Positions 1-45,615 of a DNA stretch of 45,615 bases are shown one piece after another. The first letter of the stretch is position 1; the number at the start of each line of letters is the position of its first letter. Both the position numbers and the translations under genes were made by a program. Under the pieces are notes generated by a model, which was given only the letters and a program-made list of their open reading frames with translations, was not told where the DNA came from and did no database searches. Source of the stretch: an uncultured Prevotellaceae bacterium. Lineage in GTDB: Bacteria; Bacteroidota; Bacteroidia; Bacteroidales; Bacteroidaceae. The stretch is taken from positions 1 through 45,615 of the forward strand of contig CACXJZ010000018.1 of the NCBI GenBank assembly GCA_902768105.1, written 5' to 3'.

Positions 1-57
1 ATGTCTATGCTTCCTCATCAGGTTTCAGCTGGTTTTAGCGAAGATTATAGGGAAAGA

Positions 58-129
58 TTTTGAGAATTTTGTGGTTTTTGGCCAAATAAATTTTGAGAAT
101 TTTGCGTTTTTTTGTCAAAAAAATTTTGA
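58..129. repeat. 33-bp degenerate tandem repeat upstream of the ATPase gene
   Basis: The 14-mer TTTTGAGAATTTTG starts at 58 and again at 91, and a shortened form (TTTTGAG) starts at 124, giving a strict 33-bp period. The region also holds the palindrome TTTGGCCAAA (77-86). The last unit supplies the -33 TTTG of the promoter that follows. Because 33 is divisible by 3, the repeats stay open in the frame of the downstream gene, but the promoter position argues that they are not translated. Confidence 0.7.
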
Positions 130-156
130 GGAAAGAAAACAAATTACTACTTTTGC
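125..156 (+). promoter_or_regulatory. Bacteroidota promoter for the DUF4143 ATPase gene
   Basis: TTTG at 125-128, a 19-bp spacer, then TACTTTTGC at 148-156 match the TTTG-N19-TAnnTTTG consensus. The predicted transcript starts around 161-164, just before the ATG at 176. This decides the start codon: upstream in-frame codons such as the GTG at 71 would not be on this transcript. Confidence 0.75.
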
Positions 157-175
157 ACAGGAAAAACAGCATATT

Positions 176-1519
176 ATGGAATCTAAGAGACTTTTCAAAC
201 GTAAAATTTACGACCGCCTGCTCAAGTGGAAACAGGAAAGCAAAGGAAATAGTGCTCTCCTCATAGAAGGTGCCCGTCGCATCGGTAAGTCAACGATTGT
301 CAAAACCTTTGCTCAAAACGAGTACGAGTCATTTATCCTTATCGACTTTACCAAGTGCTCACAGGAAGTGAAGAACCTCTTCAATGATGTGTCTGACCTC
401 AATTACATATTCCTGAGACTTCAACTGATATATGGTGTACAATTAGCTGAGCGCAAGTCACTCATCATTTTTGACGAGGTTCAGTTTCAGCCTCTTGCCC
501 GACAAGCCATCAAGTCGTTCGTGGAAGACCATCGTTACGATTACATCGAAACAGGCTCCCTGATTTCCATTCGTAAGAATACAAATTACATCCTCATTCC
601 CAGTGAAGAGGAGCGCATCAACATGTATCCGATGGATTATGAAGAGTTTCGCTGGGCATTAGGAGACACGGCAACTATCCCACTACTCCGTAGCATCTGG
701 GAACACCCGCAGCCTTTGAAAGAAGCCCATCGCAAACTCATGCGCGACTTCCGCCTCTATATGCTGGTAGGTGGCATGCCTCAGGCTGTGGAAGCCTACT
801 TGGAAACAAACAATTTTGAGATGGTGGATCGGGCCAAGAGACTCATTTTAGATTTGTATGACGAGGATTTCAGGAAAATCGATTCCTCTGGAAAAGCTGC
901 CCGCATCTTTGCCGCCATTCCTGCTCAACTCAATAGCAATGCTTCTCGTTACCAAATATCCAATGTCATTCCCAAAGCCAGAAAAGATGACTATACAGAG
1001 ATTATTTCAGAAATGGAGAAGACTAGGACCGTGAACATCTCCCACCATTGCGATGACCCAAATGTGGGTCTTGGGAGTACGGAGGACTTGGAACAATACA
1101 AGATGTTTGTTGGCGATACAGGTCTTTTTGTCACGTTGGCATTCCGAGACAAAGCATTTACGGAGAACATCATCTACGAACGTCTCCTCAGTGACAAACT
1201 TGCCACCAACCTTGGATATTTGTATGAGAACATCGTAGCCCAAATGCTCACAGCCTCCGGCAACAAACTCTTCTATCATTCATGGCCTACAGAAAGCGGG
1301 AAACACAATTACGAAGTAGATTTCCTATTGTCTCGCGGAACCAAAATCCTACCTATTGAGGTAAAATCCTCTTCCTATAAGACGCATGCATCCTTAGATG
1401 CATTCTGCAAGAAGTTCTCGTCACGTATCACCAACGATCGATACCTCATCTATACAAAGGATTATGTCCGAGAGGAGACAGTAAAGTACCTACCTACATA
1501 TTTGGCATATTTCCTGTAG
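176..1519 (+). CDS. ATP-binding protein, AAA/DUF4143 family
   Basis: A 447-residue stand-alone P-loop ATPase of the AAA_14/DUF4143 type, common in Bacteroidota, whose cellular role is unknown. Walker A is GARRIGKST at residues 32-40. Walker B is LIIFDEVQ, with a sensor-like ETGS shortly after. The C-terminal third is the DUF4143 part and ends in a nuclease-like pattern, YEVDFLL...PIEVKSS, resembling the D...ExK core of PD-(D/E)XK folds. The ATG at 176 is chosen because a consensus promoter ends only about 20 nt upstream. The gene is monocistronic, and pfkA has its own promoter. Members of this family vary in copy number between strains, so acquisition by transfer is possible but nothing here proves it. 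Confidence 0.85.
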   Translation: MESKRLFKRKIYDRLLKWKQESKGNSALLIEGARRIGKSTIVKTFAQNEYESFILIDFTKCSQEVKNLFNDVSDLNYIFLRLQLIYGVQLAERKSLIIFDEVQFQPLARQAIKSFVEDHRYDYIETGSLISIRKNTNYILIPSEEERINMYPMDYEEFRWALGDTATIPLLRSIWEHPQPLKEAHRKLMRDFRLYMLVGGMPQAVEAYLETNNFEMVDRAKRLILDLYDEDFRKIDSSGKAARIFAAIPAQLNSNASRYQISNVIPKARKDDYTEIISEMEKTRTVNISHHCDDPNVGLGSTEDLEQYKMFVGDTGLFVTLAFRDKAFTENIIYERLLSDKLATNLGYLYENIVAQMLTASGNKLFYHSWPTESGKHNYEVDFLLSRGTKILPIEVKSSSYKTHASLDAFCKKFSSRITNDRYLIYTKDYVREETVKYLPTYLAYFL

Positions 1520-1528
1520 TATTCAACA

Positions 1529-1550
1529 GTAACTTTACACCTTACAAACA
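1529..1550 (+). repeat. Imperfect copy of the pfkA promoter/leader
   Basis: This 22-bp stretch differs at only two positions from 1646-1667, which contains the -7 element and initially transcribed region of pfkA. The copy has TAACTTTAC in place of TAACTTTGC, so it has lost the conserved G. It probably arose by local duplication and is probably inactive. Confidence 0.5.
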
Positions 1551-1623
1551 CGAAGTTCTATGACCTAAAAGGTACAAAGCGCAGGCGAATTCTTCGTCTC
1601 GGAAGAAAAAACAAATGATTTTT

Positions 1624-1655
1624 TTTGTTCTTCTCTCAACTTTTCGTAACTTTGC
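1624..1655 (+). promoter_or_regulatory. Promoter of pfkA
   Basis: TTTG at 1624-1627, a 19-bp spacer and TAACTTTGC at 1647-1655 fit the Bacteroidota consensus exactly. The leader to the ATG at 1706 is about 45 nt and A-rich near the start codon. Confidence 0.8.
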
Positions 1656-1705
1656 ACTTTACAAACAAATTTAGAAGAAAAAAAGATAATCAAATAGCAA
1701 AAACT

Positions 1706-2683
1706 ATGGGTAAGATTAAGACTATTGGCATTCTGACATCCGGAGGCGACGCTCCCGGCATGAACGCAGCCATCCGCGCCGTGACGCGCGCTGGCATCTG
1801 CAACGGTTTCAACATCAAGGGTATCTATCGTGGCTACGACGGACTCATCAAGGGTGAGGTGAAGACGTTTACGACGGAAGACGTGAGCGGCATCATCACC
1901 CGTGGCGGCACCATCCTGAAGACGGCCCGCAGCAAGGACTTCATGACTCCCGAGGGCAGGCAGAAGGCCTACGAGACGTGTCAGAAGGAGGAGATTGACG
2001 CGCTGGTGGTCATCGGCGGCAATGGCTCGCTGACCGGTGCCTGGAACTTCGGCGTGGAGTTTGACTTCCCCGTCATCGGTCTGCCCGGCACCATCGACAA
2101 CGACCTGTACGGCACGGACAGCACCATCGGCTACGACACGACGATGAACACCATCATGGAGTGTGTAGATAGAATCCGTGACACCGCGAACTCGCACGAG
2201 CGTATCTTCTTCGTTGAGGTGATGGGTCGTGATGCTGGCTTCCTGGCACAGAACTGCGCCATTGCCTGTGGTGCCGAGGCCGCCATCGTACCAGAAGAGG
2301 TGACTGACGAGGACCAGCTGGCAGAGTTTATGAAGCGCGGCATCCGCAAGTCGAAGAAGTCGTGCATCGTGATAGTCTCAGAGAGTCCCAAATGCGGTGC
2401 CATGTACTATGCCGAACGCGTGAAGAAAGAGTTCCCTGGGTTCGACGTGCGCGTGTCTATCTTAGGACACCTGCAGCGTGGTGGAAGCCCGTCAGCTCGC
2501 GACCGCATATTGGCGTCCATCACGGGTGTGGGAGCCATCGCAGCCATCATGCAAGGACAGCGCAACCTCATGGTAGGCGTACGCAACAACGATGTGGTGT
2601 ATGTGCCTTTCAGCGAGTGCATCCGCACGGACAAGCGTTTCGACAAGCGCCTGATTCAGGTGCTCGATGAACTAAGTATCTAA
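1706..2683 (+). CDS. pfkA: 6-phosphofructokinase
   Basis: A 325-residue PfkA-family enzyme, the normal length for the bacterial ATP-dependent type, which phosphorylates fructose 6-phosphate in glycolysis. Visible motifs are the N-terminal GGDAPGMNA (13-21), GGTILKTAR (67-75), the catalytic PGTIDND (127-133, catalytic base Asp131), MGRDAGF, and the C-terminal [15 protein letters not shown] sugar-phosphate site. One oddity is the nucleotide loop, which reads GGNGS at 104-108 where ATP-dependent enzymes have GGDGS. The Asp that normally helps hold Mg-ATP is Asn106 (codon 2021-2023). The Gly after it, associated with ATP rather than pyrophosphate use, is kept. The ATG at 1706 directly precedes the conserved [13 protein letters not shown] start. 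The carbamoyltransferase gene follows after 22 bp and may be co-transcribed. Confidence 0.95.
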
Positions 2684-2705
2684 TAAAAGGAAAGGAAAAG
2701 ACAGG

Positions 2706-3671
2706 ATGAAGAGTTTTATTAACGTCAGCGATATTGGTCCACTGGACAAGGCGCTGGCCGAAGCTTTCGAGATTAAGAACGACCGCTACAAGTATCAGCA
2801 TCTGGGCAAGAACAAGACGCTCATGATGATATTCTTCAACAACTCGCTGCGCACACGCCTCTCGACGCAGAAGGCAGCCATGAACCTCGGCATGAACGTC
2901 ATCGTGCTTGACGTGAATGCAGGAGCGTGGAAGCTGGAGACCGAGCGTGGCGTAATCATGGACGGCGACAAGAGCGAGCACCTGCTGGAGGCCATCCCCG
3001 TCATGGGCTGCTACTGCGACCTCATCGGCGTACGCTCGTTTGCAGGACTGACTGACCGCGACTACGACTATGCCGAGACGGTGCTCAACCAGTTTATCAA
3101 GTACAGCGGACGCCCCGTCTTCGCTATGGAGACCGCTACGGTACACCCCCTGCAGGCGTTTGCAGACTTGATTACGATTAAGGAAAACCTCTCTAACCAC
3201 AAGCCCAAGGTCGTCCTCACCTGGGCACCCCACTGCCGCGCCCTGCCGCAGGCTGTACCCAACTCGTTTGCACAATGGATGAACGCCGACGAGGACGTTG
3301 ACCTGGTCATCACCCACCCCAAGGGCTACGAGCTCGACCCGAAGTTTGTGGGCAACGCCCGCGTGGAGTACGACCAGCGCAAGGCCTTCGAGGGCGCAGA
3401 CTTCATCTACGCCAAGAACTGGTCGAACCCTGGTGTGACGAACCCCGAGGACTACGGCAAGATTACTTGTGAGGACCGCTCGTGGACAGTAGATACCGAG
3501 CACATGTCGTGGACGAACAACGGCAAGTTCATGCATTGCCTGCCCGTACGCCGTAACCTTATCGTGACCGATGACGTGATTGAGAGTCCCAACTCGCTGG
3601 TCATTCCTGAGGCTGCCAACCGCGAAATATCGTGTTCGGTCGTCATCAAACACATGCTCGAAGCACTATGA
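2706..3671 (+). CDS. argF': N-succinylornithine carbamoyltransferase (arginine biosynthesis)
   Basis: A 321-residue transcarbamylase of the Bacteroides SOTCase/AOTCase branch, which carbamoylates an N-acylated ornithine in the arginine pathway. Recognised by the carbamoyl-phosphate loop FFNNSLRTRLST (43-54), the stretch GAWKLETERGVIMDGDK (73-89), HPLQAFADL, and the C-terminal HCLPVRRN. From what I recall of the Bacteroides fragilis enzyme, residue 90 is Pro and selects succinyl- over acetylornithine, and a Pro-to-Glu change swaps specificity. Here residue 90 is Ser (codon 2973-2975), so the exact substrate is uncertain. The gene sits 22 bp after pfkA, and its stop overlaps the ATG of the next gene (ATGA), suggesting coupled translation. 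Confidence 0.93.
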   Translation: MKSFINVSDIGPLDKALAEAFEIKNDRYKYQHLGKNKTLMMIFFNNSLRTRLSTQKAAMNLGMNVIVLDVNAGAWKLETERGVIMDGDKSEHLLEAIPVMGCYCDLIGVRSFAGLTDRDYDYAETVLNQFIKYSGRPVFAMETATVHPLQAFADLITIKENLSNHKPKVVLTWAPHCRALPQAVPNSFAQWMNADEDVDLVITHPKGYELDPKFVGNARVEYDQRKAFEGADFIYAKNWSNPGVTNPEDYGKITCEDRSWTVDTEHMSWTNNGKFMHCLPVRRNLIVTDDVIESPNSLVIPEAANREISCSVVIKHMLEAL

Positions 3672-4696
3672 TTTCCTTTGAATGTGACTACAACAACGGC
3701 GCTCACCCGAAGGTGCTGGAGCATCTCGTCAAGCATAACGACGCGAAGCCCACACCCTACGGTTTCGACGAGTTCAGCGAAAGCGCCAAAGCACGCATCC
3801 GCAAGGCCTGCGGGCTGCCCGACGCAGAGATATTCTTCCTAACGGGCGGCACGCAGACCAATGCCACGACCATTGACTCGATGCTCTACCAGTACGAGGG
3901 CGTCATCTGTGCAGACAGCGGTCACATCAACGTACACGAGGCAGGTGCCGTGGAGTTTACGGAACATAAGATCATCACGCTGCCCAACCACGACGGCAAG
4001 TTGGAGCCAAAGGTGCTCGACAAGTATCTGGACGACTTCATGCACGACGGCAACAATGCCCATGCCGTCTATCCGGGACTGGTGTATATCACCTTCCCCA
4101 CCGAGCTGGGCACGCTCTACACAGCCCGCGAGATAGACGAGATTTATCAGGTGTGCAAGCACTACGAGGTGCCGCTGTATGTGGATGGTGCACGACTGGG
4201 CTACGGACTGATGGCCGACGGTAACGACATCACCCTACCCTGGCTGGCCCGCCATTGTGACGTGTTCTACATCGGCGGAACAAAGATTGGCGCACTCTGC
4301 GGAGAGGCTGTGGTGTTCACCAACCGACGGGCCCACAAGCACTTCTTCTCCATACAGAAGCAACACGGCGCCGTCATCGCAAAGGGCGCACTCATCGGGC
4401 TGCAGTTCGACGCGCTGTTTACGGACGACCTGTACTTCGAACTGTCACGCCACGCCATCGAGATGGCCATGCGCATGAAGGAGATATTCAAGAAGAAGGG
4501 CTATGAGTTCTACATAGACTCGATGACCAACCAGCAGTTTGTCATCATCAGGAACGAAGAAGTGGAACGCCTGTCACGCCATATAGAGTTCACCCATTGG
4601 GGACAGGCCGACAAATACCGCACCATCTGCCGCTTCGTCACCAGCTGGGCGACGACTGAGGAAGAACTCAACGAACTGGAACGGTTCTTACAATAA
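3668..4696 (+). CDS. ltaE: Low-specificity L-threonine aldolase (PLP enzyme)
   Basis: A 342-residue fold-type I PLP enzyme that splits threonine or allo-threonine into glycine and acetaldehyde. The PLP lysine is Lys206 in YIGGTKIGAL, and the cofactor Asp lies in YVDGARLGYG. TGGTQTNATT binds the phosphate. The ATG at 3668 overlaps the previous stop in an ATGA junction and gives the expected N-terminus ISFECDYNNGAHP. The last 29 bases overlap the 3' end of the convergent NigD-like gene, so the two transcripts are complementary there. Confidence 0.92.
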   Translation: MISFECDYNNGAHPKVLEHLVKHNDAKPTPYGFDEFSESAKARIRKACGLPDAEIFFLTGGTQTNATTIDSMLYQYEGVICADSGHINVHEAGAVEFTEHKIITLPNHDGKLEPKVLDKYLDDFMHDGNNAHAVYPGLVYITFPTELGTLYTAREIDEIYQVCKHYEVPLYVDGARLGYGLMADGNDITLPWLARHCDVFYIGGTKIGALCGEAVVFTNRRAHKHFFSIQKQHGAVIAKGALIGLQFDALFTDDLYFELSRHAIEMAMRMKEIFKKKGYEFYIDSMTNQQFVIIRNEEVERLSRHIEFTHWGQADKYRTICRFVTSWATTEEELNELERFLQ

Positions 4697-5390
4697 CACC
4701 GTCGTAGGTCTGCATCTCCAGGCGCACGGAATCGGCCTTGATGCTGCGGACGGGAATGCTGAAAAAGCGCTGCAGGGAATAGTATTCAGGCACGCCGCCC
4801 TGGTCATGATACAACCGATAATGGGCAGTCAGCCTGCCATCGGCCTGCTGCATGATGGTATCTTGAATAATTGCCAGCGTCTGGTGCACATCTTCCTCGT
4901 CGGGCTGCCCCGTCATCAGGATGATGCTGGTATTCAGATAACGTTTGTTGGCAGAAAGCCAGATGCTTTCGAACTTCACCGCATCAGTCTTGACGTCGCC
5001 CGTAGCACGATGGGCAAACAAGGTAGGAACCAACGACATCCCCTTAGCTTCGGCAACAGTCTTGCCGAGGCTATTTTTTACCTTATTATAATATAGGACG
5101 GCACGATAGGTGGTGTCGGCTGTCTCAATGGCCTTGATAGTGAAGCGCGGCTCGGCTGCCAGCGAGTCTCCATCATCGGTCACGATATAGTCCACCTTTT
5201 TGTCGCTGCCCACATGGGCCTCCACGAAGTCAGCACGCATCAGCGAATACTCTCCCTCGCCCTTGTCGTAGTTGTCCTGTTCGCAAGAAGTGAAGAGTGA
5301 AGAGTGAAGAGTGAAGAATGCTGCGCACAGCAACACTCTGCACCATCTGTATTTATTGCTAAATATTCTCACAGCGTTAAAATTCTTCAC
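4668..5390 (-). CDS. NigD-like lipoprotein with a repeat-encoded signal peptide
   Basis: A 240-residue predicted lipoprotein. The lipobox is LFTSC with the lipidated Cys before EQDNYDKGEG, and the mature part resembles NigD-like proteins of Bacteroidales (beta-rich, YIVTDDGDSL motif), whose function is not established. The start is GTG at 5390, overlapping the stop of the upstream acyltransferase gene by 4 bases (GTGA). The hydrophobic part of the signal peptide (FFTLHSSLFTSC) is encoded by four exact TCTTCAC heptamers. A second heptamer array in the opposite orientation covers the start codon. Its 3' end overlaps the threonine aldolase gene by 29 bases. Last gene of the 9285-to-4668 operon. 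The family assignment is moderately sure, the lipoprotein nature more so. Confidence 0.72.
   Translation of the reverse strand: MKNFNAVRIFSNKYRWCRVLLCAAFFTLHSSLFTSCEQDNYDKGEGEYSLMRADFVEAHVGSDKKVDYIVTDDGDSLAAEPRFTIKAIETADTTYRAVLYYNKVKNSLGKTVAEAKGMSLVPTLFAHRATGDVKTDAVKFESIWLSANKRYLNTSIILMTGQPDEEDVHQTLAIIQDTIMQQADGRLTAHYRLYHDQGGVPEYYSLQRFFSIPVRSIKADSVRLEMQTYDGVIVRTVPVR
5290..5317. repeat. Heptanucleotide array, (GTGAAGA)x4
   Basis: Four exact head-to-tail copies of GTGAAGA on the + strand. They lie inside the signal-peptide codons of the NigD-like lipoprotein. On the coding strand they read as TCTTCAC and give a peptide with a 7-residue period. Gain or loss of a unit would shift the frame. Confidence 0.95.
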
Positions 5391-5404
5391 TCTTCACTCT
5401 TCAC
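5384..5404. repeat. Heptanucleotide array, (TCTTCAC)x3, inverted relative to 5290-5317
   Basis: Three exact TCTTCAC units on the + strand, the reverse complement of the array at 5290-5317, 66 bp away. They encode the last residues of the acyltransferase and its TGA stop, and contain the GTG start of the NigD-like gene. The two arrays could pair as a 21-bp stem. Confidence 0.95.
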
Positions 5405-6526
5405 TTTATTGCGCAAAGGGTTGGCATACATGGTCAGCATACGCTCACGCAGGAAAGCCTCATCCTTATTGGGAACAATGATCTTTGCCAACTGACCGGC
5501 AAGATACTTCTCGAAACACTGCTTGTCGGCAGTTGTGTAATGAGCGGCATTGTACTGATTGCCGTTCAGCTCGTCAAGCGCGATGTAGTTACAAGGATAG
5601 AGACGGTAGTTACGATGCAGCTCACGGTCTATGCGCTGACTGACAGCCTTGAAGAAATCGTTTCTGGGCAACTCGGCCAACTCGTCTATCCAGGTGTTGG
5701 CGGGTGCTGCGCAACAGTAGTGTACGCGTCCTTTATAGCCGAAGATGCCCGTCTTCATGTTGTCGAGGTCATCCTGCTTGCTCTTCTTGAACGCCGGATT
5801 GTCACGCTTCTGCTGCATCTCCTGCGCCTTCAGGTAGTCACAAGGGTCAAACTCATAGCTAATCGTGAGCGGAACGATGTTCAGTTCGCGGAGGTCGCCG
5901 CCCATCGCCAGCATCTTCAGCACAGAGTCCTGCGTGCGGTCGTCGGAGTCCTTGGCACGACCCTCGCGCTGTGCAATCCAGATATTCTCCTTCTTCTGCG
6001 TCACGGCATAGTGGATGTAACTGCTCATGAGCTGACTGCTACGCATCATCTCGTGAGCCGTGAGCCCACGACGTACAGTAAAGGCCTTGTTCATGCGTAC
6101 CAGACGCTTGATCCAGGGATAGATGAGCAAGTTGTCGCCAATGCCTATCTCCACCGTCGTGGGATAGCCGTTATTGACAAGCATGACGTCCAGAAAAGCG
6201 GAGTCGAGCACAATATCACGATGGTTGCTCAGGAATGTGTAGCGCAGCGACTTATCCGCAGGCAACAGTTTGTCTTCAAACGTACAACCGTCAGTATGCT
6301 TGCGGATAATCCATTTGACGACAGGCTTCATGAAGCGCTTCTGGAAGTCAAGCGGTGTCTTGACACCCGTAAAGGCCAGTCGCAATAGTCCGTTGCGTAA
6401 ACCCTTCGGTAGCCAAGGTACAAAACCTTTCATGATGATGCTAAACTGCCGGTCGTTCAATAAATCGTTGAACGCCTGCTGCATCTCACCCGCCTCATAA
6501 GGCCGTATCTCGTCAAACTCGTTCAT
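5387..6526 (-). CDS. Glycerophospholipid-type acyltransferase (PlsC-like domain)
   Basis: A 379-residue acyltransferase of the 1-acylglycerol-3-phosphate acyltransferase superfamily as found in Bacteroidales, probably acting on membrane phospholipid or another acyl acceptor at the inner membrane. Block I is SNHRDIVLD (100-108): His102 and Asp108 are separated by five residues, not the usual four (HX4D). Block III is likely EGRAKDSDDRTQ. Hydrophobic segments near residues 37-52 may anchor it. The stop lies inside a heptamer array, so the C-terminal residues VKSEE look repeat-derived. It follows ddl by 3 bp and overlaps the next gene by 4 bases. The substrate cannot be read from sequence. Confidence 0.8.
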   Translation of the reverse strand: MNEFDEIRPYEAGEMQQAFNDLLNDRQFSIIMKGFVPWLPKGLRNGLLRLAFTGVKTPLDFQKRFMKPVVKWIIRKHTDGCTFEDKLLPADKSLRYTFLSNHRDIVLDSAFLDVMLVNNGYPTTVEIGIGDNLLIYPWIKRLVRMNKAFTVRRGLTAHEMMRSSQLMSSYIHYAVTQKKENIWIAQREGRAKDSDDRTQDSVLKMLAMGGDLRELNIVPLTISYEFDPCDYLKAQEMQQKRDNPAFKKSKQDDLDNMKTGIFGYKGRVHYCCAAPANTWIDELAELPRNDFFKAVSQRIDRELHRNYRLYPCNYIALDELNGNQYNAAHYTTADKQCFEKYLAGQLAKIIVPNKDEAFLRERMLTMYANPLRNKVKSEE

Positions 6527-6529
6527 ATA

Positions 6530-7519
6530 TCAGAATTGGTTTTCTACAATTTCTGTCAGCACGTCAGTCATGTTCAAGCCGGCAGCACGCACCTGCTGGG
6601 GGATGAAACTGGTGGCCGTCATGCCTGGTGTGGTGTTGACCTCAAGCATGGAAATCTTACCTTCCTTCGAGATGATATAGTCAATGCGGATGATGCCGTT
6701 ACAATGCAGGATGTCATAGATGTGACTGGTAATCTGACGAACACGCTCTGTCACATCATCTGACAGACGAGCAGGCGTAATCTCCTGCACCTGACCATTG
6801 TACTTTGCATCGTAATCGAAGAACTCGTTGGTTGTCACAACCTCAGTAGCCGGCAATACCACCGACTTCTTCTTCGTCTTATAACATCCTATGGAAATCT
6901 CTGTGCCTTCCAGGAACTGCTCAACCATCACCTCAGGACTCTCCATCATTGCCTTACGGATAGCGGGAGCCAACTGGTCCTTGTTCTTGACCTTCGACAC
7001 GCCAAACGACGAACCGTCGGAAGCCGGCTTGACAAAGCAGGGCATACCAATACGCTCCTCTATCTCCTCGTCGCTGACAATCTGCTCATAGCCCTTACGG
7101 ATGAGCAGGGAGTCAGCCACGCTGACACCATAGCTGCGCAGGTACTGGTTGAGCACGAACTTGTCGAACGTCATCGCCTCAACGAGCACGCCACTTGTGG
7201 AGTAAGGCAGGCGGATGAGGTCGAAGTAGCCCTGCAGCAGTCCGTTCTCACCTGGAGTACCATGAATGGTGATGTAGGCATAGTCAAACAACTTTGCCTT
7301 TCCGTCTTCCACAAACGAGAAGTCGTTACGGTCAATGCGTGTGGTCACGCCGCCTGGCAGCTCCACGCGCCAGTCAACACCCTTCACATCGACAATATAT
7401 ACGTTATAGCGTTCCTTATCGAAGAACGAATAGAGTCCTTGGGCAGAACGCAGCGACACATCATGCTCAGACGAGTCGCCTCCACAAACAATCGCAATGT
7501 TTCTCTTCAAACGTTTCAT
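6530..7519 (-). CDS. ddl: D-alanine--D-alanine ligase
   Basis: A 329-residue ATP-grasp ligase that makes D-Ala-D-Ala for peptidoglycan precursors. Evidence is the N-terminal IAIVCGGDSSEHDVSLRSA, the ATP-grasp segments GMPCFVKPASDGSSFGV and VEQFLEGTEISIG, and the metal-binding C-terminus MLEVNTTPGMT. Length is normal. It is third in an operon after a PASTA protein and rluD, 24 bp after rluD. The product is the substrate of MurF, whose gene lies at 19026-20384 on the other strand. Confidence 0.97.
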   Translation of the reverse strand: MKRLKRNIAIVCGGDSSEHDVSLRSAQGLYSFFDKERYNVYIVDVKGVDWRVELPGGVTTRIDRNDFSFVEDGKAKLFDYAYITIHGTPGENGLLQGYFDLIRLPYSTSGVLVEAMTFDKFVLNQYLRSYGVSVADSLLIRKGYEQIVSDEEIEERIGMPCFVKPASDGSSFGVSKVKNKDQLAPAIRKAMMESPEVMVEQFLEGTEISIGCYKTKKKSVVLPATEVVTTNEFFDYDAKYNGQVQEITPARLSDDVTERVRQITSHIYDILHCNGIIRIDYIISKEGKISMLEVNTTPGMTATSFIPQQVRAAGLNMTDVLTEIVENQF

Positions 7520-7543
7520 AGCTGTACTTTTCTCTTTGTTTAT

Positions 7544-8599
7544 TTATGCATTCACTTTCATATAATTTCTCCATTTCTCAATCAGCGCCTCCATGTCGGC
7601 AGCCAATTCGCTGGTGAAGTCCATCTGTTTCTTTGTCTTGGGATGGACGAATCCCAGCGTCTTGGCATGCAGCGCCTGACGGTTACATAGCTTGAAGCAG
7701 TTGGCAATGTACTGCTTATAGCTGGATGAGCGCTCACCACGCAGAATCTCGCAGCCTCCATAACGCTCATCACCAAACAGCGGATGGCCGATGTGGCGCA
7801 TGTGGGCACGTATCTGGTGGGTCCGGCCTGTCTCCAGCACACACTCCACAAGCGTGGTATAGCCGTAGCGTTCCAACACCCGATAATGGGTGACGGCTGG
7901 CTTGCCGATATCGCTGCCTGGCGGGAAAACCGCCATACGCAAGCGGTCCTTGGGGTCGCGGCCGATGTTGCCCTCTATGCGTCCGCTGTCCTCCGTAAAG
8001 TGTCCCCAGACCAGTGCGACGTAACTGCGATGCGTCGTCTTATTGAAGAACTGCGCTCCCAGCTCGGTCTTGGCCTCAGGCGTCTTGGCAACCACCAGCA
8101 GACCGCTGGTATCCTTATCTATACGATGAACCAGTCCGACGCTGGGGTCGTTCGGGTCGTAGCTCGGCAGGTTGCGCAGATGCCAGGCGACAGCATTGAC
8201 CAACGTGCCGTGGAAGTTTCCAACACCTGGATGAACCACCAGTCCTGCAGGCTTATTGATGACCATCAGTTCGTCGTCCTCATGTACTACGTCGAGGGGT
8301 ATATCCTCCGGTTCGATGGTCGTATCGTAGTGTGGACGGTTCATCATCAGCGTCACCACATCGCCCGGACGTACCTTGTAATTGCTCTTGACCGGACGGT
8401 CGTTTACATGGATGAACCCTGCCTCAGCGGCCTTCTGTATGCGGTTACGCGAGGAGTGCTGCAACTTCTCGAACATGTATTTATCGACGCGCACGGGAAC
8501 CTGTCCGCGATCCACTTCAAAGCGATAATGCTCATAAAGTTGGGCCGGCTGTTCCTCGTCGTCCTCGACAATCTCCAGTTCTTCCAGGTCCTCAGTCAT
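7544..8599 (-). CDS. rluD: 23S rRNA pseudouridine synthase, RluD type
   Basis: A 351-residue RluA/RluD-family enzyme that isomerises uridines in the large-subunit rRNA. An S4 RNA-binding domain spans about residues 35-95 (RVDKYMFEKL...IHVNDRPVKSNYKVRPGD). The catalytic block is GLVHRIDKDTSG with the nucleophile Asp161. The first 25 residues form an acidic extension. The ATG overlaps the stop of the upstream PASTA gene (ATGA). The pairing of a PASTA gene with rluD and ddl is common in Bacteroidales. RluD is favoured over RluA/RluC by the S4 domain and length. Confidence 0.93.
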   Translation of the reverse strand: MTEDLEELEIVEDDEEQPAQLYEHYRFEVDRGQVPVRVDKYMFEKLQHSSRNRIQKAAEAGFIHVNDRPVKSNYKVRPGDVVTLMMNRPHYDTTIEPEDIPLDVVHEDDELMVINKPAGLVVHPGVGNFHGTLVNAVAWHLRNLPSYDPNDPSVGLVHRIDKDTSGLLVVAKTPEAKTELGAQFFNKTTHRSYVALVWGHFTEDSGRIEGNIGRDPKDRLRMAVFPPGSDIGKPAVTHYRVLERYGYTTLVECVLETGRTHQIRAHMRHIGHPLFGDERYGGCEILRGERSSSYKQYIANCFKLCNRQALHAKTLGFVHPKTKKQMDFTSELAADMEALIEKWRNYMKVNA

Positions 8600-9285
8600 T
8601 CTTTTTCTATCTCGCTCGTACCCATGACTCCGTCTAACTCAGGAACGACAATCTCCTCCTCAATGACTGCGCTGCCTGCATCGACAGGCTCGTCTCCATA
8701 GTCGTCCGAAAAGCTTACGTTCTCGTCTTCATAACCGCCAGAGCCCACAATCAGCGTCAGCGGTGCATCGGTAGTGACGCGGTCACCCGTGCCCACACGA
8801 CGTCCTCGGCTGATGATGCCATAGACCCAGTCCTTCTCGCCCACGATGCGCTTGGGAGGCAGCATCTTGAAGCCCATTGCAGCCAGCTTGGCCTCAGCCT
8901 CGCGCAGGCTACTGTTGTCAATGATGTCTGGGATGGTCACCGTTGGTGACGAGGTGGAGTTGACCGTCACGTAAATCACACGGCCGGCCTTCACCCTTAC
9001 GGTAGCACTGGGGGCCTGTGCCAAAATGCAGTCGGCAGGCAGCTTCTTATTGTAGCCGGAGTCGGCAACGGATATCTTCAAACCGTATTCGTCAAGCAGC
9101 ATCATTGCCTTGTCATAGTCCATATTGACAATGTCAGGCACTTCGACCTCCTCGCCATGACGAGTATAGATGTCAAGACCGAACTTCACACCGAGGCAAA
9201 GCAGTAGCACAACCATGACCATAGCCAGCAGATGTGCCCATAAACGCCAGTCGGCAACCTTCTTTATCTGTTGTTTCTTATCCAT
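8596..9285 (-). CDS. Membrane-anchored PASTA-domain protein
   Basis: A 229-residue protein with an N-terminal cytoplasmic tail, one transmembrane helix (about residues 14-35, LLAMVMVVLLLCLGVKFGL) and two PASTA domains in the periplasm (about 45-112 and 115-183; VEVPDIVNMDYDKAMMLL, VTIPDIIDNSSLREAEAKL). PASTA domains bind muropeptide-like ligands in other bacteria. Here there is no kinase or transpeptidase domain. The tail after residue 185 is acidic and low complexity. First gene of the operon with rluD and ddl, consistent with an envelope role. Confidence 0.88.
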   Translation of the reverse strand: MDKKQQIKKVADWRLWAHLLAMVMVVLLLCLGVKFGLDIYTRHGEEVEVPDIVNMDYDKAMMLLDEYGLKISVADSGYNKKLPADCILAQAPSATVRVKAGRVIYVTVNSTSSPTVTIPDIIDNSSLREAEAKLAAMGFKMLPPKRIVGEKDWVYGIISRGRRVGTGDRVTTDAPLTLIVGSGGYEDENVSFSDDYGDEPVDAGSAVIEEEIVVPELDGVMGTSEIEKE

Positions 9286-9314
9286 TTGAAACTAAACACA
9301 CTAAAATAATCGGA

Positions 9315-9346
9315 CAAAATTACGAAGAATAATCGACATTGCCAAA
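9315..9346 (-). promoter_or_regulatory. Promoter of the PASTA-rluD-ddl operon
   Basis: On the minus strand TTTG (9343-9346) is followed after 20 bp by TAATTTTG (9315-9322). It lies between the rpmH terminator and the PASTA start codon, giving a leader of about 25 nt. Confidence 0.6.
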
Positions 9347-9360
9347 TAATTCGGGGAAAA

Positions 9361-9403
9361 ACAGACAAAAAGAAAAACGGAGCGAAATATTTTCCCACTC
9401 CGT
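9361..9403 (-). terminator. Rho-independent terminator of rpmH
   Basis: Read on the minus strand, ACGGAG (9398-9403) pairs with CTCCGT (9377-9382) across a 15-base loop and is followed by a T-rich run (9361-9376). It begins about 32 bases after the rpmH stop. Confidence 0.7.
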
Positions 9404-9434
9404 CGTTTCTTCATCTGTACCACGCAAACGTGGA

Positions 9435-9590
9435 TTACTTGCCGTGACGCTCGTCAGATACGGTCAGCTTCTTGCGGCCCTTAGCACGGCGAGAAGCCAG
9501 TACGCGACGGCCATTCTTGGTTGCCATGCGCTCACGGAAACCATGCTTGTTTACGCGGCGGCGATTGTGTGGCTGGAATGTTCTTTTCAT
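9435..9590 (-). CDS. rpmH: 50S ribosomal protein L34
   Basis: A 51-residue basic protein beginning [18 protein letters not shown] and ending SDERHGK, which is the complete bL34 pattern (MKRTFQPxxRxRxxxHGFRxRMxTxxGRxVLxxRRxKGR). It is a structural protein of the large ribosomal subunit. It has its own promoter and terminator and diverges from efp, so two translation genes share one intergenic region. The C-terminal extension beyond the usual 44-46 residues is typical of Bacteroidales. Confidence 0.97.
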
Positions 9591-9633
9591 CGTTTTTTAC
9601 TTATTTTGTTGTTATTATTTCTCAATTCGGGCT

Positions 9634-9665
9634 GCAAAATTACGCATTTCTTTTTAATTACGCAA
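9634..9665 (-). promoter_or_regulatory. Promoter of rpmH
   Basis: TAATTTTGC on the minus strand (9634-9642) with a degenerate -33 TTGC at 9662-9665, 19 bp upstream. The leader is about 35 nt. Confidence 0.6.
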
Positions 9666-9679
9666 GTTTATCGCAAAAT

Positions 9680-9707
9680 TTTTCACTTTTCACTTTTCAC
9701 TTTTCAC
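9680..9707. repeat. Heptanucleotide array, (TTTTCAC)x4, between rpmH and efp promoters
   Basis: Four exact TTTTCAC units followed by an eight-T run and the efp -7 element. The array occupies the place where the -33 element of efp should be (9694-9697 reads TTTT). Confidence 0.95.
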
Positions 9708-9716
9708 TTTTTTTTG

Positions 9717-9725
9717 TACCTTTGC
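9717..9725 (+). promoter_or_regulatory. -7 promoter element of efp
   Basis: TACCTTTGC fits TAnnTTTG. No TTTG is seen 19 bp upstream, where the heptamer array lies. The sequence around it (GTACCTTTGCACCCGC) resembles the tRNA-Pro promoter at 20511. Confidence 0.65.
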
Positions 9726-9767
9726 ACCCGCAAAGCACGATAATTATCAATTATAACAGAATATTTT

Positions 9768-10334
9768 ATGATCAATTCACAAGACATTAAGAAAGGAACT
9801 GCCATCCGCATGGACGGTGGTATTTGGGTATGCATTGACTTCCAGCACCGCAAGCCTGGTAAGGGTAACACCATCATGAACATCAAACTGAAGAACGTCA
9901 GTGACGGCCGTGTACTGGAGCGTCGTTACAACATCGGTGAAAAACTGGAAGACGTTGTCATCGAGCACCGCGACTATCAGTACCTCTATGAGGATCAGGA
10001 AGGCCGCATCTTCATGAATCAGGAGACCTTCGAGCAGATTCCCATCGCCAACGACCTGGTTATTGGCCACGAGTACATGAAGGAAGGCGACGTTGTGTCT
10101 GTTGTCAGCGACACTACCGACGGTACTATCCTGTATGCTGAGATGCCCGTCAAGACCATTCTGAAGGTGACTCACTCAGAGCCCGGCATCAAGGGCGATA
10201 CCGCTACAAACACCCTGAAGCCCGCTACACTGGAGACCGGTGTTGAGGTTCGCGTGCCCCTGTTCATCAACGAGGGCGACCTCATCCAGGTTGATACCCG
10301 CGACGGTTCTTATCTGGCTCGCGCAAAGGAATAA
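9768..10334 (+). CDS. efp: Translation elongation factor P
   Basis: A 188-residue EF-P, the usual length, which relieves ribosome stalling at proline runs. The N-terminal KOW-like domain holds the exposed loop RKPGKGN with Lys32 at the position modified in many bacteria. The OB domains follow (VIGHEYMKEGDVV...; GVEVRVPLFINEGDLIQVDTRDGSYLAR). The ATG at 9768 gives the standard N-terminus. The stop is immediately followed by the ATG of a glycosyltransferase gene, so they are probably co-transcribed. No EF-P modification gene is visible nearby. Confidence 0.97.
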   Translation: MINSQDIKKGTAIRMDGGIWVCIDFQHRKPGKGNTIMNIKLKNVSDGRVLERRYNIGEKLEDVVIEHRDYQYLYEDQEGRIFMNQETFEQIPIANDLVIGHEYMKEGDVVSVVSDTTDGTILYAEMPVKTILKVTHSEPGIKGDTATNTLKPATLETGVEVRVPLFINEGDLIQVDTRDGSYLARAKE

Positions 10335-11384
10335 ATGAAGTATTCCATCATCGTCCCTGTCTATAATCGCCCCGATGAGGTCAGCGAGTTGCTTGAGAGC
10401 CTCTGCTCCCAAACGGCAAAGGACTTTGAGGTGATTATTGTAGAGGACGGTTCAGAAAAGACATGCAAGGATGTCTGCGACAAGTACGCAGGCATCCTTG
10501 ATTTGCATTATTACTACAAGGAAAATAGCGGTCCTGGACAGAGCCGCAACTACGGTGCAGAACGGGCAAACGGTGAGTGGCTTATCATTCTGGACTCAGA
10601 CGTTGTGTTGCCAGAAGGCTACATGAAGGCGGTAGAGGAAGGACTGCAAGGGAGACCTACAGCCGCATGGGGCGGCCCAGATGCTGCCCACGAGTCGTTC
10701 ACTCCCGTGCAGAAGGCCATCAGCTACAGCATGACAAGCTTTTTCACCACGGGCGGTATTCGCGGCGGCAAGGGCAAGAAGCTCGACAAGTTCTTCCCAC
10801 GTTCGTTCAATATGGGCATCCGTCGCGATGTCTATCTGCAGTTGGGCGGATTCTCGAAGATGCGCTTCGGCGAGGACATCGATTTCTCATATCGCATCGT
10901 AGAGGCAGGCCATCAGGCATGCCTGATTCCTGACGCATGGGTGTGGCACAAGCGTCGCACGGACTTCCGTAAGTTCTTCCGTCAAGTCTATAACAGCGGC
11001 ATTGCCCGCATCAACTTGGAGAAACGTCACCCAGGCACGCTTAAGCTCGTACACCTGCTGCCCACGGTGTTCACCGTTGGTGTCATCACCCTAATCCTAA
11101 TTGGAGCCTTTGGCCGCGTCATGATGGTTTACGGCAATCCTGACGACTTCCGCATGTGGTACTGGGTGGTCATAGCTGCACTCGCCCCTATCCTACTCTA
11201 CAGCCTCATCATCCTCATAGACTCCACGCGCCAGAACCGCAACCTAAAGGTGGGACTGCTCAGCATTCCTGCGGCATTCACACAGCTGATGGGCTATGGT
11301 TTCGGATTCATTGAGAGCTGGTGGAAACGCTGCATACTCAAGCAAGACGAGTTTCAGGCATTTGAGAAAACCTTCTATAAATAA
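10335..11384 (+). CDS. Family 2 glycosyltransferase with C-terminal membrane helices
   Basis: A 349-residue GT-A fold enzyme. The N-terminus SIIVPVYNRPDEV binds the nucleotide-sugar, DSDVVLP is the metal-binding DxD-like motif, and GEDIDFSYRI contains the likely catalytic ED. Two hydrophobic segments near residues 238-262 and 276-300 should anchor it to the inner membrane with the catalytic domain in the cytoplasm. The acceptor is probably a lipid-linked glycan, but neither sugar nor acceptor can be named. It starts directly after the efp stop, and its stop shares a base with the radC start (TAATG). Confidence 0.87.
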   Translation: MKYSIIVPVYNRPDEVSELLESLCSQTAKDFEVIIVEDGSEKTCKDVCDKYAGILDLHYYYKENSGPGQSRNYGAERANGEWLIILDSDVVLPEGYMKAVEEGLQGRPTAAWGGPDAAHESFTPVQKAISYSMTSFFTTGGIRGGKGKKLDKFFPRSFNMGIRRDVYLQLGGFSKMRFGEDIDFSYRIVEAGHQACLIPDAWVWHKRRTDFRKFFRQVYNSGIARINLEKRHPGTLKLVHLLPTVFTVGVITLILIGAFGRVMMVYGNPDDFRMWYWVVIAALAPILLYSLIILIDSTRQNRNLKVGLLSIPAAFTQLMGYGFGFIESWWKRCILKQDEFQAFEKTFYK

Positions 11385-12073
11385 TGGCCGACAAACTGAC
11401 AATAGCCAAATGGTCGCCCAAAGACCAGCCACGTGAGAAGCTGAGAGACTTAGGACCGCAGGCTCTCAGCGACGCTGAGCTGCTGGCCATACTCGTGGGT
11501 TCCGGCACACCAGGGGAGAGCGCTGTTGACTTGATGAAACGGGTGCTGGGCGATTGTCACAACAACTTGAATACGCTGGGTAAGAAGACCATTCGCGACC
11601 TGATGGCATTCAAGGGCATCGGCGAAGTAAAAGCCATCACCATACTGGCTGCATGCGAACTGGGCAAGCGCCGACAGCGCGAACAGGCCGAAGAACGGGC
11701 AGACCTCAGCACCGCAACCCGCACCTACAACTACCTGCACACACATATGCAGGACCTGGACGTGGAAGAGGCGTGGCTGCTGCTCATGAATCAGAACCAC
11801 AAACTCATTAAGAGCCTCCGCCTGTCGCACGGCGGCATCACAGAGACAGCTGTCGATGTGCGGCTCATTATCAAGGAGGCGGTGCTCGCCAATGCCACTA
11901 TTGTGGCTTTGGCCCACAATCACCCGTCAGGGAATATCTGTCCCAGTGCTGAGGATGACCGTCTGACTGAGACCGTCAAGAAAGCCTGCAACGTGATGCG
12001 CATCCACTTCCAGGACCACATCATCATGGCTGACGGACAATACTACAGCTATCACGAAAGTGGAAAACTATAA
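11384..12073 (+). CDS. radC: RadC family JAB1/MPN-domain protein
   Basis: A 229-residue full-length RadC-type protein. The N-terminal helical part (KWSPKDQPREKLRDLGPQALSDAELLAILVGSG) precedes an MPN/JAB metalloprotease-like domain whose zinc motif is complete: His178, His180, Ser188 and Asp191 in AHNHPSGNICPSAEDD. Its role in DNA repair is doubtful across the family and the true substrate is unknown. It is translationally close to the glycosyltransferase upstream and followed by the DUF59 gene after 12 bp. Confidence 0.93.
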   Translation: MADKLTIAKWSPKDQPREKLRDLGPQALSDAELLAILVGSGTPGESAVDLMKRVLGDCHNNLNTLGKKTIRDLMAFKGIGEVKAITILAACELGKRRQREQAEERADLSTATRTYNYLHTHMQDLDVEEAWLLLMNQNHKLIKSLRLSHGGITETAVDVRLIIKEAVLANATIVALAHNHPSGNICPSAEDDRLTETVKKACNVMRIHFQDHIIMADGQYYSYHESGKL

Positions 12074-12085
12074 AAAGATATAAAG

Positions 12086-12406
12086 ATGACACAAGAGGAG
12101 AAAACACGGATGGAGGAGCGCATCGTCGATGTACTGAAGACCGTCTATGACCCTGAGATACCTGTCAACATCTACGACCTGGGTATGATTTACAAGATTG
12201 ACGTGCAAGAGGACTACACCGTCGAGCTTGACATGACCTTTACCGCCCCCAACTGTCCAGCTGCCGACTTCATCCTGGAGGATGTGCGCACAAAACTGGA
12301 GAGCGTAGAAGGTGTGAAGAGTGCCAACGTCAACCTGGTGTTCGAGCCTGCCTGGGACCAAAGCATGATGAGTGAAGAAGCACGTGTAGAACTTGGATTT
12401 GATTAA
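12086..12406 (+). CDS. MIP18/DUF59 family Fe-S assembly factor (SufT/PaaD-like)
   Basis: A 106-residue single-domain protein of the DUF59/MIP18 family, which helps in maturation or trafficking of iron-sulfur clusters. Signatures are KTVYDPEIPVNIYDLGMIY (18-36) and MTFTAPNCPAADFI with the conserved Cys. It ends ELGFD, as many relatives do. It lies between radC and the lpxH-like gene with short gaps, in the efp-led cluster. Which client protein it serves cannot be read from context. Confidence 0.9.
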   Translation: MTQEEKTRMEERIVDVLKTVYDPEIPVNIYDLGMIYKIDVQEDYTVELDMTFTAPNCPAADFILEDVRTKLESVEGVKSANVNLVFEPAWDQSMMSEEARVELGFD

Positions 12407-12416
12407 TCAATATTTT

Positions 12417-13181
12417 ATGAAGAATATATATTTCCTTTCCGACGCGCATTTAGGCTCATGGGGCATACCACATCCGCGCATGCAGGAACGCCGACTGGTG
12501 CGCTTCCTTGACAGCATCAAGGAGAAGGCTGCTGCTGTCTATCTGTTGGGAGACATGTTTGACTTCTGGTACGAATACAAATATGTGGTGCCACGAGGCT
12601 ACACACGCTTCTTGGGGAAGCTCTCCGAGCTGACCGACAATGGTGTCGAGGTGCACTTCTTCACGGGCAACCACGACATTTGGGCCTATGATTATCTGCA
12701 GCGGGAGTGCGGTGTCATACTGCACAAGCAACCGCTCACCACAGAGATTTACGGAAAAGTGTTCTTCATGGCCCACGGCGACGGACTAGGCGACCCGAGC
12801 AAGCGGTTCAAACTGCTGCGCTGGCTCTTCCATAACCGTATCTGTCAGATAGCCTTCTCCACCATCCACCCACGCTGGAGCATCTGGCTCGGACAGACGT
12901 GGGCCAAGCATAGCTACGAGAAGCACAAAAACGTTGACATACCCGCCTACATGGGTGAGAACAAGGAGTTCCTGGTACGTTATACGCGCCAGTACATGCA
13001 AAACCACTCCAACATTGACTATTACATGTACGGTCATCGTCACATAGAGCTCGATTTGCAGTTGACGAAAAAGACACGCGTCATGATTCTCGGCGACTGG
13101 ATAAACAAGTTCACATACGCCGTTTTCGATGGCGAACACATGTTTTTAGAGGAATATGTTGAGGGAGAAAGCCGTCCTTAA
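12417..13181 (+). CDS. lpxH: UDP-2,3-diacylglucosamine diphosphatase-like metallophosphoesterase
   Basis: A 254-residue calcineurin-type phosphoesterase of the LpxH group, which makes lipid X from UDP-diacylglucosamine in lipid A synthesis. All metal motifs are present: SDAHLG (Asp9, His11), LLGDMFDFWYE (Asp46), GNHD (Asn85, His86), HGDGLG and GHRH. The FDFWYEY segment and the C-terminal HRH are typical of LpxH/LpxH2. The ATG at 12417 is preferred to an in-frame one at 12393 because the encoded protein then begins directly with the first beta strand (KNIYFLSD) and 12393 lies inside the previous gene. Confidence 0.88.
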   Translation: MKNIYFLSDAHLGSWGIPHPRMQERRLVRFLDSIKEKAAAVYLLGDMFDFWYEYKYVVPRGYTRFLGKLSELTDNGVEVHFFTGNHDIWAYDYLQRECGVILHKQPLTTEIYGKVFFMAHGDGLGDPSKRFKLLRWLFHNRICQIAFSTIHPRWSIWLGQTWAKHSYEKHKNVDIPAYMGENKEFLVRYTRQYMQNHSNIDYYMYGHRHIELDLQLTKKTRVMILGDWINKFTYAVFDGEHMFLEEYVEGESRP

Positions 13182-13224
13182 TATTTTTTAACACGCAAAA
13201 CTGACATATATGAAGATATTTGGT

Positions 13225-13233
13225 TAATTTTGC
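13225..13233 (+). promoter_or_regulatory. -7 promoter element of the TM2 cluster
   Basis: TAATTTTGC in the 107-bp gap before the first TM2 gene. No clear TTTG is seen 19-20 bp upstream. The predicted leader is about 50 nt. Confidence 0.5.
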
Positions 13234-13288
13234 AATCGAATTTAATCACAGACCATATTATTATTCAAATCTATAAATACTTACAATT

Positions 13289-13624
13289 ATGATTAAAGAG
13301 AAAATTGATCAGTTCCTTGCAGCACACGCTGCTGAGTTGCCCGCAGAGGCTATGACTGAAATTCGTGAGAGACTGGAAGCTGCTGATGACAGCAAGTTTG
13401 ACGAGCTGCAGATGCTGAGCTTCAAGAATCCTACCACGATGATGCTTATCGCATGGATTGTTGGCTGCTACGGTGTTGACCGTTTCATGCTGAACGACAC
13501 TACCATGGGTATTATTAAGCTTTGTACTTGCGGTGGTTGCGGTATCTGGGCACTTATCGACATCTTCACTGCCGGCAAGCGTACTCGCGAATTCAATCTG
13601 AGCAAGATTAACGAGATTCTGTAA
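13289..13624 (+). CDS. TM2 domain protein 1
   Basis: A 111-residue membrane protein. The first 45 residues are a soluble helical region, then come two transmembrane segments joined by the TM2 signature (GVDRFMLNDTTMGIIKLCTCGGCGIWALIDIF). TM2 proteins are small membrane proteins of unknown biochemical role. It is followed after one base by a second TM2 gene, and the set of three with a DUF2752 gene forms one unit. The N-terminal part differs from those of the other two copies. Confidence 0.85.
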   Translation: MIKEKIDQFLAAHAAELPAEAMTEIRERLEAADDSKFDELQMLSFKNPTTMMLIAWIVGCYGVDRFMLNDTTMGIIKLCTCGGCGIWALIDIFTAGKRTREFNLSKINEIL

Positions 13625-13625
13625 T

Positions 13626-13973
13626 ATGGACAATCAGATTAACATGCTGTTGATGAACAATGCAAAATACTTCCCCGAGGGAAGTATGCCTGCCATTCGT
13701 CAGACACTTGAAGGATTAGGCCCGGAGAAAGCCACTCAGGCTTTGGCTATGGAATACAAAGATCCCACCATCGCTCTTTGCCTTTCCTTGATCTGCTTCT
13801 TCGGCATCAGCGGCATTGACCGTTTCTATATCGGTGACATCGGTCTTGGCGTAGGTAAGCTCATTACTGGTGGCGGCTGTGGAATCTGGGCGCTTATCGA
13901 CCTGTTCCTCATCATGGGTGCAACCAAGGAGAAGAACTACCAGAAGTTCATGCAGAACGTAAACTTCCTCTAA
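13626..13973 (+). CDS. TM2 domain protein 2
   Basis: A 115-residue TM2 protein. The N-terminal 45 residues (INMLLMNNAKYFPEGSMP, LEGLGPEKATQ) closely resemble those of TM2 protein 3 (14419-14805), so the two are recent paralogues. The TM2 core is GISGIDRFYIGDIGLGVGKLI then GIWALIDLFLIMGATKEKNYQ. It starts one base after the previous stop. Function unknown. Confidence 0.85.
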   Translation: MDNQINMLLMNNAKYFPEGSMPAIRQTLEGLGPEKATQALAMEYKDPTIALCLSLICFFGISGIDRFYIGDIGLGVGKLITGGGCGIWALIDLFLIMGATKEKNYQKFMQNVNFL

Positions 13974-13977
13974 CACC

Positions 13978-14388
13978 GTGATAAGCCGTAAAGGTCTTAT
14001 TCTCGTATGTGTATTTGGTATAACCTGGGTGTTGTTAGTGATTATCACGCAACACGCAGGTTATAATCTTATTATCTGCCCTTCTCGCCTGATATATGAC
14101 CTGCCGTGTGCAGGGTGTGGTGGTACGCGCGCGTTCCTATTATTAATAAAGGGACACCCCGTCGATGCATTTATCATGAACCCCAACGTCTATGTCGTTG
14201 TGCCAATCATTCTGGCAGGAGTCGTTCTGATGACGTACGACGTGTTTCACCACACAGACAAACTGAACCTCTACTACCGCAGGTTCAACAAAAAGATAAA
14301 CCGTCCAGCTGTCTATATACCCCTGCTCCTGTTCGAACTGACCATCTGGGGTTACAACATCTGGCGCTACAAGAACGGGCAATTATAA
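13978..14388 (+). CDS. DUF2752 membrane protein
   Basis: A 136-residue protein with about three transmembrane helices and the DUF2752 hallmark, a Cys-containing loop reading ICPSRLIYDLPCAGCGGTRA (two Cys in PCAGCG plus an upstream Cys). The start is probably GTG at 13978, four bases after the previous stop, since no in-frame ATG precedes the first helix. DUF2752 and TM2 genes are often neighbours in Bacteroidota, but no activity is known. Confidence 0.82.
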   Translation: MISRKGLILVCVFGITWVLLVIITQHAGYNLIICPSRLIYDLPCAGCGGTRAFLLLIKGHPVDAFIMNPNVYVVVPIILAGVVLMTYDVFHHTDKLNLYYRRFNKKINRPAVYIPLLLFELTIWGYNIWRYKNGQL

Positions 14389-14418
14389 AACATTTAACAC
14401 AGAAAAAGATTTTGTATT

Positions 14419-14805
14419 ATGGTTGATGTAAACATGCTTCTCATGGCCAATGAGAAATATTTTCCCGCAGTCCGGATGCCCGAGATTAAACAACGACTGA
14501 CTGAGCTCGGTCCGGAAAAGGCGTCGCAAGTGCTGACAAGTGGCTATAAGGATCCCATGATTGTACTGATTCTCGGATTGGTTGTCGGTGGATTCGGCGT
14601 TGACCGCTTCTACATTGGCGACACGAGTATGGGCGTACTGAAACTGATTGTCTTCCTTATCACGCTGACCATCGCCATCCTCACGTGCGGCATCCTGTTC
14701 TTCATTCCCTACATCTGGCCGGTCATCGACCTCTTCTTCATCATGGATGCCACGAAGGAGAAGAACTACCAGCAGCTCTTGACAAACATCCAATATCTAC
14801 AATGA
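14419..14805 (+). CDS. TM2 domain protein 3
   Basis: A 128-residue paralogue of TM2 protein 2 (shared VNMLLMANEKYFP and LGPEKASQ in the N-terminal region, and DLFFIMDATKEKNYQQ at the C-terminus). It carries a longer hydrophobic segment between the two TM2 halves (about 80-105), so it may have an altered topology. Last gene of the cluster, followed by a tandem hairpin array. Confidence 0.85.
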   Translation: MVDVNMLLMANEKYFPAVRMPEIKQRLTELGPEKASQVLTSGYKDPMIVLILGLVVGGFGVDRFYIGDTSMGVLKLIVFLITLTIAILTCGILFFIPYIWPVIDLFFIMDATKEKNYQQLLTNIQYLQ

Positions 14806-14930
14806 AACCTGCCATTATAGCAGGTTCCACTGTATGAAATAATAAGATACGATGAGCCTGTTTTATAGCAGGTTCCCTGTATGAAATAATAAGATACGAT
14901 GAGCCTGCCTTAAAGCAGGTTCATCGTATC
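14806..14930. repeat. Tandem hairpin array between convergent TM2 and ackA genes (bidirectional terminator)
   Basis: Three inverted repeats share a GCAGGTT arm. The first is AACCTGC (14806-14812) with GCAGGTT (14820-14826). A 47-bp unit beginning CTGTATGAAATAATAAG occurs at 14830 and again at 14877. The last and longest is GATACGATGAGCCTGC (14893-14908) pairing with 14915-14930 across a 6-base loop, 16 bp with one G-T pair. The right arm of that last hairpin is the final codons of ackA, so the array seems to have grown by copying the end of ackA. Confidence 0.8.
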
Positions 14931-16100
14931 TGTTGCAATCATCAGCTCCTCGTCAGTGGGGATGACAACCACCTTCACCTTCGAGTCGTCTGCAGAGATG
15001 ATGGCTTCCTCGCCACGCACGTTGTTCTTCGACTCATCAAACTTGATGCCCAAGAACTCCATATTCTTGCAGACCTCAGAGCGCATGCCTATCTGGTTCT
15101 CACCAACGCCGGCAGTAAACACCACCACGTCGAGGCCACCCATAGCGGCTGCGTAGGCTCCGATGTATTTCTTGATGCGGTAGAAGTACATGTCCTGAGC
15201 CAGCTTAGCACGCTCGTTGCCTTCCTTGGCAGCATTCTCCACATCACGCATATCGCTTGAGCCGCCCGTCAGACCAGCCACACCACTCTTCTTGTTCAGC
15301 AGGTTCGACATGCCGTCGGCATCCAGCCCCAGCTTCTTCTCAATGAACGTGACAGCACCACCGTCGATGTCGCCGGAACGGGTACCCATCACGAGACCCT
15401 CCAGCGGCGTCAGACCCATTGAGGTATCGATGCACTTACCATCAACCACGGCAGCAATAGAGCCGCCGTTACCCACATGGCAGGTCACCATCTTTGTGCC
15501 CTCAGCCTTGATGCCCAGGAACTCGCAGGCACGTTGTGACACGTAGCGATGGCTCGTTCCGTGGAAGCCGTAGCGACGAATACCGTACTTCTCGTACAGC
15601 TCGTAGGGAATGGCGTACATATATGCCTTCGGAGGCATCGTCTGGTGGAAAGCAGTATCAAAGACACCCACCTGGGGCAGGCCGGGCATCAGCTCCTTCA
15701 CGGCATTCACGCCCTTCAGGTTAGCGGGGTTATGCAGCGGGGCCAGATCTGAGCACTCCTCAAAAGCTTTCAGCACCTCGTCGGTCAGCAGAACGCTCTT
15801 ATTGAACTTCTCACCGCCATGCACCATGCGGTGGCCTACGGCATCAATCTCGTCGAGACTCTTGATGACGCCTATCTCTGGGTCGGTCAGCAATGAGAAA
15901 ATGAACTTCACACCCTCGGTATGTTCGGGAATGTCGTGCATAATCTGCTTCTTCTCGCCGTTAGCGAGCTTCACCTTCACAAAGGCACCGTCCAAGCCTA
16001 CACGCTCAGCGCCGCCCGATGTCATCACGGACTTGTCGTCCATGTTGTACAATGCGTACTTGATTGAGGACGAACCACAATTTAATACCAATATCTTCAT
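14910..16100 (-). CDS. ackA: Acetate kinase
   Basis: A 396-residue ASKHA kinase that converts acetyl phosphate and ADP into acetate and ATP, the last step of fermentative acetate formation. Motifs: MKILVLNCGSSSIKY, VGHRMVHGGEKF, YGFHGTSHRYVS and VVFTAGVGENQ. Full length. It follows pta by 27 bp, the classical pta-ackA pair. Its last codons (TMNLL and stop) form one arm of a 16-bp hairpin, so the terminator overlaps the coding sequence. Confidence 0.97.
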   Translation of the reverse strand: MKILVLNCGSSSIKYALYNMDDKSVMTSGGAERVGLDGAFVKVKLANGEKKQIMHDIPEHTEGVKFIFSLLTDPEIGVIKSLDEIDAVGHRMVHGGEKFNKSVLLTDEVLKAFEECSDLAPLHNPANLKGVNAVKELMPGLPQVGVFDTAFHQTMPPKAYMYAIPYELYEKYGIRRYGFHGTSHRYVSQRACEFLGIKAEGTKMVTCHVGNGGSIAAVVDGKCIDTSMGLTPLEGLVMGTRSGDIDGGAVTFIEKKLGLDADGMSNLLNKKSGVAGLTGGSSDMRDVENAAKEGNERAKLAQDMYFYRIKKYIGAYAAAMGGLDVVVFTAGVGENQIGMRSEVCKNMEFLGIKFDESKNNVRGEEAIISADDSKVKVVVIPTDEELMIATDTMNLL

Positions 16101-16127
16101 AATCTTTTAACTTAAAACTCTAACCTA

Positions 16128-17135
16128 TTACTTTGCGTCCATAGCCTGACAAGCGGTGATGGCAACCAGATAGTAGATATCCTCGACTGAGCAGCCGCGC
16201 GACAGGTCGTTTACCGGACGGGCGATACCCTGCAGGATGGGGCCAATGGCGATGGCGTCACCCAGACGCTGCACCAGCTTATAGGCAATGTTTCCTACCT
16301 CGAGGCAGGGGAACACCAGTACGTTGGCGTTGCCGGCAATCTCTGAACCAGGAGCCTTCTTGCTACCCACGGCAGGAACCAGCGCAGCGTCAGCCTGCAG
16401 TTCACCGTCAATCTTCAGCGTCGGGTCAAGCTCCTTTGCCAGACGGGTAGCCTCAATCACCTTGTCAACAACCTCGTGCGTAGCACTACCCTTTGTCGAG
16501 AAGCTCAGCATGGCCACACGCGGATCGGTAAAGCCAGCCACGCTCTTTGCCGTCTGTGCCGTACATACAGCAATCTGACTCAGCTGATTGGCATCGGGCA
16601 TCGGCGTAACAGCCACGTCACCTACCACCAGCACACCGTTCTCGCCATACTCCGGCTTATTAGTAATCATTAGCATGGCACCGCTCACACAAGTGATGCC
16701 AGGAGCACACTTGATAATCTGCAGAGCTGGACGCAGCGTCTCGCCTGTCGTTGACAGCGCACCGCTGATCTGGCCGTCGGCACCCTCAGTTTTGATAATC
16801 ATACAACCCAGATAGAGCGGGTCCTTCACCAGCTCGCGGGCCTTCTCAATGGTCATACCCTTCTTCTCGCGCAGCTTCGTCAGCAACTGTGCATACTCCT
16901 CACTCTTCTCGCAGTTCAGCGGGTCGATGAGCGTTGCCTTACCGATGTTCTTCAGCCCACACTTGTCAGCCAACGCGTGTACTTTATCCGGATTGCCGAT
17001 AAGTATAAGGTCGGCGATGTCCTCTGCCAACACACGGTCGGCAGCCCTCAATGTGCGTTCCTCCTCTGCTTCGGGGAGTACGATGCGCTGCTTGTTACTC
17101 TTAGCACGCGCAATGATTTGTTCAATTAAACTCAT
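16128..17135 (-). CDS. pta: Phosphate acetyltransferase
   Basis: A 335-residue short-form Pta lacking the N-terminal DRTGG/AAA domains of the E. coli enzyme. It converts acetyl-CoA to acetyl phosphate. Evidence is RIVLPEAEEERTLRAAD near the N-terminus, YLGCMIIKTEGADGQISGA, and the C-terminal GDAIAIGPILQGIARPVNDLSRG. It lies 60 bp downstream of cdaA on the same strand. That gap contains a (TTTG)n run (about 17154-17170) but no clear promoter. Confidence 0.96.
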   Translation of the reverse strand: MSLIEQIIARAKSNKQRIVLPEAEEERTLRAADRVLAEDIADLILIGNPDKVHALADKCGLKNIGKATLIDPLNCEKSEEYAQLLTKLREKKGMTIEKARELVKDPLYLGCMIIKTEGADGQISGALSTTGETLRPALQIIKCAPGITCVSGAMLMITNKPEYGENGVLVVGDVAVTPMPDANQLSQIAVCTAQTAKSVAGFTDPRVAMLSFSTKGSATHEVVDKVIEATRLAKELDPTLKIDGELQADAALVPAVGSKKAPGSEIAGNANVLVFPCLEVGNIAYKLVQRLGDAIAIGPILQGIARPVNDLSRGCSVEDIYYLVAITACQAMDAK

Positions 17136-17195
17136 AGCTCTTAATGTTTTTTTGATTTGTTTGTTTGTTTTAATTTATCTATTTTCAATTTACAG

Positions 17196-17981
17196 TCAAA
17201 TAAGCTCCTGTGCCAGGATGCTATCCAATGCCTCAGCCGTCAGTCGCAGGCGGAACTCACCCTTCATGGCAACTGATATGCTACCCGTTTCTTCCGACAC
17301 CACAATGGCCAGCGCGTCGCTCTCCTGCGAGATACCCATCGCAGCCCTGTGGCGCAAGCCCAGCTCCTTGGGGATGTCCAGATTATGACTCACAGGCAGT
17401 ATGCAGGCGGCAGCCCTGATACGCTGATTGGCAATAATCATGGCTCCGTCGTGCAGCGGAGAGTTCTTGAAGAAAATGTTCTCGATGAGCTGCTGGGTGA
17501 CGTTCGCATCTATCTGGTCGCCCGTCTGCACAATGTCGTCGAGCGGCACGCTGCGTTGTATCACGATAAGCGCGCCCTCACACCTTTTGCTCATGTTCAT
17601 GCACGCCATCACCACTGGCATCAGCGTCTTCTTTACGTTGTGCTTCGCCGAGTTGTCACTGCGTCCCAACGACAGAATACGCTTCATTGTACGCATGCGC
17701 CGGTGTGAGCCCACGTTATAAAGGAATTTGCGTATATCCTCCTGGAAGATAATCATGAGTCCAATGACACCCACGCTCACCAGCTTGTCCATGATGCTGC
17801 CCAGCAGTTTCATCTCCAGAATCTGTGAGACCACCAGCCACACAATCACGAAGATGATGATACCGATAAACACGTTCAGCGACCTCGATTCCTTCATCAG
17901 CCTGTAGGCATAATAAAGTATCAGCGCCACCAGAACGACATCGACAATGTCCTTAATTCCAAAATTTATAAACTCTAACAC
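17196..17981 (-). CDS. cdaA: Diadenylate cyclase (c-di-AMP synthase), CdaA type
   Basis: A 261-residue membrane-bound diadenylate cyclase that makes c-di-AMP from two ATP. Three N-terminal transmembrane helices (about residues 10-80, with the first loop RLMKESRSLNVFIGI) precede the DisA_N catalytic domain. The two active-site motifs are intact: HDGAMII and GLRHRAAMG. No YbbR partner gene is adjacent. It follows folP by 14 bp, an arrangement seen in other Bacteroidales. Confidence 0.95.
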   Translation of the reverse strand: MLEFINFGIKDIVDVVLVALILYYAYRLMKESRSLNVFIGIIIFVIVWLVVSQILEMKLLGSIMDKLVSVGVIGLMIIFQEDIRKFLYNVGSHRRMRTMKRILSLGRSDNSAKHNVKKTLMPVVMACMNMSKRCEGALIVIQRSVPLDDIVQTGDQIDANVTQQLIENIFFKNSPLHDGAMIIANQRIRAAACILPVSHNLDIPKELGLRHRAAMGISQESDALAIVVSEETGSISVAMKGEFRLRLTAEALDSILAQELI

Positions 17982-17995
17982 CTTCTATAACTTCT

Positions 17996-18793
17996 TTAAC
18001 TTCTTAATTTCTCATAAACAGACACGCACTCTACCGCCTCTTTCACGTCGTGTACCCGCAGGATGCTTGCCCCGCGTTCCAGCGCCAGCGTGTTCAGCAC
18101 CGTTGTGCCATTAAGCGCCTGTTCAGGCTCCACGTCCAACAGCTGCCACACCATCCGTTTCCTCGATACGCCCACCAGCACGGGCAGCTCAAGCAGTTGC
18201 AGCTGATCCAGGTCGTGCATCACGGCGTAGTTCTCCTCGAGCGTCTTGCCGAAGCCGAAGCCTGGGTCAATGATAATGTCCTTCTGTCCGTAGTCACGCA
18301 GCTGCTGCACGTCGCGCGCCAGTTCCTTGAGCATCGTGTGCATATCTGCCGCACGAGACATCAAGACGTAAGGAACGCCCAGCCGAGCCACCATCCTGAA
18401 CATCTCCACAGGGAGGTTTTGTGGGGCCCCAACATCATTGATGATGTCAACACCATACTCCTCAACCACCATGCGGGTCACCGACGGACGGAACGTGTCA
18501 ACGCTGATGACAGCCTCAGGCAGCTCCCGACGGATAGTCGCCAGCGCCGGCCTCAACCGTTCCATCTCCTGCTGCTCCGTAGCCGGCTCACTGCCTGGCC
18601 GTGTAGAACAGGCGCCTACGTCGATGAACGTCGCGCCCTGCTCCATCATTTCGCGAGCCCTGCGCACCACCGCCTCTTCTCCTGCTGCCCTCGAAGCAGC
18701 ATAAAACGAGTCGGGCGTCACGTTCAGGATTCCCATTACGCGCGGCACCGACAAGTCCATCAGCCTTCCTCGGACATTGATTGTATAGTTCAT
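17996..18793 (-). CDS. folP: Dihydropteroate synthase
   Basis: A 265-residue TIM-barrel enzyme of folate synthesis, the sulfonamide target, which joins pterin diphosphate and p-aminobenzoate. Motifs: MGILNVTPDSF, FIDVGACSTRPGS, IINDVG, DPGFGFGKT and VGVSRKRM. The ATG at 18793 is preferred because the preceding strand (TINVRGRLMDLS) matches the usual family N-terminus. It lies only five bases after the TTTG of a perfect promoter, so the mRNA may be leaderless. An internal ATG at 18760 is the alternative. Confidence 0.95.
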   Translation of the reverse strand: MNYTINVRGRLMDLSVPRVMGILNVTPDSFYAASRAAGEEAVVRRAREMMEQGATFIDVGACSTRPGSEPATEQQEMERLRPALATIRRELPEAVISVDTFRPSVTRMVVEEYGVDIINDVGAPQNLPVEMFRMVARLGVPYVLMSRAADMHTMLKELARDVQQLRDYGQKDIIIDPGFGFGKTLEENYAVMHDLDQLQLLELPVLVGVSRKRMVWQLLDVEPEQALNGTTVLNTLALERGASILRVHDVKEAVECVSVYEKLRS

Positions 18794-18797
18794 TGCT

Positions 18798-18829
18798 GCA
18801 AAGGTAGTGCAAACTGAGCGAAATGCAAA
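18798..18829 (-). promoter_or_regulatory. Promoter of folP-cdaA
   Basis: On the minus strand TTTG (18826-18829), exactly 19 bp, then TACCTTTGC (18798-18806). The start codon of folP begins five bases after the TTTG of the -7 element. Confidence 0.8.
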
Positions 18830-18857
18830 ATAAATTATGATTTCTTCACTTATTGTT

Positions 18858-18961
18858 ATTTTTATAGGTGTTCAGGCGAGCAAGCTCGGGGTCTTTTCAT
18901 TTCCGAAGTGCAGCCTATCTTTGACCTTCGGTCGAAGATACTTTCGCTCGTCAATAAAAAT
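18858..18961. repeat. Structured intergenic element, interrupted inverted repeat with a central hairpin
   Basis: The outer arms are ATTTTTAT (18858-18865) and ATAAAAAT (18954-18961). Inside are CGAGC (18877-18881) and GCTCG (18946-18950), and a compact 11-bp hairpin TATCTTTGACC (18916-18926) with 18930-18940 across a TTC loop (one G-T pair). It lies between the divergent folP and murF promoters, so it is not an ordinary terminator. It may be a degenerate small repeat element, and no protein is encoded. Confidence 0.5.
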
Positions 18962-18975
18962 AAAATGTAATTTAT

Positions 18976-19007
18976 TTTGTATTGTCCTCACTTAATCGTA
19001 TCTTTGC
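18976..19007 (+). promoter_or_regulatory. Promoter of murF
   Basis: TTTG at 18976-18979, 19 bp, then TATCTTTGC at 18999-19007, a perfect consensus. The leader is about 15 nt to the ATG at 19026. Confidence 0.8.
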
Positions 19008-19025
19008 AGGCATATAAGAAACGAA

Positions 19026-20384
19026 ATGATGGATATCAAGGAACTATACGAACTGTACAAACAGCATCCGTGCATCACGACTGACTCACGCGACTGTCCT
19101 GAAGGCAGCATTTTCCTCGCCCTGAAGGGTGAGAAGTTCGACGGCAACCAATATGCGCTGCAGGCCCTCGAGAAGGGCTGCGCGTATGCCATCGTGAGCG
19201 AAGAGTTCCCTTCCTCTAGGGAAGGGCAGGAGGACAGGCTCATCGTCGTTAACGACACGCTCCAGACCTTCAAGGACTTGGCACGCGAGCACCGCCGCCA
19301 ATTCGACATTCCCGTGGTGGGCATCACCGGCACCAACGGCAAGACGACCACCAAGGAGCTCATCGCCGCCGTGCTGCAGACACACTACAACGTGCTCTAC
19401 ACCGAGGGCAACTTCAACAACGACGTGGGTGTACCCAAGACGCTAATGCGACTGAACGGGGAACACGACATCGCCGTCATAGAGATGGGCGCCTCACACC
19501 CGGGCGACATCAAGACACTGGTGGAGACGACCGAACCAACGTGCGGTCTCATCACGAACGTGGGACGCGCCCACCTGCAGGGCTTTGGCTCGTTCGAAGG
19601 CGTATGCCGTACAAAGGGAGAATTGTATGACTTTCTCATCGCCCACGACTGTCCTCTCTTCGTGAACCGCGACAATGAACACCTGGTGAAGATGATTGGT
19701 ATTCGAGGTACAAGGTGCGAGGTACGAAGTACGGCCCCCGACATCTACTACTACGGACAGAGCGACTCGCCCGACATCCTGATAAGGGGCGAGGTTATCT
19801 CGTGTGCACCCTTCCTGAAGTTCCGCTGGCGCGAGCAGGACAGCGATGCCGGCTACCAGAGCGACTGGATGGAGGTGCAGACGAAGCTCATTGGCGCCTA
19901 CAACATTGACAACATGCTGGCTGCCATCACGGTGGGTTACGTGAACGGCGTACCCTTCGATGACATCAACCGAGCGCTGGCCGGCTACACCCCCAAGAAC
20001 AACCGTTCACAACTGACCGTAACGGAGCACAACCACTTGGTGGTGGACGCCTATAATGCCAACCCGACGTCGATGCAGGCTGCCATCAACAACTTCCGAA
20101 TGATGGAGGTTAGTCCTAAGATGGTCATTCTTGGACAGATGGGAGAACTGGGCGACGTCTGTCAGGAGGAGCATCAGCGGCTCATCGACATGTTGCGCGA
20201 GGCTCAGTTCGACCAGGTGTGGCTCGTAGGAGAAGAATTCCTGCATACCGACAGTCATTTCCGTCACTTTGCCAATGTGGAGGAGGTAAAGGCTGCCATA
20301 CGTGCAGAACAGCCTCGAGGCTACTACATATTAATAAAGGGTAGTAATAGTAACCGGCTCTTCGAATTGCCGGAATTGTTGTAA
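19026..20384 (+). CDS. murF: UDP-MurNAc-tripeptide--D-alanyl-D-alanine ligase
   Basis: A 452-residue Mur ligase that adds D-Ala-D-Ala to the peptidoglycan precursor. It is identified by the N-terminal domain (TTDSRDCPEGSIFLALKGEKFDGN), the ATP loop GITGTNGKTTTKEL (about 99-112), EMGASHPGDIKTL, ITNVGRAHLQGFGS, and the C-terminal DAYNANPTSMQAAI. Two in-frame ATGs open the gene (19026 and 19029). One oddity is residues about 228-236 (GTRCEVRST), encoded by a degenerate GGTACGA-type heptamer array that looks inserted. The gene must still be functional, since the frame is open to the end. An AGGTTAG-type heptamer array starts at the base after the stop. Confidence 0.96.
   Translation: MMDIKELYELYKQHPCITTDSRDCPEGSIFLALKGEKFDGNQYALQALEKGCAYAIVSEEFPSSREGQEDRLIVVNDTLQTFKDLAREHRRQFDIPVVGITGTNGKTTTKELIAAVLQTHYNVLYTEGNFNNDVGVPKTLMRLNGEHDIAVIEMGASHPGDIKTLVETTEPTCGLITNVGRAHLQGFGSFEGVCRTKGELYDFLIAHDCPLFVNRDNEHLVKMIGIRGTRCEVRSTAPDIYYYGQSDSPDILIRGEVISCAPFLKFRWREQDSDAGYQSDWMEVQTKLIGAYNIDNMLAAITVGYVNGVPFDDINRALAGYTPKNNRSQLTVTEHNHLVVDAYNANPTSMQAAINNFRMMEVSPKMVILGQMGELGDVCQEEHQRLIDMLREAQFDQVWLVGEEFLHTDSHFRHFANVEEVKAAIRAEQPRGYYILIKGSNSNRLFELPELL
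19707..19734 (+). repeat. Heptanucleotide array inside murF (GGTACGA type)
   Basis: Four in-phase units: GGTACAA, GGTGCGA, GGTACGA, AGTACGG. They encode GTRCEVRST within the central domain of MurF. Confidence 0.75.
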
Positions 20385-20440
20385 AGGTTAGAGATTAAAG
20401 GTTAAAGGTTAGAGGTTAGAGATTAAAGGTTAAAGGATTA
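20385..20440 (+). repeat. Heptanucleotide array after murF (AGGTTAG/AGATTAA/AGGTTAA)
   Basis: Eight heptamers in exact phase starting one base after the murF stop codon. The order A-B-C-A-A-B-C-(AGGATTA), with A = AGGTTAG, B = AGATTAA and C = AGGTTAA, shows a higher-order 21-bp unit. No hairpin is formed. Confidence 0.9.
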
Positions 20441-20473
20441 AAAAAAGTTAAACAAAGAAGAGCGGGAGCAAAT

Positions 20474-20501
20474 TCTTCACTCTTCACTTTTCACTCTTCA
20501 C
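20474..20501 (+). repeat. Heptanucleotide array upstream of tRNA-Pro (TCTTCAC/TTTTCAC)
   Basis: Units TCTTCAC, TCTTCAC, TTTTCAC, TCTTCAC, then seven T and the -7 element of the tRNA promoter. The arrangement matches 9680-9725 upstream of efp. Confidence 0.95.
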
Positions 20502-20510
20502 TTTTTTTCG

Positions 20511-20519
20511 TACCTTTGC
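20511..20519 (+). promoter_or_regulatory. -7 promoter element of tRNA-Pro
   Basis: TACCTTTGC, 27 bases before the tRNA 5' end. The -33 position is occupied by the heptamer array (TTTT). Confidence 0.65.
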
Positions 20520-20546
20520 AGCCGCTTACGAGAAATCAAGAGCAAT

Positions 20547-20619
20547 CGGGATGTAGCGCAGTTGGTAGCGCACTACGTTCGGGACGTAGGGGTCGGGCGT
20601 TCGAGTCGCCTCATCCCGA
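20547..20619 (+). tRNA. tRNA-Pro (anticodon CGG)
   Basis: A complete cloverleaf. The acceptor stem CGGGATG pairs with CATCCCG, the D arm is GCGC...GCGC with loop AGTTGGTA, and the anticodon stem CTACG/CGTAG holds the loop TTCGGGA. That gives anticodon CGG with G37. The T arm is GGGCG TTCGAGT CGCCT, and the discriminator is A. CCA is not encoded. It reads CCG codons. It has its own promoter and a strong terminator just after it. Confidence 0.97.
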
Positions 20620-20623
20620 CAGG

Positions 20624-20652
20624 AAAAAAGGAGCCTTTCAGCTCCTTTTTTT
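20624..20652. terminator. Bidirectional rho-independent terminator (tRNA-Pro and HAD gene)
   Basis: GGAGC (20630-20634) pairs with GCTCC (20641-20645) across CTTTCA. The flanking A-run (20624-20629) and T-run (20646-20652) make it effective on both strands. It overlaps the stop codon of the convergent HAD gene. Confidence 0.88.
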
Positions 20653-21370
20653 ATTGCAGTAACGTCAGAAGTTCCTCAATACGTTCAATCTTCACCATCC
20701 GCTCATGCTCGATATCCTCATGCACCTCGAGCTGCCACGTGACATGGAAGGGAATGTGGACGGCCTGTGCACCAATGGCCAGTGCTGGGGCAATATCGCT
20801 CTTGAGTGAGTTGCCCACCATGAGCAGTTCGCTGGGTTCAATCTGCAGGAGGCGGCAGAGTGCCAGAAACTCTTTCTCGGTCTTGTCGGATGTAATCTCC
20901 ACATAGTCGAAGTACTTGGCAAGCCCTGATCGGCGCAGCTTGTTCTCCTGGTCTTGCAGTTCACCCTTGGTGAAGCAGACAATCTTGGGTGGAAAGCGGA
21001 AGGTGGAGGGTGAAGCGTGGAGGATTTCCAACACTTCTACCACGCCAGGCAAGGGTGTTGCCGGCAGATGGAGCAGGTGCTTGCCAGCCTCCAGAAGCGC
21101 AGTAAGCTGCGTGGCGCTGAGGTCGTTGCCGCAGACGCGCAGGGCGGTCTCCATCACACTCATGGTAAAGGCCTTGCAGCCATAGCCCAAGTCCTCCATG
21201 TTCTGACTCTCCGTCACAAATAGCTCATGGGCAGGGTCGTCACAATAAGGGTTGATGAAGCTATAGAGCAGGTTCTCCACCTCCTCGAAGTGTGACTGGC
21301 AGTCCCACAGCGTATCGTCAGCGTCGAAAGCAATGACGCGTATCTTCTCAATATCCAGTTTTTTCATCAT
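20651..21370 (-). CDS. HAD-superfamily hydrolase (YjjG-like phosphatase)
   Basis: A 239-residue haloacid-dehalogenase phosphatase. Motif I is DADDTLWD (residues 16-23) with nucleophile Asp16 and Asp18. Motif II is in VCFTKG, motif III is Lys in SDKTEKEF, and motif IV is VGNSLKSDI. A helical cap follows motif I. The closest familiar group is the YjjG/pyrimidine 5'-nucleotidase type, but the substrate is inferred only by length and cap position. Residues about 118-128 (HASPSTFRFPP), just before the motif II strand, are encoded by five heptamers and look inserted. Last gene of the minus-strand run from the RND operon, 15 bp after the DUF4421 gene. Confidence 0.82.
   Translation of the reverse strand: MMKKLDIEKIRVIAFDADDTLWDCQSHFEEVENLLYSFINPYCDDPAHELFVTESQNMEDLGYGCKAFTMSVMETALRVCGNDLSATQLTALLEAGKHLLHLPATPLPGVVEVLEILHASPSTFRFPPKIVCFTKGELQDQENKLRRSGLAKYFDYVEITSDKTEKEFLALCRLLQIEPSELLMVGNSLKSDIAPALAIGAQAVHIPFHVTWQLEVHEDIEHERMVKIERIEELLTLLQ
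20988..21022 (-). repeat. Heptanucleotide array inside the HAD phosphatase gene
   Basis: Five units on the + strand (GGTGGAA, AGCGGAA, GGTGGAG, GGTGAAG, CGTGGAG). On the coding strand they read as CCTTCCA/CCTCCAC-type repeats and give the peptide LHASPSTF, nearly the same as LHLSPSTF in the P-type ATPase at 36951-36985. Confidence 0.8.
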
Positions 21371-21385
21371 ATACTAAAATGTTTT

Positions 21386-22378
21386 CTAAAACCGCACACC
21401 AAAGAAAGTGCGGACGCGCCACTTCGTATTATAGACGGCCAGACTCTTATCATCGCCCACATTGGTGAAGTTATACACCATCGAGAGGCCATAAAACTTA
21501 TTACCAGCCTGACGCACCACAGCTCCCCGGCCAGTGATGATGACCTCGGGGAAGTGGTAGTGCAGGGGTACGCCAGCATCATCAAACGACAGCGAAGTGT
21601 TGCTATAGACGATAAACGTAGGCAGGGCGGAGATGTGAAGCAGCCAGCCCCGAGCCGGAACGTAGTTGTAGCCATAGCCCGCACCGATGCCGATGTTTGT
21701 CATCTTGAGTTCCATCTCGTTATCTCCATTAAATGTGGCATGCTGTCCCTGCAATGAGGCTGCCAACAGGAAGCTGCCGGCAGACTGCCGCTGGATGTAA
21801 CTCTGCGTGAAGGCTGCAGGATAAGAGAAGCGGCGACTGTTGAAGCAGTAGTAGGTATTCATGTTCAGCGTCTTCACCTTCAGCAGGTCGGCAGGCAGCT
21901 CTATGCGTGGCATGCCGTCGGACTCGTGCCAGCCCTTAAAGTTGTGGGCATCCTGATAGTTGAACTCGAAACCGAGGCGTTTGCCGTAGTAGTTAAGGCC
22001 CACTTCGTAGTCACTATACTTGCCTGCGAGTTTAGCAGGATTGAGTGACGCACTGAGCGATAATCCCAGATAGCTCACACCCAAACTGATTGTCGTCTTG
22101 TAGTCAGCCGTCATCTCAGACTTAAAGTGGCCGCCGTTCTCCACGCCCTCTGTCTCAATCATCGTCCCAGAGACATTGAGCCGTGCCCGAACCGTCCACT
22201 TAGTCTGCGGCCGCACGACGTAAGCCGTATCAATATTGCCATTACGATAGCGCTCGGTCAGCATACTGTCAATGCGGTGCAGGAGCGATTGCGCTCCTGC
22301 ATTCCCAAAGTGATGGCTGATGAGTGGCGAAATGGCGAAAAGGGAAATTACCAACGCCAATATTATTGGCTTCTTCAT
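21386..22378 (-). CDS. DUF4421 outer-membrane-like protein
   Basis: A 330-residue secreted protein. An N-terminal signal peptide (ILALVISLFAISPLISHHFG) is followed by a DUF4421 region: DTAYVVRPQTKWTVRARLN, repeated amphipathic beta strands (ISLGVSYLGLSLSASLN, YEVGLNYYGKRLGFEFNYQ) and a final strand ending in Phe (VRTFFGVRF), as expected for an outer-membrane beta barrel. Function is unknown. It lies 11 bp after a 45-residue peptide gene and is probably in the same transcript as the large secreted protein. Confidence 0.8.
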   Translation of the reverse strand: MKKPIILALVISLFAISPLISHHFGNAGAQSLLHRIDSMLTERYRNGNIDTAYVVRPQTKWTVRARLNVSGTMIETEGVENGGHFKSEMTADYKTTISLGVSYLGLSLSASLNPAKLAGKYSDYEVGLNYYGKRLGFEFNYQDAHNFKGWHESDGMPRIELPADLLKVKTLNMNTYYCFNSRRFSYPAAFTQSYIQRQSAGSFLLAASLQGQHATFNGDNEMELKMTNIGIGAGYGYNYVPARGWLLHISALPTFIVYSNTSLSFDDAGVPLHYHFPEVIITGRGAVVRQAGNKFYGLSMVYNFTNVGDDKSLAVYNTKWRVRTFFGVRF

Positions 22379-22389
22379 CTGACCTTTCT

Positions 22390-22527
22390 CTATATCAGCT
22401 CATTGAAATCACTTATTTCTTCGTCGTTGAGTGGCTTTTCCGTTGTATCTAGTGGCGAACCTGACATCAGCTGAATATGTGGAATGGCAACAACCTCTAT
22501 TTCCGGTTTCAAATATTTCTTTTTCAT
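22390..22527 (-). CDS. Short 'MKKKYLKPEIEVV' peptide, Bacteroidales type
   Basis: A 45-residue peptide, MKKKYLKPEIEVVAIPHIQLM then SGSPLDTTEKPLND, ending EISDFNELI. Short proteins with an MKKxYxKPxxxxx start, a middle L(L/M)xGS and an acidic tail are frequent in Prevotella and are mostly unannotated. A strong GGAGG at 22536-22540 selects the ATG at 22527 (7-base spacing) over the ATG at 22533 (2-base spacing). It sits between the large secreted protein (16 bp upstream) and DUF4421 (11 bp downstream). Function unknown. It lacks a GG cleavage motif, so it is not clearly a peptide natural-product precursor. Confidence 0.75.
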   Translation of the reverse strand: MKKKYLKPEIEVVAIPHIQLMSGSPLDTTEKPLNDEEISDFNELI

Positions 22528-22543
22528 TTGCATGTCCTCCTAT

Positions 22544-25500
22544 TTACTTTACCATTACCTTTTTTCCATTCACGATGTAAAGACCCTTTGTAGGATGCTC
22601 CACACGACGGCCGTCCAGCGTATAATACTGGTTGTCGGTTATTGCTTCACGTCTTGTATCAGTAATGGCCGTAGCATCAGAGAGGTCGAAGGTAATGAAC
22701 GACGGAGCGCCTGCAGGTGCTGGCAGATAGACGCGTCCCCTACCTAACAGCCCGCCAGCCCACTTATAGAAGCGGGCTTCAGTTGTTCCCTTCTTTACAC
22801 CCATGACATAGACAGTACTTGTGCCGGACTCGCCAGAGGTGGTTCCATCACTGACCTTCAGCAGGTTCACTTCTGGCTTGGGAGCGCCTGTCGTTTTTGT
22901 CAGCGTTACCTGGCCTTGTACATCAGGAGCATTAATGAGATATGGCTCTCCGGCCTTCAAGCTCGTAGTGACCCTCGTCAGCGTTGCCTTGCCGTCTGCG
23001 ACATTAGTTACGACGTATGCCACGCCGTTCTCTGCCAGAGTGACATCGAAGGCGCTAACCAGCGTAGCCCACCTGGACTCGCCAACGACAATCTCGAATG
23101 CGTTGTCGGGTACCCAGCGGTAGATATAGGGATGCGAGTGCTTGGTATCATCCTCGTCTTGTGCCGAGAATGCAGGCGTGGCGAAGCTGCTAAACAGGCT
23201 GCTGATGTCGAAGTCGCCCGTGCCACTGCCGCTTTCACCGCCACCTCCGAAGAGGCTCAAGTCGAAGTCGAGCTTGGTGGTGAACTTGACGTATTTATTT
23301 GCCTTGACGTCCACTTCCACGTCCTGATCCTGATCGTTCTTCTCTGTCTTCTTGCGGTCAGCGATGTTGAACGCTATTTTTGCCCGGTAGTATTGACCGA
23401 TGTTTGTAATGACTATTGTTGCCTTCAGGCTGTCGCCCTGGGCGGCTATGGTGCCGAACTTCAGTTTTCCACCACTACCGCCGAAGAGAGATGTCATGTC
23501 AAAGCCTACATTACCATCTGCGGGTTTGTCGGAAGCATAGAGATAGTCGCCGTTGCTGTTTCTGAAGCGGAAGTTGTTGGCTGTTCCCTCCGTCCGCTCT
23601 AGCGTCAGTTCCAGTGCGCCATTTGGCACATTGCCGATAATGCCGGATAAGACCTGTGTCTCTACGCCTTCCTTACCGCCCATCTTCGAGTCTTCCGACT
23701 TCATGATGTAGGATGTCGATTCTTCCTCGCCGACGATGATGATCTTGTCGCCATCGAGCAGCTGATTGAGGTTAGTTACCAGGGCATAATGACCTGCCTT
23801 CAGACCTTCGGGAGCCTTGTCGCGTGACGTCACAGTCACCAGGAGACTGCGCTTCATGGTGTATGACTTCTCTTCGTTAACTTCTGTGGTAGATTTGTCA
23901 TCAGGAGTCACGATTACCTTTACCTTGACGGTCACCTTGACGTCGTCACCTTCCTTCAGGGCCTTCATCACCATGTGCTTGCTGTTACCTTCTCCTTCTT
24001 CCTCGAACTTCACCACCTCTTCGTCTTTCGACTTGTAGGTGGCTGCATCTGCAGTACCAGCGGTATGCAGGTGACATGTATACAGTTCTGATGCGTTTCT
24101 TTGGGTGTCGTTCTTCATGTCTTTAATGTCATTGACGACAACCAAACCTTGCGTGAAGGCATACATACCATTGGTAGTGCCGACCTTGGCAGAATACTTT
24201 GGCTCGCTGTTATTGTTTCCACCAAGTCCGGAGAACATACTTGTGTCTTCTGTGTAGATTAGCGGACCATAGACGGTGACCTTGTCGCCAGGACTCATGT
24301 CGCTGGGTTTCAACTCTCCGTATGACAACGCTCCGCCTGCGTTATTGATAATAAGCCCATGTCCATCTACCACCTTCATGTGGTTGTCCTTGGTACCATT
24401 GTCAGAGATGTAGTACGAGCACGTGCCACTGGAGGATGTCATTCCTGGAATGGCAATACCACCAAGGTCGTCCATATCGAAGTCCGTGTCGTCCATGCCT
24501 GGAATCTCCATATCGCCAAACATGTCGAAGATGCCGCCGCTGACCTTTGAGATGACACCCTGAATGTAGTAGCAGGTTCCTTCGGTCCATGTTACTGTCC
24601 CATAACCATCGACATTGATAGTATGTTCTTTTGCAAGTTCACGTGCCTGTGCTACCGTGAAAGGCCTGTCCTTGCTGCCTGGGCTTGCTTCGCCTGTATT
24701 ATCAATCTTCACCGTGCAGGTAGCAGATGCCTTGTCGTGAAAATCGTTCGCTGCAACACGAGCGGTAATGGTGACTGTTCCACGTGCTTTCAGCGTTACC
24801 ACGCCACCGTCGCTAACAGTTGCCACGCTGGTGTTGCTGCTCGTCCATTCGACGTTGGAAGCATCCGTTCCTGTGCATGTAAGACTGAGCGTTATGGATG
24901 CGTTTAGGTCTGCATAATACTCGTCAGAGCCAAACTTAAGGGTAACTTTCTTCTGGGGGTCATCCACCTTCTGGTAGAAAGCAATCCAGGTGTCCTTGAT
25001 GTCGTCGTTGGCAGCATCGTTGCCTTCCTCCTTTACCTCCCAGCTGTTACTCATAAAGCTATTCTTCAGGCCGACGTTGTAGAATTTACTGTCTATCGCT
25101 TCTGTGCGCAGACAGTTGTACTTTATGCCAGTGAAATTATTTGTCTTGTCAGTACCTGTCGAAAGGCTGCTGGCATCATACTGCAGGTAGTTGTCGCCCA
25201 CCTTGAAGCGCACATTGCCATCGGCTTTCTCCACCGTCCACTGGATGGTAGAAGCCACGTCGCCCATGATGCGATCCTTGTCGGCATTCAGCTCCACGGC
25301 AGAAGTGCCGGGCTTCTTGTCACCCTTGTCGTTGGTCATAGCGAGGCCTGTAGTCTTATCGACAATAACAACCGTGCTTCCTGCCGTCAGATTAGCAAAG
25401 GAAACTTCCTTCCACTTGGTGTATTTCTTGACAGTCTTCTTGTAAAGAACGACTTCGGCAAGATAGTTTCCGTAATTTTGTCCCTCATGAAGTTCGGCCT

Positions 25501-25981
25501 TGTAGAAAGGGTTGATGTAACTCCAATACAGATAATAGGTTGGGTTGCTAGAGCAACTCAACAGACCACCTGAACTACCATAATTCTCAAGGGAAAATAC
25601 TGATGTCGCACCTCCATCACCTACACCAAGTTTAGGAGAATTACCCAGTTGTGCATAGAGCGGTGCTGTACCACCACGCCTGAAAGTGAACGCACCATTA
25701 TCATTTGTCACCGTCCACTGAATGGCATCAGAAACATTACTACTGATGGTTCTGTTGTACGCACTAAGGGTTACGCTGACACCCTTAAAGTCATTGTCAT
25801 TGTTCGGCAGGGCGATATTCAGCCCAGAGCTAACCAATACTACGACATCGCCAGTTGCAACCTCCGAAAGGTTGGTCACCTTGACCCATTCGTAGTCATA
25901 GTCATTTGCAATTGCGTTTCCCACTCCTCCAAATAGTGCGCATAGCATGAGGAGTGACTTTAAAACAAAAAACTTTTTCAT
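22544..25981 (-). CDS. Large secreted multidomain protein with Ig-like domain
   Basis: A 1145-residue protein with a signal peptide (1-26, ending AIA before NDYDYEW). Three related beta-rich segments begin near residues 31, 190 and 732 (xLxxGDVVVLV / AGSTVVIVD / DGDKIIIVG followed by NGAFTFR / NVRFKVGDNYL / NFRFRNSNGDYL). A bacterial Ig-like (BIG2) domain spans about 350-426 (VEWTSSNTSVATVSDGGVVTLKARGTVTITA). A probable OB-like DUF6359-type domain spans about 440-620. The tail TLDGRRVEHPTKGLYIVNGKKVMVK resembles Prevotella C-terminal sorting ends. Acidic or Gly-rich loops containing SLFGG-like text recur (485-505, 578-592, 826-838, 904-935). It starts 27 bp after the efflux outer-membrane gene, so it may be co-transcribed with the pump. 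Function unknown. Confidence 0.75.
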   Translation of the reverse strand: MKKFFVLKSLLMLCALFGGVGNAIANDYDYEWVKVTNLSEVATGDVVVLVSSGLNIALPNNDNDFKGVSVTLSAYNRTISSNVSDAIQWTVTNDNGAFTFRRGGTAPLYAQLGNSPKLGVGDGGATSVFSLENYGSSGGLLSCSSNPTYYLYWSYINPFYKAELHEGQNYGNYLAEVVLYKKTVKKYTKWKEVSFANLTAGSTVVIVDKTTGLAMTNDKGDKKPGTSAVELNADKDRIMGDVASTIQWTVEKADGNVRFKVGDNYLQYDASSLSTGTDKTNNFTGIKYNCLRTEAIDSKFYNVGLKNSFMSNSWEVKEEGNDAANDDIKDTWIAFYQKVDDPQKKVTLKFGSDEYYADLNASITLSLTCTGTDASNVEWTSSNTSVATVSDGGVVTLKARGTVTITARVAANDFHDKASATCTVKIDNTGEASPGSKDRPFTVAQARELAKEHTINVDGYGTVTWTEGTCYYIQGVISKVSGGIFDMFGDMEIPGMDDTDFDMDDLGGIAIPGMTSSSGTCSYYISDNGTKDNHMKVVDGHGLIINNAGGALSYGELKPSDMSPGDKVTVYGPLIYTEDTSMFSGLGGNNNSEPKYSAKVGTTNGMYAFTQGLVVVNDIKDMKNDTQRNASELYTCHLHTAGTADAATYKSKDEEVVKFEEEGEGNSKHMVMKALKEGDDVKVTVKVKVIVTPDDKSTTEVNEEKSYTMKRSLLVTVTSRDKAPEGLKAGHYALVTNLNQLLDGDKIIIVGEEESTSYIMKSEDSKMGGKEGVETQVLSGIIGNVPNGALELTLERTEGTANNFRFRNSNGDYLYASDKPADGNVGFDMTSLFGGSGGKLKFGTIAAQGDSLKATIVITNIGQYYRAKIAFNIADRKKTEKNDQDQDVEVDVKANKYVKFTTKLDFDLSLFGGGGESGSGTGDFDISSLFSSFATPAFSAQDEDDTKHSHPYIYRWVPDNAFEIVVGESRWATLVSAFDVTLAENGVAYVVTNVADGKATLTRVTTSLKAGEPYLINAPDVQGQVTLTKTTGAPKPEVNLLKVSDGTTSGESGTSTVYVMGVKKGTTEARFYKWAGGLLGRGRVYLPAPAGAPSFITFDLSDATAITDTRREAITDNQYYTLDGRRVEHPTKGLYIVNGKKVMVK

Positions 25982-26008
25982 CTATGTTTAATCTTTGTAT
26001 ATTATTAC

Positions 26009-27418
26009 TTACTTGCTTCCTCCGCCAAGGGCGATGTAAAGGGCAATAACGGCCTGTGCACCGTTATACAGGTTCGCGGCCTCATTGAGCTGGGCACTTA
26101 GGAGCGACTCCTGCGCGGTGAGCACCTCGAGGTAGGCTGCCTTACCGTTGTCCATCAGCTCGTGGGTACCGACATAGGCCTCGTGGAGCACCTCCACCTG
26201 ACGGTTATAATAGATATGCTTCTCACGAGCAACCTGACAGTCTGCAAGAGCCTCGTTCACATCGTAGCCAGCATCGATGACGGCCTGAATGTACTTCTTC
26301 TTCATGTTCTCCTCATTGAGCTTGGCAATCTTGTAGTTGGCCTTGATCTCACCACGGGCGAAGATGGGCTGCGAGAGCGAAGCGACAGCCTGAAGCAGCA
26401 ACTTGCCAGGATTAACCTCAATGCCATTGTTGTTGGTCCAGCCAGCCGATCCCGAGAGAGAGAGACTGGGGAAGAAAGCGGCGCGGGCAGCCTGCGTGTT
26501 ATAGAAAGCCTCCTCCATGTAGAAGTTAGCCAGACGGATGTCGGGACGTCTCTCCAACATGACGGCAGGCACGCCAAGCTTCATGAACCGCTCCTCGAAC
26601 AGACGCTGGCCTTCAGTTGCCGAATGGTACTGGTCAGTTGCCCCCCAATGGGAGCGCTCAATATGTTGCGGTGTGATACACAACAGCCTGCAGATTTCAT
26701 TCTCTGTGGAACGTATGCTACGGCGGATGCCGACAATCTGCAGCTTCACGTCGAGCCACGACGACTCCTGCTGGTTGACGGCGGTGCTGTAGGTCTGACC
26801 GTTCTCGTAGAGTGCCTGCTGCGTATCCAAAGATGCCTTCCAGAGACTGTCAGTCTCAATGAGGATTTCCAGTTCGCGGTCGAGCAGCTGCAGGTAGAAA
26901 TACTGCTGGGCTGTGGTCGAGATAAGGTTGGCACGCGTAGCCTCCTCACTCATCTGGGCCTGTAGAAGCTGAGCCTTCTTGGCACGTTTCTGGCTAGTGA
27001 TGGAGCCGAACACGTCGAGGTCCCAAGACACCTGCATCTGAAGATTATAGGTCTTCGTAGGCTTAGCACCGTCAAAACTGGACAGCGAGCCCTGCGGTGA
27101 GAAGTAGAGCGACGGCAGGTAGGCCAGCTTGGCTGCCTGCAACGATGCCTGACTCTTCTCGATAGCAATGCGTGCAGAGGCAAGGTCGGTATTACGTGCC
27201 AGCACACTGTCGATAAGCTGCTGCAACAGCGGGTCAGTGAAGAACTCACGCCACGACATCTGGGCGATAGAAGCATCTCCAACAAATCCTGCAGGGACAT
27301 CAATGCCAAATACGTCGGCAGGTTCCTCCACAGTCTTCTCGTACTTATTGTAAAGTCCGCAGCCCGTAAGCACAAGGCTCACGGCTGCTACAGTCATCAA
27401 ATTAATTATTCTTTTCAT
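26009..27418 (-). CDS. RND efflux outer-membrane lipoprotein (NodT/OprM type)
   Basis: A 469-residue TolC-superfamily channel protein. The lipobox LVLTGC lies in the N-terminal 20 residues. Two OEP repeats follow, with typical stretches SWREFFTDPLLQQLIDSVLARNTDLASARIAIEKSQA and RRPDIRLANFYMEEAFYNTQAARAAFFPSLSLSGSAGW. It should form the outer-membrane exit of the tripartite pump encoded upstream. It begins 7 bp after the transporter gene. Confidence 0.94.
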   Translation of the reverse strand: MKRIINLMTVAAVSLVLTGCGLYNKYEKTVEEPADVFGIDVPAGFVGDASIAQMSWREFFTDPLLQQLIDSVLARNTDLASARIAIEKSQASLQAAKLAYLPSLYFSPQGSLSSFDGAKPTKTYNLQMQVSWDLDVFGSITSQKRAKKAQLLQAQMSEEATRANLISTTAQQYFYLQLLDRELEILIETDSLWKASLDTQQALYENGQTYSTAVNQQESSWLDVKLQIVGIRRSIRSTENEICRLLCITPQHIERSHWGATDQYHSATEGQRLFEERFMKLGVPAVMLERRPDIRLANFYMEEAFYNTQAARAAFFPSLSLSGSAGWTNNNGIEVNPGKLLLQAVASLSQPIFARGEIKANYKIAKLNEENMKKKYIQAVIDAGYDVNEALADCQVAREKHIYYNRQVEVLHEAYVGTHELMDNGKAAYLEVLTAQESLLSAQLNEAANLYNGAQAVIALYIALGGGSK

Positions 27419-27425
27419 ATCTTAC

Positions 27426-30400
27426 TTAGTCTTTGCTTGTTTCTACGACGGTTTCTTCTGCGTTTTCAGCTTTCACTGGAACAGGAGCACCTTGGAAACG
27501 CTCATGAAGTTTCTGGAACACGATGAAGAAGGCAGGTACGACGAAGAGCAGGGCGATGGTGCCCACACTCATACCGCCGATGACACCCAGGGCCAGGGCA
27601 CGGTTACCGTTGGCACCGGCACCACCCTCGATGACGAGCGGTATCATACCGATAATCATCGTGGCTACCGTCATCAGGATAGGACGCAGACGTTCCTTGC
27701 AGGCCTCGAAAGCAGCATCGACGATGCTCAAGCCCTGTGCACGGCGCTCTGTGGCAAACTCGGTAATCAGGATGGCCGTCTTTGCCAACAGACCGATCAG
27801 CATGATGACACCCGTCTGCAGGTAGATATTGTTGTCCATGCCAGGGAATCCGAGCAGATTGCCGAAATAGGCGAATACAAAGGCTCCCATCAGTCCGAAC
27901 GGTACGCTGAACAGCACAGCCCACGGTGTGAACCACGAGTTGTAGAGCGAAGCCAGGATGAGGTATATCAGGATGGCGCAGATGACATAGATGAGGGCTG
28001 TGGCATTGGAGTTGGCTGTCTCCTCAAGCTCACGCGACATGCCGCTGTACTCGTAGGTGGCCGTTTTTGGCATCTTCTCCTGGAACACTTCGGCAATGGC
28101 CTTGTGGGCATCGCCCTCTGTGTAGCCGCTGTTCACACTGATGTAGCAGCTGATGCTCTGGAACAGGTTGAAGTGCTCGATGTTGGCCGGGCCGATAATC
28201 TGTTTCAGCGAGACAAACTGAGAGATGGGGGCCATCTTGCCGTTACCCACCTGCATGAAGATATTGTGCAGCGACTGCGGGTCGAGACGATACTCAGGCG
28301 AGGCTGCTGCCATGATGCGATAGACTTTACCAAACTGGTTGAAGTTGCCGATATACGCACCACCGCAGTAGGTGCCGAGGGTACTGAGAACGGCTTCAGG
28401 TGTCACACCGGCGCGGTTGCACTGGGTAGCATCGACATCAACCTGGTACTTCGGGAAGCGCTCCGAGTAGGTCGATGAGGCGGAGGCTATCTCAGGACGC
28501 TCTGACAGCTTGGTCAGGAAGAGCTCGGTCTGCTTGGCGAACTCCGACAGGTTGCCGTCAGTGGGGTCTTCCACAACGAGGCTCACGCTGTTACTCGTAC
28601 CATAGCCGGGAATCTGCGGCATCTCGAAAGGCAGTACCCGTACATCCTTAATCTCCTGACAACTGAAGTAGAAACGGTACATGACAAGGGTCAGCAAGTG
28701 GTTCATACCCGGACGCTCCTCCCAGTTCTTCAGACGAACAACCAGTGTGGCATAGTTTGAACCGGCACCAGACAACATACCATAACCGCAGGCGACGGCA
28801 AAACTCTCCAGTTCGGGAATCTCCTTCACCTTCGCCTCCACCTGCTTCACCATTTCACGGGTCTGCTGCAGCGTGGAACCTTCCGGTGCTTGCAACTCAG
28901 CCAGGAACACACCCTGGTCTTCCTGTGGCACAAGACCTGAAGGCAGGTTCTTCATGAAGAAGAACAGCAGCACGGCAGCCAGAGCCAGCAGGCTCCATGC
29001 CATGAGGGGTCGCTTGATGAACTTCTGTACGGCCTTGCTGTATTTGTTGTAGATGGCGTTGTAGCTGACGTTATAGGCTTTTTTCGTGTAATAAGCCAGG
29101 CTCTTGCCTTCTTTCTTGCCTTCAGTGACGCGCATCATAATGGCGCAGAGGGCAGGACACAGTGTCAGAGCCGACACACACGACAGACCGACGCTGGATG
29201 CAATCGTTACACCGAACTGGGTGAAGAAGGTACCTGAGGTACCCGGCATGAACATCACGGGGACGAACACGGCCATGAATACCAAGGTACACGAGACGAC
29301 GGCTACCGACACCTCGCTCATGGCCTGACGGGTAGCCTCGCGGGCATCGCTGATGCCACCCTCCATCTTCGCCATGACTGCCTCAACCACCACAATGGCG
29401 TCATCGACCACCGTACCGATGGCCAGCACCAGGGCAAACAGCGTCAGGATGTTGAGCGAGAAGCCTGCCAGTGAGACGATGGCAAAGGTGCCCAGCAGCG
29501 ACACGACAATCGAGATAGAGGGGATGATGGTAGCCTTGAAGTTCTGCAGGAAGAAGAACACCACGAGCACCACCAGGATGATGGCAATGACAAGGGTCTC
29601 CACCACGTTATGGATGGCAGCAAAGAGGAAGTCGTCGCTGGTCATCAGAGTCACAAACTCCAGTCCGGCAGGCATCGTTGACTTCAACTCTTTAAACGTC
29701 TTGTTGATGTTGGCATTCACCTGGGTGGCGTTGGCCCCCGGTGCGGCAAACACCATGAACATAGCACCTGGCTTGTCCTGGATGTTCGACGTGAAGTTGT
29801 AGCTCATGGCACCAATCTTCACTTCTGCCACATCGCTCAGGTGCAGCAAACCGCCGCCACTGGTGCGCAGCACTATCTCGTTGAACTCTTCGACCGTCTT
29901 CAGCGTACCCTTGTACTGCATGGAGTATTGGTAGGAGTTCTTCGACTGCTCGCCCAGGGAACCCACAGCTGCCACGAAGCTCTGTCCGCCGATGGCAGCG
30001 AAGATGTCGTTAGGAGTCAGGCCGTACTGAGCCATCACGTCGGGCTTCAGCCAGATACGCAGGGCGTAGGTGTTACCCATACTCTGCACATTACCCACAC
30101 CGGTGATACGCATCAGACGCGGCTTCACGTTGATATCGACATAGTTCGACACGAAGTCCTCGTCGTACTTGCCGTCGGCACTCTTTACGGCGAAAATCTG
30201 CAGAATGTTGTTCTGTCGTTTCTGTACCGTTACGCCAATCTTATTCACGTCGGCAGGCAATAGGGCCTGTGTACGGGTCACGCGGTTCTGCACGTTCACC
30301 GTCGCCATGTCGGGGTCGGTGCCCTGCTTGAAATAGACCGTAATTTCTGCGTCACCATTGGAGGATGCCTTCGAGGTCATATAGGTCATGTCCGGCACAC

Positions 30401-30614
30401 CGTTGATAGCCTCTTCGAGTGGCTGTATGACCGACTTCATCACCGTGTTCTCGTCAGCACCCGAGTAGCTGGTACTCACCATCACCGTAGGAGGTGCGAT
30501 ATCCGGATATTGCTCAACTGGCAGCGAATTCATCGAGATATAGCCCACCAGTGCAATGACAATCGAGATGGCACACGCCATCACGTATCTGTTGATGAAA
30601 ATATTGTTCTTCAT
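27426..30614 (-). CDS. RND multidrug efflux inner-membrane transporter (AcrB/MexB family)
   Basis: A 1062-residue HAE1-family RND pump with twelve predicted helices and two large periplasmic loops. The proton-relay residues are present: paired Asp in TM4 (GTVVDDAIVVVE) and Lys in TM10 (LLAKTAILITEFA). Other family marks are YISMNSLPVEQYPDIAPPTVMVSTSYSGA and MPGTSGTFFTQFGVTIASSV. It is driven by the proton gradient and exports hydrophobic drugs, detergents or bile compounds, though specificity cannot be read here. Second in the operon after the adaptor. Confidence 0.96.
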   Translation of the reverse strand: MKNNIFINRYVMACAISIVIALVGYISMNSLPVEQYPDIAPPTVMVSTSYSGADENTVMKSVIQPLEEAINGVPDMTYMTSKASSNGDAEITVYFKQGTDPDMATVNVQNRVTRTQALLPADVNKIGVTVQKRQNNILQIFAVKSADGKYDEDFVSNYVDINVKPRLMRITGVGNVQSMGNTYALRIWLKPDVMAQYGLTPNDIFAAIGGQSFVAAVGSLGEQSKNSYQYSMQYKGTLKTVEEFNEIVLRTSGGGLLHLSDVAEVKIGAMSYNFTSNIQDKPGAMFMVFAAPGANATQVNANINKTFKELKSTMPAGLEFVTLMTSDDFLFAAIHNVVETLVIAIILVVLVVFFFLQNFKATIIPSISIVVSLLGTFAIVSLAGFSLNILTLFALVLAIGTVVDDAIVVVEAVMAKMEGGISDAREATRQAMSEVSVAVVSCTLVFMAVFVPVMFMPGTSGTFFTQFGVTIASSVGLSCVSALTLCPALCAIMMRVTEGKKEGKSLAYYTKKAYNVSYNAIYNKYSKAVQKFIKRPLMAWSLLALAAVLLFFFMKNLPSGLVPQEDQGVFLAELQAPEGSTLQQTREMVKQVEAKVKEIPELESFAVACGYGMLSGAGSNYATLVVRLKNWEERPGMNHLLTLVMYRFYFSCQEIKDVRVLPFEMPQIPGYGTSNSVSLVVEDPTDGNLSEFAKQTELFLTKLSERPEIASASSTYSERFPKYQVDVDATQCNRAGVTPEAVLSTLGTYCGGAYIGNFNQFGKVYRIMAAASPEYRLDPQSLHNIFMQVGNGKMAPISQFVSLKQIIGPANIEHFNLFQSISCYISVNSGYTEGDAHKAIAEVFQEKMPKTATYEYSGMSRELEETANSNATALIYVICAILIYLILASLYNSWFTPWAVLFSVPFGLMGAFVFAYFGNLLGFPGMDNNIYLQTGVIMLIGLLAKTAILITEFATERRAQGLSIVDAAFEACKERLRPILMTVATMIIGMIPLVIEGGAGANGNRALALGVIGGMSVGTIALLFVVPAFFIVFQKLHERFQGAPVPVKAENAEETVVETSKD

Positions 30615-30628
30615 TGTTCTCGTTATTA

Positions 30629-30638
30629 CGTTATAACG
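30629..30638. promoter_or_regulatory. Perfect 10-bp palindrome CGTTATAACG between adaptor and transporter genes
   Basis: CGTTATAACG sits in the 37-bp gap between the RND adaptor stop and the transporter start and is flanked by related GTTATTACG and GTATTACG text. It could be a protein-binding site or an mRNA hairpin, or chance. There is no regulator gene beside it. Confidence 0.3.
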
Positions 30639-30651
30639 GTATTACGAAATA

Positions 30652-31782
30652 CTATTTTTCCTTCTCTTCTTTAGGAAACAGCACGCGCTGTCCTTCCTGC
30701 ACATTATTCGCACCGATGGTCACAATCCGGTCGCCTACGTTCAGGCCACTGGTCACGATGTAGTCCTTACCGTTGCCTGTGTCTTCTGTCGTCACCTCGA
30801 TGGCAGTAGCCGTACTGTCGGCCTGTACTTTATAAACCTGTGCCTTGTCCTGAAGGCGAACCACAGCCTTCTGGGGAACGATAATCACGTCCTTCTCGGC
30901 AAATTTCAACACCACTGTACCCTGTATGCCGGAGTACAGATGGCCGTCGGGGTTGGGGAACGATACCTTGGCAGTCAACGAGCCGGTGGCAGCATTCACG
31001 ATACCTGTCATACTGACGACACGACCCTGATGAGGATACTCCGTACCGTTTTTCATGACAAACGTTGCCGGGGGCATGCTGGCAAGGATTTTCTCTAAGT
31101 CGGCTGCCTTCACGCCTTCCTGTACCATGGACTCGATGACAGCCTCCGTTACAGAGATCTCGGCGTCCATCGTCGTGTTGCCGCTCAGCATGGTCAGCTG
31201 CATACCAGGTGAAACCTGATCACCCGTGCGCACGGGAATCTCACCGATAACGCCGGATACGGAAGCCGTGATGGTACAGAAACCGAGGTTCACCCTTGCA
31301 CGGCTCACCGCAGCACGGGCCTGTGCCACCGAGGCCTGCGCCTGACGGTAGGTATTCAGCGAGTTGTCGAGCATGTACTTGCTCACAATCTTCTTCTCAT
31401 ACAGGTTCTTGTTCGACTCATACTCCAGTTTCGCACTATTTTCCTGAGCCAGTGCTGCCTGCAGGTTTGCCTGAGCAGACTCCAAATCCAGCTGCGCATT
31501 ACGCTGGTCGATGACGAAGAGCACCTGACCCTTCTTCACCTGCTGACCTTCGGTTACGCAGATCTTTGTCAACTGGCCACTGACCTGTGGCGTTACCGTT
31601 ACGTCGTTCTGACCTTTCATCCTAGCACTGAACTTATAAGGGAGCTCAATGTCCGATTTCTCCACTGTCATCGTCTCGTACGATGTTTGAACTTCCTTGG
31701 GCATGTCAATGCCACAGGCAACCAGCAGACTGACCGCCGCTCCGAGCATCATGACCCTTGTCATTGTACTTTTCTTTTTCAT
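30652..31782 (-). CDS. RND efflux periplasmic adaptor lipoprotein (AcrA/MexA family)
   Basis: A 376-residue membrane-fusion protein. The lipobox is SLLVACG near residue 22. The barrel-sandwich (lipoyl) halves are VTVTPQVSGQLTKICVTEGQQVKKGQVLFVIDQ and AVSRARVNLGFCTITASVSGVIGEIPVRTGDQVSPG, with an alpha-hairpin between them, followed by beta-barrel and membrane-proximal domains. It links the transporter to the outer-membrane channel. First gene of the pump operon, with a perfect promoter about 60 bp upstream. No TetR-type repressor is adjacent. Confidence 0.95.
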   Translation of the reverse strand: MKKKSTMTRVMMLGAAVSLLVACGIDMPKEVQTSYETMTVEKSDIELPYKFSARMKGQNDVTVTPQVSGQLTKICVTEGQQVKKGQVLFVIDQRNAQLDLESAQANLQAALAQENSAKLEYESNKNLYEKKIVSKYMLDNSLNTYRQAQASVAQARAAVSRARVNLGFCTITASVSGVIGEIPVRTGDQVSPGMQLTMLSGNTTMDAEISVTEAVIESMVQEGVKAADLEKILASMPPATFVMKNGTEYPHQGRVVSMTGIVNAATGSLTAKVSFPNPDGHLYSGIQGTVVLKFAEKDVIIVPQKAVVRLQDKAQVYKVQADSTATAIEVTTEDTGNGKDYIVTSGLNVGDRIVTIGANNVQEGQRVLFPKEEKEK

Positions 31783-31847
31783 GTTGTCATTTGTTTTTGT
31801 TTGTTATTATTCTGTTCTTTATTTTTCACATAATTAAATAATTGATT

Positions 31848-31879
31848 GCAAAAATACGATATTTTTCTAATATTCCAAA
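31848..31879 (-). promoter_or_regulatory. Promoter of the RND efflux operon
   Basis: On the minus strand TTTG (31876-31879), 19 bp, TATTTTTGC (31848-31856). The leader is about 58 nt. It diverges from the promoter at 31917-31949. Confidence 0.8.
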
Positions 31880-31916
31880 CATTTGGGGGAAATAACTTGT
31901 AAATATCCCTAATTTT

Positions 31917-31949
31917 TTTGGCCGTTAGCAGATTTGTTAGTAATTTTGC
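31917..31949 (+). promoter_or_regulatory. Promoter of the TPR lipoprotein gene
   Basis: TTTG at 31917-31920, 20 bp, then TAATTTTGC at 31941-31949. The leader is about 25 nt to the ATG at 31978. Confidence 0.65.
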
Positions 31950-31977
31950 GGCTCAAGATAACAAAAAGATTATTGAT

Positions 31978-33666
31978 ATGAAGAAAAAGACCCTCCTTTT
32001 GCTTTCAACGGCATCACTAATGCTGCTGACAGCCTGCTCCGGCAAGCTCGGAGCCCTGAGTGCCGACAATTTCAAGGTGACTCCTAATCCGCTGGAGACC
32101 CACGCAGGACACGTGCAGGCCACCATCGACGGGACGTTCCCTGAGAAATATCTCAAACGCAATGCTGTGGTGACGGTGATACCCGAGCTTCGCTTCCAGA
32201 CCGCCAATGGTTTGCAGACCGTGAAGGGACAACCTGCAACGTTTCAGGGAGAGAAGGTATTGGGCAACGACCAGACCATCTCGTACCTGCTGGGCGGACA
32301 TTACACGATGAAGACCGACTTCCCCTACCAGCCTGAGATGCTGCAGAGCGACATGTACCTGACCTTCGACGCCCGCGTGGGAAAGAAAGAGGTAGAGGTG
32401 CCTGCAGTCAAGGTGGCAACAGGCGTCATCGCCACATCGGAGCTGTACCACCAGACGCTTCTGAGCGCCAACCCCGTGCTGGCTCCCGATGCCTTCCAAC
32501 GTATCACACAGCAGAAACAGGAAGCCAACATCAAGTTCCTTGTGGCACAGACACAGTTGCGCAAGAGTGAGTTGCAGAACAACAGCGTAACGGAACTCGT
32601 GAGCTTGTTGCAGCGCATCAACAACGAGCGTGAGACGTTGAGTCTGAACAGTATAGAGGTTTCGGCATACGCCTCGCCAGAGGGCAGTTTGAGCCTAAAC
32701 GAGCGACTGGCCAGCGGACGCCAGGACGTATCGGCAGAGTATGTGGAGCAGCAACTCAAGCGTACACACCTGAATGCACCCGTTGATACTCGCTATACAG
32801 CCGAGGACTGGGAAGGTTTCCAGCAGCTGGTTCGTGCCTCCGACATTCAAGACAAAGATGTTATCCTGCGCGTACTCTCGATGTACGACGACCCCGAGGA
32901 GCGTGAGCAGCAGATACGTAACATGAGTGAGGCTTTCCGTGAGCTGGCCGACGGCATCCTGCCTGAGCTGCGCCGTGCCCGCCTGATTGCCAACTACGAG
33001 GTCATCGGACGCGACGACTACCAGATTCAGCAGCAGTTCCGCGACGACGCCTCAAAGCTGAGTATTGAAGAACTGCTCTATGCTGCCGCACTCACTGAGA
33101 AGGCTGACGAGAAGATGGATATCTACCAGCGTGCCACACAGCTCTACCCCAACGATGCCCGTGCCTACAACAACATCGGACGACTCTACTACCAGCAGGG
33201 CAACTACGACCAGGCACGCCAGTATTTCCAGCGCACGCTTGGCATCGACCGCAACAGCAGCGAAGCCTATGCCAATCTGGGTCTGTTGGAGCTGCTGAAC
33301 GGCAATCTGGAAGAGGCAGAAAACTACATCGGACGTGCATCGGGTTCAGCTAACATCGCCGAGGTGCTGGGTAACCTGCACTTGGCACAGGGCAACTATG
33401 CGCTGGCCGAGCAGGACTTTACAGGCGTTTACAGCAACAGCGCATCCCTTGCACAGATTCTCAACAAGAACTATGCCAAGGCCGAGCAGACACTGGGTAA
33501 GGTAAGACCTATTGACGCAACAACCGACTACCTGCGTGCCGTACTATATGCACGCAAGGGCAACAACGGTGTGGCCGGCACCTTCCTGCGTAGCGCCATC
33601 GGAAAGAACCCTGCGCTTCAGAGCTATGCCGACCGCGACCTGGAACTGAGGAATATTGACAAATAA
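31978..33666 (+). CDS. TPR-repeat lipoprotein with an OmpA-like SPEG segment
   Basis: A 562-residue predicted lipoprotein (lipobox LLTACSG, Cys20). Residues about 30-155 form a beta-rich domain. About 215-262 (IEVSAYASPEGSLSLNERLASGRQDVSAEYV) resembles the peptidoglycan-associating OmpA C-domain as it appears in several Bacteroidetes surface proteins. TPR units follow (about 380-455, ARAYNNIGRLYYQQGNYDQARQYFQRTL, then AYANLGLLELLNGNLEEAENY) and continue to the end. A scaffolding role in the envelope is an inference. The ATG at 31978 fits the promoter and signal peptide. The next gene starts 3 bp after it. Confidence 0.8.
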   Translation: MKKKTLLLLSTASLMLLTACSGKLGALSADNFKVTPNPLETHAGHVQATIDGTFPEKYLKRNAVVTVIPELRFQTANGLQTVKGQPATFQGEKVLGNDQTISYLLGGHYTMKTDFPYQPEMLQSDMYLTFDARVGKKEVEVPAVKVATGVIATSELYHQTLLSANPVLAPDAFQRITQQKQEANIKFLVAQTQLRKSELQNNSVTELVSLLQRINNERETLSLNSIEVSAYASPEGSLSLNERLASGRQDVSAEYVEQQLKRTHLNAPVDTRYTAEDWEGFQQLVRASDIQDKDVILRVLSMYDDPEEREQQIRNMSEAFRELADGILPELRRARLIANYEVIGRDDYQIQQQFRDDASKLSIEELLYAAALTEKADEKMDIYQRATQLYPNDARAYNNIGRLYYQQGNYDQARQYFQRTLGIDRNSSEAYANLGLLELLNGNLEEAENYIGRASGSANIAEVLGNLHLAQGNYALAEQDFTGVYSNSASLAQILNKNYAKAEQTLGKVRPIDATTDYLRAVLYARKGNNGVAGTFLRSAIGKNPALQSYADRDLELRNIDK

Positions 33667-33669
33667 GAA

Positions 33670-34671
33670 ATGAAGCGACTGCTCGCATATATGCTTTTAG
33701 CGCTGCTCTTGGTTTCGTGCGGAACCGAGAGCGGCCGCTTTCGTTTAGAAGGACACCTGAAAAACATGAATCAGGCAGAGTTCTACATCTATTGCATGGA
33801 TGGCGGTTTTCCCAAGCCTGACACCGTCAAAGTAGCCAAGGGCCGTTTCGTCTATGAGACAGACCTGGACCGTCCGGCCACCTATGTCATCGTTTTCCCC
33901 AACGGCTCGGAACTGGCCATATTCGGCAACTCAGGAGTGACCGCGAAAATGGAGGGCGACGCCTCGCACCTGAGAGAGACAACCGTCGAGGGTACTGACG
34001 AGAACGAAGAGTTTACGGCTTGGCGCATGAACGCCAACCGTCTGACACCCCCAGAAGTAGAACAGGCTGCCAAAGACTTTATCCGCGAGAACCCCGCCTC
34101 TGTCATCAGCAACTACCTGTTGCAACGTTTTCTGGTATTAGGGTCAAAGCCTGACTACAAGACCGCATTCGAGTTGGTGAAGCTTCTGCTGAAGGAACAG
34201 CCGGACAACGGACGTCTTATCCGTCTGGAAAAGGAACTCAAAGGACTACAATATGCCATGAACGGCGCTACCCTACCCAACTTCAAGGCTACCGATATCA
34301 ACGGCAATACGGTGAGCCGCGAGTCGTTGAAAGGTGAGTTGAACATTATCTCCGTATGGGCCATGTGGAACTATGAGAGCCAGAGCATGCAACGTAAGCT
34401 CCACGATTTGAAACGCACCTACGGCAGCCGCCTCGGGCTGTTGAGCATCAACCTCGACGCTTCCATGAACGAGGGCCGACGCTTCCTTGAGCGCGACTCT
34501 ATCACATGGAGCAATGTCTGTGACGGCCGTATATGGGAGTCGCCGCTAGTGATGCAGCTGGGCATTACGGATGTTCCTGGTAATATTTTCACCGACCGCC
34601 AGGGAAAAGTTATCGACTTGAACGTGCCCGTTCCGAAACTGGAAGAACGGGTGAAGGGTATTCTTAAATGA
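33670..34671 (+). CDS. DUF4369/thioredoxin-like lipoprotein lacking the CxxC motif
   Basis: A 333-residue lipoprotein (lipobox LLLVSCG, Cys17). An N-terminal DUF4369 beta domain (about 20-110) is followed by a helical linker and a C-terminal thioredoxin/AhpC-TSA fold (about 200-333: GATLPNFKATDINGNTVS; IISVWAMWNYESQSM; LGITDVPGNIFTD). Relatives usually have WASWCxxC. Here the site is WNYES, with Asn234 and Ser237 in place of both cysteines, although the cis-Pro loop (VPGN) is kept. It should be redox-inactive and may bind rather than reduce a partner. The stop overlaps the ATPase start (ATGA). Confidence 0.83.
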   Translation: MKRLLAYMLLALLLVSCGTESGRFRLEGHLKNMNQAEFYIYCMDGGFPKPDTVKVAKGRFVYETDLDRPATYVIVFPNGSELAIFGNSGVTAKMEGDASHLRETTVEGTDENEEFTAWRMNANRLTPPEVEQAAKDFIRENPASVISNYLLQRFLVLGSKPDYKTAFELVKLLLKEQPDNGRLIRLEKELKGLQYAMNGATLPNFKATDINGNTVSRESLKGELNIISVWAMWNYESQSMQRKLHDLKRTYGSRLGLLSINLDASMNEGRRFLERDSITWSNVCDGRIWESPLVMQLGITDVPGNIFTDRQGKVIDLNVPVPKLEERVKGILK

Positions 34672-37259
34672 AAAAACATTACACAGGACTTTCCGATGCA
34701 GAAGTGCTACGCAGTAGAGCGGAGCACGGTGCTAACGTGCTCACACCGCCTGATCGGGAATCGCTATGGAAACGTTTTTTCGAGAAACTGACAGGTCCCT
34801 TCGGCCATCGTCTAAAAGGCTGGAGAGACGGTGACCCGCTCATCTTCATCCTGGAGATTGCCGCCCTGCTGTCCGTCATGATTTCACTGGCAGAATATAA
34901 CGAATGGTTCGGACTGCACAACCCTGGCGGAGGGGTATTCTTCGAACCGCTGGGCATCCTGATGGCCATTCTGCTGGCAACTGGCTTTTCCTTTATCTTC
35001 GAACTGAAAGCCAGCCGCGAGTTTTCCCTGTTGAACCAAGTGAACGACGAGGAGCCCGTGCTCGTGGTACGTAACGGTAACACCACGCAAATTCCACGTT
35101 GTGACGTGGTGGTGGGCGACATCGTCATGCTCTCTACAGGCGACGAGGTGCCCGCCGATGCCGTATTGTTGGAGGCTACATCGCTACAGATGGACGAGTC
35201 TTCGTTGACGGGTGAACCTGTGTGCAGCAAGACGGTCATCGAGGCTGACTTCGACCAAGAGGCAACGTTTCCCAGCAATCACGTCATGCGTAGCACAAAA
35301 GTGATGGAGGGACATGCCGTCTGTCAGGTGCAGGCTGTGGGCGACCAGACAGAATATGGGCACGTCTTCGTGGCTGCACAATTAGACGACAGCGTGAAGA
35401 CTCCCCTGAACGAGCAGTTGGAAGGTTTGGGCAAACTCATCACCAAAGCCAGTTATCTTGTCGCCATATTCGTAGTGTTGGGTCGCATACTGATGTACGT
35501 ACTGACACGCGACTTCGTACTCATTGACTTCATCACCTACCTGTTACAAACGGTCATGATAGCTGTGACACTCATCGTGGTTGCCGTTCCTGAGGGACTG
35601 CCTATGGCTATCTCGCTGTCGCTGGCTTACTCCATGCGCCGAATGCTCAAGACCAACAACCTCGTGCGCCGTATGCATGCCTGCGAAACGATGGGAGCAG
35701 CCACCGTCATCTGTACGGACAAGACAGGCACACTGACACAAAACCAAATGAAGGTAGCAGAAATAGTCCCTTTAGGCACTATAGACACTATCCAGGAAAA
35801 CCTCGCCATCAACTCTACCGCCCAGCTGGACCTGCAAAACGCGGAAAAACCGCTCGTGTTAGGCAACCCTACAGAGGGCGCCCTGTTACTGTGGCTCCAC
35901 GAGCAAGGCATCGACTATCGCCAGTTACGCGAACAGGCAGAGATTGTTGACGAGCTGCCCTTTTCGACAGAGCGCAAATACATGGCCACCACCATACGCA
36001 GGCAGGACGGCACAAAGGTGCGCTACGTCAAAGGAGCACCCGAGGTGGTAATGGGCATGTGTAACACACAGTCTGCCAGCGTCAAGTCCACACTTCTCAA
36101 GTGGCAGCAGCAGGCTATGCGCACGCTGGCCGTTGCCAGTCAGCAAGAAGGTGAACAGCAGCCTACGCTCAATGCCCTTGTGGCCATCAGCGACCCTGTA
36201 CGCCCTGACGTTCCTGCAGCTGTCAAAGAGTGTTTGGATGCAGGCATCCAAGTGAAGATTGTGACGGGCGACACCCCGGGCACGGCTCGCGAGATTGGCA
36301 GACAGGTTGGTTTGTGGACTAATACCGACGGCGACGAAAACATCATTACGGGTCCCGAGTTTGCTACCCTTACCGACAAGCAACTGCTAGAACGAGTAGA
36401 AAATCTGAAGATTATTGCACGTGCACGTCCTATGGACAAGCGGCGGCTGGTGGAAGCCCTGCAACAACGGAACGAGGTAGTGGCTGTGACTGGCGACGGC
36501 ACCAACGATGCACCTGCCCTGAAAGCCGCCCACGTTGGGCTGTCGATGGGTGACGGCACATCAGTAGCCAAGGAAGCCAGCGACATCACCATCATTGACA
36601 ATTCGTTCTCCAGCATCGGCCGTGCCGTCATGTGGGGGCGCTCACTCTATCAGAACATACAGCGCTTCATCCTGTTCCAGCTGACCGTCAATGTGGTTGC
36701 CTGTCTCGTGGTGCTCGTAGGAGCGTTTACCGGGACAGAGTCGCCGCTTACTGTCACACAGATGCTCTGGGTGAACCTCATCATGGATACCTTCGCAGCA
36801 ATGGCGTTTGCCACATTGCCCCCCTCCGCAGCCGTCATGCACGACAAGCCTCGCAGCCGTCAGGCGTTCATCATCAGCAAGACCATGTGGCAACACATCT
36901 GGGGCATCGGCTTGCTCTTCACGGCCGCTTTGCTCGTTCTGCTTTTCCTGCCCTCAACCCTCCACCTTTCACCTTCCACCTTCTTTACCATCTTCGTGAT
37001 GCTTCAGTTCTGGAACATGTTTAACACCCGAGCCTTTGCTACAGGGAGGTCGGCCTTTCATCTGCGTGGCTGTAAGGGTTTCCTGCTGATTGCTGCGCTC
37101 ATCTTCCTGGGGCAGGTTCTTATCATCAATCTCGGAGGTGCATTCTTCAACGTAGAACCCCTGTCGCTGCAGACATGGCTCATAACAACCGGTGCCACCT
37201 CGCTCGTCCTGTGGACAGGTGAAGTGGCACGTCTGCTTACATCTAAAAGAAAGGCTTAG
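34668..37259 (+). CDS. Calcium-type P-type ATPase (PMCA-like)
   Basis: An 863-residue P2-type cation pump. The phosphorylated Asp351 is in CTDKTGTLTQNQ. The actuator loop has SLTGEP, the nucleotide domain has KGAPEVV, and the hinge is GDGTNDAPALKAA (Asp610, Asp614). The M4 motif VPEGLP and the M6 motif VNLIMDTFAA match calcium ATPases of the plasma-membrane type. It probably exports Ca2+ (Mn2+ cannot be excluded). In a loop between C-terminal helices, residues 762-773 are encoded by five heptamers (PSTLHLSPSTFF). It overlaps the preceding gene by 4 bases, and its stop directly abuts the stop of the convergent esterase gene. Confidence 0.92.
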   Translation: MKKHYTGLSDAEVLRSRAEHGANVLTPPDRESLWKRFFEKLTGPFGHRLKGWRDGDPLIFILEIAALLSVMISLAEYNEWFGLHNPGGGVFFEPLGILMAILLATGFSFIFELKASREFSLLNQVNDEEPVLVVRNGNTTQIPRCDVVVGDIVMLSTGDEVPADAVLLEATSLQMDESSLTGEPVCSKTVIEADFDQEATFPSNHVMRSTKVMEGHAVCQVQAVGDQTEYGHVFVAAQLDDSVKTPLNEQLEGLGKLITKASYLVAIFVVLGRILMYVLTRDFVLIDFITYLLQTVMIAVTLIVVAVPEGLPMAISLSLAYSMRRMLKTNNLVRRMHACETMGAATVICTDKTGTLTQNQMKVAEIVPLGTIDTIQENLAINSTAQLDLQNAEKPLVLGNPTEGALLLWLHEQGIDYRQLREQAEIVDELPFSTERKYMATTIRRQDGTKVRYVKGAPEVVMGMCNTQSASVKSTLLKWQQQAMRTLAVASQQEGEQQPTLNALVAISDPVRPDVPAAVKECLDAGIQVKIVTGDTPGTAREIGRQVGLWTNTDGDENIITGPEFATLTDKQLLERVENLKIIARARPMDKRRLVEALQQRNEVVAVTGDGTNDAPALKAAHVGLSMGDGTSVAKEASDITIIDNSFSSIGRAVMWGRSLYQNIQRFILFQLTVNVVACLVVLVGAFTGTESPLTVTQMLWVNLIMDTFAAMAFATLPPSAAVMHDKPRSRQAFIISKTMWQHIWGIGLLFTAALLVLLFLPSTLHLSPSTFFTIFVMLQFWNMFNTRAFATGRSAFHLRGCKGFLLIAALIFLGQVLIINLGGAFFNVEPLSLQTWLITTGATSLVLWTGEVARLLTSKRKA
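36951..36985 (+). repeat. Heptanucleotide array inside the P-type ATPase gene
   Basis: Five in-phase units: CCCTCAA, CCCTCCA, CCTTTCA, CCTTCCA, CCTTCTT. They encode PSTLHLSPSTFF at a turn between two transmembrane helices, a place that tolerates insertion. Confidence 0.8.
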
Positions 37260-38117
37260 CTATTCTTCTGCGTCATCCTCGTCGTTCAAAGGTTCCGTAT
37301 CGTTACTGTTCAGCTCTATCTCCAGCTGATCGGTACGGCGCTTAAATTCCTTATATACATGCGAGAGGTCTTCCTTCTTGATATCCACCTCGCGGTCAAC
37401 GGGTCGCCAAGGGTCGTTCAGTGTGTGACGGAAAAGCCACTCGTATGTCTTTGAGGCATAGAAGAAACGTGCCAGCGCACCATGTGAGGCTCCTGGCAGC
37501 CAGTCGAAACGCAGACGACTGGTAATGCCCAGTCGCTGCATGCCCTCGACAACCTTCTGCGACTCACGCACGGAGACTGCACGATCGGCCGTCCCGTGAG
37601 CAATCCAAAGGGGCAGTTCCCCCAACTTACGATAGTCTTTGAGTGTGCTACCGCCACACAGGGCAATGGCTGCCGCAATCTTCTCCGGATAGGTGCCGGC
37701 AAAGTCAAGCGTTCCGTAGCCGCCCAGGCTCATACCCAACACATAGACACGACTCTTGTTGTAGGCATAGTGCTTGTCCATCCATTCCAGGATATCGTTG
37801 AGCTTGTGGGGGTTCCAGGGACCGCCTGGGTTCTGTGGTGCCACGATGAGCGCAGGGATGTCCATACCCATCTTCACAGCATCGATGCAACCATAGCGCA
37901 ACACGCGGTTGAGGTTGCGTCCGCAGAGGCTGGCACCATGCAGGAAAACGATGAGTGCCGTGGATTCCTGCATGTAATAATAGTCCTCAGGAGTATATAC
38001 CCAGAAGTCGTAGCCACCCTTGATGACTCCCTTCTTGGCCGATAACAAATCATACTGTGCCTGCACGCTAAGTGTACAGGCCAACATCAGTAAAATGCTT
38101 AGAATCTTCTGTTTCAT
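37260..38117 (-). CDS. Secreted alpha/beta-hydrolase (esterase/peptidase-like)
   Basis: A 285-residue protein with a Sec signal peptide (1-20, SVQAQ). The alpha/beta-hydrolase core shows the oxyanion region FLHGAS, nucleophile Ser130 in GMSLGGYG, Asp178 in HGTADRAV and His212 in GASHGAL. It resembles carboxylesterase/dienelactone-type enzymes that remove acyl groups from glycans. The C-terminus is charged and acidic. It is divergent from an SGNH-MBOAT O-acetylation cluster, so a role in deacetylating surface glycan is possible, but the substrate is unknown. The ATG is only five bases after a -7 promoter element. Confidence 0.85.
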   Translation of the reverse strand: MKQKILSILLMLACTLSVQAQYDLLSAKKGVIKGGYDFWVYTPEDYYYMQESTALIVFLHGASLCGRNLNRVLRYGCIDAVKMGMDIPALIVAPQNPGGPWNPHKLNDILEWMDKHYAYNKSRVYVLGMSLGGYGTLDFAGTYPEKIAAAIALCGGSTLKDYRKLGELPLWIAHGTADRAVSVRESQKVVEGMQRLGITSRLRFDWLPGASHGALARFFYASKTYEWLFRHTLNDPWRPVDREVDIKKEDLSHVYKEFKRRTDQLEIELNSNDTEPLNDEDDAEE

Positions 38118-38121
38118 GCGT

Positions 38122-38130
38122 GCAAAGATA
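38122..38130 (-). promoter_or_regulatory. -7 promoter element of the esterase gene
   Basis: TATCTTTGC on the minus strand, followed by CGC and the ATG at 38117. No TTTG is seen 19 bp upstream. The geometry to the start codon is the same as at folP, suggesting a leaderless or very short-leader mRNA. Confidence 0.6.
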
Positions 38131-38140
38131 CAAAAAAATA

Positions 38141-38168
38141 AGCATGAAGCATGGAGAATGAAGAATTT
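38141..38168. repeat. Heptanucleotide array between divergent promoters (AGCATGA type)
   Basis: Units AGCATGA, AGCATGG, AGAATGA, AGAATTT, in phase, directly before the -7 element of the SGNH gene and inside the -33 region of both divergent promoters. Confidence 0.75.
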
Positions 38169-38172
38169 TTTG

Positions 38173-38181
38173 TAACTTTGC
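38173..38181 (+). promoter_or_regulatory. -7 promoter element of the SGNH-MBOAT operon
   Basis: TAACTTTGC, followed by AGCCGCTTATAAG, which nearly matches the region after the tRNA-Pro promoter (AGCCGCTTACGAG). The -33 region is replaced by the heptamer array. Confidence 0.65.
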
Positions 38182-38204
38182 AGCCGCTTATAAGTTTTTT
38201 TAAG

Positions 38205-39545
38205 ATGAACAATTCAACAGGAAAGACATTTCTGCTTACTCTGGGTACTGTGGCAGTGCTGCTGCTGATGGGGCTATTGCCCACCTTCAGCGTCAGCAAT
38301 TTCGAAAGCCGTCCAGTAGAAATGCTGAGCGACCTGCTTGAGCCAGACTCAACCATCAACGAACCCATCATGCCTGCCGTAGCGGTGAAGAAACAGCCCG
38401 TGGCGAAGTATCACCCTGCAGGCGTCACGCTCTTTGAAGACTTTTCTGAGGGAAAGCCAGGCGGCATGAACCATTTTTGGGGCAAGCTGCTCAATGCCAA
38501 ACGTGGCGGACGCATCAACATTGCTTACTTTGGCGACTCATTTATTGAGAGTGACATCCTAACCTGTGACCTGCGCGAACTGCTGCAGGCCAAGTACGGC
38601 GGTTCAGGGCCGGGCTGGGTGGATTGCGGAGGCGGCGTGGGCACCAATAAGCCCACCATCACGGCACGCGCCAAGAACATCAAGGAGAACTGTATTCTGA
38701 AAAAACCCTTCGATGCTGCACTCGAAGCTATGAACCAGCGCTACTACCACGCTTCCGCAGGTGCTACGCTGAACCTGTCAGCCACGAAGTACAAGCCCCA
38801 TGTGGCCAGTTGGGACAGGGCGATGCTCTTCTTCGCCACCGACTCAAAGTTTACGGTGAAAACCTCTGGCGACAGCCTCATCACGGGCGAGCGTACGTTT
38901 GAGCCACTGGGCGAGGTACAGGTGATGGAGACCAAGGCCCGCATGACCAAGATAAATTACACCTTCCCAAATGCTAATAGCCGCACTAGGCTCTTTGGTG
39001 TGGCGCTCGATGGTGCCAAGGGTGTGGCACTTGACAACTTCAGCATGCGCGGTACGCCGGGCTTCATGCTTGCCAAGGTGCCCGTCAAGACCATGCAAGA
39101 AATCAATAAGTACCGTCCTTACGACCTCATTATCCTGCAGTTTGGTTTGAACGTGGTCGATGACAAGGCAAGTGACGCCCAGTGTCGTGCCTACATCAAC
39201 CGCATGAAGAAGGTCATCGAAGTTTTCCGTCAGGGATTCCCCCAGGCCAGCATCGTCGTATTTAGCGTTCCCGACCGCGTACAGCGCTCAGCAGGCGGTT
39301 TCCACACGCTCAAAGGCGTACAGAAGCTGGTAGGTTTCCAGCGTGTGCTGGCCTCAGAGTGTGGCGTGGCCTATCTGAACGTGCATGAAATCATGGGCGG
39401 CAACGACAGCATGACGAAATTCGTGGAACAGGGTCTGGCAGCCAAGGACTATACCCACCTGAACTACAAGGGTGGCAAGGAGATTGCCAACCGTATCTAT
39501 CAGTCCATACTGGCTGGTGTTGAGAACTACAGGAGAGGACACTAA
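38205..39545 (+). CDS. Membrane-anchored SGNH/GDSL-family protein
   Basis: A 446-residue protein with an N-terminal transmembrane helix (about 8-28) and an extracytoplasmic SGNH fold. Block I is YFGDSFIESD (Ser112), block III is in ILQFGLNVV, and the C-terminal Asp/His pair is in KDYTHLNYKGG. SGNH partners of MBOAT enzymes act as the final O-acetyltransferase or as an esterase. The ATG at 38205 is chosen because the promoter starts transcription near 38186. An upstream in-frame ATG (38151) lies in the heptamer array. It is followed after 3 bp by the MBOAT gene. Confidence 0.84.
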   Translation: MNNSTGKTFLLTLGTVAVLLLMGLLPTFSVSNFESRPVEMLSDLLEPDSTINEPIMPAVAVKKQPVAKYHPAGVTLFEDFSEGKPGGMNHFWGKLLNAKRGGRINIAYFGDSFIESDILTCDLRELLQAKYGGSGPGWVDCGGGVGTNKPTITARAKNIKENCILKKPFDAALEAMNQRYYHASAGATLNLSATKYKPHVASWDRAMLFFATDSKFTVKTSGDSLITGERTFEPLGEVQVMETKARMTKINYTFPNANSRTRLFGVALDGAKGVALDNFSMRGTPGFMLAKVPVKTMQEINKYRPYDLIILQFGLNVVDDKASDAQCRAYINRMKKVIEVFRQGFPQASIVVFSVPDRVQRSAGGFHTLKGVQKLVGFQRVLASECGVAYLNVHEIMGGNDSMTKFVEQGLAAKDYTHLNYKGGKEIANRIYQSILAGVENYRRGH

Positions 39546-39548
39546 GAT

Positions 39549-41024
39549 ATGATTGACAAACTGATAGAACAGCTGACCTACCACAGCAACGACCCACTGA
39601 TTTTCAGCACGTCGCTGTTCCTGTTCATGTTCCTGGGATTCACGTTGGTCTATTTCCTTTTAGAGAAGAAGTTGACCATGCGCCTGCTGTTTGTCACGGC
39701 GTTCTCCTACTATTTCTATTACAAGAGCAGCGGCTTCTATTTCTTCCTGCTGGCAGTTGTCACGCTGAGCGACTTCTTTCTGGCACGCGGAATCTCCCGC
39801 TGCGAGAGCAAGAGCACCAAGGCCAAGTGGCTGCTATTCCTCAGTCTGCTGGTTGATTTGGGACTGCTAGGCTACTTCAAATACACCAACTTCTTTGCCA
39901 AGATGATTGCCGACTGCCTGGGCAACAACTTCCAGCCGTGGGACATCTTCCTACCTGTGGGCATCAGCTTCTTCACGTTCCAGAGCATGAGCTACACCAT
40001 CGACATCTATCGTGGTCAGCTGAAACCCGTCAACTCCTTGCTTGACTACGCTTTCTACGTGTCATTCTTCCCGCAGCTGGTGGCAGGTCCTATTGTCCGT
40101 GCACGCGATTTCCTGCCCCAGATACGACGGGTGCCCGAGGTAACCAGTGAAATGATGTCGAAGGGCGTCTATTTCATAGCTATCGGCCTCATCAAGAAAT
40201 GCATCATCAGCGACTATATCAGTCTGAACTTCGTGGACCGTGTGTTCGAGGACCCCAGCCTCTACTCCGGCATCGAGAACCTGCTGAGCGTCTATGGCTA
40301 CACCTTGCAGATATACTGCGACTTCAGCGGCTACAGCGATATGGCCATTGGTATAGCCCTGCTCTTGGGATTCCGCTTCCCGCAGAACTTCGACACGCCC
40401 TACATCAGCACCAGTGTCACCGAGTTCTGGCGTCGCTGGCACATGTCGTTCTCCACTTGGATCAGGGATTACATCTATATATCCTTGGGCGGCAACAGGA
40501 AGGGCAAGGTCAGGACCTACGTCAACCTGCTGGTGACGATGCTCATCGGTGGACTGTGGCACGGCGCCAACCTCAACTTCGTGGTTTGGGGAGCCATGCA
40601 CGGCCTGGCGCTGGCCTGTCATAAGTTCTTCAGTTCCGAGGTGCTCCACCACGACAAGCACTACTACTCTCATGGCATCAAGCGTCTGCTGGCCATTCTC
40701 ATAACGTTCCATTTCGTCTGCTTTACCTTCATCTTCTTCCGCAACGTGTCGTTCGACAAGAGCATGCTGATGATTGAGCAGATGTGTTGTAATATGCATT
40801 TCGAGCTGCTGCCAGGTATCTTCAGCGGCTATATGTATGTGATGATTCTTATCTTGTTGGGTTACGTCATGCATTTCATTCCCAAGACGTGGAAGCAGAT
40901 ACCCGTGACCATTCTTCAGAAAGGCGGTCTCGCCGTACAGTGCCTGGCGCTGGTAATAGTCATCTACCTCGTCATCCAGACCAAGAGCAGCGAGATACAG
41001 CCGTTTATCTATTTCCAATTCTAA
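39549..41024 (+). CDS. MBOAT family O-acyltransferase (AlgI/PatA/DltB-like)
   Basis: A 491-residue multi-pass membrane protein with about ten helices. The membrane-bound O-acyltransferase signature is complete: SFFTFQSMSYTIDIYRG (140-156), FFPQLVAGPIVRARDFLPQ, FWRRWHMSFSTWIRDYIYI (293-311) and GGLWHGANLNFVVWGAMHG with His338 and His351. It would move an acetyl group across the membrane for transfer to a polymer. Its position between two SGNH genes and next to a transglycosylase-like gene points to peptidoglycan or a surface polysaccharide as acceptor, which is an inference. The next gene starts 14 bp downstream. Confidence 0.93.
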   Translation: MIDKLIEQLTYHSNDPLIFSTSLFLFMFLGFTLVYFLLEKKLTMRLLFVTAFSYYFYYKSSGFYFFLLAVVTLSDFFLARGISRCESKSTKAKWLLFLSLLVDLGLLGYFKYTNFFAKMIADCLGNNFQPWDIFLPVGISFFTFQSMSYTIDIYRGQLKPVNSLLDYAFYVSFFPQLVAGPIVRARDFLPQIRRVPEVTSEMMSKGVYFIAIGLIKKCIISDYISLNFVDRVFEDPSLYSGIENLLSVYGYTLQIYCDFSGYSDMAIGIALLLGFRFPQNFDTPYISTSVTEFWRRWHMSFSTWIRDYIYISLGGNRKGKVRTYVNLLVTMLIGGLWHGANLNFVVWGAMHGLALACHKFFSSEVLHHDKHYYSHGIKRLLAILITFHFVCFTFIFFRNVSFDKSMLMIEQMCCNMHFELLPGIFSGYMYVMILILLGYVMHFIPKTWKQIPVTILQKGGLAVQCLALVIVIYLVIQTKSSEIQPFIYFQF

Positions 41025-41038
41025 TCAAAAAGCCTATT

Positions 41039-41485
41039 ATGATGATCCGAAAATTAGTATTGACATTCACAGTCCTTCTGCTGGGCCTCCCGATGGTTGC
41101 GCAGAATACGGAAACGGCTCCTGCTGCCGAGGAATTCGACTGGGAGCCCGTGATGGAAGCCATTATCTGGCACGAGAGCAAGGGAAATCCGCGAGCTGTC
41201 TGCGGCCCCTACGTGGGAGTGATGCAGATTGCCCCCGTGATGGTTCACGAGTGTAACAACATCCTGAAGCAGCGCGGCAAGTCCGAACGCTTCACCCTGA
41301 ACGACCGCTATAGCGTGGAGAAGTCGAAAGCCATCTTCAAGCTGATTATGTCGAAGTATAATCCTGAGAACGACATTGACAAGGCTTGTCGCATCTGGGC
41401 AGGTGGCATCCGTTATAACGTGAAGAAGACCCAGCCCTTCGTCAACTGGGTTCACCGTTACATTGAGGAGCATAAGAAACAGTAA
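41039..41485 (+). CDS. Secreted lysozyme/transglycosylase-like protein
   Basis: A 148-residue protein with a signal peptide (1-21, cut near MVAQ) and a small SLT/lysozyme-like domain. Catalytic Glu46 is in IIWHESKGNPRAV, followed by GVMQIAP and a C-terminal region with RIWAGGIRYN, as in lytic transglycosylase family members where YNxG-like segments line the groove. It would cleave glycan strands of peptidoglycan. Two ATGs lie in tandem at 41039 and 41042. Its place in an O-acetylation operon suggests wall remodelling. The fold assignment rests on short motifs only. Confidence 0.75.
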   Translation: MMIRKLVLTFTVLLLGLPMVAQNTETAPAAEEFDWEPVMEAIIWHESKGNPRAVCGPYVGVMQIAPVMVHECNNILKQRGKSERFTLNDRYSVEKSKAIFKLIMSKYNPENDIDKACRIWAGGIRYNVKKTQPFVNWVHRYIEEHKKQ

Positions 41486-41494
41486 GAAAGAGAA

Positions 41495-42238
41495 ATGAAA
41501 AGTAATAAATTTGCTACCGTACTTATTGTTGGCTGTTGGCTGTTGGCTGTTGGCTATTGGCCATTGGCTGCCAACGCACAGCGCGTCACCTACCGTTTCA
41601 CACAGCATTATAACGAGCGCGTGGAACTCTTCGACCAGCTGGACGACATTGACAGCACCAAGATAGTCATGCTGGGCAACAGCCTGACGGAGAATGCCGT
41701 TGCCTTCGGCGACTGGAGCACGCTGCTGCGCATCAAGAACGTGGTCAACCGTGGAATATCAGGCGACGACGCGCTGGGCATCACCAGCCGACTGGTACAA
41801 ATACTGCCCAAGAATCCCAAGGCCATTTTCCTCATGTGCGGCACCAACGACCTCAGCCACCATCTGACGGCCGAACAGGTATTCTATAAGGTCAAAGGAG
41901 TCATCGACAGCATCCGCTCGGGCGCTCCCAAAACGGAGCTGTACGTGCAGAGCCTGCTGCCCATCAACGAGGGCTTCGGACGCTGGAAGAACCTGAAGGG
42001 ACGTACCGACGACATTCCCGTTATCAACGACATGCTACGTCACTATTGCAACGAACAGAACATCACCTTCGTCAACCTCTTCCCCTTCTTCACCGCCCGT
42101 GGCGGCAAGGCGCAGAACGTGCTCATACGCTACCTCAGCGTCGATGGTCTGCACCTCTCACGTCCGGGTTACATCATCTGGGCGCAGCACTTGCAGCCCT
42201 ACATCGACGAAGTGAACTGGGGAGACTACATGAAATAG
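41495..42238 (+). CDS. Secreted SGNH/GDSL hydrolase with a heptamer-encoded signal peptide
   Basis: A 247-residue secreted SGNH hydrolase of the platelet-activating-factor acetylhydrolase/sialate O-acetylesterase-like type. Block I is VMLGNSLTE (Ser63), block III is MCGTNDLSHH, and the final Asp/His is in VDGLHLSRPGY. Likely an O-deacetylase for glycan or peptidoglycan. The signal peptide (1-28, ending ANAQ) has the internal 7-residue repeat VGCWLLA-VGYWPLA, encoded by six TTGGCTG-type heptamers at 41529-41570. Without the array there would be no usable hydrophobic core. It is last in the SGNH-MBOAT operon, 9 bp after the transglycosylase-like gene. Confidence 0.87.
   Translation: MKSNKFATVLIVGCWLLAVGYWPLAANAQRVTYRFTQHYNERVELFDQLDDIDSTKIVMLGNSLTENAVAFGDWSTLLRIKNVVNRGISGDDALGITSRLVQILPKNPKAIFLMCGTNDLSHHLTAEQVFYKVKGVIDSIRSGAPKTELYVQSLLPINEGFGRWKNLKGRTDDIPVINDMLRHYCNEQNITFVNLFPFFTARGGKAQNVLIRYLSVDGLHLSRPGYIIWAQHLQPYIDEVNWGDYMK
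41529..41570 (+). repeat. Heptanucleotide array encoding a signal peptide (TTGGCTG)
   Basis: Six in-phase units: TTGGCTG three times, TTGGCTA, TTGGCCA, TTGGCTG. They encode the hydrophobic core of the SGNH hydrolase signal peptide. Confidence 0.95.
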
Positions 42239-42249
42239 ACCCCTTCTAA

Positions 42250-42300
42250 CTCCCCCTGTTTAGGGGGAGAACCTAAGAAGTCCTCCCTAAACAGGGAGGA
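42250..42300. terminator. Pair of G/C-rich hairpins between convergent genes
   Basis: CTCCCCCT (42250-42257) pairs with AGGGGGAG (42262-42269) across GTTT. TCCTCCCT (42281-42288) pairs with AGGGAGGA (42293-42300) across AAAC. The two hairpins are roughly reverse complements of each other. They lie between two convergent stop codons and could end transcription from both sides, but there is no T-run. Similar C/G-run hairpins are dispersed in Bacteroidota genomes, so this may also be a repeat family. Confidence 0.6.
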
Positions 42301-42301
42301 T

Positions 42302-43879
42302 TTAGGATGGTCGAATTACAAACTTATATATCATTCGGCCCCTGCAGCCAACCACTGCTGTGTTGCCGACGACCACAGGCGACGACTCGAAGTTGGTGCC
42401 GATGGTCTTTTTGCAAACCACCTCACCCGTCTTTCCCCTGACGATGCGCAGGATGCCCGACGCATCGCCCGCAAAGACGAACATCTCGTTCTTCTCATTA
42501 TGGAAAGCCACAGGCGACGACCAGGCAAACTGTCCGTAAGGTACGGTATAGACCACGTGACCGTCGCTCGTGTCAATGGCCGTCAGCTCACCCACAGTCT
42601 TCGAAGCACCGTTCCTGTTGATGTGCGTAAACAGCAGCCCCTCACAGTCGCCTGATCCCAGAAGCGGTGTGCAGTACATGCCACCGTCCAAGGTCTTCTC
42701 CGACAGGTTCAGTCGCTGGCAGGCAATTTTCTGCTCCCATACCCGCTGACCGTTCAGCGCGTTCAGCTTCACCATGTGACAGAATCCGCTGCCTCCCTGC
42801 TTATCCACCTCACAGGCCGTATATATATAAGGTGTGCCGTTTTCCTCACGACAGACGATGGTGCCGTCCGTATCGTCGTGGTTGTCGTAGTACCACACGG
42901 GGCGCATCGTGTTCAGGTTCACGCAGATAATGTCACCGTGATTGTCGCCGAAGAAGCCGTAGTTGCGATACACACACAGGCTCGACTCAATACCCGGAGC
43001 AGCACCCTTCACCCTGTAGCGCATCACGCTGACACGCTTCAGCTGTCCCTGACTGCGCTCATATTTGTAGAAGCTGCAGTTCTCGCCTGGCCAGAACAGG
43101 TAGCCGCCAGCCACGATGGGCGACGAGTCGAACGCGTTCCAGCTGCGCCACGCCTTTGCGTCAGGGCCGAAGAAGAACGTGCGTTCATGTTTCAGCAGAT
43201 CGAACACCTGACAGCCGAAGGGGCCCGGCTTGCGAGGCACGCCCTGTCCCACATAGAGGTTGTAATACTCGGGGTCGAGCGATACCGTACCCTTCACCAC
43301 GTTGCCCAGGTCGAGCGGCTGACGCGAGGCACGTCCTGTCTGGTAGTTGATGAAGTAGGCCTTGCCACACAGCGAACCCACGATGATCTCCTCACGTCCG
43401 AAGTCAGCCGTCAGACCGGGCGAGCGTTTCAGGTCCTTCAGCTGTTCGTCGGTCCAGTTCACGTAAAGCGGCTGACCGGTCCATCCGGAGCCCCCACCCC
43501 ACGTGCCGAACTTCGTATGCGTGGTGTCGTAGTCCGTCGAGAACTCCCACGCTATCTCAATCTCCTTGGGCGTGCCCTTCACCTTTCCCCCGTAGCTGGC
43601 ATTGCGCAGCAGGTTCTTGCGGAAGGCAAATACCCCGTTAGCCCGTTCGTAGCGGTCGTCAAAGTCCTTCAGCGGGTGAGCCAGCGAGTCCTCGTTCTCC
43701 ACTATATACTTCACCGCCTCTGCCGAAGCATAGCTTGTGTCAGGCAGCATCAGCTCCTCCATCGTCAGCTCTGTAGCCACAGAGTCCGCCGGCTGTTCAC
43801 CGTTGTTCGTCGTCCGTCCTGCGCACCCCGTCAACAGCAGGGCTGCAGCCATCAGCAATAGCTTATTCTTTCTTCTCAT
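42302..43879 (-). CDS. PQQ-like beta-propeller lipoprotein
   Basis: A 525-residue lipoprotein (MRRKNKLLLMAAALLLTGC, lipobox LLTGC) with a beta-propeller of PQQ-like repeats (EIIVGSLCGKAYFINYQTGRA, GDIICVNLNTMRPVWYYDNHD, GELTAIDTSDGHVVYTVPYG, ASGILRIVRGKTGEVVCKK). Such propellers scaffold other envelope proteins or bind ligands. No PQQ-dehydrogenase residues are evident. The ATG at 43879 is preferred over an in-frame one 78 bases upstream because it directly opens the lipoprotein signal and lies downstream of the -7 element. Function unknown. Confidence 0.8.
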   Translation of the reverse strand: MRRKNKLLLMAAALLLTGCAGRTTNNGEQPADSVATELTMEELMLPDTSYASAEAVKYIVENEDSLAHPLKDFDDRYERANGVFAFRKNLLRNASYGGKVKGTPKEIEIAWEFSTDYDTTHTKFGTWGGGSGWTGQPLYVNWTDEQLKDLKRSPGLTADFGREEIIVGSLCGKAYFINYQTGRASRQPLDLGNVVKGTVSLDPEYYNLYVGQGVPRKPGPFGCQVFDLLKHERTFFFGPDAKAWRSWNAFDSSPIVAGGYLFWPGENCSFYKYERSQGQLKRVSVMRYRVKGAAPGIESSLCVYRNYGFFGDNHGDIICVNLNTMRPVWYYDNHDDTDGTIVCREENGTPYIYTACEVDKQGGSGFCHMVKLNALNGQRVWEQKIACQRLNLSEKTLDGGMYCTPLLGSGDCEGLLFTHINRNGASKTVGELTAIDTSDGHVVYTVPYGQFAWSSPVAFHNEKNEMFVFAGDASGILRIVRGKTGEVVCKKTIGTNFESSPVVVGNTAVVGCRGRMIYKFVIRPS

Positions 43880-43904
43880 TAGGTTAGCATTTTGAGTTTC
43901 GCCG

Positions 43905-43913
43905 GCAAAGATA
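43905..43913 (-). promoter_or_regulatory. -7 promoter element of the beta-propeller gene
   Basis: TATCTTTGC on the minus strand, 25 bases before the ATG at 43879. The -33 element is not clear. Confidence 0.5.
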
Positions 43914-43956
43914 ATACTTTTTTCGCAAACTACTGCTAAAACAGGAAGAAAAATCA

Positions 43957-44014
43957 CTTCATCCCCTCCCAGTAACGTTCGTGTTACAACGGATGTTCAT
44001 GGGAGGGGATGAAG
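43957..44014. repeat. 15-bp perfect inverted repeat with nested hairpin
   Basis: CTTCATCCCCTCCCA (43957-43971) and its exact reverse complement (44000-44014) enclose 28 bases. The enclosed part contains a second small hairpin, GTAAC (43972-43976) with GTTAC (43983-43987). It lies between divergent promoters, so it is unlikely to be a terminator. It could be a palindromic repeat element or a regulatory site. Confidence 0.85.
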
Positions 44015-44061
44015 GGATGCCTGTACCATTTTTCTCGGTGTGCACTTTTCCCCCCTTTTCT

Positions 44062-44093
44062 TTTGTCGTTTCATATATTATCCCTATCTTTGC
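44062..44093 (+). promoter_or_regulatory. Promoter of the membrane protein gene at 44117
   Basis: TTTG at 44062-44065, 19 bp, TATCTTTGC at 44085-44093, a perfect consensus. The leader is about 20 nt. Confidence 0.8.
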
Positions 44094-44116
44094 AGCATAG
44101 AAGATAACAACGGATT

Positions 44117-44974
44117 ATGGACAAGGACAATTATGGAACTTACCATTGGGTAATTGTGGCCCTGTTTGGTTTGTCGCTACTCTGCGGCATAGGCTACGGC
44201 ATCATCAACATTATACTGACGGGAAGAGTAAGCAATACACTGATGTGGTTTCTGCCATTGTCGGGCGTAATAGCTTTGTTAGCGTGGGTTTATGCCCGAA
44301 GAGGGAGCTCCTTATCAGAGATATTCGACACACCAGACGAAAAAGGCAGCATTGCTGATCGTGTGCTCAGGTGGGCTCCGTTGGTGCCCTTCGGTTATAT
44401 CTTAATCATGTATCTCGTTCTCCCCACGAAAGTGAAGAGGATGATGTGGACTGATGATGTCATCGAGAGTCGCTACAAAACAGTTTACCTGATGGGGTTT
44501 GATATGACGACTCCCAATGGTTCCACAACGCGTCACTATCTTCAGGCAGGCGAACATTATCTTGCCAACGAGACTCCATTCACCATGGTAAGCTACGAGG
44601 TGCTTTACGGCAAGGACGACGGTCGTGAACTTGAGTGCAAACGTTTCGAACCTTACAGCATAGATATTGGTGAAGACGCCTCAAGAGAGGCTCCGAAATA
44701 CAATGTTTCTGATTACGTCGATAATGGTCGTGGCAAGGCTAAGATAGAAACCTGCGTGGAGAGCTATCTATGGTTTGAGCGTGGCAAAAAGCACATAACG
44801 CTGCTTGGACTCTTTCCCAGTTCCTCGTTGATTATAGCCCGCAGCTCTTATACGCCCGATGTGGTTGTAGAAAGCATAGCAAACGAGATCGTGGTGACCA
44901 ACAGTTTTGATGAAACGGTGCAGAAAAATAGGGAAGTGATTGATACATACTGCAAGGCGTTAGGAATGCATTAA
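44117..44974 (+). CDS. Membrane protein of unknown function
   Basis: A 285-residue protein I do not recognise. Three transmembrane helices are visible (about 11-34, 41-61 and 87-107). The remaining 175 residues form a soluble domain (VYLMGFDMTTPNGSTTRHYL, HYLANETPFTMVSYEVLYGKDDGREL, SLIIARSSYTPDVVVESIANEIVV) with no motif that I can assign. It has a consensus promoter and stands alone. Its stop overlaps the stop of the convergent small gene by two bases. Codon use is ordinary and the reading frame is clearly coding. Confidence 0.75.
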   Translation: MDKDNYGTYHWVIVALFGLSLLCGIGYGIINIILTGRVSNTLMWFLPLSGVIALLAWVYARRGSSLSEIFDTPDEKGSIADRVLRWAPLVPFGYILIMYLVLPTKVKRMMWTDDVIESRYKTVYLMGFDMTTPNGSTTRHYLQAGEHYLANETPFTMVSYEVLYGKDDGRELECKRFEPYSIDIGEDASREAPKYNVSDYVDNGRGKAKIETCVESYLWFERGKKHITLLGLFPSSSLIIARSSYTPDVVVESIANEIVVTNSFDETVQKNREVIDTYCKALGMH

Positions 44975-45249
44975 GTATATTTATCCGCCATTTTCTTGCA
45001 ATACTCCTCGCAGCTCTCACTACAATAGCGTGGGTCATAGAATTGAAACCAATAAGCAGGATTGGCGCGCTCTGATCTTTCTTCCTGCAATGTTTTTTTA
45101 TGTGGCTGTTTTTTCCTTTCTGTTGCAACGCTCTTGCTTGACTCAACAATTACAGCATTACCGTCCTCATCTTCGTAAACTCCACTCATACCCAAAGGGG
45201 TGAGTTCATCTTTAATTTGCTCGAATTCTTCTTCGTCTATTGTATACAT
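44971..45249 (-). CDS. Small protein with a Cys-rich C-terminus
   Basis: A 92-residue cytoplasmic protein starting MYTIDEEEFEQIKDEL. The first part is acidic and the middle is basic (SVATERKKQPHKKTLQEERSER). The end, YCSESCEEYCKKMADKY, has three cysteines in a C-x3-C-x3-C spacing and may bind metal. I do not recognise a family. The ATG at 45249 is chosen over an in-frame codon at 45309 because the -7 element at 45278-45286 lies between them. No partner gene is obvious. Confidence 0.65.
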   Translation of the reverse strand: MYTIDEEEFEQIKDELTPLGMSGVYEDEDGNAVIVESSKSVATERKKQPHKKTLQEERSERANPAYWFQFYDPRYCSESCEEYCKKMADKYT

Positions 45250-45277
45250 TTGTTTTATAGATATAGATGTTTTGACT

Positions 45278-45286
45278 GCAAAGATA
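45278..45286 (-). promoter_or_regulatory. -7 promoter element of the small Cys-rich protein gene
   Basis: TATCTTTGC on the minus strand, 28 bases before the ATG at 45249, with a degenerate TTGG 19 bp upstream. Confidence 0.5.
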
Positions 45287-45373
45287 CGAATAAGTGAGCA
45301 CAAAACCAATTTGTTTTGAGTTTTCTTTGTTTTTCACTCAACTATTCGTGTCTTTGGCCTTCGAACTTTAAGA

Positions 45374-45457
45374 GAGAGGAAGAAGGAAGATATGACATCA
45401 TACATCATACATCTGCCATCTTCCCTCCTTCAACCCTCCTCCTTCCGCCCTCCACCA
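45374..45457. repeat. Degenerate heptanucleotide array in an intergenic region
   Basis: Twelve consecutive 7-mers can be laid out in one phase, from GAGAGGA, AGAAGGA, AGATATG through ACATCAT twice and ACATCTG to pyrimidine-rich units such as CCCTCCT, TCCTCCT, TCCGCCC and TCCACCA. Only parts are exact, so this is the weakest of the arrays. The 233-bp gap from 45250 to 45482 holds this array, one promoter and one hairpin, and no gene that I can see. Confidence 0.55.
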
Positions 45458-45481
45458 GAGCGGAGCCTTTCGGCTCCACTC
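45458..45481 (-). terminator. Hairpin after the right-edge gene
   Basis: On the minus strand GGAGCC-GAAA-GGCTCC (45462-45477) with an outer GAG/CTC pair forms a GNRA-loop hairpin one or two bases after the stop codon. No T-run follows, so it may be an mRNA-stabilising or weak termination structure. Confidence 0.5.
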
Positions 45482-45482
45482 C

Positions 45483-45615
45483 TTAAGGCTCAGGCTCCTC
45501 GTCAGGTGCAGGATTCGTGATACCCGTCTTCTTGTACTGCGGGCCGTACTTCTTCTGCGGGTTCTTGTAGCCCACGATCTCGACGACGTCACCCCAGTAC
45601 ATCGAGCACTTCTCC
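45483..45615 (-). CDS. Partial CDS, C-terminal end only
   Basis: The last 43 residues of a gene that continues beyond the window. The visible end is EKCSMYWGDVVEIVGYKNPQ then KKYGPQYKKTGITNPAPDEE, finishing PEP before TAA at 45483-45485. It is basic, then acidic and Pro-rich at the very end. I cannot assign a family from this fragment. The reading frame is open to the edge and the stop is followed by a hairpin, which supports a real gene end. Confidence 0.6.
   Translation of the reverse strand, partial: EKCSMYWGDVVEIVGYKNPQKKYGPQYKKTGITNPAPDEEPEP

Follow-up and report, generated by a model that had tools for sequence, protein, structure and literature searches.

The window, by which we mean the whole stretch of 45,615 nucleotides that was analysed (contig CACXJZ010000018.1 of an uncultured Prevotellaceae bacterium), carries tandem arrays with a period of seven nucleotides at eleven loci (Table 1). 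The coordinates in the preliminary description are correct, and period 7 exceeds chance at all eleven loci: none of 20 third-order Markov copies of the window held a stretch equalling any of the eleven lag-7 thresholds, which excludes a chance origin of the arrays. They had been described as exact, which holds for three (5290, 5384 and 9680); those at 20474 and 41529 are near-exact and the other six are degenerate. Five arrays do lie inside coding sequence (5290, 19707, 20988, 36951 and 41529). The region 5288-5406, which spans an inverted pair, folds as a hairpin (z -6.8; 0 of 200 shuffles fold equally well). We take the N-terminus of the NigD-like protein for a signal peptide from its general pattern, and the two TACCTTTG boxes are named after the Bacteroidota -7 consensus, TAnnTTTG.

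Table 1. Heptamer arrays and neighbouring features of the window. Lag-7 matches refer to the array spans of the preliminary description, whose first position is added where it differs from that of the feature.
Feature	Position	Strand	Lag-7 matches	Context
(TCTTCAC)x4	5290..5317	-	21/21	in ORF 4671-5390 minus, NigD-like (NigD_C, NigD_N); encodes hydrophobic part of apparent lipoprotein signal peptide (..LLCAAFFTLHSSLFTSC)
(TCTTCAC)x3	5384..5404	+	14/14	inverted partner of 5290-5317, spacer 66 nt
(TTTTCAC)x4 + trailing T	9680..9711	+	21/21	upstream of efp -7 box
-7 box TACCTTTG	9717..9724	+		Bacteroidota type, 9 nt past last unit
degenerate period-7 stretch	19707..19734	+	16/21	in Mur-ligase ORF 19026-20381, peptide GTRCEVRSTA
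degenerate TTARAGR heptamers	20382..20442	+	40/49 (20385)	8.6 units (TRF), between Mur ligase and next element
head variant GCGGGAGCAAA + TCTTCAC TCTTCAC TTTTCAC TCTTCAC	20462..20503	+	19/21 (20474)	element upstream of tRNA-Pro
-7 box TACCTTTG	20511..20518	+		9 nt past array; tRNA-Pro(cgg) then at 20547-20620
degenerate period-7 stretch	20988..21022	-	20/28	in ORF 20651-21370 minus, peptide LHASPSTFRFPP
degenerate CACCTTC-type heptamers	36951..36985	+	22/28	in P-type ATPase ORF 34668-37256, peptide PSTLHLSPSTFF
-7 box TATCTTTG	38123-38130	-		belongs with 38139..38168 element
four diverged heptamers ATTCTTC ATTCTCC ATGCTTC ATGCTTA	38139..38168	-	16/21 (38141)	after head GCGGCTGCAAA
head variant GCGGCTGCAAA	38177..38187	-		belongs to degenerate promoter-type element
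(TGTTGGC)x4 + two variant units	41527..41570	+	31/35 (41529)	apparent signal peptide (LIVGCWLLAVGYWPLAANAQ) of GDSL-type hydrolase
degenerate mixed heptamers	45374..45457	.	49/77	exact part ACATCAT at 45395-45413

That unit length is always 7 reflected in part the selection of rows, as TRF (minimum score 30) also detects periods of 4, 6, 8, 9, 10, 12-15, 33 and 47 along the window, most of them low-scoring. Even so, 7 is strongly preferred. Tabulation of a 446 kb sample of the same genome gave 40 near-exact arrays of period 7 and at most seven of any other period from 3 to 24 (seven each for 8 and 22, five each for 12 and 14, two for 9, none for 5, 6, 10 and 11), whereas one second-order Markov copy holds no such period-7 array. 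Under a looser threshold, period 7 rises to 50 arrays, followed by period 12 with 12 and period 8 with 11. Named Prevotella loci (1.46 Mb) contain 172 near-exact period-7 arrays versus 29 for the runner-up among periods 4-15, and other genera of the same family contain three in 335 kb; such arrays are about ten times denser in the genus than in the sampled sister genera. Unit length 7 is therefore special, as had been proposed, and the arrays call for a shared cause.

The units had been called unrelated. This is so for many of them, but TCTTCAC, TTTTCAC and the degenerate array at 38141 fit one framework, and three consecutive TCTTCAC units recur in the genome in 59 overlapping matches, or about 35 arrays as counted from the listing. 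The 172 named arrays represent 61 consensus units, and 112 exact arrays of the named set 40 units, which rejects one fixed heptamer for the whole phenomenon. A more general property is that G makes up at most 5% of one strand in 35/40 own and 127/172 named arrays, versus 0.6% and 1.0% of random 33-mers. Rfam at gathering cut-offs returned tRNAs only from six sources, ruling out a known structured RNA.

A subset of the arrays belongs to a composite element. Of 55 exact occurrences of an 11-nt head, GCGGYAGCAAA, 48 (8/9 own, 40/46 named) lead into about four heptamers, counting lag-7 identity of at least 0.6 over 32 nt as an array. Mean lag-7 identity after the head is 0.83 (own) and 0.71 (named), versus 0.20-0.44 at lags 4-6 and 8-12, and the profile of the 48 copies has A at every seventh column (0.94, 0.92, 0.92, 0.79). 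Head-bearing profile matches of at least 15 bits occur at 34 per Mb in the own genome and 38 per Mb in the named loci, with none in 335 kb of other genera of the family, 205 kb of the class and 123 kb of the phylum. They overlap a minority of the arrays (13/40 own, 28/172 named). Within the genus, 65 of 200 genomes, the own one included, contain an exact 34-nt composite, which is absent from 294 other genomes of the order (the own genome being the sole match among 295); a reversed-pattern control gave none among the matches listed. The composite is rarer in good genomes (14 of 85 that are at least 90% complete).

Copies form genome-specific subfamilies, and the units of one copy resemble each other more than they resemble those of other copies. 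The variable dinucleotide is equal between units of one copy at a rate of 0.61, versus 0.28 after shuffling (maximum 0.36). Among 113 copies, near neighbours dropped, similarity of the variable letters is 0.60 within and 0.46 between genomes, a difference that none of 1000 label shuffles reached; mutation bias could account for part of this pattern. Within 20-kb named loci, units were shared at about the chance rate (8/140 pairs, 5.9 expected; 1153 of 5000 shuffles reached that count), and this comparison was dropped as proof of dispersal; a genome-wide test using the composite pattern did reach significance.

Many element copies are single. Where they are paired, the heads point inward in 19 of 19 pairs, with none outward and none on the same strand (134 listed matches, 15 genomes), and also in 9 of 9 pairs at the named loci, some of whose genomes may coincide with those 15. 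Spacers of pairs in the own genome vary from 41 to 83 nt, and six inverted pairs that were tested fold with z from -6.2 to -16.9.

Copies occur in-frame within hisS and fmt (over NCBIfam cut-offs), within RlmI-, AguB- and MalQ-like genes (best NCBIfam matches, under cut-off) and within a gene called ispG-like on its letters alone. The elements sit in loops of several enzymes, HisS and Fmt among them, and in relatives the intragenic copies are missing or other inserts occupy the same place. Neither a target duplication nor a clean empty site is definable from the aligned loops, whose boundaries are ambiguous. It had been suggested that gain or loss of a unit shifts the frame. Aligned coding copies lie in open frames, which makes frame-shifting contingency loci less likely, but the two halves of hisS in another genome (G119) are in different frames and count the opposite way; the frame changes at a CTCTCAC array that occupies this same hisS loop, in a draft genome where an assembly error is possible. 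Essential enzymes thus tolerate repeated in-frame insertions, and recurring peptides of these proteins, such as SSLFTLHSSL or VKSEEFAAA, are probably repeat DNA, not domains.

The efp promoter bears a four-unit array in 41 of 78 scored loci, with nine consensus units, and none in the other 37. Orthologous blocks in other species have different units or none, and at least 23 changes of unit type fall on the tree of the 41 array-bearing loci, though block length is 46 nt in 33 of 38. This constancy could reflect selection on spacing or recombination between species. Arrays recur in permissive slots, namely before -7 boxes, at start codons in operon junctions and in protein loops, and across many species one and the same slot of a gene has received different heptamers.

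We tentatively favour, at a little under an even chance, a small dispersed element combined with a broader seven-nucleotide process. One layer would be a non-coding element of a subset of rumen-type Prevotella, in which the GCGGYAGCAAA head is followed by about four direct repeats of 7 bp (YTCTNNA) and then by an end resembling CTWA. It would occur alone or in inverted pairs with the heads inward, able to fold into a long hairpin. The other, more numerous, layer would comprise arrays of many other heptamers without a head. New copies of the element would derive from existing ones, perhaps by template switching aided by the hairpin and the G-poor strand. Within a slot, 7-nt misalignment or gene conversion may overwrite the units and thereby change them in concert; the headless arrays could come from this step by itself. 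Selection would then purge gene-disrupting copies and those that alter spacing, so that about four units persist.

A possible but rather doubtful alternative is plain slippage, by which the lineage would often duplicate 7-nt segments, owing to a polymerase footprint of about 7 nt or to poor repair of 7-nt loops; arrays would arise anew from local seeds, with the head as a hitchhiker. Such a process, already proposed in print (excerpts of PMC4692102), is consistent with one period across so many unrelated units, with the lack of a head in most arrays and with loops that hold different units in different species. Several loops seem to have taken their unit from local codons, such as GTCAATT in L165; fmt has one unit at one locus (L185) and four at another (L188); and array length reaches 5-7 units in one relative (G034), though between species, with one genome for each, the number is often four. 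If slippage were free, copy numbers should scatter, and it is disfavoured because 30 of 37 own TYTTCAC arrays of at least three units have four, the remaining seven having three. None of 139 exact runs in the own sample and named loci exceeds 41 nt. Neither this ceiling nor the constant efp block is predicted by slippage, nor are the head in 48/55, the 19:0 orientation of pairs and the genome-specific subfamilies. As the sole cause, slippage is not supported for the third or so of own arrays and the sixth of named arrays that belong to the fixed-head element. Conversely, the dispersed-element reading is weakened, and slippage strengthened, because that share is a minority and because of the frame break in hisS. 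Further points against the element are that a strict framework test finds exactly four units in 23 of 48 head-bearing copies, that the composite is rarer in good genomes, that spacers vary, that units within 20-kb loci are shared at the chance rate, that some loops look locally seeded, that G034 has longer arrays and that no mobilising enzyme turned up.

It is unlikely that the arrays are kept as functional sites, either sites bound at a 7-nt pitch by a single-strand-binding protein, such as one with a cold-shock domain, or a module upstream of promoters. Their spacing to the -7 box would fit, being 9-11 nt in the 19 own arrays with a box within 30 nt and 9 nt in 16 of 17 efp TTTTCAC blocks (8 nt in L139), as would the G-poor strand, the binding of CspB to heptamer direct repeats (excerpts of PMC4679880) and the closeness of the head to a start codon, at 25 nt or less, in 16 of 56 named elements. 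However, none of 15 own elements is placed in this way, many copies are within coding sequence, and widely different units together with so many array-free efp promoters reject a single sequence-specific regulator. A dedicated activity of rumen Prevotella, anchored on the head or its hairpin and writing about four heptamers with a 7-nt ruler from a short genome-specific template, much as a templated repeat-adding polymerase would, is very unlikely; if real, it would explain the one period, the usual number and the single head with genome-specific units. Least likely of all is mobilisation by a transposase, as for REP/REPINs or MITEs. Arguments for it are the heads-inward hairpins, the GTAG within GCGGTAGC and insertions that keep the frame, a behaviour reported for REPs and Rickettsia palindromic elements (excerpts of PMC3733652), but 16 of 56 exact heads have GCAG, not GTAG (40/56), and target duplication is not established. 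PF01797 (Y1 transposase, E <= 0.001) is present in 34 of 60 genomes, but the own genome (86.5% complete) and three other array-bearing ones (G032, G035 and G056) gave no match, and mobilisation by a RAYT was not adopted because the own genome lacks a match.

Heptamers are over-represented in many bacteria, with 7 the most frequent unit length between 5 and 11 nt in the majority of the surveyed genomes, and polymerase slippage has been proposed (Mrazek 2007, as cited in excerpts of PMC4679880 and PMC4692102). The comparison with cyanobacteria in the preliminary description is fair, but by the same excerpts heptamers are not peculiar to that group. The general excess is thus already in print; the only published cause in the literature covered, partly in excerpt, is polymerase contact length. 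Open-licence PMC full text gave, among the matches listed, no account of heptamer arrays or the GCGGYAGCAAA head in Prevotella, nor of a head-plus-array component. The genus offers a natural experiment on how 7-nt repeats arise, homogenise and spread.

Among hairpin-capable systems, Rickettsia palindromic elements and REP/REPIN are likewise small non-coding repeats inside unrelated genes (excerpts of PMC3733652). The paired form shares the hairpin-forming inverted pair of REP/REPIN, and in-frame insertion in unrelated conserved genes, with the one frame break noted, is shared with Rickettsia palindromic elements; here the arms are direct heptamers, the own genome gives no RAYT match, and the CGTC end tag given in those excerpts is absent from the 48-copy consensus. 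As regards MITEs, inverted pairs are present here but no target-site duplication is definable in our aligned loops, and the minisatellite MITE of Porphyromonas gingivalis, from a related genus, has a tandem array in an inverted-repeat element, a likeness by description only (excerpts of PMC4596501). TAACTGA repeats of Beggiatoaceae, Cyanobacteria and a few Bacteroidetes are also short heptamer sets dispersed genome-wide, many upstream near start codons (excerpts of PMC4679880). They have one unit, absent with its complement in any rotation from the units of 27 exact own arrays and the 40 exact named units, whereas the present system combines many units with a head motif and includes inverted pairs and copies inside genes. 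GGGAATC/GGGGAYT repeats of Xanthomonas and Nostoc likewise form lineage-specific heptamer arrays, differ among close relatives and are mentioned in an inverted arrangement, but they are G-rich with quadruplex potential, whereas Prevotella arrays are nearly G-free on one strand (excerpts of PMC4692102). With heptanucleotide simple sequence repeats in general, as excerpted, the arrays share 7-nt tandem units beyond chance; they differ in usually having about four units, in the head and pair orientation that are fixed in part of them, and in the many copies within coding sequence.

Period 7 exceeds chance at all eleven of the window loci at which the preliminary description reported exact 7-bp tandem arrays; exactness over the whole span cited holds at three, with two near-exact and six degenerate. 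That observation is sound, although most of the arrays are not exact. The window is contig C18 of its own genome (2.70 Mb, 90 contigs, 86.5% complete), which was sampled over 445,615 bases comprising the window and the first 20 kb each of contigs C1-C17 and C19-C21 (the own sample). This sample contains 40 near-exact arrays at period 7 and no more than seven at each of the other periods between 3 and 24, and one Markov copy of it contains none at period 7. In 80 loci (1.458 Mb) from named Prevotella-type assemblies, which are orthologous and yield array counts that are not fully independent, there are 112 exact period-7 runs against 0 simulated; other exact-run periods are 21 (54 runs) and 14 (47), both multiples of 7, 22 (30), 9 (27), 18 (25) and 8 (12). 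Near-exact arrays in these named loci number 172 at period 7, 29 at 9, 25 at 8, 20 at 22 and 0 at 5 and 6. On the C-richer strand of the arrays, G makes up 1.9% (own sample) and 3.0% (named loci). Period 22 also stands above 20 and 23 (exact runs 30 versus 0 and 2 in the named loci, 6 versus 1 and 0 in the own sample), an excess for which period 7 does not account.

Some of the arrays belong to an element of composite structure, in which an 11-nt head, GCGGYAGCAAA, is followed by about four 7-bp direct repeats. TYTTCAC arrays of at least three units in the own genome, drawn from the own sample and from stretches picked for that very unit, have four units in 30 of 37 cases and three in 7, and their flanks have a head in common. 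Where the exact head occurs with enough flank, a lag-7 array follows it in 8 of 9 cases in the own sample and 40 of 46 in the named loci. A profile of 48 head-plus-array copies yields the framework YTCTNNA, with A in every seventh column; by a strict count, 23 copies have exactly four framework units, 7 have three, 6 have five and the remaining 12 have some other number. A head-bearing match overlaps 13 of the 40 arrays in the own sample and 28 of the 172 in the named loci, and the majority of arrays are therefore of other kinds. Our verdict is that of a genus-level element within a wider 7-nt phenomenon.

Copies of the element pair in one orientation. Among 134 matches to the exact 34-nt composite in 15 genomes, the pairs at most 200 nt apart comprise 19 with heads inward, 0 outward and 0 on the same strand, the commonest spacer being 25 nt (5/19). 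All nine pairs in the named loci likewise have their heads inward, and the TYTTCAC pairs of own loci and of G034, another genome of the genus, all lie in one order, as heads-inward pairs. DNA folding of six pairs gave z values of -6.2 to -16.9.

Elements were placed by simple longest-ORF gene calls, according to which nine of the 15 own elements precede a -7 box (the Bacteroidota promoter box), two are coding on the same strand, two are coding on the opposite strand and two lie elsewhere. In 16 of the 56 named elements the head is in reverse orientation and no more than 25 nt from a start codon; of the remainder, 18 are coding (on the same strand in 13 cases and on the opposite strand in 5), 3 stand at a -7 box and 19 are others. 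Of the full set of 172 named arrays, 67 are within ORFs of at least 150 codons and 48 are at a -7 box, which leaves 57 in other places. Upstream of the promoter-type elements at L033, L035, L048, L053, L059, L060 and L066 stand GTAAAAAT-like 7-8-mers and, in many cases, an inverted -7 box resembling TGCAAAGGTA; copies so flanked may therefore lie between divergent promoters. At another locus (L056:1040-1185), three tandem arrays spaced 54 and 47 bp apart lie upstream of a gene.

Repeat features of the window, with positions and form
Feature	Positions	Form	Remark
Inverted pair	5290-5404	66-nt spacer; head not clear	sole inverted pair in window
efp promoter	9680-9724	array without head	
tRNA-Pro promoter	20462-20518	element form	
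Diverged promoter	38123-38187	element form	
Tandem repeat	53-130	33 bp unit, 2.4 copies	unrelated to heptamers
Tandem repeat	14808-14922	47 bp unit, 2.4 copies	unrelated to heptamers

Turnover was followed at the efp promoter, where a four-unit array of 28 nt, in one of nine consensus types, is present in 41 of the 78 loci scored and absent from the other 37. On a quick tree of efp and glycosyltransferase DNA (74 rows, 73 scored; 21 of 71 inner branches weak), the minimum number of changes in array state is 32 overall and 23 within the 41 rows that have an array. The block from GCAAGTTT to the -7 box measures 46 nt in 33 of the 38 loci with both ends found, including all 13 TTTTCAC cases; in two sister loci (L113 and L117, support 94) with near-identical flanks, the 46-nt block is present in both and the unit differs. 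Any one of selection on spacing, interspecies recombination or in-place overwriting could produce such unit turnover at constant length. Where the efp promoter lacks an array, different upstream blocks recur, of TTTGCTTTTTGCTC..TTATTC type and TTTTATGTTTTTTTC type (L101, L140, L148, L172, L177; L142, L157, L167, L174), as if promoter-upstream modules were interchangeable.

Arrays also lie in frame within core genes. They occur in the own hisS and fmt, whose products score above NCBIfam cut-offs, with two in fmt; in RlmI-like, AguB-like and MalQ-like genes, whose best matches fall below cut-off; and in an ispG-like gene named from letters alone. The AguB-like array is accompanied by an inverted copy. 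At L051:959-1045, fmt has two in-frame copies spaced 57 bp apart. By eye, the hisS loop holds heptamers in 5 of 29 aligned relatives, the own unit in one (G051, L072) and other units in four, and the remaining relatives have palindromes, 9-mers or no insert. In the draft genome G119, outside these 29, the reading frame differs between the two halves of hisS, with the apparent break at a CTCTCAC array in the same loop (L353:890-930). Comparable variety is seen in the loops of fmt (13 relatives), the RlmI-like gene (12) and the AguB-like gene (14, nine without insert), and recurs in non-coding sequence at the junction before an acyltransferase-like gene. In the glycosyltransferase after efp, aligned for 75 of the 78 loci with a match (one of them, L174, being a non-ortholog), inspection by eye finds one loop occupied by eight or more different heptamer units, and by none in the own genome. 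Some loops that hold heptamers in other species contain in-frame palindromes that are larger and rich in G+C, several being of CCCCTCCC/GGGAGGGG type; these lie in RlmI-like (L200, L207), glycosyltransferase (L163, L171) and AguB-like (L211) genes.

The distribution centres on the genus. EFP relatives in the named collections come mostly from Prevotella or Prevotellaceae assemblies, many with sample names of ruminant gut. Near-exact heptamer arrays are at lower density in other genera of the family (3 in 335 kb); genera elsewhere in the class yield 4 in 205 kb, and other classes of the phylum 0 in 123 kb. G131, a genome outside the family, has closely spaced heptamer arrays (L285:419-540), and the phenomenon is thus present sparsely elsewhere in the class. 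Three successive TCTTCAC units match the own genome 59 times, with overlaps, and G034 142 times; of 60 genomes sampled from the genus, 23 have such matches, the own one counted, and 37 have none. Of 200 genomes from the genus, 65 contain the exact 34-nt composite; among the 85 with completeness of 90% or more and contamination of 5% or less, 14 do. It occurs in 0 of 294 other genomes of the order.

Units are homogenised within copies, the variable dinucleotide being identical in 0.61 of unit pairs versus 0.28 when shuffled. Similarity between copies is 0.60 in the same genome versus 0.46 in different genomes, a difference reached by 0 of 1000 shuffles. We infer that new copies would be made by copying existing ones, that units may be overwritten in 7-nt register, and that purifying selection probably preserves frame and spacing. 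Two observations weigh against dispersal explaining everything: unit sharing inside 20-kb named loci is at chance (8/140 pairs), and some loops appear seeded by local sequence. RAYT, the tyrosine transposase of REP elements, was considered as mover of the element and is an unlikely one.

In open-licence PMC full text, with longer result lists partly covered, we found no account of the head element or of Prevotella heptamers. In earlier papers, heptamer over-representation is already described, with slippage as suggested cause (PMC4679880, PMC4692102), as are REP and Rickettsia elements within genes (PMC3733652).
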